A stretch of DNA of 64,000 bases from Paracoccaceae bacterium (lineage in GTDB: Bacteria > Pseudomonadota > Alphaproteobacteria > Rhodobacterales > Rhodobacteraceae). The stretch spans positions 124,001 to 188,000 of the forward strand of contig JAFIEO010000039.1 in the NCBI GenBank assembly GCA_020832445.1. Direction: 5' to 3'. Under the pieces are notes generated by a model. That model saw nothing but the letters and a program-made list of their open reading frames with translations. It was not told the origin of the DNA and searched no databases. Positions 1 to 64,000 of this stretch are shown piece after piece (positions within the stretch are counted from its first letter, which is position 1; every line of letters starts with the position of its first letter). Made by a program: the position numbers and the translations under genes.

Positions 1-97
1 GCGTGCGCGCGCAAAGATGCTTTGCGCGGCCACAATCGTTTGTTAATGAAGTTCAGGATGTGACCCTGACCGGGCACGCAGCATCATTACCCTGACC

Positions 98-436
98 ATG
101 CCCACGCCGATTTCATCAATACGCAACCTTGGCCCCGCGATGGAGGCGTCATTTGCGCGTGTGGGCATTCACAGTGCCGAAGAGCTTCGCGATCTGGGCT
201 GTGACGCCGCCTATGCGGCGCTGTTGCAATCGGGTGTGCGCCCGCATTTCATCGCCTATTATGTGCTGGAAATGGGGCTGCAAGGCCGCCCGTGGAATGA
301 TTGCAAGGGCGAAGAAAAACGCCGCCTGCGCGCGCGGTTCGACGATCTGAAATTACAACATTGTCCGAAATCCCTGCCGATTGACGCCGCGCTTGATGCG
401 TTGGGTGTCATTCCAGCCCCACTACGACAGGATTGA
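98..436 (+). CDS. TfoX C-terminal domain protein
   Basis: This 112-residue protein resembles the C-terminal domain of TfoX/Sxy, a helix-hairpin-helix-like fold. Supporting segments are the opening ISSIRNLGPAMEASFARVGI, then SAEELRDLGCDAAYAALLQSG and the later GLQGRPWND. It stands alone without the N-terminal TfoX domain, as is common in alphaproteobacteria. In gamma-proteobacteria full-length Sxy is a competence co-activator, but a role for the stand-alone domain is not established, so I assign only the family. It ends 4 bp before the lytic transglycosylase start at 441 and the two are probably co-transcribed. Confidence 0.85.
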   Translation: MPTPISSIRNLGPAMEASFARVGIHSAEELRDLGCDAAYAALLQSGVRPHFIAYYVLEMGLQGRPWNDCKGEEKRRLRARFDDLKLQHCPKSLPIDAALDALGVIPAPLRQD

Positions 437-440
437 TCCC

Positions 441-956
441 ATGCCGCGTATTTTTCTAATGATTGGTGTTGTGCTTGCGCTTGCAGCCTGCGGAAATTCC
501 AGCCCGGAAGCATCGCGTGCCATGGGGTCAAGCGCGAACCTCTATCCCGGTGAAACACCGCAGATGCGCGCATTGGTGCGCCAGTATGCGGCCAAGCACG
601 ACATTCCCGAAGCCCTGCTGCACCGCGTGATCCAGCGCGAAAGCGATTACCGCCCGCATGCCCGCAATGGCCCGTATTGGGGGTTGATGCAAATTCTGCC
701 GCAAACCGCCCGCCAGATGGGCTTTCGCGGAGAGCCGCAGGATTTGCTGGATGCCGAAGTGAACTTGAAATACGCGGGCCGCTACCTGAAGGGCGCATGG
801 CTGGTGTCGAATGGGGATATTGACCGCGCGGTTATGTGGTATGCACGCGGGTATTATTATGAAGCGCGCGACCGTTGTTTGCTGGTCGCGACCGGATTGC
901 GCCAGCGCGAAGTGCGCCGTGACTGCCCGTCGCGTCAGGCCAGTGACCGCACATAG
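441..956 (+). CDS. Lytic transglycosylase, lipoprotein, SLT family
   Basis: A 171-residue murein lytic transglycosylase predicted to cleave peptidoglycan glycan strands in the periplasm. The N-terminus MPRIFLMIGVVLALAAC is a lipoprotein signal with an LAAC lipobox (lipidated Cys17). The SLT core follows: VIQRESDYRPHA carries the catalytic Glu, GLMQILPQTARQMGF is the family GLMQ motif, and a Tyr-rich helix (MWYARGYYYEA) closes the fold. The frame is open upstream to 381, but the lipoprotein signal fixes the start at 441. It is short for the family, essentially the bare catalytic domain. Confidence 0.9.
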   Translation: MPRIFLMIGVVLALAACGNSSPEASRAMGSSANLYPGETPQMRALVRQYAAKHDIPEALLHRVIQRESDYRPHARNGPYWGLMQILPQTARQMGFRGEPQDLLDAEVNLKYAGRYLKGAWLVSNGDIDRAVMWYARGYYYEARDRCLLVATGLRQREVRRDCPSRQASDRT

Positions 957-1188
957 GGACGGTTTTCCTGAAATCGCAATACCTTGGCAGACCGCATGGC
1001 AGTTAAGCCGCAGCGGTCTGTCTTGTTGTGCAGCGCAGCACCTACGGGCTGGTCGCCTTGCAAATTGCCGCGATGCAGCGATTCATGCTTGACATTATCT
1101 TGCGCTTAAATCATCCGTTTGGGTAAGAAAGTTGCGCGGCGTGTTTTTTGTGCTGCGTGCAATACCCGAACCGACCATAGGTGCCAAG

Positions 1189-3168
1189 ATGAATGACGCT
1201 GCAACCGGACCTGCCAAAGACAAGCCATGGCTGTTTCGCACTTATGCGGGCCATTCCACGGCCAAAGCCTCGAACGAACTGTATCGCATGAACCTGTCCA
1301 AGGGGCAGACGGGGCTTTCAGTGGCGTTCGATCTGCCCACGCAAACGGGCTATGACAGCGATCATGAACTGGCGCGCGGCGAAGTGGGCAAGGTCGGTGT
1401 GCCGGTCTGCCATCTGGGCGATATGCGCATGCTGTTCGACCAGATTCCGCTGGAGCAGATGAACACGTCGATGACGATCAACGCGACCGCGCCGTGGTTG
1501 CTGGCACTGTATATTGCTGCGGCGCAGGAACAGGGCGCAGATGTGACCAAGCTGAACGGCACGGTTCAGAATGACCTGATCAAGGAATACCTGTCGCGCG
1601 GCACCTATATCTGCCCGCCCGAACCCAGCCTGCGCATGATCACCGATGTTGCGGCCTATACGCGTGAATACCTGCCCAAATGGAACCCGATGAATGTGTG
1701 TTCCTACCATTTGCAGGAAGCGGGCGCGACACCCCAGCAGGAGCTGGCCTTCGCGCTGGCCACGGCCTGCGCGGTGCTGGATGACCTGAAAACCAAAGTG
1801 CCGGCTGAACATTTCCCTGTCATGGTCGGGCGGATCAGTTTCTTTGTAAACGCCGGCATCCGTTTTGTGACCGAACTGTGCAAGATGCGCGCCTTCGTCG
1901 AGTTGTGGGACGAGATTTGCCGCACCCGTTACGGGGTCGAGGATGCGAAATACCGCCGCTTTCGGTATGGCGTGCAGGTCAACAGTCTTGGGTTGACCGA
2001 ACAGCAGCCGGAAAACAACGTCTACCGCATATTGATCGAAGCGCTGGCGGTGACGCTGTCGAAGAATGCGCGCGCGCGCGCGCTGCAACTGCCCGCATGG
2101 AACGAAGCGCTTGGCCTGCCGCGCCCGTGGGACCAGCAATGGTCGTTGCGCATGCAGCAGATTCTGGCGTTTGAGACTGATTTGCTGGAATATGACGACC
2201 TGTTCGACAATAACCCCGCAGTGGAACGCAAGGTGGCCCAACTGGTGGCAGGCGCGCGCGAAGAACTGGCGCGCATTGATGACATGGGCGGCGCGGTCAA
2301 GGCCATCGATTACATGAAATCGCGTCTGGTCGAATCGAATGCCGAACGGATTGCGGGCATTGAAAGCGGCGCGACTGTGGTGGTGGGCGTCAATAAGTTC
2401 ACGACAACAGAACCCTCGCCCCTGACCACCGGCGAAGGGGCCATCATGGTGTGCGATCCGGCCGCCGAGGCTGACCAGATCGCGCGGCTGGACGCATGGC
2501 GCGCAGCGCGCGATGAGGGGGCGGTGCGCGCCGCACTGGATGATCTGCGCGCGGCAGCACGGTCGGGCGTCAATGTCATGCCCGCCTCGATCGCGGCGGC
2601 CAAGGCAGGGGCCACAACCGGCGAATGGGGCGAGACTGTGCGCGCGGCCTTTGGCCAGTACCGCGCGCCAACCGGCGTCAGCCGCGCCATGTCAAACCGT
2701 ACCGAAGGTCTGGACCCGGTGCGCGACGCAGTAGATGCGGTCAGCAGCAAACTGGGGCGGCGGTTGAAGTTTGTAGTGGGCAAGCCGGGGTTGGACGGGC
2801 ATTCCAACGGGGCCGAACAGATTGCCGCGCGTGCCCGCGATTGCGGGATGGACATCCACTATGAAGGGATCCGCCTGACGCCGGCCGAAATCGTGGCAGC
2901 CGCGCGCGATGAGGATGCGCATGTCGTGGGCCTGTCGATTCTGTCAGGGTCGCATATTCCGCTGATGGAAGAGTTGATGGCGCTGATGCAGGCCGAGGGG
3001 CTGGGACATGTGCCGGTTATTGTCGGCGGGATCATTCCTGAAGATGACGCCGCACGCCTGCGCGCCATGGGGATTGCGCAGGTCTATACGCCCAAGGATT
3101 TCCAGCTAAACCGCATCATGATGGATATTGTGGCACTGGTTGACCCCGCGCCCATCGCAGCCGAGTAA
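1189..3168 (+). CDS. ecm: Ethylmalonyl-CoA mutase (B12-dependent)
   Basis: A 659-residue acyl-CoA mutase that converts (2R)-ethylmalonyl-CoA to methylsuccinyl-CoA in the ethylmalonyl-CoA pathway for acetyl-CoA assimilation. The N-terminal barrel has the mutase signature PWLFRTYAGHSTAKASNELY and VAFDLPTQTGYDSDH. The C-terminal cobalamin domain has the DGHSNG motif with the cobalt-ligating His near residue 538, then GLSILSGSH and VGGIIPEDD. It is one polypeptide with both domains. I call it Ecm (formerly MeaA) and not methylmalonyl-CoA mutase from its 660-residue size, its overall sequence and the lack of an adjacent mutase subunit or MeaB gene. The frame is open from 1132, but family alignment favours the ATG at 1189. 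Confidence 0.9.
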   Translation: MNDAATGPAKDKPWLFRTYAGHSTAKASNELYRMNLSKGQTGLSVAFDLPTQTGYDSDHELARGEVGKVGVPVCHLGDMRMLFDQIPLEQMNTSMTINATAPWLLALYIAAAQEQGADVTKLNGTVQNDLIKEYLSRGTYICPPEPSLRMITDVAAYTREYLPKWNPMNVCSYHLQEAGATPQQELAFALATACAVLDDLKTKVPAEHFPVMVGRISFFVNAGIRFVTELCKMRAFVELWDEICRTRYGVEDAKYRRFRYGVQVNSLGLTEQQPENNVYRILIEALAVTLSKNARARALQLPAWNEALGLPRPWDQQWSLRMQQILAFETDLLEYDDLFDNNPAVERKVAQLVAGAREELARIDDMGGAVKAIDYMKSRLVESNAERIAGIESGATVVVGVNKFTTTEPSPLTTGEGAIMVCDPAAEADQIARLDAWRAARDEGAVRAALDDLRAAARSGVNVMPASIAAAKAGATTGEWGETVRAAFGQYRAPTGVSRAMSNRTEGLDPVRDAVDAVSSKLGRRLKFVVGKPGLDGHSNGAEQIAARARDCGMDIHYEGIRLTPAEIVAAARDEDAHVVGLSILSGSHIPLMEELMALMQAEGLGHVPVIVGGIIPEDDAARLRAMGIAQVYTPKDFQLNRIMMDIVALVDPAPIAAE

Positions 3169-3185
3169 TTTATTCGCAAAGGGGG

Positions 3186-3221
3186 GCCGCCCTTGGGGGG
3201 ATTGACCCCCCTGCGGGCGGC
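3186..3221 (+). terminator. Strong hairpin after ecm, probable terminator
   Basis: Seventeen bases after the ecm stop, GCCGCCC (3186-3192) pairs with GGGCGGC (3215-3221) and, inside it, GGGGGG (3195-3200) pairs with CCCCCC (3206-3211) around the loop ATTGA. No T-tract follows, so it may be a Rho-assisted or pausing hairpin. Confidence 0.5.
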
Positions 3222-3274
3222 ATTGCCATGGCCACGCCCAAGGCCGGTTCACACCTGCAATCCGCGCGCCATGA

Positions 3275-3298
3275 CCGCGGCGCCATACTGCGCCGCGG
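3275..3298. repeat. Perfect 9-bp inverted repeat before lysE-type gene
   Basis: CCGCGGCGC (3275-3283) and GCGCCGCGG (3290-3298) form a perfect 9-bp stem with the loop CATACT. It lies in the 200-bp gap between ecm and the exporter gene, about 70 bp before the latter's start. It is unusual in having two strong hairpins in one short gap. No T-tract follows; function unknown. Confidence 0.45.
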
Positions 3299-3368
3299 CG
3301 GAGTTTCACTTGAAAAACAATGCGCCATATCCGATAGCCCCTGACTGCACAGTAACAGGGGGCGGAAC

Positions 3369-3983
3369 ATGATTGCGGGGTTTGTCGCGGGGTTCTTTTC
3401 AGGTTTGGCATTGATCGCGGCCATCGGGGCGCAGAACGCATTTGTGCTGCGCCAGGGGCTGCGGCGCGAGCATGTGGGCGTCGTGGTGTTGATTTGCGCG
3501 GTATCAGATGCGGTTCTGGTGGCCCTTGGGGTTGCGGGGGCACAGGTCATTGCAACCGCGCTGCCGGGATTTCAGCAGATCATGCTGTGGGGGGGCGTGG
3601 CGTTTCTGGTGGCCTATGGCGCGTTGCGGTTTCGCGCGGCAGCCAAAGGGGGCGAAGCGTTGCGCCCGACGAATGGCGCTGCGGTGCCGTTGGGCCGTGT
3701 TGTGGCCATTTGTCTGGCTTTTACCTGGTTGAACCCGCATGTCTATCTGGACACTGTGGCGCTGCTGGGGGCGTTGTCGCTGCAATATGCGCCATGGCAA
3801 TGGGCCTTCGGCACCGGGGCTATCCTGTCGTCTTTTGTGTTTTTTGCAGCGCTTGGCTTCGGGGCGCGTTTGCTGGCGCCGGTTCTGGCGCGGCCACGGG
3901 CATGGATTGTTCTGGAAATCATCATCGGTGTGATCATGTGGGGTATCGCGGCGAAGCTTTTGTTGCGCGCGATTGCATTATGA
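3369..3983 (+). CDS. LysE/ArgO family amino acid exporter
   Basis: A 204-residue inner-membrane exporter of the LysE superfamily, probably exporting a basic amino acid such as arginine or lysine. The N-terminus GFFSGLALIAAIGAQNAFVLRQ is the ArgO/LysE signature (GAQNAFVLRQG). About six hydrophobic segments follow, including LGRVVAICLAFTWLNPHVYL, with the conserved LNPHVYLDT. Length matches the family. A GGGGGC ribosome-binding site precedes the ATG. No LysG/ArgP-type regulator gene is adjacent, unlike many lysE loci. Confidence 0.9.
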   Translation: MIAGFVAGFFSGLALIAAIGAQNAFVLRQGLRREHVGVVVLICAVSDAVLVALGVAGAQVIATALPGFQQIMLWGGVAFLVAYGALRFRAAAKGGEALRPTNGAAVPLGRVVAICLAFTWLNPHVYLDTVALLGALSLQYAPWQWAFGTGAILSSFVFFAALGFGARLLAPVLARPRAWIVLEIIIGVIMWGIAAKLLLRAIAL

Positions 3984-4002
3984 CATGCGCAAAGAGCTTT
4001 CG

Positions 4003-4037
4003 TTGCATTCGCTGAATTGGTAATGATATGTTACCAA
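4003..4037 (+). promoter_or_regulatory. Candidate promoter with overlapping operator of glcDEF
   Basis: A perfect inverted repeat, TTGGTAA (4017-4023) and TTACCAA (4031-4037) with a 7-base AT-rich spacer, lies 22 bp upstream of the glcD start. It overlaps a possible sigma-70 promoter: TTGCAT (4003-4008), 18-bp spacer, TATGTT (4027-4032). TGGT...ACCA half-sites are typical of GntR/FadR-family regulators such as GlcC and LldR, although this spacer is longer than usual. A repressor or activator of the glycolate operon is the natural inference. No regulator gene lies alongside. Confidence 0.5.
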
Positions 4038-4059
4038 AAACAGGGGTGGAGGGTTATCC

Positions 4060-5493
4060 ATGCACATGCCGGAACCAAACGGCACAATTCTGGCCAAGCG
4101 CGATCATGTTCTGGCGCGTCTGCAAGCCGTTCTGCCGCCAGAGGGGTTGATTACGGATGAAGCCGAACGCCGTGCGTATGAATGCGACGCGCTGACGGCC
4201 TATCGTTGCATCCCCATGGCGGTTGCCCTGCCATCATGCACCCAAGAGGTGGCCCAGATCCTGCGCATTTGCCATCAAGAAGGCGTGCCTGTTGTGCCGC
4301 GCGGGTCTGGCACATCGCTGGCCGGTGGCGCATTACCGACCGAGGATTCGATCATCCTTGGCGTGGCCCGATTGCGCGACGTGCTGGAAGTGAACACCCC
4401 CGACCGCTACATTCGCGTGCAGACCGGCATCACAAACCTTGCGGTCACCGCCGAGGTGGAGGGGGAGGGGTTCTTCTATGCGCCGGACCCCAGCAGCCAG
4501 CTGGCCTGCGCGATTGCGGGCAATATCGCCATGAATTCCGGCGGCGCGCATTGTCTGAAATACGGCGTGACCACTAACAACCTGTTGGGCGTGACCATGG
4601 TGTTGATGGATGGCACCATTGTCGAGATTGGCGGCCCCTATATGGATGCGGGCGGGCTGGACCTGCTGGGGGTCATCTGCGGATCGGAAGGGCAGCTTGG
4701 GGTTGTGACCGAAGCAACCTTGCGCATTCTGCGCCAGCCCGAAGGCGCGCGCCCCGTGCTGATGGGGTTTGACAGCAACGAAGTTGCCGGTGAATGCGTG
4801 TCCGACATCATCAAGGCAGGGATTTTGCCGGTGGCCATCGAATTCATGGACCGCCCCTGCATTCGCGCCTGCGAGGATTTCGCCAAGGCCGGATACCCCG
4901 ATTGCGAAGCCCTGCTGATTGTCGAGGTGGAAGGGGCTGCGGCCGAAATTGACGAGCAACTGGCGCTGATCAAGCAGATCGCGCAGCGCCACAACCCGGT
5001 CGCGTGGCGCGAAAGCGCATCGGCCGAGGAAAGCGCCAAAATCTGGCTGGGGCGCAAATCGGCCTTCGGGGCGATGGGGCAGATCAATGATTACATGTGC
5101 CTTGATGGCACGATCCCCGTGTCCAGCCTGCCATTCGTGCTGCGCCGGATTGGCGAGATGTCGCGCGATTACGGGCTGGATGTGGCCAATGTGTTCCATG
5201 CAGGCGATGGCAATATGCACCCGCTGATCCTGTTTGATGCCAATAAACCCGGTGATCTGGAACGCTGCGAGGCATTTGGCGCGGATATTTTGAAACTATG
5301 TGTCGAGGTGGGCGGGTGTCTGACCGGCGAGCATGGCGTGGGTATTGAAAAGCGCGATCTGATGAACGTGCAATATACGCCCGCCGACTTGGAGGCGCAG
5401 ATGCGCATCAAGGATGTGTTCGACCCCAAATGGCTGTTAAACCCCGCCAAGGTGTTCCCGCTGGCCACAAGCGCTGCGCGGCGCGCGGCATAA
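4060..5493 (+). CDS. glcD: Glycolate oxidase, FAD subunit GlcD
   Basis: The 477-residue FAD-linked catalytic subunit of glycolate dehydrogenase (oxidase), oxidising glycolate to glyoxylate at the membrane. The PCMH FAD domain has VVPRGSGTSLAGGALP near residues 80-95 and DPSSQLACAIAGNIAMNSGG. The C-terminal FAD-oxidase domain has FHAGDGNMHPLILFD and TGEHGVGIEKRDLM. It is the first gene of glcD-glcE-glcF with a good GGAGGG ribosome-binding site before the ATG. The order and presence of all three subunits make the assignment secure over other FAD-linked oxidases such as D-lactate dehydrogenase. Confidence 0.95.
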   Translation: MHMPEPNGTILAKRDHVLARLQAVLPPEGLITDEAERRAYECDALTAYRCIPMAVALPSCTQEVAQILRICHQEGVPVVPRGSGTSLAGGALPTEDSIILGVARLRDVLEVNTPDRYIRVQTGITNLAVTAEVEGEGFFYAPDPSSQLACAIAGNIAMNSGGAHCLKYGVTTNNLLGVTMVLMDGTIVEIGGPYMDAGGLDLLGVICGSEGQLGVVTEATLRILRQPEGARPVLMGFDSNEVAGECVSDIIKAGILPVAIEFMDRPCIRACEDFAKAGYPDCEALLIVEVEGAAAEIDEQLALIKQIAQRHNPVAWRESASAEESAKIWLGRKSAFGAMGQINDYMCLDGTIPVSSLPFVLRRIGEMSRDYGLDVANVFHAGDGNMHPLILFDANKPGDLERCEAFGADILKLCVEVGGCLTGEHGVGIEKRDLMNVQYTPADLEAQMRIKDVFDPKWLLNPAKVFPLATSAARRAA

Positions 5494-5571
5494 GCGCCCG
5501 CGCCCCGTTTCACCCTTTGAGTATTTTTGGCAAGATGAAGGCTGTTTTGCGCAGCCATGGAGGCCGGTGCA

Positions 5572-6672
5572 ATGCGCCCAGAAAGTGAACAAGACCTGTC
5601 CGAGATGGTGCGCAGCACCGATGCGCCCTTGCGTGTTTTGGGCGGTGGCACGCGCGATATTGGCAAACCCGTGACGGGGGCCGCACTGTCGACCGCAGGG
5701 TTGTCCGGCATCACGCTTTACGAGCCGGGCGCATTGACGCTGGTGGCGCAGGCGGGCACCCCGCTGGCGGCTGTGACCGCAGCGCTTGCCGCCGAAGGGC
5801 AGCGATTGCCGTTCGAGCCGATGGATACGCGTGCGCTGTTGGGCACAGATGGCGTGCCAAGTGTGGGCGGCATGGTGGCTGCCAATGCATCCGGCCCGCG
5901 CAGGGTGCAGGCGGGTGCGTGCCGCGACAGTCTGATCGGGGTGCGGTTCGTCGACGGGACGGGGTCCGTTGTCAAGAATGGCGGGCGTGTGATGAAAAAT
6001 GTCACTGGCTATGATCTGGTCAAGCTGATGGCGGGCAGTTGGGGCACATTGGGGGTGTTGACCGAATGTTCGTTCAAGCTGCTGCCGGTGCCAGAGTCTG
6101 AGGCCACACTGCGCAGCGCGCCCATGTCCGCGCAGGATGCACACAAGGTGATGTCAGCGGCACTTGGCACGCCCTATGAGGTGTCGGGCGCTGCGCGGGC
6201 GCTGGACGGGCATGTGTATTTGCGGGTTGAAGGGTTCGCGCGGCAGGTCGCCTATCGGTGCGCGCAGTTGCAAGCAACGCTAGGGGGCGCGTGGGATATG
6301 CTGGATGCATCTGCAAGTGCCGCGCAATGGCAAACTATCGGTGACGTGCGCGAGTTTGCAGCGCAGCCCGGAGATGTGTGGCGCGTGTCGGTCAAACCGT
6401 CACAGGCGGGCGATCTGGTGGCGCGGGCGCAATGTCCGGTGGTCATGGATTGGGGCGGCGGGCTGTTATGGATGCTGACACCGGAAGGGACGGATTTGCG
6501 CGCGCGCCTTGGGCAATTTGCAGGGCATGCGACATTGGTGCGGGCTTCACAGGCCACACGCGCCGCTTTGGCCGTGTTCCCCCCCGAAAGCCCGCCGGTT
6601 GCGGCCCTGTCGCAGGGGGTGCGCATGACATATGATCCGCGCGGGGTTTTGAACCCCGGATTGATGGGCTAG
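5572..6672 (+). CDS. glcE: Glycolate oxidase, FAD-binding subunit GlcE
   Basis: A 366-residue subunit of glycolate oxidase with a single FAD-binding PCMH domain. MRPESEQDLSEMVRS opens the protein, and GGRVMKNVTGYDLVKLMAGS followed by WGTLGVLTECSFKLLP is the GlcE signature. The frame extends upstream to an ATG at 5557, but GGAGG at 5559-5563 sits about 8 bases before the ATG at 5572, which also matches the usual family start. It lies 78 bp after glcD and 10 bp before glcF, so all three should be one transcript. Confidence 0.93.
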   Translation: MRPESEQDLSEMVRSTDAPLRVLGGGTRDIGKPVTGAALSTAGLSGITLYEPGALTLVAQAGTPLAAVTAALAAEGQRLPFEPMDTRALLGTDGVPSVGGMVAANASGPRRVQAGACRDSLIGVRFVDGTGSVVKNGGRVMKNVTGYDLVKLMAGSWGTLGVLTECSFKLLPVPESEATLRSAPMSAQDAHKVMSAALGTPYEVSGAARALDGHVYLRVEGFARQVAYRCAQLQATLGGAWDMLDASASAAQWQTIGDVREFAAQPGDVWRVSVKPSQAGDLVARAQCPVVMDWGGGLLWMLTPEGTDLRARLGQFAGHATLVRASQATRAALAVFPPESPPVAALSQGVRMTYDPRGVLNPGLMG

Positions 6673-6682
6673 GGGGCGCGTC

Positions 6683-7978
6683 ATGCAGACAAATTTCACA
6701 CCCGATCAGTTGCAAGATCCAGCCATCGCGCGGTCCAACGAGGTGCTGCGCGCCTGTGTCCATTGCGGGTTTTGCACGGCCACCTGTCCCACTTATGCCG
6801 TGCTGGGGGATGAATTGGACAGCCCGCGCGGGCGGATATACCTGATCAAGGACATGCTGGAAAAGGGGCGTCCGGCGGATGAAAAGACCGTCAAGCATAT
6901 TGACCGCTGCCTGTCGTGTCTGGCGTGTATGACCACCTGCCCGTCGGGGGTGCATTACATGCATCTGGTCGATCATGCGCGCGAGCATATTGAACGCACC
7001 TACAAGCGCCCCGTGTCGGACCGTGTGCTGCGCTGGGTACTGGCGCGGATATTGCCCTATCCCACGCGGTTCCGGCTGGCGCTGCTGGGCGCGAAACTGG
7101 GCCGGCCATTCGCGCGGGTGATGCCCGATGCACGGCTGCGCGCCATGCTGGAGATGGCCCCGAAACACATTCCGCCGGTCAGTCGCAATGACGATCCGCA
7201 GGTGTTTTCTGCCATAGGCCCAAAAAAGATGCGGGTTGCGCTGATGACGGGCTGCGCGCAGCGCGCGCTGAACACCGATATCAATGATGCCACCATCCGC
7301 CTGCTGCGCCGCCATGGTGCAGAGGTGGTGATCGCGCAGGGGCAGGGGTGTTGCGGCGCGCTGACCCACCATATGGGCAAAACCAGTGAAAGCCACGCAA
7401 CGGCCGCAAAGAATATCCATGCCTGGCACGCGGAGATGCAAGGCGACGGGCTGGATGCGATTGTCATCAATACCAGCGGTTGCGGCACCACGGTCAAGGA
7501 TTATGGCCATATGTTCCGCGATGATGCATTGGCCGACAAGGCGCGCGCTGTGGCTGACATTGCACAGGATGTGTCCGAAGTGCTGATGAAACTGGACCTG
7601 CCCGCAGGCAGCAGCCAAGGCATGAAAGTTGCCTATCACGCCGCCTGTTCCTTGCAGCACGGTCAGAAGATCAAGACTTTCCCCAAGGATTTGCTGAAAC
7701 ATGCAGGATTCGAGGTGGTGGAGCCGCGCGACAGCCATTTATGTTGCGGATCGGCGGGCACCTATAACCTGATGCAGCCCGAAATTTCAAAAGAGCTGAA
7801 ATCGCGCAAGGTGGCCACATTGGAAGCGCGCGCGCCCGATGTGATTGCTGCGGGAAATATCGGCTGCATGATGCAGATCGGGTCTGGCACAGATGTGCCG
7901 GTGGTCCACACAGTGGAATTGCTGGACTGGGCAACAGGCGGACCGATGCCCGCACAGCTGCAAAAGGATAAGGGCTGA
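6683..7978 (+). CDS. glcF: Glycolate oxidase, iron-sulfur subunit GlcF
   Basis: A 431-residue iron-sulfur subunit that passes electrons from the GlcDE flavins towards the quinone pool. Two 4Fe-4S ferredoxin motifs are present: CVHCGFCTATCP (about residues 26-37) and CLSCLACMTTCP (about 75-86). Two CCG domains follow, marked by GQGCCGALTHHMG and SHLCCGSAGTYNL, the latter of the heterodisulfide-reductase type. Length and motif order match GlcF. AGGGGGCG precedes the ATG. It is the last gene of the operon. Confidence 0.95.
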   Translation: MQTNFTPDQLQDPAIARSNEVLRACVHCGFCTATCPTYAVLGDELDSPRGRIYLIKDMLEKGRPADEKTVKHIDRCLSCLACMTTCPSGVHYMHLVDHAREHIERTYKRPVSDRVLRWVLARILPYPTRFRLALLGAKLGRPFARVMPDARLRAMLEMAPKHIPPVSRNDDPQVFSAIGPKKMRVALMTGCAQRALNTDINDATIRLLRRHGAEVVIAQGQGCCGALTHHMGKTSESHATAAKNIHAWHAEMQGDGLDAIVINTSGCGTTVKDYGHMFRDDALADKARAVADIAQDVSEVLMKLDLPAGSSQGMKVAYHAACSLQHGQKIKTFPKDLLKHAGFEVVEPRDSHLCCGSAGTYNLMQPEISKELKSRKVATLEARAPDVIAAGNIGCMMQIGSGTDVPVVHTVELLDWATGGPMPAQLQKDKG

Positions 7979-8045
7979 TTGCCATTTTATGGCCATCATG
8001 GCATGCGATATTTTCCGCAAACGCCCCTGAACCAAAGGCAGACCA

Positions 8046-8882
8046 ATGCGAATTCTGGCCGCGCTGACCGCGATCCTTGCGCTATGCGCCACCCCGCCTG
8101 TGCAGGCGCAAACCACCGACAGCCCGTTGGAAATGCTGGACAGTGGCATGCAGATCTATGGCTGGGAAGGGGTTGGCCGCGTGGATTTCGGCCAAACGGG
8201 GTTTTGCACAGGGGCGTTGATCAGCGACACCCATGTTCTGACGGCTGCGCATTGCCTGTATGACCGCCAGACGGGGGACCGTTTCCGCGATCAGGACATT
8301 ACCTTTCGGGCAGGGTATCGCAACGGGCGTGCGGTTGCCGAAGGGCGCGTGCTGCGCACTGCCATTCACCCCGGTTATGACCGTGCGGGTGGTGTATCGG
8401 CGCAAAATATCGCGCATGATCTGGCGCTGCTGGAACTGACCCACCCCATGCGGGGCTTTGGTGTTGCGGCGTTTGGTGTGCACAGCCAGCCGCGCGCGGG
8501 TGAACGGATCGGGGTTGTGTCCTATGGGCGCGGCCGCAGCGAAGCCCCCGCCTTGCAGGAAGCCTGCGATGTGCTGGGAGAGGAACGCGACGGTATTCTG
8601 GTCATGTCGTGCTCGGTCGATTTCGGATCGTCCGGCGCGCCGGTGTTTACCATCACTGACGGGCAGGCGCGCATCGTTTCCGTTGTGTCGGCCAAGGGCG
8701 ATGCCACATTGGGCGGGCGCGATGTCGAAGTGTCCTTCGGGGTGACACTGGGTGCACGGCTGGACCAGTTGCGCGCGGCCCTTGCCGAAGGGGACAGGCG
8801 GTTTATCCGCGCGCCTGACGCAAATATGACGGCCCCGCGCGAAATGAGTTCAGGGGGCGGTGCGCGGTTTCTGCGGCCCTGA
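8046..8882 (+). CDS. Secreted trypsin-like serine protease
   Basis: A 278-residue S1-family (chymotrypsin-fold) protease. Residues 1-22 (MRILAALTAILALCATPPVQAQ) are a Sec signal peptide, so it should act in the periplasm or outside. The triad is His69 in VLTAAHCLYD, Asp125 in AHDLALLEL and Ser196 in FGSSGAPVF. The usual GDSGGP appears as GSSGAP, so the residue before the nucleophile is Ser and not Asp, a variation seen in bacterial V8/Glu-specific-like S1 proteases. No PDZ domain follows, so it is not a DegP-type protein. Substrate unknown. It stands alone between glcF and hsp20. Confidence 0.85.
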   Translation: MRILAALTAILALCATPPVQAQTTDSPLEMLDSGMQIYGWEGVGRVDFGQTGFCTGALISDTHVLTAAHCLYDRQTGDRFRDQDITFRAGYRNGRAVAEGRVLRTAIHPGYDRAGGVSAQNIAHDLALLELTHPMRGFGVAAFGVHSQPRAGERIGVVSYGRGRSEAPALQEACDVLGEERDGILVMSCSVDFGSSGAPVFTITDGQARIVSVVSAKGDATLGGRDVEVSFGVTLGARLDQLRAALAEGDRRFIRAPDANMTAPREMSSGGGARFLRP

Positions 8883-9036
8883 TTTTTTGCCGTTTCGGGG
8901 CCTTGAAACCCCGCATTTCCATTCCCAGATCTGAAGCGTCGCAGGGGCCGGTTTTGGACCTGCGGCAAGAGAGCAGCACCTGTCCATTGATGGAGGGTGC
9001 ATAACATACCATCGCTTCTTGATATGGAGGATGCCT

Positions 9037-9495
9037 ATGCGTCGTTTTGATCCAACCCCACTTTACCGTGCCAGTATCGGTTTCGACCACATGGCCGATC
9101 TGCTGGACCGTGTGATGTCCAGTGACCTGCAAAACCCCACCTATCCGCCGTATAATATCGAAAGCGTGCAGGAAAATGCCTATCGCATTTCCATTGCCGT
9201 GGCGGGCTTCAGCGCCGATGACCTGAGTGTAGAGGTCAAGGAAAACGCCCTTCTGGTTGCAGGGCGCAGTCAGGACAATGAAGATGGCCGCCAGTTCCTG
9301 CACCGCGGCATTGCCACCCGCGCATTTGAACGCCGTTTCCATCTGGCCGATCATGTGCGGGTCACGGGGGCTGTGCATCAGGACGGAATGCTGCATATCG
9401 ATCTGGTGCGCGAATTGCCCGAAGCCCTGAAACCCCGGAAAATTGAAATTCAGGGTGCAGCCCCGCGCCAGATCATGCGCGATAAAGCGGCCTGA
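9037..9495 (+). CDS. Small heat-shock protein, Hsp20/IbpA type
   Basis: A 152-residue alpha-crystallin-domain chaperone that holds unfolding proteins. The IbpA-like core runs YNIESVQENAYRISIAVAGF, then DDLSVEVKENALLVAGR, FLHRGIATRAFERRFHLADH and VTGAVHQDGMLHIDLVRELPE. The frame is open from a TTG at 9019, but GGAGG at 9026-9030 places the start at the ATG at 9037. An intrinsic terminator follows directly. It may be under heat-shock sigma factor control, since a RpoH2-type gene is in the window, but I could not define a convincing RpoH promoter. Confidence 0.92.
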   Translation: MRRFDPTPLYRASIGFDHMADLLDRVMSSDLQNPTYPPYNIESVQENAYRISIAVAGFSADDLSVEVKENALLVAGRSQDNEDGRQFLHRGIATRAFERRFHLADHVRVTGAVHQDGMLHIDLVRELPEALKPRKIEIQGAAPRQIMRDKAA

Positions 9496-9507
9496 GGGAC
9501 ATAATGC

Positions 9508-9534
9508 AAAGGGCGCTCGAAGTGAGCGCCCTTT
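9508..9534. terminator. Bidirectional terminator hairpin
   Basis: A perfect 11-bp stem, AAAGGGCGCTC (9508-9518) and GAGCGCCCTTT (9524-9534), with the 5-base loop GAAGT, starts 13 bases after the hsp20 stop. Its A/T ends give short T-runs in both directions. It separates hsp20 from the convergent small gene on the minus strand. Confidence 0.85.
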
Positions 9535-9646
9535 ATACAAAATACCATGTTTACTTGTTACCAGAACTTACTGACCAGATACTCGTTATCACACTGACTG
9601 CACGGGTTTGCGGCCCACGTCATGGCGTTTTGCACGATGTTGTGAC

Positions 9647-9796
9647 CTATGCTGCACCCGACAACAAACAGACCGGTGCCTTGGCGTTGCGCCGCGCGCG
9701 TTTGGCGCTGCGAGACCATGGTAGCGGTGTTTGCGAAGCCTCTGCCTGCGCGATGATACTGCTGATCCAACGTGTGGGTGCTGCTGTCGCCTGCAT
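9647..9796 (-). CDS. Small basic hypothetical protein (49 aa)
   Basis: A short frame on the minus strand begins at an ATG preceded by a strong AAGGAAGG ribosome-binding site (6 bases away) and ends at TAG. The product starts MQATAAPTRWISSIIAQAE, continues with ASQTPLPWSRSAKRARRNA and is rich in Ala, Arg and Ser with one Cys. I believe similar short proteins with an LPW-SR/RR core occur in other Rhodobacterales, but this is recollection and not a search. It fills the 412-bp gap between hsp20 and the VOC protein. Competing longer frames here lack ribosome-binding sites. Function unknown. Confidence 0.55.
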   Translation of the reverse strand: MQATAAPTRWISSIIAQAEASQTPLPWSRSAKRARRNAKAPVCLLSGAA

Positions 9797-9908
9797 ATGT
9801 CGACCTTCCTTTATGCGTGAACTCTTAACCTGTTGTTAGGGAATGCAGGTCAAATCGGGCATGACTTGGGCAGGGTCGTGATGATTGAAGGGCAGGGCGC
9901 AAGCTGAT

Positions 9909-10316
9909 TCAGGTTTCGCAAAATCCGTCGGGCGGGGCATTCCGGTAATGTGCCAGCCGCGACGCAAGATCGCCAAGATGCAACTCCAGCTTATGCCCGT
10001 CAGGGTCCAGAAAATACACCGATTCCCCTTCAGATCGGTTGTCTTTCCACTGTCGCGCATTGGACGCAATGCGTTGTGCCAGCGCTGAAAACCCATCCGG
10101 CGGGCAGGAAAACGCAAGATGCGTGTGATCTGTGCGGGCGTCAGGGTCGCCATGTTCCAGACACAGCCACAGATCACCCGCATTCAGATAGGCGCCATGC
10201 GCCCATTGCGCGCGCAACTCGCACCCCAGCACATCGCAGTAAAACCGCACAGAGCGGGGCAGATCAGCCACCACAAGCGTTACATGGTTCACGCCCGTTA
10301 TGCGGGCAGGTGCCAT
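9909..10316 (-). CDS. FosA-like VOC-family protein
   Basis: A 135-residue protein of the vicinal-oxygen-chelate (glyoxalase) superfamily that looks closest to FosA, the Mn-dependent glutathione transferase acting on fosfomycin. Visible landmarks are the metal His in GVNHVTLVVADLP, the second metal His in DHTHLAF, and the metal Glu in PDGHKLELHLGDL. WKDNRSEGESVYFLDPDG matches the FosA potassium/phosphonate loop. The FosA Tyr before the second metal His is His here. A GTG at 10331 is an alternative start overlapping dnaB. Resistance is not proven, since chromosomal FosA-like proteins may have other substrates. Confidence 0.75.
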   Translation of the reverse strand: MAPARITGVNHVTLVVADLPRSVRFYCDVLGCELRAQWAHGAYLNAGDLWLCLEHGDPDARTDHTHLAFSCPPDGFSALAQRIASNARQWKDNRSEGESVYFLDPDGHKLELHLGDLASRLAHYRNAPPDGFCET

Positions 10317-10317
10317 C

Positions 10318-11799
10318 CTAGAATCCGTCACTGCCCTGTTGCCATGGTTTGATCAGATTGCCGAAACGGGTGAAGCGCCCCTCAAACGACAATTCAACCG
10401 TGCCGATTGGGCCGTGGCGCTGCTTGCCAATGACAACTTCGGCCTTGCCGTGGACAGTTTCCATAATCTCCTGCCATTTTGCCATGGCTTCCAGATCATG
10501 ATCTGACGGCTTTTCGCGTTCGCGGTAATATTCATCGCGGTACACAAACATCACCACATCGGCATCTTGTTCAATGGACCCTGATTCGCGCAGGTCCGAC
10601 AGTTGCGGGCGTTTGTCTTCGCGGCTTTCCACCTGACGCGACAGCTGTGACAGCGCGATAACGGGGATGTTCAGTTCCTTGGCAATGGCCTTCAGCCCTT
10701 GGGTAATCTCTGACACCTCCTGCACGCGGCTTTCTTTGGATGTGCCGCGCAGCAGTTGCAGGTAATCCACCATCAGCACATCCAGCCCATGTGTGCGTTT
10801 CAGCCGCCGTGCGCGGGCTGCCACCTGTGCAATCGGCAGGGCGGGCGTGTCGTCGATATAAAGCGGGCAGGCTTCCAGTGACTTGGCGGCTTCCACAAAA
10901 CGGCGGAATTCTTCTTCGGTCATGTCGCCACGGCGAATCTGTTCGCTGGGCACCTCTGACGCTTCCGACAAAATACGCGCGGCCAGCTGTTCGGCGCTCA
11001 TTTCCAGACTGTAGAAGCCCACGACACCGCCCTGAACGGCCCCTTCGGACCCGTCAGGTTTTTGCCCGCGCTTATAGGCTTTGGCGATGTTGAACGCGAT
11101 ATTCGTCGCAAGCGATGTCTTCCCCATCGACGGGCGACCCGCCAGAATAATCAGGTCCGACGGATGCAACCCGCCCAGCTTCTTGTCCAGATCAATCAGT
11201 CCGGTGGAAATACCTGCAAGCCCGCCATCGCGCTGATAGGCGGCATTGGCGATATTCACGGCTTCCGTCACTGCCTTCAGAAAGCTTTGGAACCCGCGTT
11301 CAGCCACACCCTGTTCGGCCAGTTTATACAGCCGCTGTTCGGCCTCGATGATCTGTTCTTTGGGTTCAGACGCAACATCCATCTGGCTTGCGCGCGCCGA
11401 AATATCCTGCCCCAGCCGGATCAGGTCGCGCCGCACCGCCAGTTCATAGATCATCTGCGCATAATCGCGCGCCGCATAGGCCGAAATCGCCGCCGCCGCC
11501 AGACGCGCCAGATAGGCCGGACCGCCCAGTTCCTTCAGCCCTTCATCATCTTCCATGAAGGCCTTGATCGTCACCGGACTGGCCAGCGCGTTTTTCAAAA
11601 TACGCGCCGCCGCGATTTCAAAAATACGCTGATGCACGGGGTCAAAGAAATGCGCAGGCTTTACCAGTGTCGAAATCCGGTCATACACATCGTTATTGAC
11701 CAGAATTGCCCCAAGAAGCTGTTGTTCGGCTTCTATATTATGGGGCATTGTGTCAGGGGTCGCTGTGTCCCCCGACCGGATCGTTGTGATCTCGTTCAT
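10318..11799 (-). CDS. dnaB: Replicative DNA helicase DnaB
   Basis: A 493-residue hexameric replicative helicase. The N-terminal domain starts TMPHNIEAEQQLLGAILVNN, a standard DnaB opening. The RecA-like C-terminal domain has Walker A AGRPSMGKTSLA near residues 220-231, then FYSLEMSAEQLAARIL, VLMVDYLQLL (Walker B) and IAKELNIPVIALSQLSRQVE. DLRESGSIEQDADVVMFVYR is the DnaB arginine-finger region. No intein is visible. Length is normal. The VOC gene follows within a few bases on the same strand. Confidence 0.97.
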   Translation of the reverse strand: MNEITTIRSGDTATPDTMPHNIEAEQQLLGAILVNNDVYDRISTLVKPAHFFDPVHQRIFEIAAARILKNALASPVTIKAFMEDDEGLKELGGPAYLARLAAAAISAYAARDYAQMIYELAVRRDLIRLGQDISARASQMDVASEPKEQIIEAEQRLYKLAEQGVAERGFQSFLKAVTEAVNIANAAYQRDGGLAGISTGLIDLDKKLGGLHPSDLIILAGRPSMGKTSLATNIAFNIAKAYKRGQKPDGSEGAVQGGVVGFYSLEMSAEQLAARILSEASEVPSEQIRRGDMTEEEFRRFVEAAKSLEACPLYIDDTPALPIAQVAARARRLKRTHGLDVLMVDYLQLLRGTSKESRVQEVSEITQGLKAIAKELNIPVIALSQLSRQVESREDKRPQLSDLRESGSIEQDADVVMFVYRDEYYREREKPSDHDLEAMAKWQEIMETVHGKAEVVIGKQRHGPIGTVELSFEGRFTRFGNLIKPWQQGSDGF

Positions 11800-12042
11800 G
11801 CCTGTTACCGCCAGTGTCCATGCTCAATAGCGCACACACTAGCAGGATTCGGGCCTGATGCGCAAATTGTATAAGCCTGTGCATGGTCTGTGGATAAGCG
11901 TGATGTGGTGGTTGCGCGAATATGCGCCGCAATATCTGGTGGTTGCGGGGTGGATTGGGCTGTGCACAGGTGATGTGCCCGCTCTTGCCCCTTCCCGCCC
12001 CTTGGGCTAAGGCCAAGCCGACCCTGACAGGAGTGTCCGATC

Positions 12043-13677
12043 ATGGCAAAAACCAAAGGCCCCAGACGCCCGAAAGCCGAAACCCCCAAAGGGTTCCGCG
12101 ACTATTTCGGCACCGAAGTAACCGTGCGCAAGGCGATGCTGGACAAGATCGCGGGTGTGTATCATCGCTACGGGTTCGACGCGCTGGAAACATCCGCCGT
12201 GGAAACGGTTGAGGCTTTGGGAAAATTCCTGCCTGATGTGGACCGCCCCAATGAAGGCGTGTTCGCATGGGAAGAAGATGCCGACTGGCTGGCGCTGCGC
12301 TATGACCTGACAGCGCCCCTTGCACGGGTGGCCGCGCAATACCGCAACGACCTGCCGACCCCTTACCTCCGCTACGCGATGGGCCCTGTCTGGCGCAATG
12401 AAAAACCCGGTCCGGGGCGGTTCCGGCAGTTTTATCAATGCGATGCCGACACGGTTGGCGCGGCGAGTGTCGCGGCAGATGCCGAGATTTGCGCGATGCT
12501 GTCAGATGCGTTGGAGGCCGTGGGGATAGAGCGCGGGGATTACGTCATCCGCGTGAACAACCGCAAGGTGCTGAACGGCGTGATGGAGGTTGCGGGGATA
12601 TTGGACCCCGCCGACCCCGAAAAATTCGCCAGCGAGCGTGGAATTGTCCTGCGCGCGATTGATAAGTTGGACCGGCTGGGGGTAGAGGGTGTCTGTGCGT
12701 TGCTGGGCGAGGGGCGCAAGGACGAGAGCGGGGATTTTACCAAGGGCGCGGGCCTGGCTTCTGCGCAAGCTGAGGTAGTGTTACGCTATGTTCTTGCGAA
12801 AGAAAGAATCCTCAAACGCTTGTCAGATGAGTTTCTCGCACGAACGGATGAAGCCTTTACCGATTACGAAACTCAAAGAAAATTGCTCGGCATAGAAAGA
12901 GGAATGGGTAAGGCTTCGGGGGAAAAGCACACCACAGAAACCGCTCTACTACTTTCAAACCGAACTTTGGCTTATCTCCGCGAAATCGTGGGCGCGTCTG
13001 AGACAGGCCTTGATGGCGTTTCGGAACTGGGTGAGATTTCGGCTTTGTTGGCCGCCCAAGGCTACGGCCCCGACCGCATCATCATCGACCCTTCTGTCGT
13101 CCGTGGCCTCGGCTATTACACTGGCCCTGTGTATGAGGCTGAACTGACCTTTGAAATCACCGATGAAAAAGGCCGTCCGCGCCAGTTTGGCAGCGTGGCG
13201 GGTGGCGGGCGGTATGATGATCTGGTCAAGCGCTTTACCGGCCAGTCCGTGCCCGCAACCGGCGTCAGCATCGGCGTGGACCGTCTGTTGGCCGCACTGG
13301 CCGCCAAAGGGCGGCTGGACACCACTGCGCAAGGGCCGGTTGTCGTGACCGTGATGGACCGCGACAGAATGAGCGATTACATGGGCATGGTGGCCGATCT
13401 TCGCGCAGCGGGCATTCGCGCAGAAATGTATCTGGGCAATCCCAAAAACTTCGGCAACCAGTTGAAATACGCCGATAAACGCGGCAGCCCCATCGCCATC
13501 ATTCAAGGCGGAGACGAAGCCGCCAAGGGCGTGGTGCAGATCAAGGACTTAATCCTTGGCGCGAAGATCGCCCAGCAAGCCACTGTAGAAGAGTGGAAAT
13601 CCCAGCCCGCGCAAGTGGAAGTGTCCGTTGAAAACATGGTGCAGGCCGTGCGCGAAATTCTGGACCGCCATACATGA
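12043..13677 (+). CDS. hisS: Histidyl-tRNA synthetase with an AT-rich internal segment
   Basis: A 544-residue class II aminoacyl-tRNA synthetase charging tRNA-His. It has [16 protein letters not shown], motif 2 [20 protein letters not shown], the HisA motif [17 protein letters not shown] and motif 3 [14 protein letters not shown]. It is about 40-50 residues longer than I expect for alphaproteobacterial HisRS. The extra part lies near residues 247-305 (nucleotides 12781-12960), is rich in Lys, Glu, Arg and Thr, and by my count is about 44% GC while flanking DNA is clearly richer. The frame stays open, so the enzyme is probably functional. hisZ overlaps its stop by 4 bp. Confidence 0.93.
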
Positions 13678-14756
13678 GTGCCGCTGAAACCCTTGCACAG
13701 ACGCTGTTGGCGCAAATGCAAGACGCAGGTGCGCAACTGGTCAGTGCCGACATCCTGCAACCCGCCGAAACGCTGCTGGATTTATATGGCGAGGATATTC
13801 GCGCGCGCGCCTATGTCACCCATGACCCCGCCCTTGGGGAAATGATGCTGCGCCCTGATTTTACCGTGCCGGTGGTGCAGGCGCATATGCAGGGCGGTGC
13901 GGAACCGGCGCGCTATTGCTATGCGGGGCCGGTGTTTCGCAAGCAGGACCAAGGGCGCGCGCGCGAATATTTGCAAGTGGGCTATGAAGTATTTGCCCGC
14001 GACAACCCCGCCCGCGCTGATGCCGAAGTGTTTGCGCATTTCGCGCAGCTTTTGTCGGGCTATGATCTGCGCCCTGTCACTGGCGATATTGGTATACTGA
14101 AGGCCGCCGTTGCAGGGCTGGACACAAGCGCGCGGCGCAGGGCGGCCTTGATGCGCCATATCTGGCGGCCAAAGCGGTTTCGCGCGCTGCTGGAACGCAT
14201 GGGCGGGCAGGGACCGCTTGCCGCCCCGCGTGCCGATTTGCTGCGTGCCTTGCAGGACGCGCCACCGGAACAGGCGGGGCCAGTGGTGGGCCTGCGCAGC
14301 AAGGACGAGATTGCCGCGCGCATTGCGGCCCTGATCGAAGATGCCGCCACCCCGCCCTTGCCTGCCAGCCAGATCGCCGCTGTGGAAGCGGTGCTGAACC
14401 TGCGCGGGTCGGCGCGCGATGTGGCGCGTGATTTGCGCGCGCAGGGCTGGGATGCGCTGACCCCTGCGCTGGACCGGCTGGAGGCGCGGCTGGATGCGTT
14501 GCAGGATGCGGGCATTGACACTGCCAGCTTACCGTTTGAAGCCAGCTTCGGGCGCACCACGATGGAATATTACGACGGGTTCGTGTTCGGGTTCATCGCC
14601 GACCGCGCGGACCTGCCCCCCGTGGCCACAGGCGGGCGCTATGATGCGCTGACCGCCGTTCTGGGACAGGGGCGCGCCATTCCGGCCGTGGGCGGCGTTA
14701 TCCGCCCCGACAGCCTGATTGCACTGGGCCTGATTGCACCAGGGGGGGGCGCATGA
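13674..14756 (+). CDS. hisZ: ATP phosphoribosyltransferase regulatory subunit HisZ
   Basis: A 360-residue HisRS-like paralog without tRNA-charging function that activates the short form of HisG in the first step of histidine synthesis. Class II synthetase remnants are visible: [40 protein letters not shown] and [13 protein letters not shown], with a final [14 protein letters not shown]. Its start overlaps the hisS stop (ATGA), and its own stop overlaps hisG. The hisS-hisZ-hisG order places tRNA charging and its biosynthetic relative in one transcript. Confidence 0.93.
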
Positions 14757-15466
14757 TGTTGAAACTGGGGGTGCCGTCCAAGGGGCGGTTGATGGAAAAG
14801 ACCTTTGACTGGTTTGCAACCCATGGCCTGACATTGAAACGCACCGGCGCAGACCGCGAATATGCGGGCAGTGTCGCAGGCGTGGACGGTGTGCAACTGG
14901 TGTTGCTGTCGGCCAGTGAAATTCCGCGCGAACTGGCGGCGGGGCGTATTCATCTGGGGGTGACAGGGTCCGATCTGGTGCGCGAAACACTGGCCGACTG
15001 GCAGGCGCAGGTCATGGAACTGGCGCTTATGGGCTTTGGCCATGCCGATCTGGTGGTGGCCGTGCCCAAAGCATGGGTGGATGTCGAAACGCTGGATGAT
15101 CTGGATGCCGTGGCGGCTGCGTTTCGCGCACATCACGGGTTCCGGCTGCGCATTGCCACGAAATATCACCGTCTGGTGCGCGAGTATCTGCGCGCCCATG
15201 GGGTGGCGGATTACCAGCTTGTAGACAGTCAGGGCGCGACCGAAGGCACGATCAAGAACCTGACTGCCGAGGCGATTGCCGACATCACATCAACCGGTGA
15301 AACGCTAAGTGCGAACCACCTGAAAATCCTGCGCGATTCGCCCGTGCATTGCTCGCAGGCGACACTGTTTGCCAGCCGCGCCGCAGATTGGGACGGTGTC
15401 GCGGAAATTCGTGCGCGCCTGTTTGCGAAGCTGGGTGTGGGGGATGTGTCGGGGCTGGGCCGGTAG
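14753..15466 (+). CDS. hisG: ATP phosphoribosyltransferase, short form HisG
   Basis: A 237-residue catalytic subunit joining ATP and PRPP to phosphoribosyl-ATP, the first step of histidine synthesis. LGVPSKGRLMEKTFDWF opens it, and LGVTGSDLVRET, RIATKYHRLVREYL, then QGATEGTIKNLTAEAIADI with TSTGETLSANHLKIL, are family motifs. It lacks the C-terminal regulatory domain of long HisG, consistent with dependence on the adjacent HisZ. Tandem ATGs (14753, 14756) overlap the hisZ stop. Confidence 0.95.
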   Translation: MMLKLGVPSKGRLMEKTFDWFATHGLTLKRTGADREYAGSVAGVDGVQLVLLSASEIPRELAAGRIHLGVTGSDLVRETLADWQAQVMELALMGFGHADLVVAVPKAWVDVETLDDLDAVAAAFRAHHGFRLRIATKYHRLVREYLRAHGVADYQLVDSQGATEGTIKNLTAEAIADITSTGETLSANHLKILRDSPVHCSQATLFASRAADWDGVAEIRARLFAKLGVGDVSGLGR

Positions 15467-15530
15467 GGTCAGATTGTGCGGGGCGTGTCTGGTCGGGTGT
15501 CCGGGCATTCAAAGGCCGCAGACCACAGCC

Positions 15531-16898
15531 TTATTTCCGCGCGCGCAGGTCCAGCCAGATACCATCGCGCGACCGTACAGTCATATGCGCCATGGGCACC
15601 GGCACGCGTCCGGCCATGGCGCGAAAATCCCAACTGCACAGCAGCCGCGCCAGTATCAGCACAGCCTCGGCCATGGCAAAGCCCGCCCCTGTGCACACGC
15701 GCGGCCCTGTCGAGAATGGAATGAACCCGTCGCGGGCATGGCCTTTGGTTTGTGGTTGTTGCCAGCGTTCGGGCTGGAACTCATGCGGGTCGGGCCAGAT
15801 ACCTTCGTGCCGGCCCAGATGCCATGGGCTGACAATAACCTGCGCGCCGCGCGCAAGGTGGCGACCGCGAAAACACTCTGCCCGCGCCGTTTCGCGCACC
15901 AGCATCGGCACGGGCGGATAGAGCCGCAGCGCCTCGCGGAAGGTGTCGCGGATCAGCGGAAATTGCTTCAGCACCCCGAATTCCGGCGCAGTGCCGCTTG
16001 CGACATAGGGCGCAAGTGCCTGTGCCTCCTGCGCCAGTTTGTCCTGCCAGTCGGGATGGGTGGCAATCAGGTACAACGTCCATGCCAGCGCCGAGGCGCT
16101 GGTTTCATGCCCGGCCAGAAAGAAGATCGCGACCTGATCGACCATTTCGGCGGTATCAAACGTGCTGCCGGTTTCAGGGTCGCGCGTGGTCATGATTTTG
16201 GTGGCCAGATCATCGGGGGCGGTGCCTGCCTGAATAGCCTGCATGCGTTCGGTGGTCATATGCGTGATCAGCGCGCGGATACGCGCGGCGGTGGCGCGTG
16301 TCTGGCGTGGAAAGAAACGCGGCATCCATGCGGGCAAGGGCACAAGGGCCGCGATGTTCACAATAGGCGCGCTGCGCTGGTGGGCGCGGAAGGTGCGATA
16401 CACTTCGGCGGCGGTGCCATCGGCAATGGGCACGGAAAACAGCGTGCGGAAAATCACATCGGCGGCGGCGTGACTCATCTCCCCCTCAATCTCGACCTGT
16501 CCGGTTTGCAGGCGGCGGGCGGCGGCCTGTGCTGCGTCCCACATTGCGGGAAATGTGTCGCGCAACCGCCCCCCTTCAAATGCGGGGTCGATGATGCGGC
16601 GCTGGCGTGCCCATTCGTCGCCATTGGTCACAAAGACCGAATTGCCCAGCAGCAACCGCAACCCTTCGCGCACGCGGTCGGATTTCGGGAAATCGCGCGG
16701 CCGGTCTTGCAGCACCAGCCGCACCAGTTCGGGCGTGTTGACGGTGACGGAATGCACAAACGGCAGCTTCACTTCGGCCATTTTTGCGCGGTACAGGCGT
16801 GCGGGCTGCGTCGACAGGATGTCGCGCCGGAACATGGCCAGATGGCGCCAGAATGGCACGCGATCGGGGCGGTGCTCGGGCATGGGGGGGCGTGTCAT
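15531..16898 (-). CDS. Cytochrome P450
   Basis: A 455-residue soluble heme mono-oxygenase. The I-helix AGHETSASALAW lies near residue 260, the K-helix EALRLYPPVPMLVRE near 321, and the PERW segment follows. The heme loop FSTGPRVCTGAGFAMAE holds the axial Cys, about residue 402. LRLYPPVPM and RGRHLARGAQVIVSPWHLGR resemble P450s of the CYP102/CYP4-like fatty-acid group, but the substrate cannot be read from sequence. Redox partners are not adjacent. Its ATG overlaps the TGA of the upstream hydrolase-like gene, so the two are translationally coupled. Confidence 0.92.
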   Translation of the reverse strand: MTRPPMPEHRPDRVPFWRHLAMFRRDILSTQPARLYRAKMAEVKLPFVHSVTVNTPELVRLVLQDRPRDFPKSDRVREGLRLLLGNSVFVTNGDEWARQRRIIDPAFEGGRLRDTFPAMWDAAQAAARRLQTGQVEIEGEMSHAAADVIFRTLFSVPIADGTAAEVYRTFRAHQRSAPIVNIAALVPLPAWMPRFFPRQTRATAARIRALITHMTTERMQAIQAGTAPDDLATKIMTTRDPETGSTFDTAEMVDQVAIFFLAGHETSASALAWTLYLIATHPDWQDKLAQEAQALAPYVASGTAPEFGVLKQFPLIRDTFREALRLYPPVPMLVRETARAECFRGRHLARGAQVIVSPWHLGRHEGIWPDPHEFQPERWQQPQTKGHARDGFIPFSTGPRVCTGAGFAMAEAVLILARLLCSWDFRAMAGRVPVPMAHMTVRSRDGIWLDLRARK

Positions 16899-18136
16899 GG
16901 CAGGCGCGCGCTTTGTGGCAGGTAGCAGTCATGCGACACCGACGCCGACGGTTTGCGGTCGCGGAAGCGATCGGCCAATGTCAGCGGGCCTGCGGTGATC
17001 AGGAAATAATCGTAATCCTTGGGGGCATCAAACGCGCAAAGATACTGGAAATGCAGCCGGAAATAGCGGCGGCGCAATTTGCGATATGTCTCGGGGCGCA
17101 GGCTTTGGGTGAAGGCTGCGGAAATAACCAAGGGCCAGCGCTTGCCAGTCGCGGGGGCCGCGCCGGAACTGGCGACAGGGTCGCACAGCGCATAGCAGCA
17201 CCCATCGCCGGGTGCCGTGACATCCAGCCAGAACAATTCGGGGCGGGTGGACAAATAGCGCAGATCAAGGCGCAGATCCTGCGCATGGGGCAGGTAGGAT
17301 TGCATCGGTATCGCATGGCCCAGCGACATGAATCCTAGATCAGGGACTGTATCTGTGGCGTGGCCCGCGCGGATGACACGCGCCAGCACCGACACGCCCA
17401 GATGCACGCCCGATGAATGGCCCACAACCAGCACTTCGTCCAGATCGGGGTTTTGCAGGGCCTGCGCGATCAGGTTCGCAAACTCATCCAGCCGCGTTTC
17501 CAGTTCCGGCGGGTTGCGGCCCCGGTGCTTGGCGGTGAATGCGAAATCCAGCAGCAGGTAATGCACGAAAAACTTGCCATCAATCTTGCGAAACCCGTGC
17601 AGGATGGGCGCGACCACCCCCAGACCCAGCGCATAGCCCAGCCAGTGGGGCAGCACATGTGCCAGCCCCCAGCCAACCAGCCCCGCAACAGCCAGCGCGG
17701 TTGCCAACTGGCCCAGCAACATGATCACCGGATACATGGCCGCAATGCCCGGACCCGCGCGCAGCCGGAACAGCCGGAACATGACGCCGCCTGAAAAGTA
17801 AATCCATGCCGTGCGCACCAGCAGCGCATAGGTGGCCCAAATCCCCGCCTGCATGGAATCGCGCACGATATCGGACCATTGCAGGATCATGATGTCGGTT
17901 TCGGTATTGTGCCCGTCAACTGCCGTGCTGACATGCCAGCCATAGGGGCCATCTGTGGCAGGTTTTGGCTGCTGGTTTATCCGGTAGCCGGAAATCCCTG
18001 CCTGAAGGGCAGATTCGGTGCGATACAATTCGCGGTAGCGGCGCGGGGGGAAGGGGTCATAGCCGGGAATATAGAACACATGACGGCGGCGCACGCGCTT
18101 GCGTGTTGTGTCGTCCTTTGTCTGGGAATCGGCCAT
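16895..18136 (-). CDS. Membrane-anchored alpha/beta-hydrolase-like protein
   Basis: A 413-residue protein of unassigned function. It begins MADSQTKDDTTRKRVRRRHV, then FYIPGYDPFPPRRYRELY. Two to three hydrophobic stretches follow, about residues 105-185 (for example VIMLLGQLATALAVAGLVGW and LGYALGLGVVAPIL). After these, VLVVGHSSGVHLGVSVLARV holds a GHSSG nucleophile elbow typical of serine hydrolases and lipases. The frame is open upstream to 18376, but family-like sequence begins at this ATG. It is coupled to the P450 by a 4-bp overlap, which suggests a joint lipid or hydrophobic-substrate pathway. Confidence 0.65.
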   Translation of the reverse strand: MADSQTKDDTTRKRVRRRHVFYIPGYDPFPPRRYRELYRTESALQAGISGYRINQQPKPATDGPYGWHVSTAVDGHNTETDIMILQWSDIVRDSMQAGIWATYALLVRTAWIYFSGGVMFRLFRLRAGPGIAAMYPVIMLLGQLATALAVAGLVGWGLAHVLPHWLGYALGLGVVAPILHGFRKIDGKFFVHYLLLDFAFTAKHRGRNPPELETRLDEFANLIAQALQNPDLDEVLVVGHSSGVHLGVSVLARVIRAGHATDTVPDLGFMSLGHAIPMQSYLPHAQDLRLDLRYLSTRPELFWLDVTAPGDGCCYALCDPVASSGAAPATGKRWPLVISAAFTQSLRPETYRKLRRRYFRLHFQYLCAFDAPKDYDYFLITAGPLTLADRFRDRKPSASVSHDCYLPQSARLP

Positions 18137-18311
18137 GTGACGCGCCCGTTTTGCCTGTTGGCTGCGATGATAGTCCTGAAAACGGGTGAAAATAAGCCCT
18201 GTCCTGCACATCAATGTGGCCGCTGGCATATTATGCGGCGCGGGTTGCATCCTGCAAAAGAACCCGCAAGACTGCACCCTGATCCATGAGCCGACAATAC
18301 AGGAGGACAGA

Positions 18312-18866
18312 ATGGCCGTTTCCCCACCCGTATGCGATTTTGGCTGGAAGGCACCCGATTTCAACCTGGCCGCCACCGACGGGCGCAGCTACACATTGAA
18401 TGACATCAAGGGGCCGAAAGGCGCGTTGGTCATGTTCATCTGCAACCATTGCCCCTATGTGCTGTCCGCGCTTGATCGTATCCTGCGCGATGCCCGCGAT
18501 TTGCAGGCGATGGGCGTGGGCGTGGCCGCGATCTGTGCCAATGATGCGCGCGCATATCCTGCCGACAGTTTCGACAAGATGGTGGAACTGGCGCGCAAAC
18601 ATGATTTCCCGTTTCCATATCTGCATGATGATACGCAAAGCGTAGCGCGGGAATGGGGGGCGGAATGCACGCCGGATTTCTTTGGCCTGAATGCGGACGG
18701 GGAATTGCAATATCGCGGGCGGTTGGACAGCGCAGCTCGCACCCCTGCGCCCGAAGGTGCCCGCCGCGACCTTTTTGACGCCATGACGCAGATCGCGCAA
18801 ACCGGGTCCGGGCCGCGCGATCAGGTGGCATCCATGGGGTGTTCGATCAAATGGAAATCCGCCTGA
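18312..18866 (+). CDS. Thioredoxin-like redoxin/peroxiredoxin-family protein
   Basis: A 184-residue protein with a redoxin/AhpC-TSA fold. CDFGWKAPDFNLAATDGRSY is the typical N-terminal strand region. The redox site is C44-N-H-C47 in MFICNHCPYVLSALDRI, a CxxC of thioredoxin type with the following cis-Pro-like segment WGAECTPDFFGLNADGEL. No signal peptide is visible, so it is probably cytoplasmic. The ATG at 18312 follows AGGAGGACAG, a strong ribosome-binding site. It may reduce peroxides or act as a thiol oxidoreductase; partners are not indicated. Confidence 0.82.
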   Translation: MAVSPPVCDFGWKAPDFNLAATDGRSYTLNDIKGPKGALVMFICNHCPYVLSALDRILRDARDLQAMGVGVAAICANDARAYPADSFDKMVELARKHDFPFPYLHDDTQSVAREWGAECTPDFFGLNADGELQYRGRLDSAARTPAPEGARRDLFDAMTQIAQTGSGPRDQVASMGCSIKWKSA

Positions 18867-18876
18867 GGGCGGGGCC

Positions 18877-19863
18877 TTACAGCATTGATGGCAAAACCTG
18901 ATCCGGCGGGCGGTGCCCGTCGGCGAAGGTTTTGATATTGATGATCACTTTCTCGCCCATCTCGACCCGGCCTTCCAGCGTGGCCGACCCCATATGCGGC
19001 AGCAGCACCACATTGGGCAATTCGCGCAGCCGCGGGTTGATGTCATTGCCGCGTTCAAACACATCCAGCCCTGCGCCCGCAATTTCGCCCGCGCGCAAGC
19101 CGCGTGTCAGGGCGTTTTCGTCGATCACTTCCCCGCGCGAGGTGTTGATGACAACGGCGGTCGGTTTCAGCAATTTCAGGCGCCGCGCATTCAGCAGGTG
19201 AAAGGTTGATGGCGTGTGCGGACAGTTGATGGAAATCACATCCATGCGCGCCACCATCTGGTCCAGACTTTCCCACCATGTGGCTTCCAGCTTTTCTTCG
19301 ACCTCGGGGCGCAGGCGGCGGCGGTTGTGGTAGTGAATTTGCATGCCAAACGCCTGCGCACGCCGCGCCACGGCCTGACCAATGCGGCCCATGCCCAGGA
19401 TACCCAGCCGCTTGCCGCCGATGCGCGTGCCCAGATTGGCCAGCGGGGACCAGCCCTGCCATGTGCCCGCCTGCATTTTCTGTAACCCTTGCGGTATCTT
19501 GCGGGTGACGGCCAGCATCAGCGCCAGCGCCATATCGGCGGTATCTTCGGTCAGCACGCCGGGGGTGTTGGACACCAGAATGCCGCGCTGGCGGGCTGAT
19601 TGCACATCGATATGGTCCACGCCTGCGCCAAAATTGGCAATCAGCTTCAGCCGTTCGCCCGCGCCCGCCATCAGGCTTGCATCGATATCGTCGGTGATGG
19701 TGGGCACCAGCACATCTGTGCTGCGCATGGCCTGCGCCAGTTCGTCGCGGGTCATGGGGGTGTCATCATCGCGCAACGTGACGTCGAACAATTCCTTCAG
19801 GCGTGTTTCAACCACGTCGGGCAGGCGTCGCGTTACGACAACACTCAGGCGTTGTGTGGGCAT
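18877..19863 (-). CDS. D-2-hydroxyacid dehydrogenase (glyoxylate/hydroxypyruvate reductase-like)
   Basis: A 328-residue NAD(P)-dependent D-2-hydroxyacid dehydrogenase. LIANFGAGVDHIDVQSARQR and VSNTPGVLTEDTADMALALM lead into the Rossmann GILGMGRIGQAVARRA. The catalytic Arg lies in VINTSRGEVIDENAL, the Glu in AGLDVFERG and the His in VLLPHMGSATLEGR. The best functional guess is glyoxylate or hydroxypyruvate reduction, in line with the glycolate and glycine genes nearby, but formate or phosphoglycerate relatives share these motifs. It converges on the redoxin gene. Confidence 0.88.
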   Translation of the reverse strand: MPTQRLSVVVTRRLPDVVETRLKELFDVTLRDDDTPMTRDELAQAMRSTDVLVPTITDDIDASLMAGAGERLKLIANFGAGVDHIDVQSARQRGILVSNTPGVLTEDTADMALALMLAVTRKIPQGLQKMQAGTWQGWSPLANLGTRIGGKRLGILGMGRIGQAVARRAQAFGMQIHYHNRRRLRPEVEEKLEATWWESLDQMVARMDVISINCPHTPSTFHLLNARRLKLLKPTAVVINTSRGEVIDENALTRGLRAGEIAGAGLDVFERGNDINPRLRELPNVVLLPHMGSATLEGRVEMGEKVIINIKTFADGHRPPDQVLPSML

Positions 19864-20028
19864 GTCTGCGTCTCACCTCTTTGCAAGTCAGGGGCTTTCT
19901 GGCAAAGTGCATTGAACTGGGGCAGGCTGCAAGCACGCATTGCACAATGTCGCAGCTAAAAGAGCAAATGAACGGCAATGAAGTCGGGCAGTCACCGATC
20001 ACGGGAAAACCCGGGGCAGACAGGCAAA

Positions 20029-20520
20029 ATGATGTATATCAAATATCTACTTGTGGCAGTTATGGCTGCGTCACCTGTGGCTGCGATGGAGCTGGAGCGC
20101 GGCCCGATCACAAACCTGCCTTTGCCGCGCTATGTCACAATGAAGGCAAGCGAAGGCAATGCGCGGCGGGGACCGGATACATCCCACCGCGTGGACTGGG
20201 TGTTCACGCGCCGTGACCTGCCATTGCGCGTGACGGCTGAATACGAACACTGGCGCCGCGTGGAAGATGCCGAAGGGCAGGGTGGCTGGATGCATTACGC
20301 GCTGTTGTCAGGTGTGCGTTCCGTGCTGGTGCAGGGCGATATGGTCCAGATGCATAATGCCCCCGATGCGGGTTCCAGCGTTGCAGCCCTGCTGGAACGT
20401 GGCGTCATCGCCCATTTGCGCGCCTGCCAGATTGACTGGTGCCGGCTGGAAGTGGACAGCGCGCGCGGATGGGTGGAAAAACGCCACATCTGGGGTGTTT
20501 CGGCGGATGAGGAATTCTAG
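20029..20520 (+). CDS. Secreted SH3-domain protein
   Basis: A 163-residue protein with an N-terminal signal peptide (MMYIKYLLVAVMAASPVAAM). Two bacterial SH3-like (SH3b) repeats follow. The first runs PRYVTMKASEGNARRGPD to about GGWMHYALLSG, and the second covers VQMHNAPDAGSSVAALLERG to CRLEVDSARGWVEKRHIWG. Such proteins usually bind cell-wall material in the periplasm. The open frame reaches 19978, but the signal peptide fixes the start at 20029 or 20032. Confidence 0.8.
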   Translation: MMYIKYLLVAVMAASPVAAMELERGPITNLPLPRYVTMKASEGNARRGPDTSHRVDWVFTRRDLPLRVTAEYEHWRRVEDAEGQGGWMHYALLSGVRSVLVQGDMVQMHNAPDAGSSVAALLERGVIAHLRACQIDWCRLEVDSARGWVEKRHIWGVSADEEF

Positions 20521-20573
20521 GATTGTGGGTAGGCGTCAGGCGGGACTGCAAGGAAGCAGTGGCCTATGATGAA

Positions 20574-20750
20574 CCCAAAGGCGCGGAATCAAGGCCGCAG
20601 GCCGCAGCGCTATCGGTGGGCCGTCCCGCGGCCTGCCGATTTGGCTGATGGCATACCAAGCTTTCAATCTTGGGAGTATGCAGCCTGCATAAAGTGAACT
20701 ACACGAGTGTCGGATCGGCAGACCCCGGCCCACCGATAGCGCGGGTTTTA
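20574..20750 (+). repeat. Interspersed palindromic repeat, copy 1
   Basis: The first of four copies of an intergenic element. A perfect 17-bp inverted repeat has arms at 20607-20623 (GCGCTATCGGTGGGCCG) and 20726-20742, with an inner 8-bp pair CTGCCGAT (20633-20640)/ATCGGCAG (20714-20721). GGCCGCAGGCC, just outside the left arm, forms a small hairpin. The outer terminal repeat seen in copies 2-4 is degraded here. It lies between convergent genes (SH3 protein and cyclotransferase); the remaining bases to 20844 are AT-rich with no other feature. Confidence 0.85.
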
Positions 20751-20844
20751 TGCATAGGATAACGTCCCTTTCAGGATATTACCGCATTCTGGGGCATTTA
20801 ATTGATTTATAAACAATTGCTTGCGTTCAGTTCTTCGATCCCAA

Positions 20845-21411
20845 TCACGCCCTGATCCGGCTGACACCCAATTGCGACAGGTTGTCATCGACCATGTCGC
20901 GCAATTGCGGGCTTGCAGGGCGCGCGCGGGGATAAAGCGGGGCCGCGCGATCATCCAGAACGCTGCCCCAGCCGGTGGTTGTCGCAAAGAAACGCGCCAC
21001 GCCATCACTGCCAAATTCCGCCAGAAACCCCGCGACCACAACATCCAGATAACTAAGATGGACCTGATGCGGCGGACCGGGCAGATCGGACGTGTCCAGT
21101 GACACCGCATAGATCTGCGCAATCACAGGTTCGGGGGATTCGTGGCTAAGGTGGTCATCGGGCACGGGATGGCGCAGATAGCCGGTTTCCCGCAGATCAA
21201 GTGCCGCCCAGTCTGCGCCGGGAACACGCGCAATCAACCCGTCAATGCGCGCGTCAGGGTCGGGCACGACACTTAGAAACGTGTGGTTCAGGTGGTGCGA
21301 CACGCGCCATTCCCGCCGCCAGCCGCGAATCGCGGCGCGGTGGGCGTCGGTATAATCATGGGTCTGGCGATTCACCAAAGACCCGTAGCCGAAGAAATAA
21401 GGATCACTCAT
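20845..21411 (-). CDS. Gamma-glutamylcyclotransferase family protein
   Basis: A 188-residue protein of the GGCT/AIG2-like fold. The N-terminal phosphate-binding motif FFGYGSLVNRQTHDY is present, followed by ARIDGLIARVPGADWAALDLRETGYLR, in which RETGY contains the candidate catalytic Glu region. It may cleave gamma-glutamyl amino compounds. The start is the ATG at 21411, the open frame extending to 21468. It is divergent from the glycine riboswitch and gcv operon, and is distinct from the ChaC homolog at 32962. Confidence 0.78.
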   Translation of the reverse strand: MSDPYFFGYGSLVNRQTHDYTDAHRAAIRGWRREWRVSHHLNHTFLSVVPDPDARIDGLIARVPGADWAALDLRETGYLRHPVPDDHLSHESPEPVIAQIYAVSLDTSDLPGPPHQVHLSYLDVVVAGFLAEFGSDGVARFFATTTGWGSVLDDRAAPLYPRARPASPQLRDMVDDNLSQLGVSRIRA

Positions 21412-21503
21412 GCTGCATTTCTGAACAGTTTGGCGCCTGTGCGCAAGTCTGGCATTTTTACTTGCCAAATGCGCCGACTTTCCGCTACCAGAAAAGCGCA
21501 GAC

Positions 21504-21664
21504 ACGGGAGACGCTGATCGCAAGGTCAGGGCCGAAGGAGCAACCGCCCCGGTAAACTCTCAGGCAAAAGGACCGGTTTGCACAACAGACTCTGGAGAGA
21601 GGTGCGCCTTGAGTGGCGGCCCGCCGAAGGGATAGCGATCTCAGGCGCACAGGACAGAGGGGGC
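21504..21664 (+). ncRNA. Tandem glycine riboswitch
   Basis: Two glycine aptamers precede gcvT. Aptamer 1 contains GCCGAAGGAGCAA, then AAACTCTCAGGCAAAAGGAC and a closing CAGACTCTGGAGAG. Aptamer 2 contains CGCCGAAGGGATAGCGATCTCAGG and ACAGGACAGAGGGG. These are the diagnostic CCGAAGG, CTCAGGCA and GGACAGAG elements. A hairpin GGGCC-GTCT-GGCCC (21699-21712) just before the GGAAGGGG ribosome-binding site may be part of the expression platform. By analogy, glycine binding should turn on the glycine cleavage operon. Confidence 0.9.
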
Positions 21665-21728
21665 ATGGAACGCGGCCAGCGCGCCGCAACATGGACCCGG
21701 GCCGTCTGGCCCAACCGGAAGGGGCAGT

Positions 21729-22853
21729 ATGACCGATTCGCAAACCGACCTGCGACGCACCGCATTACATGCATTGCATCTGGAACTGGGGGGCAAAATG
21801 GTGCCCTTCGCGGGCTATGACATGCCGGTGCAATATCCGATGGGGGTGATGGGCGAGCATCTGCATTGCCGTGACAAGGCAGGCTTGTTCGATGTCAGCC
21901 ATATGGGGCAAGTCATCCTGCGTGGCCCTGATGCGGCGCTGGCGCTGGAACGGCTGGTGCCTGTGGCACTGGCGGAACTGCCGCTAGGGCGGCAGCGCTA
22001 TGCGATGTTCACCAATGACGCGGGCGGTATTCTGGATGATCTGATGGTGGCCAATCGCGGCGCCCATGTTCTGGCGGTGGTGAATGCGGCCTGCAAGGCG
22101 GCGGATCTGGCGCATATGCAGGACAATCTGCGGGATCTGGACGTGACCGAGGTGACCGACCGCGCCCTGTTGGCCTTGCAGGGGCCGCAGGCCGAGGCGG
22201 TCTTGGCGGGGCTTTTGCCCGAAGTTGCCAAGATGCGTTTCATGGATGTGGCCGATCATGACTGGAACGGTGTCACGCTGTGGGTGTCAAGGTCGGGCTA
22301 TACCGGCGAGGACGGGTTTGAAATTTCGCTGCCGAACGCACAGGCAGAAGGCTTTGCCCGCGCGCTTCTGGCCCATCCCGATGTCGCGCCAATCGGTCTG
22401 GGCGCGCGCGACAGCCTGCGTCTGGAAGCGGGGCTGTGCCTTTATGGCAATGATATTGACACAACCACCACCCCGATCGAGGCTGGACTGACCTGGGCCA
22501 TTCAGAAGGGGCGTAGGGTGGGCGGCGCGCGCGCCGGCGGTTTTCCCGGTGCGGATGTTGTTCTGCCGCAACTGGCACAAGGTGCGCCGCGCCAGCGTGT
22601 GGGGCTGTTGCCCGACGGGCGCGCGCCCATGCGCGCAGGCACAGCGCTGTTTGCCACACAAGACAGCGAAACGCAGATCGGCACCATTACATCCGGCGGG
22701 TTCGGTCCGTCACTGGGGCGACCTGTCGCCATGGGATATGTGCCTGCCCAATACGCGGGCGCTGACACGGAACTTTGGGCCGAATTGCGCGGCAAGCGTT
22801 TGCCTGTGCGCGTGGCCGCTTTACCCTTTCGCCCATCTAACTACAGCAAATGA
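21729..22853 (+). CDS. gcvT: Glycine cleavage system aminomethyltransferase (T protein)
   Basis: A 374-residue aminomethyltransferase transferring the methylene group from the H-protein arm to tetrahydrofolate, releasing ammonia. Typical segments are [52 protein letters not shown] (folate region) and [20 protein letters not shown]. The C-terminal barrel ends [14 protein letters not shown] to [20 protein letters not shown]. It is first in gcvTHP behind the glycine riboswitch, with GGGGCAGT before its ATG. Confidence 0.96.
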
Positions 22854-22861
22854 GGGACACT

Positions 22862-23221
22862 ATGCGTTTTACCGAAGAACATGAATGGCTGCGCGTCGAA
22901 GGCGATGTCGTGGTCGTGGGTATTACCGAACATGCCGCTGAACAACTTGGCGATGTGGTATTCGTGGAATTGCCCGAAATAGAGGCCATGGTGGCCAAGG
23001 GCGACGAAGTCTGCGTCATCGAATCGGTCAAGGCCGCCAGTGACATTCTGGCCCCTGTCGATGGCGAGATTGTCGCGGTCAATGAAGCGCTTGTCGACAG
23101 CCCCGCCCTGGTCAATGAAGACCCCCAGGGGGATGCGTGGTTTTTCAAGATGAAACTCGATGATCTTGGCGTTCTGGACGATCTGATGTCCGAGGACGAA
23201 TACAAGGAATTTCTGGGCTGA
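22862..23221 (+). CDS. gcvH: Glycine cleavage system H protein
   Basis: A 119-residue lipoyl carrier shuttling the aminomethyl group between P and T proteins. It begins with the canonical [14 protein letters not shown], and the lipoylated Lys is Lys57 in [11 protein letters not shown]. The frame is also open from an ATG at 22850 overlapping the gcvT stop, but GAGGGA five bases before 22862 and the family N-terminus favour 22862. It is 22 bp before gcvP. Confidence 0.96.
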
Positions 23222-23243
23222 TTGCCCATTGGCGGAGAGACGC

Positions 23244-26084
23244 ATGACCTATACCCCCACGGATTATAACCCCTATGATTTTGCCAATCGCCGCCATATC
23301 GGGCCAACGCCCGAAGAAATGGCGCAGATGCTGGATGCAGTGGGCTGTGACAGTCTGGAGCAGTTGATCGACCAGACCATCCCCGCCGATCTGCGACAGG
23401 CCGACCCGCTGACATGGGCACCCCTGTCCGAGGGGGAATTACTGGCAAAATTGCGGGCCGTGGGGGCAAAGAACCGGATCATGACCAGCCTGATCGGGCA
23501 GGGCTATTATGGCACGGTCACCCCGCCTGCAATTCTGCGCAATATCTTTGAGAATCCGGCATGGTATACGGCCTATACCCCCTATCAGCCCGAAATTGCC
23601 CAAGGGCGTCTGGAAGCGCTGCTGAATTTTCAGACTATGGTGGCCGATCTGACGGGCCTGCCTGTTGCCAATGCGTCGCTTCTGGACGAATCCACCGCAT
23701 GCGCCGAAGCCATGGTGATGGCGCAGCGGCTTGCCAAATCGAAAGCACAGGCATTTTTTGTGGATGAAAACTGCCATCCGCAAAATATTGCCGTCATGCA
23801 AACCCGCGCGGCCCCTTTGGGGATCGAAGTTATTGTGGGCGCGCCTGACAGCTTGCAGCCGGAACAGGTTTTCGGGGCCATATTCCAGTATCCCGGCACC
23901 CATGGCGATCTGCGTGATTTCACGCCCCAGATCGCGGCCTTGCATGACGCCAAGGCGCTGGCGATCATGGCAACCGATCTGCTGGCGCTGACCATGATCC
24001 GCGAACCGGGCCACCTTGGGGCCGATATTGCGGTAGGGTCTGCGCAACGCTTTGGTGTGCCCATGGGCTATGGTGGCCCGCATGCGGCATTCATGTCGTG
24101 CCGTGACGACTATAAGCGGGCTATGCCGGGGCGCATTGTGGGCGTCAGCATTGATGCGCGCGGCAATCGCGCCTACCGGCTGTCGCTGCAAACCCGCGAA
24201 CAACATATCCGGCGCGAGAAGGCGACAAGCAATGTCTGTACCGCGCAGGCGCTTCTGGCGGTCATGGCGTCGATGTATGCGGTGTTCCATGGTCCCAAAG
24301 GGCTGCGCGCCATTGCGGAACGGGTGCATTTCCGCACGCAGCGGTTGTATCATGCGCTGCGCGCGGCGGGTGCGCGGGTGGTGGTCAAGGATTTCTTTGA
24401 CACAATCACAGTCGATGTTGGCGTGGGGCAGGCGGGTATTCTGGCCGCCGCGCGGCACGAAGGGCTGAACCTGCGCAAGGTCGGTGCGACACATGTGGGC
24501 ATTTCGCTGGATGAAACCACAGATGAGCAGGTCTTGCTCCGCGTCTTGCGGGTATTCGGCATCGAAGGGGTGCCGCCCCACCGCGCGGAACTGGGATTTG
24601 ACGAAAGCTTCCTGCGCGAAAGCGACTATCTGACCCACCCCATTTTCCACATGAACCGCGCGGAAACGGAAATGATGCGCTATATGCGCCGCCTGTCCGA
24701 CCGCGACCTGGCGCTGGACCGCGCGATGATCCCGCTGGGGTCTTGCACCATGAAACTGAACGCGGCGGCAGAAATGATCCCGCTGTCCTGGCCGGAATTT
24801 TCCACCCTGCACCCGTTCTGCCCGCCCGATCAGGCGCAGGGCTATGCGCAGGCGATTTCCGACCTGAAGGCGAAACTATGTGAAATCACCGGCTATGACG
24901 CCATGTCGATGCAGCCCAATTCCGGCGCGCAGGGCGAATATGCGGGCTTGCTGACGATTCAGGCCTATCACCGCGCGCGCGGACAGGGGCACCGCGATAT
25001 CTGTCTTATCCCCGTGTCGGCCCATGGCACCAACCCCGCCAGCGCGCAGATGTGCGGCATGAAGGTGGTTGTCGTCAAATCCAGCGCGAATGGCGATGTG
25101 GATCTGGATGATTTCCGCGAAAAGGCCATCAAGGCAGGCGACCGTCTGGCGGCCTGCATGATCACCTATCCCAGCACGCATGGCGTGTTTGAACAAACCG
25201 TGCGCGAGGTTTGCGCCATAACCCACGATCATGGCGGGCAGGTCTATATTGACGGGGCAAACCTGAATGCCATGGTCGGGCTGGTCAAACCGGGCGATAT
25301 TGGCGGCGATGTCAGCCACCTGAACCTGCACAAGACCTTTGCCATTCCGCATGGTGGGGGTGGCCCTGGAATGGGGCCAATCGGGGTGAAGGCGCATCTG
25401 GCGCCGTTCCTGCCCGGACATCCTGAAATTGGCGGGGCTGAAGGGCCGGTATCGGCGGCACCTTACGGGTCGGCGTCGATCTTGTTGATTTCATGGGCTT
25501 ATTGCCTGATGATGGGCGGCGCGGGCCTGACACAGGCCACACGCGTGGCCATTCTGAACGCCAATTACATCGCGGCGCGGTTGCGCGGGGCCTATGACAT
25601 CTTGTTCATGGGCAACAAGGGCCGCGTGGCGCATGAATGCATCATTGATACGCGTCCTTTTGCGAAGGCCGGTATCACCGTAGATGACATTGCCAAGCGG
25701 TTGATTGATAACGGTTTCCATGCCCCAACCATGAGCTGGCCAGTTTCGGGCACCTTGATGGTGGAACCCACCGAATCCGAGACCAAGGCCGAGATTGACC
25801 GTTTCATCACCGCACTTCTGGCCATCCGCGATGAAATCCGCGCGGTCGAGGATGGCACGATGGATGCCAATGACAACCCGCTGAAACACGCCCCCCACAC
25901 GGTCGAGGATCTGGTGGCGGATTGGGACCGGCCTTATTCGCGCGAAGCAGGGTGTTTCCCGCCCGCAAGTTTCAGAGGCGACAAATACTGGCCGCCCGTG
26001 GGGCGCGTGGACAATGTGTTCGGCGACCGCAATCTGGTCTGCACCTGCCCACCTGTGGAAAGCTACCTTGACGCGGCGGAGTAG
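23244..26084 (+). CDS. gcvP: Glycine dehydrogenase (decarboxylating), P protein
   Basis: A single-chain 946-residue PLP enzyme that decarboxylates glycine and loads H protein. The N-terminal half has [37 protein letters not shown] and [12 protein letters not shown]. The C-terminal half has [30 protein letters not shown] and [19 protein letters not shown], and the PLP-binding Lys (about residue 697) in [18 protein letters not shown]. The true start is the ATG at 23244, with GGAGAG upstream. This is the full-length alpha form; it is not split into GcvPA/PB. Confidence 0.96.
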
Positions 26085-26106
26085 TGTCGCGTGACGAGAT
26101 GAACCA

Positions 26107-26132
26107 GCGGTCCCGATAATTTTCGGGGCCGC
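26107..26132 (+). terminator. Stem-loop after gcvP
   Basis: GCGGTCCCGA (26107-26116) pairs with TCGGGGCCGC (26123-26132), including one T-G wobble, around the loop TAATTT. It lies 22 bases after the gcvP stop. There is no clear T-tract, so termination strength is uncertain. Confidence 0.55.
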
Positions 26133-26161
26133 GTTGCGTGTCGAGGGCGGAAGATATGCGA

Positions 26162-26385
26162 TTCTGGCCTGAAGCTGACACCCCAAGGCGCGGGGCAAAG
26201 GGCGCAGCCCGCCGCGCCATCGGTGGGCCGTCCCGCGGCCTGCCGATTCTGCTGATGGCGGGCCAAGCCTTTGAAGTAAGGATATGCAGCCTGCATAAAC
26301 TGCATTCTTATAATGTCGGATCGGCAGACCCCGGCCCACCGATAGCGCGGGCTTAGTCCCCGCGCGAATGACCGCTTCAGGCCAA
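26162..26385 (+). repeat. Interspersed palindromic repeat, copy 2
   Basis: The second copy. Terminal inverted repeats TGGCCTGAAGC (26165-26175) and GCTTCAGGCCA (26374-26384) bound it. Inner arms lie at 26214-26230 and 26332-26348 with one C-A mismatch (a G-U pair if transcribed from the minus strand). The small outer hairpin is GGGC-GCA-GCCC, where copies 1 and 3 have GGCC-GCA-GGCC. It sits between convergent gcvP and trpE. Confidence 0.9.
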
Positions 26386-26404
26386 ACGCCGCCGTAAATC
26401 TAGT

Positions 26405-27931
26405 TCAGCCATTCCCGCCCGAAAACCGTCCTGCATCTTCGGCAGCGCGGCGCAGTGCGTGGGATTTGTTGACGGTTTCCTGATATTCAGACTCGGGGTC
26501 GCTGTCATAGACAACGCCGCCGCCTGCCTGAATATATAGCGTCTGATCTTTTAGGACGGCCGTGCGCAAACAGATGCACATGTCCATTTCGCCATTTGCC
26601 GCGAAATAGCCAGCGCCACCACCATACACGCCACGTTTTTCAGGCTCCAGCTCGTCAATGATCTGCATCGCGCGGACTTTGGGCGCGCCTGATACCGTGC
26701 CAGCGGGCAGCCCTGCCAAAAGCGCCGAAAGCGCGTCCTGCCCGTCGGCCAGTTCCCCCACCACGTTGGACACAATGTGCATCACATGGCTGTAGCGTTC
26801 GATGATGAATTCTTCGGTCGGGCGCACTGTGCCAACCTTGGCCACGCGCCCCACATCATTGCGCCCCAGATCCAGCAACATCAGGTGTTCGGCCAGTTCC
26901 TTCTGGTCGGCAAGCAGGTCTGATTCATAGGCGCGGTCCTGCTCGGGCGTGGCCCCGCGCGGGCGGGTTCCCGCAATGGGCCGGATGGTCACTTCGCCAT
27001 CGCGCAGGCGCACCAGAATTTCGGGGCTGGCCCCGATAATCTGAAAGCCCCCCGACTGGTTGGCAAAGTCGAAATAGAACATGAAGGGTGACGGGTTCGT
27101 GCGGCGCAAGGACCGGTACAGCGTAAAGGGCGGCAGGGCGAATTTCTGCGACCAACGCTGCGACGGCACAACCTGAAAAATATCGCCCGCGCGAATATAT
27201 TCTTTCGCCACCTCGACTGCCGCCAGATAATCGGGTTTCGCAAAATTGGACACCGGCGCGCCAAGGGGCTGCGCATCGCTGCCCAATTCGCGCGGGGCCT
27301 GCGCCACACTGCGTTCCAGATCGCGCACCGCGTCCATGACCCGTTCCGCCGCCTGCGCATAGGCCGCGCGCGCCGACAGGCCGGACCCCGCCCATGCAGG
27401 CGACACAACAATCACTTCGCCCTTCACACCGTCCAGTACCGCAACAACCGACGGGCGCAGCATGATGGAATCGGGCACGCCAATGGGGTCGGGGTTGATG
27501 TCTGGCAGATCTTCGACCAGCCGGATCATGTCATAGCCCAGATAGCCGAATAACCCTGCTGACGCCGCAGGCAGGTCATCGGGCATATCAATGCGGCTTT
27601 CGGCCAGAACATCGCGCAATGTGTCCAGCGGGTGGCCTTGCAGGGCTTGCCAGCTTTCGGGATCAAAGCGCGCATCGCGGTTGATACGGCTTTGCGTGCC
27701 GCGACATTCCCAGATCAGGTCCGGTTTCAGCCCGATGATGGAATAGCGCCCGCGCACTTCGCCACCCGTGACAGATTCAAGGATGAAGCTGTCGCGGCTG
27801 GCGCCTGCAAGTTTCATATACAATGAAACCGGCGTATCCAGATCGGCGGCAAGGCGGGTGTAGACAAGCTGGTTTTCACCGCGCGACCAGCCGTCTTCAA
27901 AATGCTGGTATTCAGGGGTAAGGCTGGCCAT
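26405..27931 (-). CDS. trpE: Anthranilate synthase component I
   Basis: A 508-residue chorismate-utilising enzyme catalysing the first step of tryptophan synthesis with a glutaminase partner. The N-terminal part holds the Trp-feedback-type LESVTGGEVRGRYSIIG. The catalytic part has YIRAGDIFQVVPSQRWS, FQIIGASPEILVRL, TIRPIAGTRPRGATPEQD, ELAEHLMLLDLGRNDVGRVA, then LPAGTVSGAPKVRAMQIIDE and YGGGAGYFAANGEMD. trpG is not adjacent. It lies 6 bp after the peptidyl-prolyl isomerase gene, an order I associate with Rhodobacterales. Confidence 0.96.
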   Translation of the reverse strand: MASLTPEYQHFEDGWSRGENQLVYTRLAADLDTPVSLYMKLAGASRDSFILESVTGGEVRGRYSIIGLKPDLIWECRGTQSRINRDARFDPESWQALQGHPLDTLRDVLAESRIDMPDDLPAASAGLFGYLGYDMIRLVEDLPDINPDPIGVPDSIMLRPSVVAVLDGVKGEVIVVSPAWAGSGLSARAAYAQAAERVMDAVRDLERSVAQAPRELGSDAQPLGAPVSNFAKPDYLAAVEVAKEYIRAGDIFQVVPSQRWSQKFALPPFTLYRSLRRTNPSPFMFYFDFANQSGGFQIIGASPEILVRLRDGEVTIRPIAGTRPRGATPEQDRAYESDLLADQKELAEHLMLLDLGRNDVGRVAKVGTVRPTEEFIIERYSHVMHIVSNVVGELADGQDALSALLAGLPAGTVSGAPKVRAMQIIDELEPEKRGVYGGGAGYFAANGEMDMCICLRTAVLKDQTLYIQAGGGVVYDSDPESEYQETVNKSHALRRAAEDAGRFSGGNG

Positions 27932-27937
27932 GGGTGC

Positions 27938-29800
27938 TCAGAAATTCGCGTGAACAGCGTCAATCACCTGTTGATTGAACTGTATGGGTTGGGACTGGCG
28001 CAATGCAGATGAGAAATAGGTGAACAGATCCTGTGCCAGACTTTGTTCCAGTTGCTCGGACAGGGCATCGCGGAAATCTGCGACATCTTCCATCAGCAGA
28101 TCAGGTTCGGAAATCGCATGCAACTGCACCAGATAGACACGCTCCTGGCCTTCGATAATGCGCACGTCATCGGGGGTCATGTCAAATGCGGTGCTGACCA
28201 GATCGCGCGGCAGATCAGGCAGGAAATCTGTGCGGCTCATCCCTTCGAACCGTTCGGGGGCCAGTTCCAGTGCGGCAAAATCGGCACCGCTGCGCAGCGC
28301 ATCTGCGATAGCTTCGGCCTGCGTGCGCAGGCTTTCGACGGTTTGGGCACTGCGCCAGTCGCGTGTCACCTGCGTTTGGATATCATCGAGGGGGCGCGGG
28401 GTGGCGGGCAGATCTTCGAGCAGTTCTACAGCGAACAGGCCGCCGTCATCCAGTATCTGGATTTCGGGGAAATCACCTTGCTGTACGTCGCCTGCCGCCG
28501 CGCGGAAGGATTCATATGCTGCGATTCCGCTGGTTTCACCGGAACGCCAGTCAATTTCGCCGCCGCGCATTTCAGTCTCGGATGCCAGTTCTTCGACGGT
28601 GGCACCGCCTGCAAGAAGATCTTCAAACATGTCCAGATCGTCGGACAGAATGCGCCGCGCGCGGTCGGCCACAAGTTCTTCGCGCAGTTGTGATGCGGCT
28701 TCTTCAAACGGGGTTTCGCGCGCGGCCAGTATGGCGTTCATCTGGAATATGGCCGGCCCGAGCGAGGTTTCGACCGGCCCTGCAAATCCGGGTTCGGTCA
28801 GCGCAAAAACGGCATCGGCAGAATTTCCAAGCTGGGCGCGCGTGACATCGCCCATGTCGGTGTCTTCGGCACTTAGGCCGCGTTCGGCGGCCAGTTCGAC
28901 AAACCCGATTTCGCCCGATGTCAGCCGGTCAAACGCGTCCTGAGCCTGTTCCATATCGGAAAAAACCAGCCGTTCGACAAGGCGGCGTTCAGGCTGGCGA
29001 AATTCGGATGCGCGCGATTCATAGGCGTCGCGCAACACGGATTCGTCGATTTCAACAGTGTCGATCAGCATGTCGGGCGTCAGCCACGCATAGCGGATGC
29101 GCTTGCCTTCGGGCAGGGTGTAGCGGTCGATATTGGCATCATAAAACGCCTGCAACGCCGCGCTGTCGGGCATGCCGACAGGGGTTTCAAGGTCGGATGC
29201 GCCAAGCGACAGAATGGAATAATCGCGGGTCTGTGCCTGATGGTTCAGCAGCGGCAGGGTCAGCATGTCAGGCGCACGCGCGGCGCTGATGACGGCCAGT
29301 TGCAAAATGCTGCGGCTGACATCTTCGCGAATGGAATCTTCGAATTCGGTTTCGTTCAATCCGGCATTTTGCAGCGCAAAACGATAGGATTCGCGGTCGA
29401 ACCGGCCGCCAACGCCCTGAAACGCGCTGATTTGCAGAATTTCACGCTGCACTGTTTCGTCGCCTGTGGACACGCCCAGACGGTCTGCCTCGTTGTTCAG
29501 GGCAGCTGTGGTGACCAGTTGTTCCAGCACCATCTGGTCCAGTCCGAACTGTCGGGCTTGTTCCATCGTGATGGACTGACCGGACTGACTTTGCAGAACG
29601 CGTAATTCATTTTGCAGCGCGCGTGCGTATTCATTGGTTGAAATATCGCGCCCGCCCACACTGCCGATGCTGCGTGCGCCACCGCCAAACCCCTCGACCC
29701 CGAAGCCAAGCAGGCTAAGGGCCAGCAGTGCCATCAGAAATCCTGCGGCGATGTTTTTGGCCGAAAACTTCTGGCCGGATTTGGGTTTGGGCTTCGACAT
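27938..29800 (-). CDS. PpiD/SurA-N type peptidyl-prolyl isomerase
   Basis: A 620-residue inner-membrane-anchored periplasmic chaperone. A Lys-rich cytoplasmic tail (MSKPKPKSGQKFSAKN) precedes one membrane segment (AAGFLMALLALSLLGFGVEG). A SurA_N-like region follows: VGGRDISTNEYARALQNELR, LDQMVLEQLVTTAALNNEA and GGRFDRESYRFALQNAGL. A divergent parvulin-like domain follows in the middle, about residues 250-365, and helical C-terminal repeats end the protein. Length is near PpiD. It helps fold outer-membrane or periplasmic proteins. It is transcribed into trpE. Confidence 0.85.
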   Translation of the reverse strand: MSKPKPKSGQKFSAKNIAAGFLMALLALSLLGFGVEGFGGGARSIGSVGGRDISTNEYARALQNELRVLQSQSGQSITMEQARQFGLDQMVLEQLVTTAALNNEADRLGVSTGDETVQREILQISAFQGVGGRFDRESYRFALQNAGLNETEFEDSIREDVSRSILQLAVISAARAPDMLTLPLLNHQAQTRDYSILSLGASDLETPVGMPDSAALQAFYDANIDRYTLPEGKRIRYAWLTPDMLIDTVEIDESVLRDAYESRASEFRQPERRLVERLVFSDMEQAQDAFDRLTSGEIGFVELAAERGLSAEDTDMGDVTRAQLGNSADAVFALTEPGFAGPVETSLGPAIFQMNAILAARETPFEEAASQLREELVADRARRILSDDLDMFEDLLAGGATVEELASETEMRGGEIDWRSGETSGIAAYESFRAAAGDVQQGDFPEIQILDDGGLFAVELLEDLPATPRPLDDIQTQVTRDWRSAQTVESLRTQAEAIADALRSGADFAALELAPERFEGMSRTDFLPDLPRDLVSTAFDMTPDDVRIIEGQERVYLVQLHAISEPDLLMEDVADFRDALSEQLEQSLAQDLFTYFSSALRQSQPIQFNQQVIDAVHANF

Positions 29801-29954
29801 GCGATAACTCTTTTCACGTTTCCCGTTGGGTTTGCGCCTGTGTAAGGAAACCTGTGCGAAGGGGCAAGCATTCAGATCAGCGGATCACGCCTGCGCGTGT
29901 CACAAGGGCGCGTTATCTTGCGATATTGATGCGTATTCGGACGGGCATATAATG

Positions 29955-30548
29955 TCAGTCCACGCGCCCTGCCGGTTGAAAATCAATGCAAAAAGATGCC
30001 ATTTCCGGGCGGGTCAACATGCTTTCGGTGCAGTGGCAATAGGCCGTATCGGTCCCTTCCTTGCAATGGCTGCAATCAGCACAGGTGCCAAATGTCGGAA
30101 CCTGCCGCAAGGTCGCAAGGTTCATTGTGGCGCGTTGCAGTGTCACGGACAAGGTGCGCTGCACATCTTCCGGCAGTTCGGACAGCACGCGCCGCAGGTC
30201 GCCCAGCGGGTCGCGACACAACATTTCATGGCCTGCCGGTGTCACCTCTATCAGGGTGGAACGTGCGTCTGCGGCGTTGTTTTGGCGTTGCAAAAGACCA
30301 AGTGTCACCAGTGACTTGACCGTTTGCGATGCGGTTCCGCGCGTTGTGGCGTGGAATTCGGAAAATGCCGAAGGGGTGCGCGAAAACCTGTTGGCGCGGG
30401 CAAAGAAACGCAGCGCCGTCCATTGTGCGGCGGTCAGGTCTGTGCGCGCTGTATTCTGTGCCAGTCGCGCCAGATGCACAATCAGATCGGCCATGTCTTG
30501 GGTCATGTCTGTGATGTCGCCCCATAAGTCGCGTTGCTGTTGACGCAT
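29955..30548 (-). CDS. MarR-family regulator with cysteine-rich tail
   Basis: A 197-residue winged-helix regulator. ITDMTQDMADLIVHLARLAQ, TDLTAAQWTALRFFARANR, then the recognition region HATTRGTASQTVKSLVTLGL and the wing QRQNNAADARSTLIEVTPAG match MarR. After residue 145 comes a tail with six cysteines: CADCSHC, YCHC and a final FCIDF. It may bind a metal or sense redox state. The frame is open upstream to 30788, but that part overlaps rpoH2; MRQQQRDLWGDI at 30548 is the likely start. It is divergent from rpoH2. Confidence 0.82.
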   Translation of the reverse strand: MRQQQRDLWGDITDMTQDMADLIVHLARLAQNTARTDLTAAQWTALRFFARANRFSRTPSAFSEFHATTRGTASQTVKSLVTLGLLQRQNNAADARSTLIEVTPAGHEMLCRDPLGDLRRVLSELPEDVQRTLSVTLQRATMNLATLRQVPTFGTCADCSHCKEGTDTAYCHCTESMLTRPEMASFCIDFQPAGRVD

Positions 30549-30599
30549 AGCAGGTAATCCGCAGTCGGGGCATTGACAAGCCTGCGGGCCAAATGGTAG

Positions 30600-30626
30600 C
30601 GATACGATATAGTTTCGAGTCGATAC
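30600..30626 (+). promoter_or_regulatory. Candidate operator between marR-like gene and rpoH2
   Basis: The 100-bp divergent gap has two CGATAC direct repeats (30600-30605 and 30621-30626) exactly 21 bp apart, two helical turns. They are within a partly palindromic stretch from GGTAGCGA (30595) to TCGATACC (30620-30627). A TTGACA lies at 30573 but has no good -10 box. A site for the MarR-like protein is plausible and unproven. Confidence 0.3.
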
Positions 30627-30648
30627 CAACTGTGGACGAGAGGACGCA

Positions 30649-31509
30649 ATGGAACAGCGAGATCCCAGAACAAGCCAGTTTATCCGCAACGCCATGAAGC
30701 GTGAAATGCTGGAGCCACAGACCGAACACGCCCTTGCCATTGCATGGCGCGACCATCGTGATGAAGCGGCGCTGCATCGTTTGATCAACGCCTATAGTCG
30801 GCTGGCCGTTTCTGTGGCGACCCGTTTTCGCCGGTATGGCATGCCTCTGGATGACCTGATCCAGCAAGGCAATCTGGGCCTGATGCGCGCCGCCGAGAAA
30901 TATGACCCCGAAAACGGTGCCAGATTCTCGACCTATGCTGCATGGTGGATCAGGGCGTCCATGCAGGAATATGTCATGCGCAACTGGTCGGTTGTGCGCA
31001 CTGCCACCAACGCGTCCCAGAAGAAGCTGTTTTTCCACCTGCGCAAAACATTGTCCAAGCTGGATGATGGTGAAACGCGCAATGAAGCGCTGTCCACAAC
31101 TGTGGCGCGCGAACTTGATGTGCCGCAGGCGCAGGTTGAAATCATGCTTGGGCGCATGTCCGGGCAGGACCTGTCGCTGAATTCGCCGCAAAGCAGCGGC
31201 GAAGATGACGGGCGCGACTGGCTGGACACCATCGAAGATGGCGGCACGGCAACCGAAGACTACGTTCTGGACGATATGGAAACGCGTCGCCGCCGCCGGA
31301 TGCTGTATTCAGCGGTCGGTGATTTGCCCGACCGCGAAAAGCGCATCATCACCGAACGGCATTTGCTGGATGTGCCGCGCACCTTGTCCGAAATTGGCGT
31401 AGAGCTGGGCATATCGAAAGAACGTGTGCGCCAGCTTGAAGAACGTGCAATGGGCAGAATAACAGCACAGTTGCGTCAGGATGCAGAGCCGGAGCGGCTG
31501 CGGGCTTGA
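30649..31509 (+). CDS. rpoH2: Heat-shock-type sigma factor RpoH2
   Basis: A 286-residue alternative sigma factor. Region 2 reads INAYSRLAVSVATRFRRYGM, LDDLIQQGNLGLMRAAEKYD and RFSTYAAWWIRASMQEYVMR. The RpoH box is SQKKLFFHLRKTLSK. Region 4 ends with LSEIGVELGISKERVRQLEE and RAMGRITAQL. The length and N-terminus suggest the RpoHII type, which in Rhodobacter relatives works downstream of RpoE-ChrR in singlet-oxygen and photo-oxidative stress. GAGGACGCA precedes the ATG. The choice of RpoHII over RpoHI is an inference. Confidence 0.88.
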   Translation: MEQRDPRTSQFIRNAMKREMLEPQTEHALAIAWRDHRDEAALHRLINAYSRLAVSVATRFRRYGMPLDDLIQQGNLGLMRAAEKYDPENGARFSTYAAWWIRASMQEYVMRNWSVVRTATNASQKKLFFHLRKTLSKLDDGETRNEALSTTVARELDVPQAQVEIMLGRMSGQDLSLNSPQSSGEDDGRDWLDTIEDGGTATEDYVLDDMETRRRRRMLYSAVGDLPDREKRIITERHLLDVPRTLSEIGVELGISKERVRQLEERAMGRITAQLRQDAEPERLRA

Positions 31510-31569
31510 TACTTTGGGGTGTTTCTGTCACGGACGCGGCATTTGCCACTGATCGGGACCGCACACGAC

Positions 31570-31974
31570 ATGTTCAAGCCGCCAGTAATTTCTGAACGCC
31601 TGCGCCGGATTGCGTTGGTCATGTCGGTTATTTTGCTGGTCGTGGTAACCGTGCTTTTGTTGATGCCTGTGCCTGACGGCGACGGCCGGTTGCCGCGCCA
31701 TGTTGACAAGCTGGTGCATTTTTCCGTGTTTTTCGCTGTGGCCTTTCCGGCCTATGTTGCGCGTATGCGGTTCTGGCCGGTTATTCTGGTCGGGTTGGTT
31801 CTGTATGGCGGCGCGGTTGAACTGATACAGCCGCATTTTGGCCGTTCCGCCGAATTTGCAGATTTCATTGCCAACAGTCTTGGGGTGATGGCAGCGCTTC
31901 CGTGTGCTGTGTGGTTTCGGCACCGGCGGCAGTTAAAAGCGCGGAAGCCTGCCCAAGGATACAGGCCCGAATGA
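31570..31974 (+). CDS. VanZ-family membrane protein
   Basis: A 134-residue membrane protein with about four hydrophobic helices: IALVMSVILLVVVTVLLLM, HFSVFFAVAFPAYVARM, FWPVILVGLVLYGGAVELIQ and FIANSLGVMAALPCAVWF. HVDKLVHFSVFF and GAVELIQP-GRSAEFADFIANSLG are the VanZ-like signature. Function is unknown outside glycopeptide resistance clusters. A GTG at 31519 is an alternative start. Its end overlaps the convergent DUF2125 gene by 42 bp. Confidence 0.75.
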   Translation: MFKPPVISERLRRIALVMSVILLVVVTVLLLMPVPDGDGRLPRHVDKLVHFSVFFAVAFPAYVARMRFWPVILVGLVLYGGAVELIQPHFGRSAEFADFIANSLGVMAALPCAVWFRHRRQLKARKPAQGYRPE

Positions 31975-32895
31975 CATGACAGACTGGCGCACCTGAAGCG
32001 GCAGATCAAGGTGGCCGGTTTCACGGTCGCTCATCGATGTCAGCAGCATCTGCGCCATTTGTGCCGCATCAGGTGCCATGACCGACGCCGCCACCAGCAG
32101 CTGCAACAGTTCATCCCAGTTGTTTATGCGCAGGTCAAGCTGCCCGGACAGGGTTCCGCCAATGTCGGGCCGCAGCCTGCCTGTTGCCTGAATGGCGATG
32201 TCGCCCCAGATCAGGCCCATCTCGTCTATGGTGATTTCACGCAGCGCGTGCGGGTCATCGGCCACGCGCAGCGGTTCCGCATAGGAAAGCGTTGCCAGAA
32301 TCCGGCTGCGTGCCAGCATCGGCGGCAGGGTGCCGTTCGGGTCAATCCCCGCCAGCACGGTCGCATCGGGGCGCAGGCCGGACAGTTCCAGCGCAACCTT
32401 GTATTGTGCTTCATGATCATCCGAGCGGTTGAAGCTGGCGCGCAGGCTGTCGGCGGTATGTGTCACGGATTGATGGGTTATTTCCGGTGTATCAAACACC
32501 AGATTCGCGCGGTCCACGTCGCCACTCTGGTTGCGTTCATATACAAGGCTGGCGCGGGCATCGGGGCTGCGCAATGCCCATTCCTGCCCATACAGATCAA
32601 GCACCTGCTCCGGCGGGAACACGGCTATGACATGATGCGGCTGATAGCTTAGCGCATGAATGTTCAGAACCGCGCCTTGCCAGTTCATGGAACGGTCCGG
32701 CGTGTGCAGATGTGGTGAATGCAAGGTCAGGTCAAACCGGTGGGGAAACCCGCCAAGGTCGTAATCGGATGCACCGAAACTGTTGCTGTGCGCAAGTGTG
32801 GCGCTGATTTGCGAATCAAGATTGCGCGCCGATATGTGCCAGTATGCGCTATAACCGATTGCGGCCAGCAGTATGGTTGCCAATATAAAGCGCAT
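31933..32895 (-). CDS. DUF2125 family envelope protein
   Basis: A 320-residue protein with a single N-terminal hydrophobic anchor (MRFILATILLAAIGYSAYW) followed by a long beta-rich region typical of DUF2125: ASDYDLGGFPHRFDLTLHSP, HVIAVFPPEQVLDLYGQEW, then GLIWGDIAIQATGRLRPDIG. The family is common in alphaproteobacteria and lacks a known function; it is probably periplasmic. The ATG at 32895 follows GGGGCAAGTG and replaces an upstream frame to 32961. Confidence 0.75.
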   Translation of the reverse strand: MRFILATILLAAIGYSAYWHISARNLDSQISATLAHSNSFGASDYDLGGFPHRFDLTLHSPHLHTPDRSMNWQGAVLNIHALSYQPHHVIAVFPPEQVLDLYGQEWALRSPDARASLVYERNQSGDVDRANLVFDTPEITHQSVTHTADSLRASFNRSDDHEAQYKVALELSGLRPDATVLAGIDPNGTLPPMLARSRILATLSYAEPLRVADDPHALREITIDEMGLIWGDIAIQATGRLRPDIGGTLSGQLDLRINNWDELLQLLVAASVMAPDAAQMAQMLLTSMSDRETGHLDLPLQVRQSVMSFGPVSLGRLPRF

Positions 32896-32961
32896 CACTT
32901 GCCCCTGTTCATCATTGCGTGAAATGTGTGTACACCTTGCGTATAGGAAAGGGCCAGTCAC

Positions 32962-33513
32962 ATGCTGCGGCGTAAGTCACTTTGGGTATTCGGGTATGGA
33001 TCGTTAATCTGGGATCCGGGTTTTGCATGGTCCAGTCGCCACATCGCGCGGCTGGACGGGTATGAGCGGTCTTTTTGCATGCGATCGATTCATCATCGCG
33101 GAACAGTTGCGCAACCCGGACTGGTGCTGGCACTGGACAGGGGGGCAGGGCATTGCGAAGGGGTCGCGTTCGAAATTCCCGCCCGGATTGCGGATGAAAC
33201 GTTGGAATACCTGCGTGCACGGGAACTGATTTCAGCCGCGTATCTGGAAAGCCGTGAATCCCTGCACCTGCGTGACGGACGCCGGATTGATGCTGTCACC
33301 TATGTGATTGACCGCGCGCATGACCAGTATTGCGGCGGACTGGATCTGGAAGAGCAGGCGCAGATCATTGCGCGCGCCGTTGGCGGGCGCGGGCCGAATT
33401 GCGACTATCTGATCAACACTGCCGCCCATCTGGGCGAACTGGGGCTGCGTGACCCGCAGCTTGACTGGCTGGCGCAGCGGGTGCGTGAAATCGGTGCCGT
33501 GCCCGTGAAATGA
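32962..33513 (+). CDS. ChaC-type gamma-glutamylcyclotransferase
   Basis: A 183-residue protein of the ChaC family, which breaks glutathione into 5-oxoproline and Cys-Gly. The phosphate loop is VFGYGSLIWDPGFAW, then RRGTVAQPGLVLALDRGAGHC in modified form (HHRGTVAQPGLVL) and GVAFEIPA follow. YLRARELISAAYLES provides the Glu-containing helix and YCGGLDLEEQAQIIA the C-terminal motif. It is divergent from the DUF2125 gene and is a second, different GGCT-fold protein in the window. Confidence 0.88.
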   Translation: MLRRKSLWVFGYGSLIWDPGFAWSSRHIARLDGYERSFCMRSIHHRGTVAQPGLVLALDRGAGHCEGVAFEIPARIADETLEYLRARELISAAYLESRESLHLRDGRRIDAVTYVIDRAHDQYCGGLDLEEQAQIIARAVGGRGPNCDYLINTAAHLGELGLRDPQLDWLAQRVREIGAVPVK

Positions 33514-33583
33514 TTTGCGACAGATCAAGGTTTTTGATGCCTGTTTCAGCTAAACTGAAAGGATGTCAAAACAGGAGCATTGA

Positions 33584-33829
33584 ATGTCGCATACCCCGCA
33601 CGAACTGGCCGAAGAATTCCCGCAACATGTTGATCTGATTCATCGCCTGAAAACTGATGATGCGCATTTTGCCCGGATTGCTGATCAATATCATGAGATC
33701 AACCGTGCCGTTCATCGCGCCGAAACACTGGTCGAGCCTGTTTCCGGTGACCATGAGATAGAATTGCGACGCAATCGTCTGGCCCTGAAGGATGAGATCG
33801 CGCGTATGCTGAACGCGGCATCTGCTTAA
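33584..33829 (+). CDS. DUF465 (YdcH-like) protein
   Basis: An 81-residue helical protein of DUF465: EEFPQHVDLIHRLKTDDAHF and ARIADQYHEINRAVHRAET carry the family core, and LRRNRLALKDEIARML ends it. It is predicted to be a short coiled-coil hairpin of unknown function. AACAGGAGCATTGA precedes the ATG. A 17-bp inverted repeat TTTCAG-CTAAA-CTGAAA lies 24 bp upstream (33544-33560). Confidence 0.85.
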   Translation: MSHTPHELAEEFPQHVDLIHRLKTDDAHFARIADQYHEINRAVHRAETLVEPVSGDHEIELRRNRLALKDEIARMLNAASA

Positions 33830-33891
33830 TGGGTGGGGCGCTGCGTGCAAAGTGGCCGCACCCAGCGCCTTTGGCTTGGCCGCATCACTGC

Positions 33892-34737
33892 TTAGCTTGC
33901 GGCAATCACATCGGCTTTCTGCGTGCCCAGCCCTTCGACTGTCAGCGAAACAACATCGCCCGGTTTCAGAAATTGCGGCGGTGACATACCAGCCGCAACC
34001 CCTGACGGGGTTCCCGTTGCAATGATATCACCGGGCAGAAGTTCCATGAAACGGGACATGTAGGACACGATCTGTGCAACAGTGAAAATCATATCCGCCG
34101 TTGTCGAATCCTGCCGCGGATCGCCGTTGACCGAAAGCTGCAACCGAAGCGCTTGGGGGTCTTGCACGTCATCGGCTGTGACCAGCCAAGGACCGATCTT
34201 GCCAAAACCGGGGGCGGATTTTCCCTTGATCCATTGCCCGCCACGGTTCTTTTGAAAATCGCGCTCGGACACGTCATTGACCGCGCAATAACCTGCGACA
34301 TACTCCAGCGCGTCCGCTTCATTGACATATAAGGCGGGTTTGCCGATGACGATGCCCAACTCAACTTCCCAATCCGTGCGGTTGGCGCCGCGCGGAATGA
34401 TGATCGGGTCTTGCGGGCCTGCAAGCGATGAGGTGGCCTTGGAAAATACCAGCGGCTCTTTGGGTTTTTCAGCGCCGGTTTCTGCGGCATGGGCTGCATA
34501 GTTCAGCCCGATGCAATAGAAATTGGGAACATGCGCCAGCGGCGCGCCTATGCGCACGGGCTGGTCAACCACAGGCAGGGTGGCGGGGTCAATCTGCGCC
34601 AGTTGCGCGAGTGCGTCCAGCGACACAGTGTCGCCACCGAAATCGGCGGTCACACCGGACAGGTCGCGCACATTGCCCTGAGTATCCAGACAACCGGGTT
34701 TTTCCTGCCCTTTCGGGCCGTAGCGAAGTAGCTTCAT
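33892..34737 (-). CDS. Fumarylacetoacetate hydrolase-family protein
   Basis: A 281-residue FAH-superfamily enzyme. IGLNYAAHAAETGAEKPKEP, VFSKATSSLAGPQDPIIIP, WEVELGIVIGKPALYV (metal-binding Glu), YCAVNDVSERDFQKNRGGQW and PGDIIATGTPSGVAAGMSPP are family motifs. Members include 2,4-diketo-3-deoxy-L-fuconate hydrolase, 5-carboxymethyl-2-hydroxymuconate isomerase-type enzymes and acylpyruvases; I cannot choose. GGAGC precedes the ATG. Repeat copy 3 lies just upstream. Confidence 0.88.
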   Translation of the reverse strand: MKLLRYGPKGQEKPGCLDTQGNVRDLSGVTADFGGDTVSLDALAQLAQIDPATLPVVDQPVRIGAPLAHVPNFYCIGLNYAAHAAETGAEKPKEPLVFSKATSSLAGPQDPIIIPRGANRTDWEVELGIVIGKPALYVNEADALEYVAGYCAVNDVSERDFQKNRGGQWIKGKSAPGFGKIGPWLVTADDVQDPQALRLQLSVNGDPRQDSTTADMIFTVAQIVSYMSRFMELLPGDIIATGTPSGVAAGMSPPQFLKPGDVVSLTVEGLGTQKADVIAAS

Positions 34738-34818
34738 TTGGCGATGCTCCGTTGGTCACGTTGTGCAGCGAAAGACTTATAGTGTTGTCATGCCAGATGG
34801 AAGCGCAAGGCTGGTCAA

Positions 34819-35047
34819 TTTTGGCCTGAAAGGGGACACTCAAGGCGCGGTGCAAAGGCCGCAGGCCGCCGCGCCATAGGTCTGGCCGTCCCGCGGCCTG
34901 CCGATTTGGCTGATGACAGTCCAAGCCCTTGAGCAAAGGAGTATGCAGCCGGCATAAAGTGAACTTCACGAATGTCGGATCGGCAGACCCCGGCCTGACC
35001 TATGGCGCGGGCTGTATCCAAGCGCGAAGGGCAGCTTCAGGCCATGC
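34819..35047 (+). repeat. Interspersed palindromic repeat, copy 3
   Basis: The third copy. Terminal inverted repeats TGGCCTGAA (34822-34830) and TTCAGGCCA (35036-35044) bound it and come within 6 bp of the universal stress protein stop. Inner arms at 34871-34888 and 34991-35008 pair at 17 of 18 positions although both differ from copies 1, 2 and 4. It also has GTGAACTTCAC, a perfect small hairpin shared with copy 4. Confidence 0.9.
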
Positions 35048-35049
35048 GC

Positions 35050-35511
35050 CTATCCTGTGGCAATGGCTTCCAGTTTGTCACGATCAAGTTCACCGGGCAC
35101 AATCGTGATCGGGATGGGCAGCGTGCCGGAGTTGCGCACAAGCTGGGTCACAATCGGGCCGGGGTTGTTGCCTTCTGTGCCCGCCCCCAGAACCAGAAAC
35201 CCGATATCGGGATCATCCTGTATCTGGGCCAGCACTTCTTCCACCGCATCGCCTTCGCGGATGACAAGTTCGGGGTGCAGCCCCTTGCGGTCGCGCATCC
35301 ATTTGGCAAAGACTTCAAAATGCGCCTCTATCCGCTCTCGGGCTTCGGCGCGCATGACATCGGCCACACCGATCCAGCCCTGAAACTCCTCCGGGCTTAT
35401 GACGGACAGGATCTGCACCTCGGCGCCGGTTTTGGCGGCCCGCAGCGCCGCAAAGCGGATCGCATTCAGGCATTCGCGGCTGTCGTCCAGTACAACCAGA
35501 AATTTGCGCAT
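35050..35511 (-). CDS. Universal stress protein (UspA family)
   Basis: A 153-residue UspA-fold protein. RKFLVVLDDSRECLNAIRFA opens it, VQILSVISPEEFQGWIGVAD follows, and FLVLGAGTEGNNPGPIVTQL with RNSGTLPIPITIVPG is a G-x2-G-x9-G(S/N)-like ATP-binding region in altered form. Start at 35511 after AAAGGAAAGCGTC. It lies 76 bp downstream of the response regulator on the same strand and may share its transcript. Confidence 0.85.
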   Translation of the reverse strand: MRKFLVVLDDSRECLNAIRFAALRAAKTGAEVQILSVISPEEFQGWIGVADVMRAEARERIEAHFEVFAKWMRDRKGLHPELVIREGDAVEEVLAQIQDDPDIGFLVLGAGTEGNNPGPIVTQLVRNSGTLPIPITIVPGELDRDKLEAIATG

Positions 35512-35587
35512 GACGCTTTCCTTTGCTGATAATCCCCGCATTCTGACCAAATAGACGCGGGCTGTAAACACAAAGCCTGCACCTGCG

Positions 35588-36292
35588 TCAGGCCCATGCC
35601 ACATCCCCCAGAAAGATATACCCGGCCCCGTAGATGGTTTTGATCAATCGCGGGTTGCGCGGGTCTTCGCGTAGTTTGGTGCGCAGGCGCGATATGCGCA
35701 CATCCATGGCGCGGTCAAAACTTTCGCCAGCGCTGCCGCCAAGCGTGTCCAGCATTTGCGTGCGCGAGATCAGGCGCTTGGGACTTTCCAGAAACAGGCG
35801 CAACACTTCCCCTTCGGCATGGCTGAACGGGGTTTCCAGCCCCTGATCGTCGATCAGCACATAGCGGTCGAACTGCGCAACCCAGCCGTTGAAATGCGCG
35901 GTCTGCGGGCTGGCGCTGCCGGCGGTGGCGGGTTTGCGCAGCCTTGCGCGGATGCGGGCCACAACTTCGGCGGGGTCAAAGGGTTTGATGATATAGTCAT
36001 CCGCGCCCAGTTCCAGACCTGTCACGCGGTCCTGCACCTGCGCGCGTCCCGAAATGATGATGATTGTGGCCCCTGATTCCAGCGCAAGCCTGTGCACCAA
36101 TGCCAGCCCGTCGCGGTCGGGCAGGCCCAGATCCACCAGACAGACATCGGGCGTGACCTTGCGCAAGGCGGCTTCAAATTCGGTTGCGCGCGCATAGGCC
36201 GATGTCTGAAACCCCGCATCCTGAAGGGCCTGTGACAGGATCTGCCGGATTTCGGGTTCATCGTCCAGAATGGCGATATGGGCAGTCGTCAT
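35588..36292 (-). CDS. Two-component response regulator, OmpR type
   Basis: A 234-residue regulator. The receiver has AILDDEPEIRQIL, phospho-acceptor Asp54 in CLVDLGLPDRDG and Lys103 in DDYIIKPFDPAEVVARI. The winged-helix output domain has LETPFSHAEGEVLRLFLESP, ISRTQMLDTLGG and RAMDVRISRLRTKL, ending LIKTIYGAGYIFL. Its ATG overlaps the histidine kinase stop (ATGA), so the two form a coupled pair. The frame is open further upstream, but MTTAHIAILDDE is the natural start. Confidence 0.92.
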   Translation of the reverse strand: MTTAHIAILDDEPEIRQILSQALQDAGFQTSAYARATEFEAALRKVTPDVCLVDLGLPDRDGLALVHRLALESGATIIIISGRAQVQDRVTGLELGADDYIIKPFDPAEVVARIRARLRKPATAGSASPQTAHFNGWVAQFDRYVLIDDQGLETPFSHAEGEVLRLFLESPKRLISRTQMLDTLGGSAGESFDRAMDVRISRLRTKLREDPRNPRLIKTIYGAGYIFLGDVAWA

Positions 36293-38238
36293 GCAATTCC
36301 CTCCAGGGTGAAGCGCAGGTCTTGGGGGCCGAACGGTTTTGTCAGAACCGGAAACTCTGTCGCGGCTTCGCGGTGCAGCTTGTCGTAGGGCGGCAATGCA
36401 GTCATCAGGCAAAGCCGCATGCGCCCGCGCCCGCGCAGGGCACGCGCAAGATCCAGCCCCGACAGCGTGCCGGGCAGGTTTATGTCCGACAGCATGATGT
36501 CCAGATCCGGCAGGTCGGCCAGCGCCAGCGCCTCATCTGCGGTGGTTGCCTCGATCACGGTATGGCCCATGTCGCACAGCATGGCACGCACGGATTCGCG
36601 GATGCTTTGCGTGTCTTCGACCAGCAGCACCAGCCCTGCCTTTGGCGTGGTGCGGGTGTTCACAACCGGTTTGAACGGCAGGCGCAATGTCACCTGCGCG
36701 CCCCCGTCCGGCCGGTTTGCCAGCCGCACGGTCCCGCCGGACAGCGTGATCTGGTCATAGACCATAGCCAGCCCCAGACCGGACCCTTCAGCGCCCTTGG
36801 TGGTGAAAAAGGGATCAAGCGCCTTGTGCAGTGCCTCGTCGCTGAACCCGGTTCCGGTGTCTGTCAGGGTCAGTTCCAGCCATGTATCGGCCACCGTTGC
36901 GACTGTGACTGCGATATGCCCCGCCTTGCCTGTCATCGCGTCACGGGCATTCAGGATAAGGTTCAGCAAACTGTCCTGCAACACGCCCTGATCCAGCATG
37001 ACATGCGGCAGATCGGGCGTGATCTGCACATCAAGGTGCAAGTTGTCGGGCAATGCGGGGCGGGCCATCAGGGTCAGGTCTTGCAACAATGCACGCAGGT
37101 CTGTGGGTCTTGGTTGCAACTGCCTGTGGCCGGAAATCGAAGCAAGCCGTTCCAGCAATACGCCCCCGCGGCGCGCGGCGGCAACGGTCGATTGAACAAG
37201 CTGCGCCATGTCCGCAGGCAGGCCGCTGCGCCGCATCAGTTGCCCCTGCAATCCCAGAATGATGGTCAGAAGGTTTCCGAAATCATGCACCATGCCTGAT
37301 GACAATTGCGCGGCCAGTTCGCGTTTGCGCGTCTGGGCAAGGGCCGCGCGGGCCTGTGTTTCCTCGGTCACGTCCATCGACATGATATAGATGCCGTTTA
37401 TCGGCCCATCCCCCACGCGGTCGGGTGTCAGGGCCAGCCGGATACGCCGCCCGCTTTCATCATGGGTGAATTCATGCACGGCGTTTTCGCCCGCCAGTGC
37501 GCGTTCCAGCAGCGGCAGGATCTTGTCATAGACACTGCCCAGAACCGCCTGCGCGGGATGGCCCACAACATTGCGCGGCAGGCCGGGGAAAATGGATGAC
37601 AGCCGCCGGTTGGAAAACGTATAGCGCAGATCGCAATCCATATGCGCAATATGGGCCGGCATCATTTCCGTGGTCAGGCGGGTGCGGGCTTCCATTTCTG
37701 TCAACTCGCGCTTGGTCTGCTCCAGCGCGGCGTTGCTGGCCGCCAGCGCGCGGTTGGTGGCCGCCAGCCGTTCGGCATGGGCCAGCAATTCATCGGACAG
37801 TTCTTCGGACCGCGCGCGCAGCAGCCCTTCTTGCAGCTTCACTTCGGTGATGTCGGTATAGACGGTGATCCAGCCGCCTTGTGGCAGGGGGGCACCTTCG
37901 ACACTGATCCAGCGGCCATTGGCGCGCAGGCGTTCCATATAATGGGGAACAAAGGCGCGCGCGGCCTCGACGCGCTTGCGCACCGCCGCTTCTTGATCCT
38001 CGACCGGGCCATATTCCCCGCGCGACACCAGATACCGGATCGTATCTTCAAAGGCGACACCGGGTTGCACCAGCGTTTCGGGCAGTTCGAACATTTCCTG
38101 ATAGCGCTGGTTGCTGACCGACAGCCGCAGGTTGCTGTCGAAGATCGACAAGGCCTGCTGGATCATGTTCAGGCCCGCAGCCATCAGGTTGATGCGGGTG
38201 CTTTCCGTCAATGCCACGCCTGTTTTCCCCCGGTCCAT
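36289..38238 (-). CDS. Hybrid sensor histidine kinase with PAS and receiver domains
   Basis: A 649-residue soluble sensor. A PAS-7-type domain comes first (LNMIQQALSIFDSNLRLSV, NQRYQEMFELPETLVQPG), then a coiled coil (ELLAHAERLAATNRALAASN) and a second PAS (YTFSNRRLSSIFPGLPRNVV). The kinase has His318 in SSGMVHDFGNLLTIILGLQG, the N-box LLNLILNARDAM and G-boxes DTGTGF and EGSGLGLAMVYDQ. A C-terminal receiver has Asp585 in IMLSDINLPG. No membrane segment is seen, so it senses a cytoplasmic signal. It is coupled to the OmpR-type regulator. Confidence 0.9.
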   Translation of the reverse strand: MDRGKTGVALTESTRINLMAAGLNMIQQALSIFDSNLRLSVSNQRYQEMFELPETLVQPGVAFEDTIRYLVSRGEYGPVEDQEAAVRKRVEAARAFVPHYMERLRANGRWISVEGAPLPQGGWITVYTDITEVKLQEGLLRARSEELSDELLAHAERLAATNRALAASNAALEQTKRELTEMEARTRLTTEMMPAHIAHMDCDLRYTFSNRRLSSIFPGLPRNVVGHPAQAVLGSVYDKILPLLERALAGENAVHEFTHDESGRRIRLALTPDRVGDGPINGIYIMSMDVTEETQARAALAQTRKRELAAQLSSGMVHDFGNLLTIILGLQGQLMRRSGLPADMAQLVQSTVAAARRGGVLLERLASISGHRQLQPRPTDLRALLQDLTLMARPALPDNLHLDVQITPDLPHVMLDQGVLQDSLLNLILNARDAMTGKAGHIAVTVATVADTWLELTLTDTGTGFSDEALHKALDPFFTTKGAEGSGLGLAMVYDQITLSGGTVRLANRPDGGAQVTLRLPFKPVVNTRTTPKAGLVLLVEDTQSIRESVRAMLCDMGHTVIEATTADEALALADLPDLDIMLSDINLPGTLSGLDLARALRGRGRMRLCLMTALPPYDKLHREAATEFPVLTKPFGPQDLRFTLEGIA

Positions 38239-38443
38239 ACCTGCCTGAACCCTAGACTGCCCACGCCCCGTTCGGAAGCCCCCAACATCGCGCGTTACAA
38301 TTCGTAAGGTTTGGGCAAAACTGCGGAAAGAATCACAACGCCACATGACGGCACACGATCGGACATGGCAGAGCAAAAGCGGCAAGAGAGGGGGCCGCCT
38401 TCGCATAAACCAGCCCGACAGGAGGACGAGGAGGAGCTTGCCT

Positions 38444-40426
38444 GTGACGACCACAGCAACACCGACACCCGCACCGGACGAGCTATGCTCGGTTCCTGCG
38501 CTTTTGGCACGCAATGCCGCGCGATACAGCCTGCAAATGGCGTATCGCGAAAAGGAATTCGGCATCTGGCAAAGCTGGACATGGGCCGAAACCAACGAAC
38601 ATGTGCGCGCCATGGCGTTGGGGTTTCTGGCCCTTGGCATGAAGCAGGGCGATTATGTTGCCATCATTGGTCGTAACCGTCCGGCCTTGTATTGGTCGAT
38701 GGTCGCGGCGCAATCCGTGGGCGCCATCCCTGTGCCGCTGTATCAGGACGCAGTCGCAGAAGAGATGGCCTATGTGCTGGACCATTGCGGTGCGCGTTTC
38801 GTCGTGTGCGGCGATCAGGAACAGGTCGACAAGGTGATCGAGGTGCAGGAAACGGTGCATTGCATCGATGAAATCCTGTATCTGGATAAGCGCGGTATGC
38901 GCAAATATGACCACAGCCATATGAACTGGCTGGAAGATGTCATGCGCGAAGGGCGCGCAGCCCAGGCCCGGCTGGAACCGGAACTGGACAAGCGCATTGC
39001 GGCACTGGGCTGGGACAGCACATGTGTCATGCTTTACACATCAGGCACGACCGGCAAGCCCAAGGGTGTGGTGCTCAGCAATCGCAACATCATCATCACA
39101 TCCAAAAACAGTTCGGAATTCGACAAGCTGCGCCCCGGTGATGAAATTCTGGCCTATCTGCCCATGGCATGGGTGGGCGATTTCATATTTGCCATCGGGC
39201 AGGCCTATTGGACGGGGTTTTGCGTCAACTGCCCTGAATCCGCACAAACCATGATGACGGATCTGCGCGAGATTGGGCCCACCTATTATTTCGCTCCGCC
39301 GCGTATCTTTGAAACCATGCTGACTACTGTGATGATCCGCATGGAAGATGCATCGCCCATCAAGCGGCGGTTGTTTCATCATTTCATGGATTTTGCGCGT
39401 GATGTCGGCCCGAAATTGCTGGATGGCAAACCTGTCACGGCAATGCAGCGGCTGAAATATGCACTTGGCAATATTCTGGTCTATGTCCCGCTGAAGGATA
39501 CACTTGGCCTGCGGCGCATTCGCGTGGCCTACACTGCGGGTGAAGCGATCGGGCCAGAGATCTTTGATTTCTACCGCGCCCTTGGCATCAATCTGAAGCA
39601 ACTTTACGGCCAGACCGAAGCCAGCGTGTTTATCACCCAGCAACCGGATGGCGAAGTGCGGTCCGACACCGTCGGCGTTCCGTCGCCGGGTGTGGAAGTG
39701 CGCATTGCGGATAATGGAGAGGTTTTCTACCGCTCTCCCGGCACGTTTGAAAGCTATTACAAGAACGCAGAAAGCACGGCATCAACCAAAGACGCTGAAG
39801 GATGGGTCGCCACGGGCGATGCAGGTTTCTTTGAAGAAGCCACCGGCCATTTGCGCATTATCGACCGTGCCAAGGATGTGGGCAAGATGGTCGATGGCGG
39901 CATGTTCGCGCCCAAATATGTTGAAAACAAACTGAAATTCTTTCCGAATATTCTGGAAACGGTCGTTTTCGGAAACGGGCGCGACCGTTGCGTGGCCTTC
40001 GTAAATATTGACCTGAGCGCTGTTGGCAGCTGGGCGGAACGCAACAACATTGCCTATTCCAGCTATCAGGAACTGGCAGGGTTGAAGCCTGTGCTGGACA
40101 CAATTCAGGCCCATGTCGAGCAGGTCAACGAAAGCATTGCGCAGGACAAAATGCTGTCCGGCTGTCAGGTGCACCGCTTTTTGGTACTGCACAAGGAGCT
40201 TGACGCAGATGACGGCGAAATGACCCGCACGCGCAAAGTGCGCCGCCGCATCGTCGAGGAAAAATACGCCGACCTTATCGACGCACTCTATGCGGACAAG
40301 GACAGCATCTATACCGAAACCGAAGTCACCTATGAAGACGGGCGCAAGGGCAAGCTGAAAGCGACGCTGGAAATCCGCGACGCCAGGGTTTTCGGAACCC
40401 TCGCACAACAGGTGGCCGCAGAATGA
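38444..40426 (+). CDS. AMP-dependent acyl-CoA synthetase
   Basis: A 660-residue ANL-superfamily ligase activating a carboxylic acid with ATP and CoA. The P-loop-like motif is VMLYTSGTTGKPKGVVLSNR, followed by LPMAWVGDFIFAIGQAY, LYGQTEASVFITQ and GWVATGDAGFFEEATGHLRI. A C-terminal domain follows with DRAKDVGKMVDGGMFAPKYV. It is closest to long-chain-acyl-CoA or aromatic-acid ligases found beside Liv-type ABC genes. The GTG at 38444 lies 8 bases after GAGGAGG; the frame is open from 38345. It overlaps the next gene's first possible ATG. Confidence 0.87.
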   Translation: MTTTATPTPAPDELCSVPALLARNAARYSLQMAYREKEFGIWQSWTWAETNEHVRAMALGFLALGMKQGDYVAIIGRNRPALYWSMVAAQSVGAIPVPLYQDAVAEEMAYVLDHCGARFVVCGDQEQVDKVIEVQETVHCIDEILYLDKRGMRKYDHSHMNWLEDVMREGRAAQARLEPELDKRIAALGWDSTCVMLYTSGTTGKPKGVVLSNRNIIITSKNSSEFDKLRPGDEILAYLPMAWVGDFIFAIGQAYWTGFCVNCPESAQTMMTDLREIGPTYYFAPPRIFETMLTTVMIRMEDASPIKRRLFHHFMDFARDVGPKLLDGKPVTAMQRLKYALGNILVYVPLKDTLGLRRIRVAYTAGEAIGPEIFDFYRALGINLKQLYGQTEASVFITQQPDGEVRSDTVGVPSPGVEVRIADNGEVFYRSPGTFESYYKNAESTASTKDAEGWVATGDAGFFEEATGHLRIIDRAKDVGKMVDGGMFAPKYVENKLKFFPNILETVVFGNGRDRCVAFVNIDLSAVGSWAERNNIAYSSYQELAGLKPVLDTIQAHVEQVNESIAQDKMLSGCQVHRFLVLHKELDADDGEMTRTRKVRRRIVEEKYADLIDALYADKDSIYTETEVTYEDGRKGKLKATLEIRDARVFGTLAQQVAAE

Positions 40427-40443
40427 ACGGGCAGGGGGGAACG

Positions 40444-41268
40444 ATGCTCGATACCAATCCAGACGAGGGATACACCACCGCAGACGGGCGCAAGATCGGT
40501 GGGATCGCTATGGAAATGCGCAACATCACCCTGCGCTTCGGGGGTGTTGTCGCCATCAAGGACATCAGTTTTGACATTCGATGGGGGGAAATCCGCGCCA
40601 TCATCGGCCCCAACGGCGCGGGCAAATCGTCGATGCTGAACGTGATTTCCGGCTTCTACCATCCGCAGGACGGAGAGGTTATCTACAAGGGCTACAAACG
40701 CCCGCGCATGCGCCCCTATCAGGTGGCGCAGCAAGGGATTGCGCGCACGTTTCAGAACATCGCGCTGTTTGAAGGCATGAGCGTTCTGGACAACATCATG
40801 ACCGGGCGCTTGCACCACATGAAGGCGAATATATTTCACCAAGCCATCTGGTGGGGCCGCGCGGCCCGCGAAGAAGCCGAGAACCGCGAGCAGGTCGAGA
40901 AGATCATCGATTTTCTTGAAATCCAGCATATCCGCAAAACCCCCGTGTCACGCCTGCCATATGGCCTGAAAAAGCGGGTGGAACTGGCGCGCGCGCTGGC
41001 GGCCGAACCCAGCATTTTGCTGCTGGATGAACCGATGGCGGGCATGAATGTCGAAGAAAAAGAAGACATGTGCCGCTTCATTCTGGATGTGAATGACGAA
41101 TTCGGCACCACCACTGTGCTGATCGAACATGACATGGGCGTGGTCATGGACCTGTCCGACCGTGTGGTGGTCATGGATTACGGCAAAAAAATCGGGGACG
41201 GCACCCCTGACGAGGTGCGCAACAATCAAGAAGTCATCAATGCCTATCTTGGCGTTGCACATGACTGA
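40444..41268 (+). CDS. Branched-chain-type ABC transporter ATPase (LivG-like)
   Basis: A 274-residue cytoplasmic ATPase of the HAAT family. Walker A is IIGPNGAGKSSMLNVISGFY, the Q-loop region is RTFQNIALFEGMSVLDNIM, the signature is SRLPYGLKKRVELARALA and Walker B is LLLDEPMAGMNVEE. The H-loop His is in VLIEHDMGVVMDL. GGGGGGA five bases upstream supports the ATG at 40444 over an ATG at 40423 that overlaps the ligase stop. It is second in the transporter operon. Confidence 0.92.
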   Translation: MLDTNPDEGYTTADGRKIGGIAMEMRNITLRFGGVVAIKDISFDIRWGEIRAIIGPNGAGKSSMLNVISGFYHPQDGEVIYKGYKRPRMRPYQVAQQGIARTFQNIALFEGMSVLDNIMTGRLHHMKANIFHQAIWWGRAAREEAENREQVEKIIDFLEIQHIRKTPVSRLPYGLKKRVELARALAAEPSILLLDEPMAGMNVEEKEDMCRFILDVNDEFGTTTVLIEHDMGVVMDLSDRVVVMDYGKKIGDGTPDEVRNNQEVINAYLGVAHD

Positions 41269-41300
41269 ACAGGCGACAGACCGCAGGGGAGGGGGCAGAT

Positions 41301-42287
41301 ATGCCTGATACGTTACTTTTCGCACTTGAGGCGTCCTTGAACGGGCTGACGGCAGGCGTGATGTATGCGCTGGTGGCGCTTGGTTTTGTGCTGATCTTCA
41401 AGGCCAGCGGCATCTTCAACTTTGCCCAAGGGGTGCTGGCGCTGTTCGCGGCATTGACGCTGGTGGGCTTTCAATCCGGCCAGATACCGTTTTCGCACCT
41501 GATCAACGCCATGCTGGGCACACGGCTGCATCATTTCGGCTGGAACATGCCCACGGTGCTGGCCATTCCGGCAACGGTTCTGGTCATGATCGGGCTTGCC
41601 ATTCTGGTAGAGCGGTTCATTCTGAAGCATCTGGTCAATCAGGAACCGATTATCCTGTTCATGGCGACCATTGGTCTGGCGTATTTTCTGGAAGGGTTCG
41701 GGGACATCATGTGGGGCGCCGAAGTGAAGGCGCTGGATGTTGGCCTGCCCAAGGGCATGTCATCGGCAGTGGATGAAGCAACCTTCGCGTGGTTTGGCTA
41801 TGGCTTTTATATTGACCGGCTGGAAATATGGGCCGCGGGCATCGCCGCCGTGCTGGTGGCCGTGCTGACAGTGTTTTCGCAATACACCAAGCAGGGCCGC
41901 GCCCTTCGCGCAGTGGCGGACGACCATCAGGCCGCGCTATCCGTGGGTATTTCGCTGCGCTTTATCTGGGTGCTGACATGGTCGATCGCGGGGATCGTGG
42001 CGCTGGTTGCAGGCATCATGTGGGGGTCAAAATCCGGTGTGCAGTTTTCACTGTCACTGATCGCCCTGAAGGCGCTGCCGGTGCTTATTCTGGGGGGGTT
42101 CACATCCATTCCCGGCGCGATTGTGGGCGGGCTGATCATCGGTGTGGGTGAGAAATTGTTCGACTTCTTCATGAACCCCATCATCGGGGGCGCTACCGAG
42201 AACTGGTTTGCCTATATGCTGGCGCTGATCTTTCTGCTGTTCAGGCCGCAGGGCTTGTTTGGCGAACGCATTATTGAGAGGGTTTGA
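41301..42287 (+). CDS. Branched-chain-type ABC permease (LivH-like)
   Basis: A 328-residue membrane permease with about eight to nine helices. LNGLTAGVMYALVALGFVLI and FKASGIFNFAQGVLALFAAL are the LivH opening. RALRAVADDHQAALSVGISL is the cytoplasmic EAA-like loop that docks the ATPase. GGFTSIPGAIVGGLIIGVGE is also typical. A strong GGGGAGGGGGCAGAT ribosome-binding site precedes the ATG. It forms the channel with the following LivM-like permease. Confidence 0.93.
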   Translation: MPDTLLFALEASLNGLTAGVMYALVALGFVLIFKASGIFNFAQGVLALFAALTLVGFQSGQIPFSHLINAMLGTRLHHFGWNMPTVLAIPATVLVMIGLAILVERFILKHLVNQEPIILFMATIGLAYFLEGFGDIMWGAEVKALDVGLPKGMSSAVDEATFAWFGYGFYIDRLEIWAAGIAAVLVAVLTVFSQYTKQGRALRAVADDHQAALSVGISLRFIWVLTWSIAGIVALVAGIMWGSKSGVQFSLSLIALKALPVLILGGFTSIPGAIVGGLIIGVGEKLFDFFMNPIIGGATENWFAYMLALIFLLFRPQGLFGERIIERV

Positions 42288-42290
42288 TTC

Positions 42291-43367
42291 ATGCTTTACC
42301 GTGAAGCGGGCGACTACAAGACAAGCTATGTCGCCGACAGCCAGACCTTTCCGATAAAGTTTGATCGGTATGGCTATTACATCCTTCTGGGCTTTGCCTT
42401 TCTGGTTATGCCGCTGATCATCAACGATTACTGGGCCAATTCGATTGTTGTTCCCTTCCTGATCTATGCGATTGCGGCATTGGGGCTGAACATCCTGATC
42501 GGCTATTGCGGGCAGTTGTCGCTGGGCACCGGCGGGTTCATGGCCGTGGGCGCTTATGCCAGCTACAAGATGATGACGGCATTTCCTGACCTGAATATCA
42601 TTTTCGTCATCATCATCGCAGGCATGGTGACAGCGTGTGTGGGCGTGTTGTTCGGCCTGCCATCCTTGCGCATCAAGGGGTTTTATCTGGCCGTGGCCAC
42701 ATTGGCCGCGCAGTTCTTCCTGATCTGGCTGTTTACGCGCACTGCATGGTTTTACAACTATTCGCCCACCGGCATGATTTCCGCGCCGACCCGCGAGATC
42801 TTTGGTGTGCCTGTGACTGGACCACGCGCATCTGCGGTGTCGATGTATATGATCTGCCTGTGCTTTCTGGTGGCCAGCGCATGGCTTGCGCGCAACCTGA
42901 CGCGCGGCAGTCTGGGGCGCACATGGATGGCCATCCGCGATATGGATATTGCGGCGGAAATCATCGGGGTGAACCCGCTGATTGCCAAGCTGACAGCTTT
43001 TGCCGTGTCCAGCTTCCTTGTGGGTATTTCCGGCGCGCTGCTGTTTACCGTGTATCTGGGTGCCGCCGAGGCAGGCGAGGCGTTTGGCATCGACAAGTCA
43101 TTCCTTGTTTTGTTCATGGTGATCATCGGCGGGCTTGGCTCCATATTCGGGGCTTTCGCGGGGGCGGCCTTTTTGATCGTCGGGCCGGTTTTGCTGAAGC
43201 TTTTGCTGGTCAACAGCTTGGGCTGGCCCACCGATCTTGCCGCGCATCTGGAAATCATGATCGTGGGGGCGCTGATCATCGTCTTTCTGATCGTCGAGCC
43301 GCATGGCATCGCGGCATTGTGGCGCACAATAAAAGAGAAACTGCGCCTTTGGCCCTTCCCGTACTGA
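42291..43367 (+). CDS. Branched-chain-type ABC permease (LivM-like)
   Basis: A 358-residue permease with about ten hydrophobic helices. Diagnostic segments are ALGLNILIGYCGQLSLGTGG, LPSLRIKGFYLAVATLAAQF and RTWMAIRDMDIAAEIIGVNP (EAA-like loop), then FLVLFMVIIGGLGSIFGAFA. Its N-terminal about 35 residues (MLYREAGDYKTSYVADSQTF) are soluble and longer than in minimal LivM, as in other HAAT systems next to acyl-CoA ligases. It starts 3 bp after the LivH-like gene. Confidence 0.93.
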   Translation: MLYREAGDYKTSYVADSQTFPIKFDRYGYYILLGFAFLVMPLIINDYWANSIVVPFLIYAIAALGLNILIGYCGQLSLGTGGFMAVGAYASYKMMTAFPDLNIIFVIIIAGMVTACVGVLFGLPSLRIKGFYLAVATLAAQFFLIWLFTRTAWFYNYSPTGMISAPTREIFGVPVTGPRASAVSMYMICLCFLVASAWLARNLTRGSLGRTWMAIRDMDIAAEIIGVNPLIAKLTAFAVSSFLVGISGALLFTVYLGAAEAGEAFGIDKSFLVLFMVIIGGLGSIFGAFAGAAFLIVGPVLLKLLLVNSLGWPTDLAAHLEIMIVGALIIVFLIVEPHGIAALWRTIKEKLRLWPFPY

Positions 43368-43416
43368 TTGGGGCGGGCTGATCTTTCGAACTGTCATCCA
43401 TATGGGAGGAGAACCG

Positions 43417-44709
43417 ATGAAGATGACCAAACTGGCCGCGACACTTGCGGCGACCATGGTAGTGGCTGGGCCAACGCTGGCCGACACACTGCACTTTCCG
43501 TCACTCAGCTACCGGACGGGACCATTTGCGGCAGGGGGCATCCCTTTTGCGGACGGGTATTCCGATTATCTGACGCTGATCAACGAACGCGATGGCGGTA
43601 TCGGGGGCGTGCCCATCCGGCAAACCGAATGCGAAACCGCCTATAACACCGAACGCGGGGTCGAATGCTACCAGTCCATCCGCAATGACAACCCGCTGGT
43701 GTTGCAGCCGCTGTCCACGGGCATCACCTATCAGCTGATCCCGCGCACCATGGAAGATGGCATTCCCATGCACACCATGGGCTATGGCCGCACATCTGCG
43801 GTGAATGGCGAGGTGTTCAACTGGACCTTCAACTACCCGGCCAACTACTGGGACGGGGCCAGCGTGATCATCAACTACCTGCTGGACGAAAACGATGGCA
43901 GCCTGGAAGGCAAGAAGATCGCGCTTCTGTATCACAACTCGGCTTACGGGCGCGAACCGATCCCGACATTGACACGGCTTGGCGAAACCCACGGCTATGA
44001 GTTGGTGACAATCGGTGTCGACAGCCCCGGTCAGGAACAGGGCAGCCAGTGGTTGCAGATCCGGCGTGAACGGCCCGACTATGTGGTGATGTGGGGCTGG
44101 GGTGTGATGAACCCGACCGCCATTCAGGAAGCCGCGAATATCCGCTTTCCGATGGAAAACTTCATCGGCGTGTGGTGGTCCGGTTCGCAACAGGATGTGC
44201 GTCCTGTAGGGTCGGGCGCGCATGGCTACAAGGCGCTGGCGATGCACGGCACCGGCATGGATTACCCGATCTATGATGACATGCAGCAATATGTCATAGA
44301 CGCGGGCAAATACGCGGGCACGGGCGATGAAGTGGGCACAGTGCTGTATTCGCGCGGCATGTATGCAGCCATGCTGGCGGTAGAGGCCGCGAAGAAGGCG
44401 CAGGAAATCCACGGTGTGGCCGCGATCACACCCGCGATGATGCGCGACGGCATGGCCAATCTGGAAATCACCGAGGAGTTGATGGCCGAGTTGGGCCTGC
44501 CGAATTTCGGCCCTGCCTTCTCAGTGGCGTGTGAAAACCATGGCGGTTCCGGTGCGGCGATGATCCAGCAATGGGACGCAGAAGCCGGTGAATGGAACCT
44601 GATCACTGACTGGATTGAACCTGATCGCGACCTGATCATGGAAATGGCCATGGATGACAGCCTTGCTTACGCGGCTGAAAACGACATCACCCCGGCCTGT
44701 CTGAACTGA
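43417..44709 (+). CDS. ABC transporter substrate-binding protein (LivK-like)
   Basis: A 430-residue periplasmic binding protein with signal peptide MKMTKLAATLAATMVVAGPT then LAD. Two lobes of the type I periplasmic fold follow, with GIPFADGYSDYLTLINERDG, KKIALLYHNSAYGREPIPTL, and WLQIRRERPDYVVMWGWGVM. This branch is longer than E. coli LivK (about 345 residues) and resembles the ABC binding proteins found beside acid-CoA ligases. The ATG at 43417 follows GGGAGGAGAACCG. The ligand is probably an organic acid and not a branched-chain amino acid, by context only. Confidence 0.9.
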   Translation: MKMTKLAATLAATMVVAGPTLADTLHFPSLSYRTGPFAAGGIPFADGYSDYLTLINERDGGIGGVPIRQTECETAYNTERGVECYQSIRNDNPLVLQPLSTGITYQLIPRTMEDGIPMHTMGYGRTSAVNGEVFNWTFNYPANYWDGASVIINYLLDENDGSLEGKKIALLYHNSAYGREPIPTLTRLGETHGYELVTIGVDSPGQEQGSQWLQIRRERPDYVVMWGWGVMNPTAIQEAANIRFPMENFIGVWWSGSQQDVRPVGSGAHGYKALAMHGTGMDYPIYDDMQQYVIDAGKYAGTGDEVGTVLYSRGMYAAMLAVEAAKKAQEIHGVAAITPAMMRDGMANLEITEELMAELGLPNFGPAFSVACENHGGSGAAMIQQWDAEAGEWNLITDWIEPDRDLIMEMAMDDSLAYAAENDITPACLN

Positions 44710-44776
44710 TAAGAACCAAAGGTTCCGGGCATTGCCCGGGACCTTACCCCCACCTTGAACGCGAAGGCCCAATGCC

Positions 44777-45601
44777 ATGCTTGATGCAAGCCCCACGCAG
44801 ACGACCCTTCTGGAAGTCAACAATATCGAAGTGCTTTACAATCATGTCATTCTGGCACTGAAAGGTGTCAGTCTGGATGTGCCCAAAGGTGGCATAACGG
44901 CCATTCTGGGCGGCAATGGCGCGGGCAAATCGACCACATTGAAGGCGATTTCAAACCTGATCCATTCCGAACGGGGCGAAGTCACCAAGGGCAGTATCCT
45001 GTATGAAGGGCGCAATGTGGTCGGGCTGGACCCTGCTGATCTGGTGAAATCCGGTGTCGTGCAGGTGATGGAAGGCCGCCATTGTTTCGAGCATCTGACA
45101 GTTGAAGAAAACCTGCTGACCGGCGCCTATACCCGCACCGACGGGCGGGGCGCTGTGGCTGCGGAACTTGATCTTGTGTATGAATATTTCCCGCGCCTGA
45201 AGGAACGCCGCAAAAGTCAGGCGGGCTACACCTCGGGGGGCGAGCAGCAGATGACAGCGATTGGCCGCGCGTTGATGTCGCGCCCGTCGATGATCTTGCT
45301 GGATGAACCCTCCATGGGGCTGGCCCCGCAACTGGTGGAGCAGATTTTCGAAATTGTCTCTCGGCTGAACCGTGAACAGGGCGTGACATTTCTGCTGGCC
45401 GAACAGAACACCAATGTTGCACTGCGCTATGCGCATACCGGTTTCATCATGGAAAACGGGCGTATCGTGATGGAAGGCAACGCGCAGGAATTGCGTGAAA
45501 ACCCCGATGTAAAGGAATTCTATCTGGGCATGTCCGACAAGGGCCGCAAAAGTTTCCGCGATGTGCGCAGCTATCGCCGCCGCAAGCGCTGGCTGGCGTG
45601 A
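44777..45601 (+). CDS. Branched-chain-type ABC transporter ATPase (LivF-like)
   Basis: A 274-residue second ATPase of the transporter. Walker A is ILGGNGAGKSTTLKAISNLI, the signature is GYTSGGEQQMTAIGRALMSR, and Walker B is MILLDEPSMGLAPQLVEQIF. FLLAEQNTNVALRYAHTGFI is the LivF-type H-loop segment, with Gln in place of the usual His, common in LivF. Its C-terminus ends with a basic tail RSYRRRKRWLA. It completes the two-ATPase, two-permease, one-binding-protein set. Confidence 0.92.
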   Translation: MLDASPTQTTLLEVNNIEVLYNHVILALKGVSLDVPKGGITAILGGNGAGKSTTLKAISNLIHSERGEVTKGSILYEGRNVVGLDPADLVKSGVVQVMEGRHCFEHLTVEENLLTGAYTRTDGRGAVAAELDLVYEYFPRLKERRKSQAGYTSGGEQQMTAIGRALMSRPSMILLDEPSMGLAPQLVEQIFEIVSRLNREQGVTFLLAEQNTNVALRYAHTGFIMENGRIVMEGNAQELRENPDVKEFYLGMSDKGRKSFRDVRSYRRRKRWLA

Positions 45602-45673
45602 TCCTTGCCTGCCACACTTCGTTTTTCCGCTGTTCGTTTTCCCGCCGTCCCGCAAACCCCAAAAGGCACAGCC

Positions 45674-46891
45674 ATGACCTCGTTCGACCCTTTGGAAACC
45701 CGATCACAGGATGCGCGTTGCGCTGATTACGCCATTGCCCTGCCAAAGGTGATTGCGGCTGCGATGAACGCGCCCGCAATGGCGGCACATCTGGGCCAAC
45801 TGGATGCAGGCCGGATCATTGACCGCGCCAGCCTTGCGCGGCTGCCGGTTCTGCGCAAATCCGACCTGACGGGTGCGCAGGCGGCAAAACCACCTTTTGG
45901 CGGGCTTACGGCGGGCACGCCCACCGCGTTCGAGCATGTCTTTCAATCCCCCGGACCGATTTACGAACCCGGACGTGTCTTGCCGGACTGGTGGCGGTTG
46001 GGGCGGTTCCTGCATGCCAGCGGGGTGGGGCATGGCGATATTGTGCAGAACTGCTTTTCTTATCATCTGGTGCCTGCGGGCATGATGTTTGAAAACGCCG
46101 CGCGTGCCGTGGGCGCTACAGTATTGCCTGCGGGCACCGGCCAGACCGAATTGCAGGTTATTGCCGCGCGCGACATTGGCACCACGGCCTATGCGGGAAC
46201 ACCGGATTTCCTGAAGATCATTCTGGACAAGGCCGACGAGATGGGAATTGCCTTGTCCATCACCAAGGCGGTGGTGGGGGGCGGCGCGCTGTTTCCGTCC
46301 TTGCGCGAATTCTATCAGGCGCGCGGAATCACCTGCCGCCAATGCTATGCCACCGCCGATCTGGGCAATGTGGCCTATGAAACTGACGCCATGGATGGCA
46401 TGGTCGTGGATGAAGGGGTGATTGTCGAAATCGTGCGCCCCGGCACCGGCGATCCCGTCCCCGAGGGCGAGGTGGGCGAAATTCTTGTCACCACATTAAA
46501 CGCCGATTACCCGCTGATCCGCTTTGCGACGGGCGATCTAAGCGCGGTGCTGCCGGGGCAAAGCCCCTGCGGGCGCACCAATATGCGCATCAAGGGCTGG
46601 ATGGGGCGCGCCGACCAGACAACCAAGATCAAGGGCATGTTCGTGCGCCCCGAACAGGTTGCAGCCCTTGTGGCCCATCATGATGAAATTCACCGCGCCC
46701 GGGTTGTTGCCACGCGAAACGGTGAAAAAGACGTGATGACCGTGCGGATTGAAACCCGCGCATCAAATCCGGCATTGTATGAGGCGAGCGTGCTGTCTAC
46801 CCTGAAGCTTAGGGGTGAGGTCGAATTGGTGCCGCCGGGATCATTGCCCAATGACGGGCTGGTGATAGAGGATTTGCGCCGCTACGACTAA
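45674..46891 (+). CDS. Phenylacetate-CoA ligase-like (PaaK family) enzyme
   Basis: A 405-residue adenylate-forming ligase of the PaaK family. LARLPVLRKSDLTGAQAAKP opens the domain, followed by SPGPIYEPGRVL, TAYAGTPDFLKIILDKADEM and then RQCYATADLGNVAYETDAMDG. The end carries RFATGDLSAVL, IKGWMGRADQTTKIKGMFVRP and a PaaK C-terminal domain. It lacks the classical Ser/Thr-Gly P-loop, showing SPGPIYEP in that position. It closes the transporter operon, so the operon carries two acid-CoA ligases. The ATG at 45674 is chosen for its family N-terminus. Confidence 0.85.
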   Translation: MTSFDPLETRSQDARCADYAIALPKVIAAAMNAPAMAAHLGQLDAGRIIDRASLARLPVLRKSDLTGAQAAKPPFGGLTAGTPTAFEHVFQSPGPIYEPGRVLPDWWRLGRFLHASGVGHGDIVQNCFSYHLVPAGMMFENAARAVGATVLPAGTGQTELQVIAARDIGTTAYAGTPDFLKIILDKADEMGIALSITKAVVGGGALFPSLREFYQARGITCRQCYATADLGNVAYETDAMDGMVVDEGVIVEIVRPGTGDPVPEGEVGEILVTTLNADYPLIRFATGDLSAVLPGQSPCGRTNMRIKGWMGRADQTTKIKGMFVRPEQVAALVAHHDEIHRARVVATRNGEKDVMTVRIETRASNPALYEASVLSTLKLRGEVELVPPGSLPNDGLVIEDLRRYD

Positions 46892-46927
46892 AAACCCCGC
46901 ACGCGTGTCAACATTGGGGGTGTCATC

Positions 46928-48556
46928 ATGCGCTTGGGTTTTCTGGTTCTGTTCGTTCTGCTTCTGGTCAAACCGCTATATGCAGGCGGGCTGGCACTGG
47001 TCATTGCGAATGACAGCTATGACCATGCCCCGAACCTGCGCGGTGCCGAACAGGTGCTGGACCTCACCGCCGCATTGGAAATAGCGGGGTTTCAGGTGGT
47101 TTCCGGGCGAAACCTGACGACCGAGGAAATGCGCGCGCAACTGTCCGGCAGCTATGCGCAACTGCGCCGCGACGGTGCGGACCGTGTGATTGTGGTGCTT
47201 GCCGGTCATTTTGTGCATTCGCGCAGTGGCGCATGGTTTCTGGGGGTGGATGCGGATGAACCGGGCCTTGCACTGGCCGACGGGGCAGGGTTGCGGCTGG
47301 ATGTCATCATGGAAATCGCAAGCGGCGCTGCGGATGCGGCGCAACTTTGGCTTGCGGGGGCCGATCTGTCACGCGGCAGCTACGGCGACGGGTTGGATGG
47401 CGGGTTGCCGCCACGCTTGCTGGTGCCGCAGGGTGTGGGCGTTGTGCGCGGGCCGGTGCCGCAGGTGGTGCAGGGCGCGCGTGCCATTCTGCGCCCTGGT
47501 GCCATTTTGTCCGATGTGGTTGACCAGACACGCAACCTGTCGGGCGAAGGCACGATTTCACCGCTTGTGCCATTCCTGCCCGCAGGCTTCGCACCGCTGG
47601 CGCGCGCGGACCGTCAGGCCTGGGCGGATGCCCAGGAAACCGACACGGAAGCCGCCTATCAATCCTATCTGGAGCGCTTTCCCAATGGACTGAATGCGCA
47701 GGCCGCGCGGGGTGCCATTGACCGTTTGCGCAACAGCCCCGAACGTATTGAGGACGCATTGGCGCTGACGCGCGATGAACGCCGCGCCATTCAGCGTGAT
47801 CTGACCACCATGGGCTTCAATACCCGCGGGATCGACGGGATATTCGGGCCGGGCACGCGCGGGGCCATTCGGGGATGGCAGGGCGGCAACGATCTGGATG
47901 AAACCGGTTTTCTGACGCGCGAACAGGTGATGCAGCTTGCCGGACAGGCCGCCCGCCGCACAGCCGAGATCGAGGCCGAGGAACGCGCCCGCCGCGAAGC
48001 CGCCGAACGCGATGACCGTGCATTCTGGGATGCCACGGGTGCCGGCGCGGATGAGGCGGGCTTGCGCAGCTATCTGGAGCGCTTCCCCGAAGGTATATTC
48101 GCAGGTCTGGCGCGCGACCGGCTGGAGCAAATGGAAGGCGCGCAACGCCAGCAGCGCGACCGTGCCGCATGGGAACAGGCGCGCAGGCGTGACAGCGTGG
48201 ACGCCTATGAAAGCTATCTTGTGGCATGGCCCGAAGGGGAATTCACCGCAGAAGCCCTTGCCCGCATTGATGCGTTGGACCCGCCAACTGCGCCGGACCC
48301 CGAAGATCAGGCCCGCGCCAATGCGCGCGCCGCCGAATCCGCGCTTGGTCTGACAGGGCCGACCCGTCTGATGATCGAGCAGCGACTGGCGGGAATGGGC
48401 TTTGACCCGGGCGCAACCGATGGTGCCTTTGACGCAGATTCCCGTCAGGCAATCGAACGCGCACAGCAGCATTTTGATTTACAGGCCACCGGCTATGTCA
48501 CGCAGGATCTGATTACGAAGATGCTAAGCGACACGTTGCGCAGTTTCTTTGATTGA
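46928..48556 (+). CDS. Caspase-fold/peptidoglycan-binding protein, probably inactive
   Basis: A 542-residue secreted protein (signal peptide to about residue 20). Residues 22-240 look like a peptidase C14 (caspase) domain: GLALVIANDSYDHAPNLRGA, VLAGHFVHSRSGAWFLGVDA with His94. The strand where the catalytic Cys should sit reads LWLAGADLSRG, with Asp146 in its place. Two peptidoglycan-binding-like regions follow: RRAIQRDLTTMGFNTRGIDG with GPGTRGAIRGWQ (about 285-320), and RLMIEQRLAGMGFDPGATDG with RQAIERAQQHF near the C-terminus. Between them are repeats of the form AYQSYLERFPNGL, LRSYLERFPEGIF and AYESYLVAWPEGEF. Confidence 0.75.
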   Translation: MRLGFLVLFVLLLVKPLYAGGLALVIANDSYDHAPNLRGAEQVLDLTAALEIAGFQVVSGRNLTTEEMRAQLSGSYAQLRRDGADRVIVVLAGHFVHSRSGAWFLGVDADEPGLALADGAGLRLDVIMEIASGAADAAQLWLAGADLSRGSYGDGLDGGLPPRLLVPQGVGVVRGPVPQVVQGARAILRPGAILSDVVDQTRNLSGEGTISPLVPFLPAGFAPLARADRQAWADAQETDTEAAYQSYLERFPNGLNAQAARGAIDRLRNSPERIEDALALTRDERRAIQRDLTTMGFNTRGIDGIFGPGTRGAIRGWQGGNDLDETGFLTREQVMQLAGQAARRTAEIEAEERARREAAERDDRAFWDATGAGADEAGLRSYLERFPEGIFAGLARDRLEQMEGAQRQQRDRAAWEQARRRDSVDAYESYLVAWPEGEFTAEALARIDALDPPTAPDPEDQARANARAAESALGLTGPTRLMIEQRLAGMGFDPGATDGAFDADSRQAIERAQQHFDLQATGYVTQDLITKMLSDTLRSFFD

Positions 48557-48675
48557 TGGGGCCTGATTGCTGATCGGCGTGTCTTCGCGGGCTGCAAGTG
48601 TCTTGTCGGGGGGGGTGCAATCCTATAGATCGCATCAACCCCGAACCCCCGCTTCCGCCGAAAGGATGCCGCGCC

Positions 48676-49380
48676 ATGACAATGCCCAGTGACGACCGCC
48701 TGATTGTTGCCCTTGATGTGCACAATGCCCTTGCGGGGCTGGAACTTGCACGCCAGCTTGGCGATACGGTCAGTTTCTACAAGATCGGGCTGGGCATGCT
48801 GACAGGTGGCGGGCTGGCGCTGGCCAATGAACTGAAACAGGAACATGGCAAACGCATATTTCTGGATATGAAGTTCTTTGACATCGGCGCAACTGTAACC
48901 GCGGCCGTGCGCGGGATTGCGCAATATGATCTGGATTTCCTGACAGTGCATGGCGATCCGCATGTCGTGCGCGCCGCACGCGAAGGGGCGGGCGGGTCCA
49001 ACCTGAAAATCCTTGGCGTAAGTGTGCTGACATCGCTGGATCGCGCTGATCTTGATGATGGCATGATCCAGCCCGGTGATATTGCCGAAATCACGCTGGA
49101 ACGTGCGGCCCGTGCCTTGGCCGCCGGTGCGGACGGGGTGATTGCCAGCCCGAATGAAGCCGCCGCCATCCGCGCGCTGCCCGAAGCTGCGGGCAAGCTG
49201 ATTGTCACACCGGGGGTCCGGCCCGCGGGGGCCGATCTGGGTGATCAGAAGCGTGTCGCCACACCGGCGCGCGCCCTGAGTGAAGGGGCGGATCATATTG
49301 TCGTGGGCCGGCCCATCTGGCAGGCCACCGACCCAAAGGCGGCCGCGCGTGCGGTGCTTGCAGAAATTTCAGGCGCGTAA
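48676..49380 (+). CDS. pyrF: Orotidine 5'-phosphate decarboxylase
   Basis: A 234-residue TIM-barrel enzyme making UMP from OMP in pyrimidine synthesis. DDRLIVALDVHNALAGLELA and the catalytic DMKFFDIGATV (Asp-x-Lys-x2-Asp) are clear. VTPGVRPAGADLGDQKRVAT and HIVVGRPIWQATDPKAAARA close the barrel. The start is the ATG at 48676 or 48682, with AAAGGA upstream; the open frame extends to 48598. Confidence 0.95.
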   Translation: MTMPSDDRLIVALDVHNALAGLELARQLGDTVSFYKIGLGMLTGGGLALANELKQEHGKRIFLDMKFFDIGATVTAAVRGIAQYDLDFLTVHGDPHVVRAAREGAGGSNLKILGVSVLTSLDRADLDDGMIQPGDIAEITLERAARALAAGADGVIASPNEAAAIRALPEAAGKLIVTPGVRPAGADLGDQKRVATPARALSEGADHIVVGRPIWQATDPKAAARAVLAEISGA

Positions 49381-49443
49381 GCCGTTTCCTGCACGCGATT
49401 GCACAGATCAGCGCGCGTGGCCTATCGCTGCAATGCGCGCGGC

Positions 49444-50277
49444 TTAGTGTTTTGCAGACCAGCTCATGGACACGCGCGAGCGGGTGTAGAATTCGCCCAT
49501 AAGCCCCAGAACCAGCGCGCAAATGCCAAACACCAGCGGGTAGTAAACCCAGGTATGCATAGGGTTGTAATTGATAAACGCATAGCCGCGCGCCTGATCA
49601 ATGGCGTGGAACAACGGGTTCCACATGAAATAGGGCAGCACGGATTCGGGCAGCGTGTTTGCCAGAAAAAACTTGCCGGACGCCACCATGTTCAACCTTG
49701 TGTAGAACATTGTAACCAGCTTGCTGGCACTGGGCACCCATGGTTTTATCGCATACATGACCACACCGATGGCCAGCCCCGCAAACCAGACGGTCAGAAA
49801 CACCGCGAATGTCTGAATGGGCTGATAGATGGTCAGCGGTGTCCAAAGCGCGTGATACAGAAACAGCAGCACAACCACGGTCACAACCTGAATATACAGC
49901 TCTGCCAGCGCGGCGCCGCCGATGGCCACAATCGGGTTCATGGGGCGGTGCTTCATCATCGCGGATGCAGGCCCTTCGGCCCCCGCGACGGCCCCGATGA
50001 CCTTGACATGCGCCATGAACATGAACACGCCTGTCATCAGATACAGCAGCACATCCCCGCGCACAGCTGCCGCGCGCATGCCTGCGAACAGAAAAATCGC
50101 CATAAAGACGGCAACAAGGATCAGCGTCTGGGCAATATTCAGCAAAAGCCCGATAATGGCATTGCCGTGGCTTTTGCGCACATTGCGCACACCTTGATTG
50201 AAAATCAGGTTCAGCGTTGTAAAAAACTGCGCCCAGATAGAGTTGCGCCCTGAAGAAGAATACATTTCTGCGCTCAT
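49444..50277 (-). CDS. ABC-2 type permease, polysaccharide export (KpsM-like)
   Basis: A 277-residue membrane permease with about six helices: IIGLLLNIAQTLILVAVFMA, VLLYLMTGVFMFMAHVKV, LYIQVVTVVVLLFLYHALW, FAVFLTVWFAGLAIGVVMYA and VYYPLVFGICALVLGLMG. NPLFHAIDQARGYAF followed by NYNPMHTWVYYPL is the motif of capsular or O-antigen exporters. No ATPase (KpsT) or KpsE/KpsD gene is adjacent. It is divergent from cysQ and converges with pyrF. Confidence 0.85.
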   Translation of the reverse strand: MSAEMYSSSGRNSIWAQFFTTLNLIFNQGVRNVRKSHGNAIIGLLLNIAQTLILVAVFMAIFLFAGMRAAAVRGDVLLYLMTGVFMFMAHVKVIGAVAGAEGPASAMMKHRPMNPIVAIGGAALAELYIQVVTVVVLLFLYHALWTPLTIYQPIQTFAVFLTVWFAGLAIGVVMYAIKPWVPSASKLVTMFYTRLNMVASGKFFLANTLPESVLPYFMWNPLFHAIDQARGYAFINYNPMHTWVYYPLVFGICALVLGLMGEFYTRSRVSMSWSAKH

Positions 50278-50411
50278 TGTTTCGGTGCGGATTGCGCAAA
50301 ATCGCGCCTGAATTCATATACAACGTAGCGCGAAACAACTATTTGGGCAATCACCCTTGCACCCCACCCTGACATTCGCAAGATGAACCGCGCACAGCAA
50401 AGGATCACATA

Positions 50412-51215
50412 ATGTCGGATATTGACTTTCAGAAGATCGAATTGGAATTTCGCGCGCTTGCCTTGCAGGCCGGCGACGTAATCATGCAGATTTATAACCG
50501 GCCTGATTTCGACATCCGCACCAAATCTGATGACAGTCCTGTAACCGAAGCGGATGAAGCCGCCGATGCGATTATTTCCGCAGGGCTGGCGCGTGCGTTT
50601 CCCGGCGTCGCCGTGGTGACGGAAGAACAGGCCCAAAGCCATGGAACCAGCGCAGATGTGTTCATTATCGTGGACCCGTTGGACGGCACCAAGGAATTCA
50701 TCAACCGGCGCGGTGATTTCACTGTCAATATTGCCTATGTCGAAAATGGTGTGCCGCTGCGTGGTGTGGTGTATGCGCCCGCCAAGAACCGTATGTTCTA
50801 TACCCGTGCCGACGGGCACAGTGTGGAAGAAGCAGGCCCTTTCGCACATGACACCCAAGGTCAGCTGTGCGATTTGCAGGTGCGCCACGCGGATATGGCG
50901 GCGCTGCTGGTGGTTGCGTCGAAATCCCACCGCGATCAGGCCACCAATGATTATATTGAGAAATACAATGTTGCCGATCTGTGCAGCGCAGGATCATCGT
51001 TGAAATTCTGCCTTGTCGCCACGGGAGAGGCCGATCTGTATCCGCGCCTTGGCCGGACAATGGAATGGGACACTGCCGCAGGCGATGCCGTGTTGCGCGG
51101 TGCAGGCGGGCGTGTGGTGACATTTGCGGGGCATGATGTGCTGGCATATGGCAAGCCCGGTTTTGAAAACCCGTTTTTCATTGCCGCCAGCCCGACCGTT
51201 GACTTGCTGCCCTGA
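50412..51215 (+). CDS. cysQ: 3'(2'),5'-bisphosphate nucleotidase CysQ
   Basis: A 267-residue Mg-dependent phosphatase of the inositol-monophosphatase family that removes PAP, the by-product of PAPS-dependent sulfation or sulfate assimilation. IRTKSDDSPVTEADEAADAI, PGVAVVTEEQAQ, VDPLDGTKEFINRRGDFTVN and RTMEWDTAAGDAVLRGAGGR are diagnostic. AAAGGATCACATA precedes the ATG. Its place near a sulfotransferase-like gene (56571) fits PAP removal, but it also serves general sulfur metabolism. Confidence 0.93.
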   Translation: MSDIDFQKIELEFRALALQAGDVIMQIYNRPDFDIRTKSDDSPVTEADEAADAIISAGLARAFPGVAVVTEEQAQSHGTSADVFIIVDPLDGTKEFINRRGDFTVNIAYVENGVPLRGVVYAPAKNRMFYTRADGHSVEEAGPFAHDTQGQLCDLQVRHADMAALLVVASKSHRDQATNDYIEKYNVADLCSAGSSLKFCLVATGEADLYPRLGRTMEWDTAAGDAVLRGAGGRVVTFAGHDVLAYGKPGFENPFFIAASPTVDLLP

Positions 51216-51366
51216 AGAATTGCGGGCGGTGATTGCCGCCCGCTGCATTTGCGGTGCGAAAACCCTGAAATTGCCACCTGCGCCCCCTGATTTGACCCCA
51301 AACCTGCCGCATTTTCCCTGTTAACTATTCTTTAACAAAGACAGGTTCAACAGAATGGAGCGGCAG

Positions 51367-52260
51367 ATGAAGCGCAAGGTCACCAAAGCAGTTTTTCCGG
51401 TTGCAGGTATGGGCACACGATTCCTGCCCGCGACAAAATCGGTTCCCAAAGAAATTATGACACTGGTGGATCGTCCGTTGATCCAATACGCGATTGATGA
51501 AGCGCGCGCCGCAGGCATTACCGAATTCATCTTTGTCACGTCGCGCGGCAAAGGGGCGCTGGAAGATTATTTTGACCACGCGCCGGAACTTGAAAACTCG
51601 CTTCGGGCCAAAGGCAAAACCGAACTACTGGAAACCCTTCAGGCGACGAATATGGACAGCGGCGCAATCGCATATGTACGCCAGCATCAGGCCCTTGGTC
51701 TGGGTCATGCCGTGTGGTGCGCGCGCCATCTGGTGGGCAATGAGCCGTTTGCGGTGTTGCTGCCCGATGACGTAATTGCGGCTGAAAAACCCTGTCTTCA
51801 GCAGATGATAGAGGCATATGAGCAAACCGGCGGCAATATGATTGCGGCCATGGAAGTCGCACCCGACAAGGCGTCCAGCTATGGCATCATGGATGTGCCC
51901 CCTGCCATTGGCCCGATCCTGCCCATGTCGGGCATGGTTGAAAAGCCTGCATCCGGCACGCAGCCGTCCAATCTTGCGGCCATCGGGCGCTATGTTCTGT
52001 CACCCGATATCATGCGCCATCTTGACCAGATCAAGCCGGGCGTGGGCGGGGAAATTCAGTTGACTGACGCGATTGCGCGCGAAATCGCGGAAAAGCGCAA
52101 TGTCTACGGGTTCCGCTTTGAGGGGCAACGTTACGATTGCGGGTCCAAGGCGGGGTTCTTGCAGGCCACGGTGGCCTTCGGGCTGGCGCGTGCAGAGTTG
52201 CGTGACGAGCTTGATGAATTCCTGACCGATATGATGGCACAACGCCACGCCGCGCAATAA
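51367..52260 (+). CDS. galU: UTP-glucose-1-phosphate uridylyltransferase
   Basis: A 297-residue nucleotidyltransferase making UDP-glucose. VFPVAGMGTRFLPATKSVPKE is the GalU opening, QYAIDEARAAGITEFIFVTS follows, RQHQALGLGHAVWCAR is the substrate loop, and GEIQLTDAIAREIAEKRNVY with RYDCGSKAGFLQATVAFG closes the fold. GGAG lies 7 bases before the ATG at 51367, preferred over the in-frame ATG at 51355. It supplies sugar donor to the downstream glycosyltransferases. Confidence 0.95.
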   Translation: MKRKVTKAVFPVAGMGTRFLPATKSVPKEIMTLVDRPLIQYAIDEARAAGITEFIFVTSRGKGALEDYFDHAPELENSLRAKGKTELLETLQATNMDSGAIAYVRQHQALGLGHAVWCARHLVGNEPFAVLLPDDVIAAEKPCLQQMIEAYEQTGGNMIAAMEVAPDKASSYGIMDVPPAIGPILPMSGMVEKPASGTQPSNLAAIGRYVLSPDIMRHLDQIKPGVGGEIQLTDAIAREIAEKRNVYGFRFEGQRYDCGSKAGFLQATVAFGLARAELRDELDEFLTDMMAQRHAAQ

Positions 52261-52315
52261 CCCGCGCGCTGCGATATGGTATGCGCCGGTCAGGTTGAAA
52301 GATTGTGATTGGTGG

Positions 52316-52540
52316 TGGTTCTGGCCTGAAGGGGACACCCAAGGCGCGGAGCAAAGGGCGCAGCCCGCCGCGCCATCGGCGGGCCGTCCCGCGGCCTGCC
52401 GATTACTCTGCTGATACGCCAAGCCTTTGAAAGCAGGAGTATGCAGCCGGCATAAAGTGAACTTCACGAATGTCGGATCGGCAGACCCCGGCCCACCGTT
52501 GGCGCGGGCTTTGTCTACGGCAGCAAACAGGCCAGAATTG
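52316..52540 (+). repeat. Interspersed palindromic repeat, copy 4
   Basis: The fourth copy, between galU and the first GT2 gene. Terminal inverted repeats TTCTGGCCTG (52319-52328) and CAGGCCAGAA (52528-52537) are perfect at 10 bp. Inner arms are at 52370-52386 and 52489-52505 with two mismatches. The side hairpin is GGGC-GCA-GCCC. It is in the same orientation as the other three. Confidence 0.9.
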
Positions 52541-52583
52541 ACCAGCCTCGTGGTTCCACCTGACAATCTTATACGGCATGAAC

Positions 52584-52613
52584 AAGGGGCGGGCATATCG
52601 TGCGCCCCTTTTC
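52584..52613 (+). terminator. Candidate terminator between galU and GT2 gene
   Basis: AAGGGGCG (52584-52591) pairs with CGCCCCTT (52603-52610) around an 11-base loop and is followed by TTC. It lies 62 bp before the first glycosyltransferase, so galU may be transcribed separately from the glycosyltransferase set. Confidence 0.55.
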
Positions 52614-52674
52614 ATATGCGCGGCAAACCCCTGTTTGGGCTTGCCTTGCGCCTGAACTGTGGCATGACTGACCC

Positions 52675-53703
52675 ATGCTTGACCCTGTCCCGTTGTCACA
52701 AGATCGCTGGTTTGATTTTCGCATGCGCTGGAAACGCCGCCGCCTGCGCACGCGCGCCATAGCCAAGGCGCGGGAATTGAAGGTGTTGAAGCGCAGGACT
52801 TGGGCGCGCAATGACATCTTGCTGTTTTGCACCATCCGCAATGAACGCGAGCGTATTGACTGGTTTCTGAGCCATTACCGCAAACTGGGTGTCGGGCATT
52901 TCCTGTTTATCGACAATGACAGCACCGACGGCACACGGCAGGTTCTGCTGGATCAGGCGGATGCGTCCGTGTGGCACAGCGGTGCCAGCTACAAACAATC
53001 GCGTTTTGGCATGGACTGGATTAACGCGTTGATGCTGCGGTATGGGTCGGGGCAATGGTGTGTTGTCGCTGATGCCGATGAATTGCTGATTTATCCGCAT
53101 TGGGAAACACGGCCCTTGCCTGCATTGGCCGACTGGCTGGACATGCAGGAACAGCCGGTGCTGCCCGCCATGATGCTGGATCTATACCCCGAAGGCCCGC
53201 TTGGTGCCCGTCACTGCCCCGCAGGGACAGACCCGGTGCAGGTTCTGAACTGGTTTGACGCGGGCAATTACGTCATCCAGCATAAACCCTTGCTGGATTG
53301 CCTGCTTATTCAGGGCGGGCCGCGGGCAAGGACATTTTTCAAGGACACGCCGAACCGCGCGCCCACCTTGACGAAATTGCCGTTTATCAAATGGAGCTGG
53401 CACAACGCATGGGTAAATTCCACGCATTCCATTCTGCCAAGATCACTGAACCGCGTATATGACCGCAAGGGTGGCGAAGCCATCGCAGGGGCGTTGCTGC
53501 ATACCAAGTTCCTGCATTCGATCGTTGAAAAAGCCCCGATAGAAAAGGCGCGCGCGCAGCATTTCGGCAATGCATCGGTGTTTGACAACTACTATGATGC
53601 TGTGTCACAGGCCCCTGTTATCTGGTGTGATGCCTCTACCCGGTTTGAAGGGTGGCAGCAACTTGAACAGCTTGGTCTGATTTCGCGGGGGGGATGGGCC
53701 TGA
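52675..53703 (+). CDS. GT2-family glycosyltransferase, copy A
   Basis: A 342-residue glycosyltransferase of the GT2/Glyco_tranf_2_4-like group. The basic N-terminus (RMRWKRRRLRTRAIAKARE) precedes ILLFCTIRNERERIDWFLSH and FLFIDNDSTDGTRQVL. CVVADADELLIYPHWE is the DxD motif. HFGNASVFDNYYDAV and a tail LEQLGLISRGGWA end it. It is paralogous to the next gene over its length. Its precise sugar and acceptor are unknown. No clear ribosome-binding site is seen. Confidence 0.85.
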   Translation: MLDPVPLSQDRWFDFRMRWKRRRLRTRAIAKARELKVLKRRTWARNDILLFCTIRNERERIDWFLSHYRKLGVGHFLFIDNDSTDGTRQVLLDQADASVWHSGASYKQSRFGMDWINALMLRYGSGQWCVVADADELLIYPHWETRPLPALADWLDMQEQPVLPAMMLDLYPEGPLGARHCPAGTDPVQVLNWFDAGNYVIQHKPLLDCLLIQGGPRARTFFKDTPNRAPTLTKLPFIKWSWHNAWVNSTHSILPRSLNRVYDRKGGEAIAGALLHTKFLHSIVEKAPIEKARAQHFGNASVFDNYYDAVSQAPVIWCDASTRFEGWQQLEQLGLISRGGWA

Positions 53704-53849
53704 TTGGCCACGGGGGGTTGTTAAATTTACGAATTATACGATGAAATATTGCAAGTTTTGGTCCCGTTGGGCAAAGCTGAATAGAAACCCAAAGCCAAGG
53801 GCACACAGTGTATTACAGGTGCCGGGCAAGTTTTGTATGAGTGTGCGGT

Positions 53850-54863
53850 ATGAAGGCAATCAGGGCGCAACTTAGACTGCGCGCGCAACGTCAGACTAAA
53901 CTGATGCGGGCCTTGCGCAAGAGTCTGGAATTGAAATCACGTGTCAACCGTACGGCCGATATCCGGCAGGGTGATATTCTGGCTTTCACGACATTGCGCA
54001 ACGAACTGGTGCGGTTGCCGTATTTTCTGGATTATTACCGCGCGCAGGGGGTGGGGCATTTCCTGATGGTTGATAACGCATCAGATGATGGCACGACCGA
54101 GTATCTGGAAGGGCAGAAAGATGTCTCGCTTTGGGTGACGGGTGCCAGTTACAAGCAGTCGTGTTTCGGGGTGGACTGGCTGAATCATCTGCAATGGCGC
54201 TACGGGGCAGGGCACTGGACGCTGGTTGTGGATGTTGATGAATTTCTGGTCTATCCGTTTTGTGACACACGCCCCTTGCATGCCCTGACCGACTGGCTGG
54301 AAAGTCAGGGACGAAAGTCGTTTTCGGCCATGCTGCTGGACATGTATCCCAAAGGGCCGGTAACTGCGCAGCCCTATTGCAGCGGCCAGAATCCGTTTGA
54401 AATTGCGCGTTGGTTCGATGCTTGCAACTATTCGTTAAAGCGGAATGGGAAACTGCAAAACCTGTGGATTCAGGGCGGCGTGCGGGCGCGCGCCTTCCAT
54501 GGCGCCAGGCCCGAACAGGCACCGGCGCTGAACCAGACACCGCTTGTGGATTGGGCGCGCAAATATGCCTATGTCAGTTCCACGCATATGCTGCTGCCGC
54601 GCGGGCTGAACAAGGTGTATGATGACAGCGGCGGCGAGCAGGCGTCAGGCGTGCTGATGCATGCCAAGTTTCTGGACACAATCGTTGCGAAAGCCCGCGA
54701 AGAACTGGCGCGCGGGCAGCATTATGCCGGCAGCCGCGAATATGCGGCCTATGACCGGGGGCTACAGGATCAAGGGGATTTGTGGTGCGATTTCTCGACC
54801 GAGTATATCAACTGGCGTCAACTTGAAATCCTGGGTCTGATGTCGAAAGGAGACTGGGCATGA
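53850..54863 (+). CDS. GT2-family glycosyltransferase, copy B
   Basis: A 337-residue paralog of the preceding gene: ILAFTTLRNELVRLPYFLDY, FLMVDNASDDGTTEYL, LVVDVDEFLVYPFCDTRPL (DxD) and tail LEILGLMSKGDWA. The same order of motifs and end shows a tandem duplication that has diverged. Start is the ATG at 53850 or the GTG at 53841. A 146-bp AT-rich gap separates it from copy A. It overlaps the GT14-type gene by 4 bp. Confidence 0.83.
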   Translation: MKAIRAQLRLRAQRQTKLMRALRKSLELKSRVNRTADIRQGDILAFTTLRNELVRLPYFLDYYRAQGVGHFLMVDNASDDGTTEYLEGQKDVSLWVTGASYKQSCFGVDWLNHLQWRYGAGHWTLVVDVDEFLVYPFCDTRPLHALTDWLESQGRKSFSAMLLDMYPKGPVTAQPYCSGQNPFEIARWFDACNYSLKRNGKLQNLWIQGGVRARAFHGARPEQAPALNQTPLVDWARKYAYVSSTHMLLPRGLNKVYDDSGGEQASGVLMHAKFLDTIVAKAREELARGQHYAGSREYAAYDRGLQDQGDLWCDFSTEYINWRQLEILGLMSKGDWA

Positions 54864-56548
54864 GCACCGATCCCCACCCGACACCCGCACCGCAATCCGG
54901 CCCGTTGGGTATTGTCATGTTGTGCCACACCGCCTTGCACCGTGCAGCGCAGGTGGCGCAGTTCTGGCTGGCGGCGAATTGTCCGGTCGTCATTCATGTT
55001 GACCGCGCAGTCGGCGCTGCACAGATGGACGCGTTCAAGCAGGCGCTTGGCCCGCATCCGCTATTGCGCTTCAGCACGCGGTTCCGGTGTGAATGGGGCA
55101 CTTGGCCGATTGTCGCGGCAACGCAGGCCGCATCCGAGCAGATGCTGAACGAGTTTGCACAGGTCGAGCATGTGCTTTTGACATCGGGATCCTGCATTCC
55201 GCTGCGCCCCGCGGACGAGTTGGCCGAATGGCTGGAACAGCGCCGCGACGTGGATTTCATTGAATCCGTGTCCATTGGTCATGCACCATGGATCAAGGGG
55301 GGCCTGTCCGAAGAACGCTTCACGCTGTATTTCCCGTTCTCATGGAAGCAGCGCAAATGGGCGTTTGATCTGCTGGTGAATATCCAGCGCCGCTTTGGCA
55401 TACGCCGTGATGTGCCGCGCCCGTTGCAGCCGCATATGGGGTCGCAATGGTGGTGCCTGTCGCGCAAGACATTGCAAGGAATTCTGAACCATCCCAAACG
55501 CGCGCGCTATGACAGGTATTTCAAAGGCACATGGATACCCGATGAAAGCTATTTCCAGACCATGGTGCGCATGGTGTCCGACCGCATCGAAAGCCGGTCG
55601 CTGACATTGGTAAAATTCGACCGCAACGGCCGGCCCAATCTGTTTTATGACGATCACCTGCAACTTCTGCGCCGTTCGGACTGTTTTGTCGCGCGCAAGC
55701 TTTGGCCGGATGCGCAGGGGCTGTATGATTTCTTTCTGTCCGGCCAGATCATGCGCGAAACCCCGATTGACCCGCAACCCGCCAAGATTGACCGCTATTT
55801 CGAACTGGCCGCCAAGCAGCGCAGCGATGGGCGTGCGGGTCTGTATATGCAAAGCCGATTCCCGCTGGATGACAGCATCAACGCCAAGACCGCCGCGCCC
55901 TATTCGGTGTTTTGCGGGTTTCAGCAGTTGTTTCGAAATTTTGATTTCTGGCTGGGCAATGCGGCGAACTGCCGTGTGCATGGCCATCTTTTCGCGCCGG
56001 AAAAAGCAGAATTTTATGGCGGGGCCAAGGTCTATCATGGTGCCATCAGCAATTCAGCGGCGCTGCGCGACTATAACCAGCGTATGTTTCTGGCCAATCT
56101 GATATGGGCCACGCGGGGTGAACGGCAGTGCTTTTCCTATAACAGCCGTGACAAAATGACACCGGACCTGAACTGGTTCATGGCCACAGATCGCAACGCG
56201 CAGATTTCCGTCATCAGCGGGTGTTTCATTCTGCCCCTGTTTCGTGGTGATTATAAGGTTGATGATGTGCTGGGCCATATAGGCTGGCTTCAGCGACGAG
56301 AGCAGGAATTCATCGCCATCCTGCAATCCAAATGGACATCCGCGGATATCAGGGTCTGGACTTTGGCCGAATTCTTGCAAGACCCGCAGCGCTTTTTGTC
56401 CGAAACGGTTCGCGCGGCCTTTCCCGATGCGCAGCTTGCAGAAAATGACCTGCCGCAGATCGGGTCATTGGACGGTTTCGAGGATTATCTGACACATTTG
56501 CGCAATCTTGGTTTGCCACCTGTCTTGCTACAAGACTACAAGCGATAA
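54860..56548 (+). CDS. GT14-type glycosyltransferase with long C-terminal extension
   Basis: A 562-residue protein. Residues 15-260 resemble the core-2/I-branching beta-1,6-N-acetylglucosaminyltransferase family: LGIVMLCHTALHRAAQVAQF, FRCEWGTWPIVAATQAASEQ, HVLLTSGSCIPLRPADELAE, and GSQWWCLSRKTLQGIL with WIPDESYFQTMV. The remaining about 300 residues, from SRSLTLVKFDRNGRPNLFYD on, have no function I can name and match what I recall as the DUF5928-type extension seen in Rhodobacterales. Its ATG overlaps the GT2 copy B stop, so they are translated together. Confidence 0.8.
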   Translation: MSTDPHPTPAPQSGPLGIVMLCHTALHRAAQVAQFWLAANCPVVIHVDRAVGAAQMDAFKQALGPHPLLRFSTRFRCEWGTWPIVAATQAASEQMLNEFAQVEHVLLTSGSCIPLRPADELAEWLEQRRDVDFIESVSIGHAPWIKGGLSEERFTLYFPFSWKQRKWAFDLLVNIQRRFGIRRDVPRPLQPHMGSQWWCLSRKTLQGILNHPKRARYDRYFKGTWIPDESYFQTMVRMVSDRIESRSLTLVKFDRNGRPNLFYDDHLQLLRRSDCFVARKLWPDAQGLYDFFLSGQIMRETPIDPQPAKIDRYFELAAKQRSDGRAGLYMQSRFPLDDSINAKTAAPYSVFCGFQQLFRNFDFWLGNAANCRVHGHLFAPEKAEFYGGAKVYHGAISNSAALRDYNQRMFLANLIWATRGERQCFSYNSRDKMTPDLNWFMATDRNAQISVISGCFILPLFRGDYKVDDVLGHIGWLQRREQEFIAILQSKWTSADIRVWTLAEFLQDPQRFLSETVRAAFPDAQLAENDLPQIGSLDGFEDYLTHLRNLGLPPVLLQDYKR

Positions 56549-56570
56549 CCGCCAAGGCTTGGAACGACAC

Positions 56571-58004
56571 ATGACAGTATCACCGGAATTCACCCATTTC
56601 GTCTTATTCGCCGAAATGCGTACAGGCTCCAACTTGTTGGAATCTAACCTGAACGAATTTGACGGTCTGGAATGTCTGGGCGAAGCGTTCAACCCGGCCT
56701 TTATCGGCCATCAGGGCTGTGACGAAATGCTGGGTGTCACCCAAAAGCTGCGCGACATGAATCCGTTTGCCTTGCTTGATGCCATTCGCCTGCAAGACGG
56801 GCTGGCGGGGTTCCGGTATTTCCACGACCATGACCCCCGTATTTTAAATACAATCATGGAAGACCCGCGCTGCGCCAAGATCGTGCTGACGCGCAACCCT
56901 TTGGACAGCTATGTGTCCCTGAAGATTGCGCAGGCCACCCAACAATGGAAGCTGGGCGATGTGAAGACAAAGCGCAGTGCGCAGGTGACATTCGATCCGG
57001 TGGAATTTGAAAACCACGTCACGCAGTTGCAGGCGTTTCAATTGCGCATCCAGCGTATGCTGCAAACCTTTGGCCAGTCGGCGTTCTATATCGCCTATGA
57101 AGATGCAAATGATCTGGATGTGCTGAATGGTCTGGCCAAATGGCTGGGCAGTCCGGCGCGTATTGAAAAGACATCCGGCAAGCTGAAACGCCAGAACCCC
57201 GAACCCTTGGAACAGAAGCTGACAAATTTTGATGCAGTGCGCGACGGCATGGCGCGGCTGGATCATTTCAACCTGTCGCGCACCCCGTGTTTCGATCCTG
57301 CCCGTGGTGGTATGGTCTGGGCGTATCGCGCATGCCGCAGCGTGCCCTTGGTCTATGCACCCCTCAGCGGGGGGCATGACGGCGATATACTGGACTGGAT
57401 GGCGCGGATTGACGGATCAACCCGCGACAATCTGTTGCATGAGTTCAGCCCCGAAAGCTGGCAGCACTGGTTGCGCGACAATCCCGGCCATACGTCCTTT
57501 ACTGTGATCCGCCACCCGCTGGAGCGCGCGCATGATGTCTACCGCCGTCAGGTGCTGCACGGGGCGCGCGAGAATGTGCGCCAGTTCCTTGCGCGTATCT
57601 ATGATGTCACCTCGCCCGAAAAAGGGGCGCTGCCTGATGATTACGGCACCGATGACCATAAACGTGGGTTCACCGCGTTCTTGCGGTTTATCCATGCCAA
57701 CCTGAATGGCCAGACCGGCATGACAACCCATCCTGCATGGGCGCTGCAATCAGACCTTATTGCCGATATTGCATCGCGCGGTCCGATCCGGCATGTCCTG
57801 CGCGCAGACGGGTTGCATGACACGTTGAGTGTATTGGGTCAGGGAACAGGGCGTGAATTGCCACCATTCGCCCCGCCGCCCCGCACATACAGGCTAACGC
57901 TTTCAAGCATTTATGACGCAGAAATAGAAGCGTTGGGGCGCGCCGCCTATGCCGAAGATTACGCGCGCCTTGGATATGCGGACTGGCAGGCCGGCCCCCA
58001 ATAG
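56571..58004 (+). CDS. Sulfotransferase-like protein with two domains
   Basis: A 477-residue protein. The N-terminal half is NodH-like: FVLFAEMRTGSNLLESNLNE is the PAPS 5'-phosphosulfate loop, and CAKIVLTRNPLDSYVSLKIA is the 3'-phosphate motif. The C-terminal half repeats the second motif (FTVIRHPLERAHDVYRRQV) without a clear 5' loop, so it looks like a tandem fusion whose second domain may be altered. It may transfer sulfate to the polysaccharide made by the upstream genes. The ATG at 56571 follows a weak ribosome-binding site. Confidence 0.78.
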   Translation: MTVSPEFTHFVLFAEMRTGSNLLESNLNEFDGLECLGEAFNPAFIGHQGCDEMLGVTQKLRDMNPFALLDAIRLQDGLAGFRYFHDHDPRILNTIMEDPRCAKIVLTRNPLDSYVSLKIAQATQQWKLGDVKTKRSAQVTFDPVEFENHVTQLQAFQLRIQRMLQTFGQSAFYIAYEDANDLDVLNGLAKWLGSPARIEKTSGKLKRQNPEPLEQKLTNFDAVRDGMARLDHFNLSRTPCFDPARGGMVWAYRACRSVPLVYAPLSGGHDGDILDWMARIDGSTRDNLLHEFSPESWQHWLRDNPGHTSFTVIRHPLERAHDVYRRQVLHGARENVRQFLARIYDVTSPEKGALPDDYGTDDHKRGFTAFLRFIHANLNGQTGMTTHPAWALQSDLIADIASRGPIRHVLRADGLHDTLSVLGQGTGRELPPFAPPPRTYRLTLSSIYDAEIEALGRAAYAEDYARLGYADWQAGPQ

Positions 58005-58017
58005 GCTGACCGAAGGG

Positions 58018-58482
58018 CTATGCCGCCTTGATCGACTTGTCGCTGTTCAGGATTTCATACAGTTTCGACGTGTCCTCATTTGACCGCAACTTGTTGCAGA
58101 TATCAGCGTTGCGCAATGTTCTGGACACAAAGGCCAATGCCTTCAGATGCTCGACCCCCGCAGACCTTGGCGCAAAGAGCGCAAACACCAGATCCACCGG
58201 CACCTTGTCGACAGACGCATAGTCCAGCGGTTTGCCAAGGCGCAGAAAAACGCCAACCACGCGGTCCAGACCTTCAAGGCGGGCATGGGGCAGCGCCACG
58301 CCATGCCCGACGCCCGTTGGCCCCAGGCTTTCGCGTTCCTGCAATGCCTCTATCGCCAGATCGGCGTCAATTCCGTAAACGGATTTGGCCACATCGCCCA
58401 GGGTTTGCAAAAGGCGTTTCTTGCTTGTGGTGGACCCAAGCGCACGAACGGCACCGGGGGTTAGCAGGGTCGACATGTCCAT
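58018..58482 (-). CDS. ptsN: PTS IIA-like nitrogen-regulatory protein PtsN
   Basis: A 154-residue EIIA-Ntr protein. ALQERESLGPTGVGHGVALPHARLEGL holds the phosphorylated His (GVALPHAR), and VDLVFALFAPRSAGVEHLKAL follows. It acts in the nitrogen phosphotransferase system linking carbon, nitrogen and potassium balance. GGAGCAAGACAA precedes the ATG. It is downstream of hpf, but an intrinsic terminator stands between them. Confidence 0.94.
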   Translation of the reverse strand: MDMSTLLTPGAVRALGSTTSKKRLLQTLGDVAKSVYGIDADLAIEALQERESLGPTGVGHGVALPHARLEGLDRVVGVFLRLGKPLDYASVDKVPVDLVFALFAPRSAGVEHLKALAFVSRTLRNADICNKLRSNEDTSKLYEILNSDKSIKAA

Positions 58483-58497
58483 TTGTCTTGCTCCGTC

Positions 58498-58535
58498 AAA
58501 AAAAATGCCGCGCCTGACGCCGGTGTCAGGCGCGG
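58498..58535 (-). terminator. Intrinsic terminator after hpf
   Basis: On the minus strand, CCGCGCCTGAC pairs with GTCAGGCGCGG (an 11-bp perfect stem at 58508-58518/58525-58535, 6-base loop) and is followed by CA then eight Ts (58505-58498). It ends hpf transcription in part or fully before ptsN, 16 bp upstream of the ptsN start. Confidence 0.9.
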
Positions 58536-58554
58536 TGTTTACGGAATCTGGGGG

Positions 58555-59124
58555 TTAATTCTGCGGATCAATCCAGCCGATATTGCCGTCCTCGCGCCGG
58601 TAGACGACATTCAGGCCGCCATGACGCTCATTGCGGAAAACCAGAACTTTTGTATGCGACAATTCCATCTGCATAACGGCTTCCCCTGCGGAACATGATG
58701 GAATTCGGGTTTCCATCTCGGCAATGATAATCGGCTGAAGCGAGTCTGCTTCGACCGCGCCATCATCTTCATCTGATGCGAGGATATACGAGGGTGCGCC
58801 GGCAAATTCAACCGGGCTTGTGCGGTCGCGGTGATGGTCTTTCAAACGGCGTTTGTAGCGGCGCAGCTGCTTGTCCAGTTTTTCGCGGCAAGCTTCAAAA
58901 GCGGCATATATTTCATGGGCTTGCGCTTTTGCCTGTGCGGTCAGTCCGGTGGACAGGTGAAAAGTGGCTTCACATACAAAAAGATGGGCATCCTTGGAAA
59001 AGACAACCACTGCTTCGGTCGGGCGCTGTTGGTATTTTTCGACCAGTTCGCCGAATTCGGCCTTCACATGGGTTTGCAGGGCTTCACCGATTTCAATATG
59101 TCTGCCACTAATCTGATAGCGCAT
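58555..59124 (-). CDS. hpf: Ribosome hibernation promoting factor, long form
   Basis: A 189-residue long HPF that dimerises 70S ribosomes in stationary phase. MRYQISGRHIEIGEALQTHV opens the S30AE domain, and DHHRDRTSPVEFAGAPSYIL is the linker. The C-terminal dimerisation domain ends MQMELSHTKVLVFRNERHGG and LNVVYRREDGNIGWIDPQ. The start is the ATG at 59124 with AGGAG upstream. The open frame extends to 59253. rpoN, often upstream of hpf in proteobacteria, is not present here. Confidence 0.94.
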   Translation of the reverse strand: MRYQISGRHIEIGEALQTHVKAEFGELVEKYQQRPTEAVVVFSKDAHLFVCEATFHLSTGLTAQAKAQAHEIYAAFEACREKLDKQLRRYKRRLKDHHRDRTSPVEFAGAPSYILASDEDDGAVEADSLQPIIIAEMETRIPSCSAGEAVMQMELSHTKVLVFRNERHGGLNVVYRREDGNIGWIDPQN

Positions 59125-59324
59125 GCGCCTCTCCTTGCTAAAAAGCGGGTAGGCGGGGCCTGTCCCGCGGGGTAATTCTGCGCTTTTCGCACCAGTGCCC
59201 GAAACAGATTTTTCATCCCTGACGCTCACCGGTGGATTGCCTGTTTTGACCATTTGGCGCTTAATGAGGGTATCTTGTCAATGCTTTCGACCAACTCTTT
59301 GTGCAGGCAGGCGGGGGACCGCGT

Positions 59325-60122
59325 TCAGTCCAGCCGAAACTCTGCCCCAAGATAAACGCGGCGCACCTCTTCGTCGGCGACCACCTCTGCGGGGGTGCCG
59401 CTTTTCAGGACGCCGCCATCATGCAAGATATAGGCACGGTCCACGATGGCCAGTGTTTCGCGCACATTATGGTCAGTGATCAACACGCCCAGCCCGCGGG
59501 TTTTCAGATCCGCCACCAGGGCGCGAATCTCGCCCACGGCAATCGGGTCCACACCGGCAAAGGGTTCGTCCAGCAGCACATAGCGCGGGTTCGCCGCCAG
59601 CGCGCGCGCGATTTCCGCGCGCCGCCGTTCCCCACCTGACAACGCAAGGGCAGGCTGATCGCGCAGATGTTCGATGGAAAATTCCTGCAACAGATCTTCC
59701 AGCCTGTTGCGCCGCTTTTGTTTGTCAGGTTCGCGCAATTCCAGAACCGACATGATGTTCTGTGCCACACTCAGCCCGCGAAAGATCGACATTTCCTGCG
59801 GCAGATACCCCAGCCCCAGACGTGCGCGGCGAAACAACGGCAGGCCCGTGGCATCGCGCCCGTCAATGCGCACTGTGCCCCCTTCATGTTTGACGATTCC
59901 CGCAATGCAGTAGAAGCAGGTTGTCTTGCCGCACCCGTTCGGCCCAAGCAGTGCCACCACTTCACCGGGATGCAGCGTCAGCGACACATCCTTGATGATC
60001 ACGCGCTTGCCATAGCGTTTCTGAAGATGCGTGATTTCCAGCTTCTGGCCGCTGGCCGCACGACCATCACCTGCCGCAGACGGCAAGGGGGCGTTCTTGT
60101 CGATTATCGGATGATCGGTCAT
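59325..60122 (-). CDS. lptB: LPS export ABC transporter ATPase LptB
   Basis: A 265-residue ATPase powering LPS extraction from the inner membrane. Walker A is LLGPNGCGKTTCFYCIAGIV, followed by LGYLPQEMSIFRGLSVAQNI (the LptB Q-loop), the signature LALSGGERRRAEIARALAA, Walker B VLLDEPFAGVDPIAVGEI and ITDHNVRETLAIVDRAYIL. About 22 residues at the N-terminus are a variable tail. It starts 7 bp after the lptA stop. Confidence 0.96.
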   Translation of the reverse strand: MTDHPIIDKNAPLPSAAGDGRAASGQKLEITHLQKRYGKRVIIKDVSLTLHPGEVVALLGPNGCGKTTCFYCIAGIVKHEGGTVRIDGRDATGLPLFRRARLGLGYLPQEMSIFRGLSVAQNIMSVLELREPDKQKRRNRLEDLLQEFSIEHLRDQPALALSGGERRRAEIARALAANPRYVLLDEPFAGVDPIAVGEIRALVADLKTRGLGVLITDHNVRETLAIVDRAYILHDGGVLKSGTPAEVVADEEVRRVYLGAEFRLD

Positions 60123-60129
60123 TGCGGCT

Positions 60130-60636
60130 TCAGGGGTTGGTCTGGATCAAGGTGCGCACATTCCCTTCCATCCGGCCCTGTTCGGTGTTCAGATCGACAA
60201 ACAGCGTGTCACCCGTCAGAATATTCGGCCCTTGTGTCAGCAACACCGACCCTTGCATGCGCACGGTTCCCGCCGCAACCTCATAGATTGCGGTTTGCCC
60301 TTCGGCGGCTTCATCTGCGGTCACCAGTGTGACGCCGCCATAGGCTTCAAGCCGTTCGATGCTGTTATCCCCGGCTGCATCATAGATGATTCTGATTTCA
60401 GGGGCGGACAGCCGCATATCGCCCTGTCCCAGCACAGCGTCGCCAGTGAATATGGTTTCGCCGGTCTGGTTGTTGACTTGCAGGTTTTCAGACGTGATCT
60501 CGACCGGCAGGCCGCGAACATTCTGCAATCCCGAAAAATTCAGCCCCGTGCCTTGTGCCGAAACCTGGAATGGCTGCACTGCAAGGGCAAGTCCAACCCC
60601 AAGAATAAAGCCCAAGATCCTGCGCTGATGCACCAT
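60130..60636 (-). CDS. lptA: LPS transport periplasmic protein LptA
   Basis: A 168-residue periplasmic bridge protein of the OstA family with a signal peptide (RRILGFILGVGLALAVQPFQ then VSAQG). LPVEITSENLQVNNQTGETI, FTGDAVLGQGDMRLSAPEIR, ERLEAYGGVTLVTADEAAEG and RMEGNVRTLI are OstA-fold repeats. The ATG at 60636 follows GGGAGCAGGC. The frame is open upstream to 60693. It lies between lptC and lptB, 10 bp after lptC. Confidence 0.92.
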   Translation of the reverse strand: MVHQRRILGFILGVGLALAVQPFQVSAQGTGLNFSGLQNVRGLPVEITSENLQVNNQTGETIFTGDAVLGQGDMRLSAPEIRIIYDAAGDNSIERLEAYGGVTLVTADEAAEGQTAIYEVAAGTVRMQGSVLLTQGPNILTGDTLFVDLNTEQGRMEGNVRTLIQTNP

Positions 60637-60646
60637 GCCTGCTCCC

Positions 60647-61270
60647 TTAATCTGCCGGAATGTATAGAAGCCTGACATCACCGGTGAAATCAAGCATATA
60701 TCCGCCTTCGCCGCTTTCCAGTGGTGTGACGGTCAGGGATTGCGCGCTGATTTCACCAGGCGGCCCATGTCCGAAAACACCGCCGGTGCCTTCAATTCTG
60801 GACCGGTCCAGAAAGGCCTGCAACATCGGCATGGTGACAACATACCCGTTTTCATCTTCCAGTTCCACTGCGCCGGTCATGGTCAGCAGGTTTGCCATCT
60901 GGTCCAGATGGCCATGCGCGGACCGGAATGCAACAATACCATCGACGCTGAATTCGGCGGTTCCATCGGGGTTTTCCAGCATCAGTTGCACGGGATCACC
61001 CGGTTGCGGGTTTGCGGGTGATCGAACAGTGCTTGCATCAATCGCTATGGCAGTGCCATCGGTTGTGACGGTCGCAAAACGTGCCGTTCCGATCCGCGGC
61101 TCGCGTGTCAGCTCCTCGATGTCCAGATTTGCCAGCGCAACGGCCTGACTGGGATCAACGCTGCGCGACACCAGAAAGATTGTCGACAACAGCACCAGCG
61201 CCCCCAAGGGCAGCACCAGACGCAATGTCAGGGACAGGCCGGAGCGCCAGGTTGTTGGGGTGCGCGACAT
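60647..61270 (-). CDS. lptC: LPS export membrane-anchored protein LptC
   Basis: A 207-residue protein with one N-terminal membrane helix (LSLTLRLVLPLGALVLLSTI) and a periplasmic beta-jellyroll, with REPRIGTARFATVTTDG, VDGIVAFRSAHGHLDQMANL and a C-terminal DFTGDVRLLYIPAD. Sequence identity to E. coli LptC is weak as usual in alphaproteobacteria, so the call relies on the lptC-lptA-lptB order as well as on the anchor. Confidence 0.85.
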   Translation of the reverse strand: MSRTPTTWRSGLSLTLRLVLPLGALVLLSTIFLVSRSVDPSQAVALANLDIEELTREPRIGTARFATVTTDGTAIAIDASTVRSPANPQPGDPVQLMLENPDGTAEFSVDGIVAFRSAHGHLDQMANLLTMTGAVELEDENGYVVTMPMLQAFLDRSRIEGTGGVFGHGPPGEISAQSLTVTPLESGEGGYMLDFTGDVRLLYIPAD

Positions 61271-61284
61271 TTCAGGGCCAGCCC

Positions 61285-61896
61285 TTAATGCGAGAAGATG
61301 TCGATGTCAGGCCAACCTGCCAGGTCCAGTTCCGCCCGCGTTGGCAAGAAATCGAAACAGCGTTGCGCCAGATCACTGCGCCCCTCGCGTTCCAGCATGG
61401 CATCCAGTATATCGCGCAGACGGTGCAGATACAGCACATCTGATGCGGCATAATCCTGCTGCGCCTGTGTCAGCTTCGCAGCCCCCCAGTCCGAACTTTG
61501 TTGCTGTTTGGAAATATCCACGCCTAGAAGTTCGGTCAGCAGGTTTTTCAGCCCGTGGCGGTCCGTATAGGTGCGCACCAGTTTAGAGGCGATCTTGGTG
61601 CAATAGACCGGCGCCGTGGTCACCCCGTAGCTGTGACGCAACAGCGCTATATCAAAGCGTCCGAAATGAAACAGCTTCAGCGTGTCGGGGTCCGACAACA
61701 GCCGTGCCAGATTGGGCGCAGGTTGAATATCGCGCGCCACCTGAACCAGATGCGCATGCCCGTTTCCGTCGGACAGTTGCACCACACATAGCCGGTCACG
61801 ATGCGGGTGCAGCCCCATCGATTCGCAGTCGATCGCAACAACAGGGCCGAGCTTCAGATCATCCGGCAGGTCATGGGCATACAAGTGAACAGTCAT
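61285..61896 (-). CDS. RNase D-like 3'-5' exonuclease
   Basis: A 203-residue stand-alone DEDDy exonuclease domain. VVAIDCESMGLHPHRDRLCV holds the first Asp and Glu, LKLFHFGRFDIALLRHSYG the second Asp, and QQDYAASDVLYLHRLRDIL the Tyr and last Asp. It lacks the HRDC domains of RNase D and is about half its length, as is common in alphaproteobacteria. RNA end trimming is likely, but substrate is unknown. It is 14 bp upstream of lptC on the same strand. Confidence 0.9.
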   Translation of the reverse strand: MTVHLYAHDLPDDLKLGPVVAIDCESMGLHPHRDRLCVVQLSDGNGHAHLVQVARDIQPAPNLARLLSDPDTLKLFHFGRFDIALLRHSYGVTTAPVYCTKIASKLVRTYTDRHGLKNLLTELLGVDISKQQQSSDWGAAKLTQAQQDYAASDVLYLHRLRDILDAMLEREGRSDLAQRCFDFLPTRAELDLAGWPDIDIFSH

Positions 61897-62043
61897 CGGC
61901 GCCTTCCATTACAGCATTGTGCGGGGCTAGGCGGGAATGGCGTGAAAATCAAGACATATGACACTGCAACACTGCCGCAAAGTCATGTTGATGTGATGTT
62001 AATTGTGCTTTGTGCAACAGCCGGGCGCTGTATGATGGGCGAC

Positions 62044-62727
62044 ATGACAGATTCTGGTCCGAAAACACTGCTGCGCAAGACCGCAGGCTATACCCGTGCG
62101 GAACAACGCGCGGATGCGGCTGTGCATGTCATCGGCGTGCTTGGGGCCATTGTTGCTGTTCCGCTTATTATTGGCGCGGCGTTGCTGTTTGGCCATGACA
62201 GCGACCAGCCTTGGGCGTTTGTGGCCGTTTCGGTGTATGGGCTGGCCTTTCTGGCCATGATCAGCGCATCCGCGCTGTATAACCTGACACCGGATGCGGG
62301 GTTGAACTGGCTGTACCGGCGGCTGGACCATTCGGCGATTTATATCAAGATCGCGGGCACATATACACCATTCACACTGATACCGGGGCAGGGCCTTTGG
62401 CTGATGACAGGGCTGTGGGGGGCCGCGCTATGCGGGGTGGTCCTGAAATGCCTGTCGCCTGAACGGTTTCGTTGGGCGGCGCTTGCACTGTATCTGGGTA
62501 TGGGCTGGGTCGGTGTGCTGATATTGCCGCAAATGCTGGCAAGCCTGCCGCTGGCAACCGTTATTCTGATTATCGCAGGTGGGGTGGTCTACACATTGGG
62601 GGTGGTGTTCTACCTGTCAACACGGTTGCTGTTTCACTACGCCATCTGGCATGTTTTCGTGCTTGCCGCGTCATTCCTGTTTTATGCAGCCGTGATGGTT
62701 CTGGTTGTGAACGGGACCGTGCACTGA
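62044..62727 (+). CDS. Hemolysin III (PAQR/YqfA) family membrane protein
   Basis: A 227-residue seven-helix protein. The signature is RRLDHSAIYIKIAGTYTPFTLI, with YNLTP before it, and the helices include ALAVFGLGAIVAVPLII-like VLGAIVAVPLIIGAALLF, AFVAVSVYGLAFLAMISASA and LLFHYAIWHVFVLAASFLFY (His motif FHYAIWH). The hydrolase-like PAQR metal residues (Ser, Asp, His) seem present. The start is one of ATGs at 62032, 62035 or 62044. Function in membrane homeostasis is only suggested by relatives. Confidence 0.82.
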   Translation: MTDSGPKTLLRKTAGYTRAEQRADAAVHVIGVLGAIVAVPLIIGAALLFGHDSDQPWAFVAVSVYGLAFLAMISASALYNLTPDAGLNWLYRRLDHSAIYIKIAGTYTPFTLIPGQGLWLMTGLWGAALCGVVLKCLSPERFRWAALALYLGMGWVGVLILPQMLASLPLATVILIIAGGVVYTLGVVFYLSTRLLFHYAIWHVFVLAASFLFYAAVMVLVVNGTVH

Positions 62728-62729
62728 CA

Positions 62730-63500
62730 TCAAGCGGCCTGTCTGCGGGCCATCACATCATTCAGCACGCTTGGTCTGTCCGTCATCAGCCCGTCAACGC
62801 CCCAGTCCAGCAAGGTCTGCATCTGTGCGCTGTCATTCACGGTCCAGACCTGAACATGAACCCCGCGACGATGGGCCGCTTTCAAAAAGCGCGGCGTGAC
62901 CAGCGGAATGCCGCGCCAGTTCAGCGGCACCTGCACAACGGCAAAATCGTCCAGCGCAAGCGGCAGCCCCCAACCGGCAGCCCATAGCCGTGCAACCTGC
63001 ATATGCGCAGGCGACCATAACAGGTCCGGTCCCAGCAATTGGCGCGCGTGATCTGTGCGCGCAGGGTCAAACGCCCCGATGCATACCCGTTCCAGCGCGT
63101 TCATGCGGGTGATCACGCGGGCCAATGGGGCCACCACGTCCAGCGACTTGGCCTCGATCGCGACAAAAAGGTCTGGAAATTCTTCCAGAACATCCTCAAG
63201 GCGCGGGATGGTTGCACCGTTTCGGGTGCGAATGGTCTGCAATTCTGCCCAGCGTGTCGCGGCAATCTGGCGCATGTCACCACAAATGCGGTGCAGGCTG
63301 TCGTCATGATGGACCACAACAACCCCGTCGCTGGTGGCATGCACGTCCAGCTCGACATGGGTATAGCCTAGTGCAACCGCATGCCGGAACGCAGGCAGGG
63401 TGTTTTCCTCGGCTTCCAGCGCGCCGCCGCGATGGGCAAAACAACGCGCGCCGGGGCTGGTCAGAAAGGGGTGGGTGCTTAATCGTGCCATGGACGGCAT
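62730..63500 (-). CDS. Glycerophosphodiester phosphodiesterase family protein
   Basis: A 256-residue TIM-barrel enzyme of the GDPD family. CFAHRGGALEAEENTLPAFR contains the HRG and EENT metal motif, THVELDVHATSDGVVVVHHDD the E-x-D metal site and general-acid His, and VFVAIEAKSLDVV-like DLFVAIEAKS the third Glu. It hydrolyses glycerophosphodiesters to glycerol 3-phosphate. The start is the ATG at 63500, or 63491. It converges with the hemolysin-III gene. Confidence 0.87.
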   Translation of the reverse strand: MPSMARLSTHPFLTSPGARCFAHRGGALEAEENTLPAFRHAVALGYTHVELDVHATSDGVVVVHHDDSLHRICGDMRQIAATRWAELQTIRTRNGATIPRLEDVLEEFPDLFVAIEAKSLDVVAPLARVITRMNALERVCIGAFDPARTDHARQLLGPDLLWSPAHMQVARLWAAGWGLPLALDDFAVVQVPLNWRGIPLVTPRFLKAAHRRGVHVQVWTVNDSAQMQTLLDWGVDGLMTDRPSVLNDVMARRQAA

Positions 63501-63655
63501 TTTGCGCCTTTTGCGCGCGGTGTCGAGTGGTGCAGGCAGCGCAGGCGCAGAAAATCCTGTCCGCACTGCGTGCCATCTCATCCTAAAGGACAGATTTGCC
63601 AAGGGGCATCGTCAATGCGATGGTGTGTCCTGTCGCAGCAAACAGGGCCAGAATC

Positions 63656-64000
63656 ATGCGCTATCGCCACGATCAGATTCCCGAAATCGCCCTAGGCTGG
63701 CATCACGACGGGCGCGGGGCAGCGCTTGCAACCGTGATCCAGACATGGGGGTCCGCGCCGCGTCAGGCGGGCAGCCAGCTTGCAATTTCAGGTGATGGCG
63801 AAATCATGGGGTCGGTGTCAGGCGGCTGTGTCGAAGGCGCGGTCGTGATGGAAGCATTGGACGCGTTGCGTACAGGCACGCCGCGCATTGTGGAATTCGG
63901 TGTCAGCGATGACACGGCGTTTGAAGTGGGGCTTGCCTGCGGGGGCACCATCCGCATTCTGGTAGAACCCGTTGGCGACACAGCGCCCGCACTGCCACCC
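63656..64000 (+). CDS. XdhC/CoxI family protein, 5' part
   Basis: The first 115 codons of a gene running off the window. MRYRHDQIPEIALGWHHDGR leads to ATVIQTWGSAPRQAGSQLAI, then SVSGGCVEGAVVMEALDALR and EVGLACGGTIRILVEPVG. These are the N-terminal XdhC_CoxI motifs (WGSAPR, SGGCVE, LACGG). Proteins of this family insert molybdenum cofactor into xanthine dehydrogenase or CO dehydrogenase-like enzymes. The stop and the C-terminal Rossmann domain lie beyond base 64000. Confidence 0.85.
   Translation, partial: MRYRHDQIPEIALGWHHDGRGAALATVIQTWGSAPRQAGSQLAISGDGEIMGSVSGGCVEGAVVMEALDALRTGTPRIVEFGVSDDTAFEVGLACGGTIRILVEPVGDTAPALPP

Follow-up and report, generated by a model that had tools for sequence, protein, structure and literature searches.

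The four dispersed repeats in the 64-kb window, by which we mean the whole stretch of 64,000 nucleotides analyzed, belong to a palindromic non-coding family with roughly 115 elements in the genome. Its members are found next to stop codons, mostly between convergent genes, at sites that are common to close relatives, and at these sites the contents vary and the modules of the elements assort nearly independently. Searching for the core pattern gave 116 sites in this genome (G000) and 106 in Roseinatronobacter sp. S2 (G020), which is ~96% identical to it, while the reversed-pattern control gave 0 in both. The original prediction of a genome-wide non-coding family is thus borne out, since copies are not limited to the four of the window and related genomes carry them as well; in other respects, given below, the earlier reading is only partly supported.

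All four intergenic copies exist and align, and the identical stretches quoted for them are found in the window copies. The profile-called extents are 20559-20784 (copy 1), 26163-26394 (copy 2), 34820-35049 (copy 3) and 52320-52546 (copy 4), all on the + strand, so that copy 1 reaches further on either side than first described; no fifth copy was called by the profile in the window. As first described, two copies (1 and 2) lie between convergent genes (20029-20520 + and 20845-21411 - for copy 1, 23244-26084 + and 26405-27931 - for copy 2), and two (3 and 4) between co-directional ones (33892-34737 and 35050-35511, both -, for copy 3, 51355-52260 and 52723-53703, both +, for copy 4). At the same sites in S2 the orientation is inverted for copies 1 and 3 and the same for copies 2 and 4, and in another relative (G021) the copy 2 site holds a loop-deleted remnant of another subtype. 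The shared orientation is true within the window but carries no meaning beyond chance, since 4 of 4 alike has p=0.125 and the core sites of the genome are split 67/49 between the strands. An orientation bias along replication, raised together with the prediction, was absent from the S2 chromosome, where 98 listed sites were divided into 53 + and 45 - and 83 of 300 permutations were as extreme in a two-arc permutation test. The nested inverted repeats are real, as for both strands of copy 2 the fold is better than that of each of 200 shuffled sequences (z -3.37 and -3.65), and so is the absence of gene interruption, none of the 195 copies having an overlap of more than 30 bases with a predicted gene.

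The elements are about 225-240 bp long here. Each has short inverted repeats at its ends and, between them, a side hairpin, two stems of which one is nested in the other, and a variable loop in which the motif CATAAA is conserved. In copy 2, read on the + strand, the terminal repeats are TGGCCT (26165-26170), near the outer limit of exchange, and AGGCCA (26379-26384); the side hairpin GGCGCGG ... GGGC GCA GCCC ... CCGCGCC (26187-26218) is the module that traces the family across the order. Stem A consists of ATCGGTGGGCCG (26219-26230) and CGGCCCACCGAT (26332-26343), and stem B of CTGCCGAT (26240-26247) and ATCGGCAG (26320-26327). The CATAAA motif in the loop (26294-26299) is outside the stems, yet nearly invariant in a 28-element alignment. 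When surveyed over elements with a profile score of at least 120, the terminal repeats proved short and degenerate, and they are located at the exchange limit.

Both stems covary strongly across genera, with changes on both sides in 18 of 34 stem pairs of the cross-genus alignment against 9.7 after shuffling, and a covariation score of 0.226, compared with 0.064 after shuffling and no more than 0.059 after sliding. Alignment A2 was drawn from 33 loci (L197-L226 and L185-L187) with eight omitted, three with the motif within a predicted gene and no matching element (L203, L211 and L224) and five with the right part missing, disturbed or unclear (L197, L212, L213, L216 and L222). A stem A partner with at most 3 mismatches of 14 was present for 52 of the 76 testable named-locus motifs. 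Non-canonical stem cells, counted by hand, comprised 5 G·U and 16 A·C; since the stems covary across genera without a preference for G·U, their pairing appears to be important at the DNA level or for both strands.

The gene context is strongly biased. The 195 copies (profile score of at least 60, as for the site pairing below) were held by 151 convergent, 44 co-directional and 0 divergent gaps, compared to 67, 501 and 114, respectively, among 682 element-free gaps, the Roseinatronobacter background gaps being taken from stretches fetched mostly because they bear elements. Genes were called with a purpose-made dicodon caller. The copies are positioned close behind stop codons, and at co-directional sites their orientation relative to the genes is 22/22. 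With 14 motifs at locus edges set aside, 36 of 66 classifiable non-genic sites at the named loci were convergent against 56 of 481 in the background (p 2.6e-14). In the corresponding Fisher table for Roseinatronobacter the background remainder was entered as 614 rather than 615. Purifying selection could by itself explain the convergent bias. A lack of intrinsic terminators at element sites is a weak candidate: a canonical terminator preceded the element at 38 of 302 gene ends at convergent element sites, against 31 of 78 in element-free convergent gaps for the whole gap or 20 of 78 for the first 90 bases, and the stretch examined was shorter at the element sites.

Within the genus the number of core sites is very uneven (116, 106 and 92 against 0-9 in the other sampled members), and side-hairpin counts range from 0 to 86. 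The side-hairpin motif was found in 66 of 292 sampled Rhodobacterales genomes, some of these being chance matches in genes, and a looser pattern in 21 of 37 genomes of the genus; among the named loci listed, 79 of 80 are Rhodobacterales by title. Many Rhodobacterales genera carry the family. Scanning the window against Rfam returned only a glycine riboswitch elsewhere in the window and no match to the element, and copy 2 at a permissive threshold gave two matches far below the gathering scores. Carriage by phages or viruses was rejected after a search without a match. Several contigs of this draft genome have an element at their end. Among the titles and abstract openings returned by a literature search, none described this palindrome family.

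Comparison with S2 shows that the sites persist and that their contents often do not. Of 96 elements, 75 could be paired with an S2 site (50 in the same orientation and 25 inverted) and 21 could not; all 75 paired S2 sites hold an element or a remnant and none is empty, from which we conclude that recent insertion is rare. When identity classes and modules were scored for elements with a profile score of at least 150, 70 well-scored pairs were divided into 23 inverted, 28 with the same orientation but altered and 19 unaltered, that is, the contents were altered in 51 of 70. In altered pairs the identity drops just inside the terminal repeat, and there the change ends. Inverted pairs have a median identity of 83.3, equal to that of random copies (83.3), and a flank median of 96.2 (64 pairs); because they resemble each other no more than random copies do, a simple in-place inversion was rejected. 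Within about 100 bases the flank identity was 0.84-0.95 at altered or inverted sites and 0.92-0.96 at unaltered ones. Inversion is not saturated in deeper comparisons (4 of 12 against the more distant G017, 0 of 5 for G021 against S2 and 1 of 3 for G021 against this genome). An artefact of the draft assembly is improbable: an element that had been misplaced would be expected to have a match of about 96% somewhere among the S2 elements, and 0 of the 23 inverted G000 copies reach 95% with any non-orthologous S2 element compared.

Across copies, linkage equilibrium is nearly reached between variants separated by more than 20 bp. The mean r2 beyond this distance is at most 0.013 against 0.005 in permuted data, all four variant combinations occur in 552 of 561 column pairs, and among 21 module pairs, with 44 to 98 of 196 copies unscorable per module, the lowest p was 0.02 and 0 were significant after correction. 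Recurrent mutation could account for some of this equilibrium. In-step switching of the two terminal stems, suspected at copy 2, was rejected as a general rule, as the type of the left end does not depend on that of the right end (V 0.09, p 0.45). The altered contents are not near-copies of any other element compared: among the G000 copies, 1 of 23 inverted ones and 2 of 28 altered ones had a paralogue of at least 95% in the same genome, as had 0 of 23 and 3 of 28 on the S2 side, and the exact matches of inverted copies were longer in the own genome than across genomes in 8 cases and shorter in 9. The data therefore give no support to copying from one resident element in a single step, nor to cut-and-paste swapping of elements; copying from multiple templates must be regarded as a rescue hypothesis.

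Our preferred explanation, which we consider about equally probable to hold or to fail, is a family of REP/ERIC-like palindromes that lacks a RAYT transposase, is shuffled by short-tract recombination and is tolerated or used as two-sided 3' boundaries. For the replacement mechanism and the host function we infer the following. The palindrome would extrude a hairpin and be broken, a nuclease of the SbcCD type being one possible agent. The gap would then be filled by copying, with template switching, from further members of the family; as the arms of the element mirror each other, the new filling may enter either way round. The putative hairpin would act on both strands, as a roadblock, a 3'-end protector or a topological boundary, and copies would thus be tolerated or useful only where transcripts end. 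Against this explanation stand the scarcity of donor copies, the inversion that stays unsaturated in deeper comparisons, the flanks that are less alike at altered and inverted sites, and the named-locus motifs without a stem A partner. Of the three identities originally offered, a 3'-end element fits best. A mini-transposon fits partly, with its short terminal inverted repeats and with element-free sites opposite elements of a more distant relative, but no RAYT gene scored over the cut-off and no constant target duplication was seen; a structured RNA is not favoured.

A rival reading is a passive selfish repeat, MITE-like and once spread by a transposase in trans, that survives where it is harmless, between gene ends, and combines old diversity with occasional homologous recombination, without host function. 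We regard this as possible but rather doubtful. It would account for the uneven copy number in the genus, for the terminal inverted repeats, for G017 elements that are opposite element-free sites (3 in S2 and 4 in this genome) and for one insertion specific to S2 at which about 85 bp of flank, judged by eye, are duplicated. Other element-free sites are too diverged to be read for target duplication. It is opposed by the 0 of 75 empty sites, by a constant short target duplication not being seen, and by module shuffling and inversion, which require an active process. A structured non-coding RNA, in which selection would act on the RNA fold of a transcribed element (an sRNA, a riboregulator or a one-strand 3' UTR structure), has the covarying stems and the nearly invariant CATAAA on its side, and of 104 Roseinatronobacter copies sampled, 77 fold better as the minus strand. 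However, this excess is absent across genera (9 of 25 non-window elements) and an RNA strand preference was dropped; with the 22/22 orientation at co-directional sites, the inversion between near relatives, the absence of wobble preference and of an Rfam match, we find such an RNA improbable.

Still more improbable is a site-specific cassette exchange, in which a recombinase reads the TGGCCT/AGGCCA ends and swaps whole elements in either orientation. The position of the terminal repeats at the exchange limit and the about equal frequencies of altered same-orientation and inverted pairs (28 and 23, binomial p 0.58) are as expected from it, but the ends are short and degenerate, the displaced element should be found elsewhere in S2 at about 96% while none of the S2 elements compared reaches 95% with the 23 inverted and 28 altered G000 copies, and the near equilibrium within the element needs exchange on a far finer scale.

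Returning to recombination between palindromes, it is conceivable, if on balance doubtful, that the ~100 fixed sites form one freely recombining population, in which a palindrome is broken and its filling rebuilt in one event from several copies and in random orientation, and that where genes converge the family marks a boundary of transcription or topology that works from both sides. Rebuilding from several copies would leave modules 20 bp apart near linkage equilibrium and the flanks hardly changed, and with a boundary role selection would preserve the fold while sequence and direction are free to change. With two genomes so nearly identical, one can count the sites in common, the altered contents, the inversions in place and the approach to linkage equilibrium, which would make conversion between dispersed palindromes measurable. 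With contents that differ and are often reversed at the same site in a close relative, the elements are an exceptionally clear example of recombination among scattered repeats. Likewise, given 0 divergent gaps and a strong convergent excess, a role or a cost of the elements where transcripts end can be put to a direct test.

For REP repeats, the unit of which is a few tens of bp, it has been proposed that dispersed palindromes undergo gene conversion. Like REP/BIME sequences of enterobacteria and pseudomonads, the present family is dispersed, extragenic, palindromic, present in many copies and both orientations, and biased to convergent gene ends, but at about 225-240 bp it is much longer and has a different sequence and architecture. 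No RAYT link was found: among the three high-copy genomes, G000 and G017 had 0 matches to Y1_Tnp, and S2 had one fragment that scored below the cut-off. REPs are stated to lie often between convergent genes (PMC1525189). Integron attC sites and the attC-like OTH-22-1 motif (PMC8632094) share folded DNA with conserved pairing, whereas our family consists of dispersed single elements. MITEs, too, are short and non-coding, have inverted repeats at their ends and occur in uneven numbers, but here no constant target duplication was seen, no partner transposase was identified in the Y1_Tnp search, and site occupancy is stable between close relatives. ERIC, NEMIS and RIME1 are intergenic palindromes of 100-200 bp. 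Compared by description only, they resemble our elements in size range, intergenic position and imperfect whole-element palindrome, and differ in host group; we know of no in-place inversion or linkage equilibrium of modules among their features. In the way it works the family resembles REP/BIME or ERIC repeats, and it may or may not belong to either. New here are the gene-context bias, the change and inversion of contents in place, the near linkage equilibrium and the stem covariation without G·U preference.

The four palindromic repeats of the window, numbered copies 1 to 4 by position, were called at 20559-20784, 26163-26394, 34820-35049 and 52320-52546 by a profile derived from 165 copies that contain the family core, which called no fifth copy within the window. 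As originally noted there are four copies, alignable across about 225 bp, and all of them are intergenic, copies 1 and 2 lying between convergent genes and copies 3 and 4 between co-directional genes. The proposal of a genome-wide non-coding family was borne out by a search for the core GTCGGATCGGCAGACCCCGGCC with at most three mismatches, which found 67 forward and 49 reverse sites (116 core sites) in the window's own genome (G000; 4.08 Mb, 99 contigs) and no match to a reversed-pattern control. Related genomes were also expected to carry the family, and the core is indeed present in 10 of 60 genomes searched, G000 included, all from one genus-level group, with 58 + 48 sites by strand in a close relative taken to be Roseinatronobacter sp. 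S2 and 92 in the relative G017; the control pattern matched once, in the relative G011. G000 contigs C3, C4, C5, C15, C25, C67, C68, C91 and C95 have core sites no more than about 200 bases from their starts, so the repeats probably break the draft assembly. On contig C1 of S2, none of the 98 sites listed (the total is at least 98) falls in the 420 kb between about 835,800 and 1,256,000, although this stretch could contain a site outside the list; the longest site-free gap expected on the chromosome is near 163 kb. None of the copies matches Rfam, and copy 4 matches no phage record. Elsewhere in the window Rfam recognizes a glycine riboswitch aptamer (21494-21585, + strand, 59.5 bits against a gathering threshold of 32), and two 53-base stretches, 75% alike, at 40597-40649 and 44900-44952 resemble, in our reading of their function, a nucleotide-binding motif shared by paralogous genes for ABC-type ATPases.

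G000 and S2, a relative about 96% identical to it, have sites in common at which the contents within the terminal repeats are often altered, in either orientation. Sites were paired by their flanks, using elements with a profile score of at least 60. From the G000 side 75 of 96 elements pair, 50 in the same orientation and 25 inverted, a few of the partners being weak remnants of less sure orientation, while 21 are unpaired and none faces an empty site. Starting from S2, a partner site was identified for 76 of 105 elements: 48 have the same orientation, 26 are inverted and 2 face a site without an element, while 29 are unpaired. Five other sites predicted to be empty by synteny proved on inspection to hold internally deleted palindromes. 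One of the two element-free G000 loci carries other DNA; the other faces an S2-only insertion (C1:2711021), where a flanking stretch of about 85 bp, single in G000, is by eye duplicated, a possible by-product of insertion.

Among the 64 pairs compared first, the median flank identity was 96.2%. Median element identity was 93.1%, with a bimodal distribution, for the 40 same-orientation pairs, and 83.3% for the 24 inverted pairs compared in register, which is that of 1500 random cross-genome pairs. When both copies had to score at least 150, 70 pairs remained, of which 19 are unaltered (at least 95% identity), 28 altered in the same orientation and 23 inverted. Colinear identity at inverted pairs is 0.87-0.93 in the flank, slightly less than the 0.92-0.96 at unaltered sites, stays near 0.8-0.9 over the terminal repeat's first seven bases and drops to about 0.5 by +20, so that the exchanged unit seems to reach from one terminal repeat to the other.

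Among the elements compared, altered and inverted elements are, with few exceptions, not near-copies of another element. A same-genome paralogue at 95% or more was found for 1/23 inverted and 2/28 altered elements of G000 and for 0/23 and 3/28 of S2, and in no class did any non-orthologous element from the other genome reach this level. The longest exact match was longer within the own genome than across genomes for 21 altered same-orientation pairs and shorter for 5, and longer for 8 inverted pairs and shorter for 9. The absence of a single donor may be due to mosaicism of the copies. For 35 two-state columns in the G000 and S2 copies the mean r2 is 0.195 within 20 bp and at most 0.013 beyond (permuted mean 0.005), and 552 of 561 column pairs contain all four combinations. 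Patterns were also used to score seven module types, each of which left between 44 and 98 of the 196 copies without a score. No association among the 21 module-type pairs was significant after correction (lowest p 0.02), and 27 different combinations occur among the 34 copies with scores at five modules. A joint switch of both ends, as seen at copy 2, was rejected as a general rule because the two ends assort independently.

Comparison with more distant relatives shows that sites persist for some time, with insertion and loss over longer times. Against S2, 35 unique G017 elements gave 12 shared occupied sites (8 same, 4 inverted), 3 facing an element-free site and 20 unpaired; against G000 the same elements gave 6 same, 3 inverted, 4 without element and 22 unpaired. 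One G017 pairing (L405) is doubtful because its flanks overlap by about 270 bases, and the junctions inspected were too diverged for reading a target duplication. In the relative G021 the site of copy 2 is occupied by a loop-deleted element that belongs to another subtype, whereas in G010, G031 and G017 it contains longer other DNA with no element seen. The site of copy 3 is a 55-base gap in G016. Of 24 G021 elements, a set that includes one picked for facing copy 2, five are common to S2 in both flanks, all in the same orientation and one across a 1350-base gap, and three to G000, one of them inverted. The 23 G021 elements included in the comparison make up a sequence group of their own (median identity 86.4% among themselves, 77.0-77.5% to G000, S2 and G017), so at least this genome has its own sequence type.

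Across the order, 66 of the 292 genomes sampled, from 42 of 112 genera, have the 21-base side hairpin with at most one mismatch, figures that include chance matches; the control gave none. When one such locus was retrieved from each of 30 genomes, three (L203, L211 and L224) lay inside predicted genes without an element and a few more lacked the element's right part. L213 carries an extra nested palindromic stretch within the stem region. Within the genus, a looser side-hairpin pattern occurs in 21 of 37 genomes, copy numbers ranging from 0 to 86. In an exact scan of named genomes 79 of the 80 loci listed (at least 80 in total) were Rhodobacterales by title, including Roseovarius, Sulfitobacter, Leisingera and Salipiger, and the remaining one was Azospirillum, with the motif inside a predicted gene; viral contigs held no match to the exact 21-mer. 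Of the motifs in the named loci, 76 were testable for the stem A partner, and 52 of them have it with no more than three mismatches of 14; some of the motifs are therefore divergent or truncated, or escaped what is a crude test. Pseudaestuariivita atlantica (L326) has two side-hairpin motifs on the same strand 175 bases apart, perhaps a tandem pair of elements.

An alignment was made of 28 elements, of which 3 are window copies and 25 come from other records within the order. Common to them are the side hairpin (GCGCGG..CAA-GGCC-GCA-GGCC-G-CCGCGC), a long stem A with stem B nested in it, and a variable loop in which ATAAA is nearly invariant; the right end is usually GCGCGG. Under the drawn structure 90.2% of cells are paired against 80.2 when shuffled, both-sided changes occur in 18 of 34 pairs against 9.7, and the covariation score is 0.226 against 0.064 shuffled and at most 0.059 slid, although drawing it on an alignment member (L186) somewhat favours the structure over slid controls. 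Pairing is kept with no preference for wobble: RNAalifold's own structure holds 5 G·U against 16 A·C cells by hand count, and stems A and B of Roseinatronobacter copies 29 G·T against 202 A·C cells, a few columns holding most (13 to 7 by column). Copy 2 folds better than 200 of 200 dinucleotide shuffles on both strands, and the minus strand folds better for 9 of 25 non-window elements across genera and 77 of 104 copies sampled within Roseinatronobacter. From the covariation, wobble and strand-fold counts, pairing looks selected, but not consistently as a one-strand RNA.

With genes called by our own dicodon gene caller, the 195 copies of G000 and S2 lie in 151 convergent and 44 co-directional gaps and are absent from divergent ones, against 67 convergent, 501 co-directional and 114 divergent among 682 element-free gaps in long stretches. 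Median distances are 40 bases to stop codons and 131.5 bases to starts, and orientation relative to transcription at co-directional sites is 22 to 22. The window, a sample picked independently of the element searches, has 2/10 convergent, 2/39 co-directional and 0/10 divergent gaps occupied. The named loci, including two from Roseinatronobacter, contain 81 listed motifs, of which 36 lie between convergent, 26 between co-directional and 4 between divergent genes, while 1 is inside a gene and 14 are at a locus edge. The 481 background gaps divide into 56 convergent, 336 co-directional and 89 divergent, which gives p 2.6e-14 for enrichment in convergent gaps and p 0.009 for depletion in divergent ones. 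The corresponding counts for a smaller 33-locus set are 13, 13 and 2, with 3 in genes and 2 at an edge. The convergent bias alone is compatible with use as well as with tolerance and does not separate the two.

We propose that an extruded palindrome would break and that repair would copy from several other family members; because the arms mirror each other, the orientation of the new content would be arbitrary. The convergent bias could reflect an effect on transcript ends that is symmetric between strands, or else a cost at other positions. The literature search, mostly outside subscription papers, found no description of this palindrome family. RAYT, the Y1_Tnp transposase linked with REP repeats, was not found over the cut-off in the three high-copy genomes. 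The family is clearly like REP repeats in placement but unlike them in size, and we file it among the bacterial intergenic palindromic repeats as a new variant.
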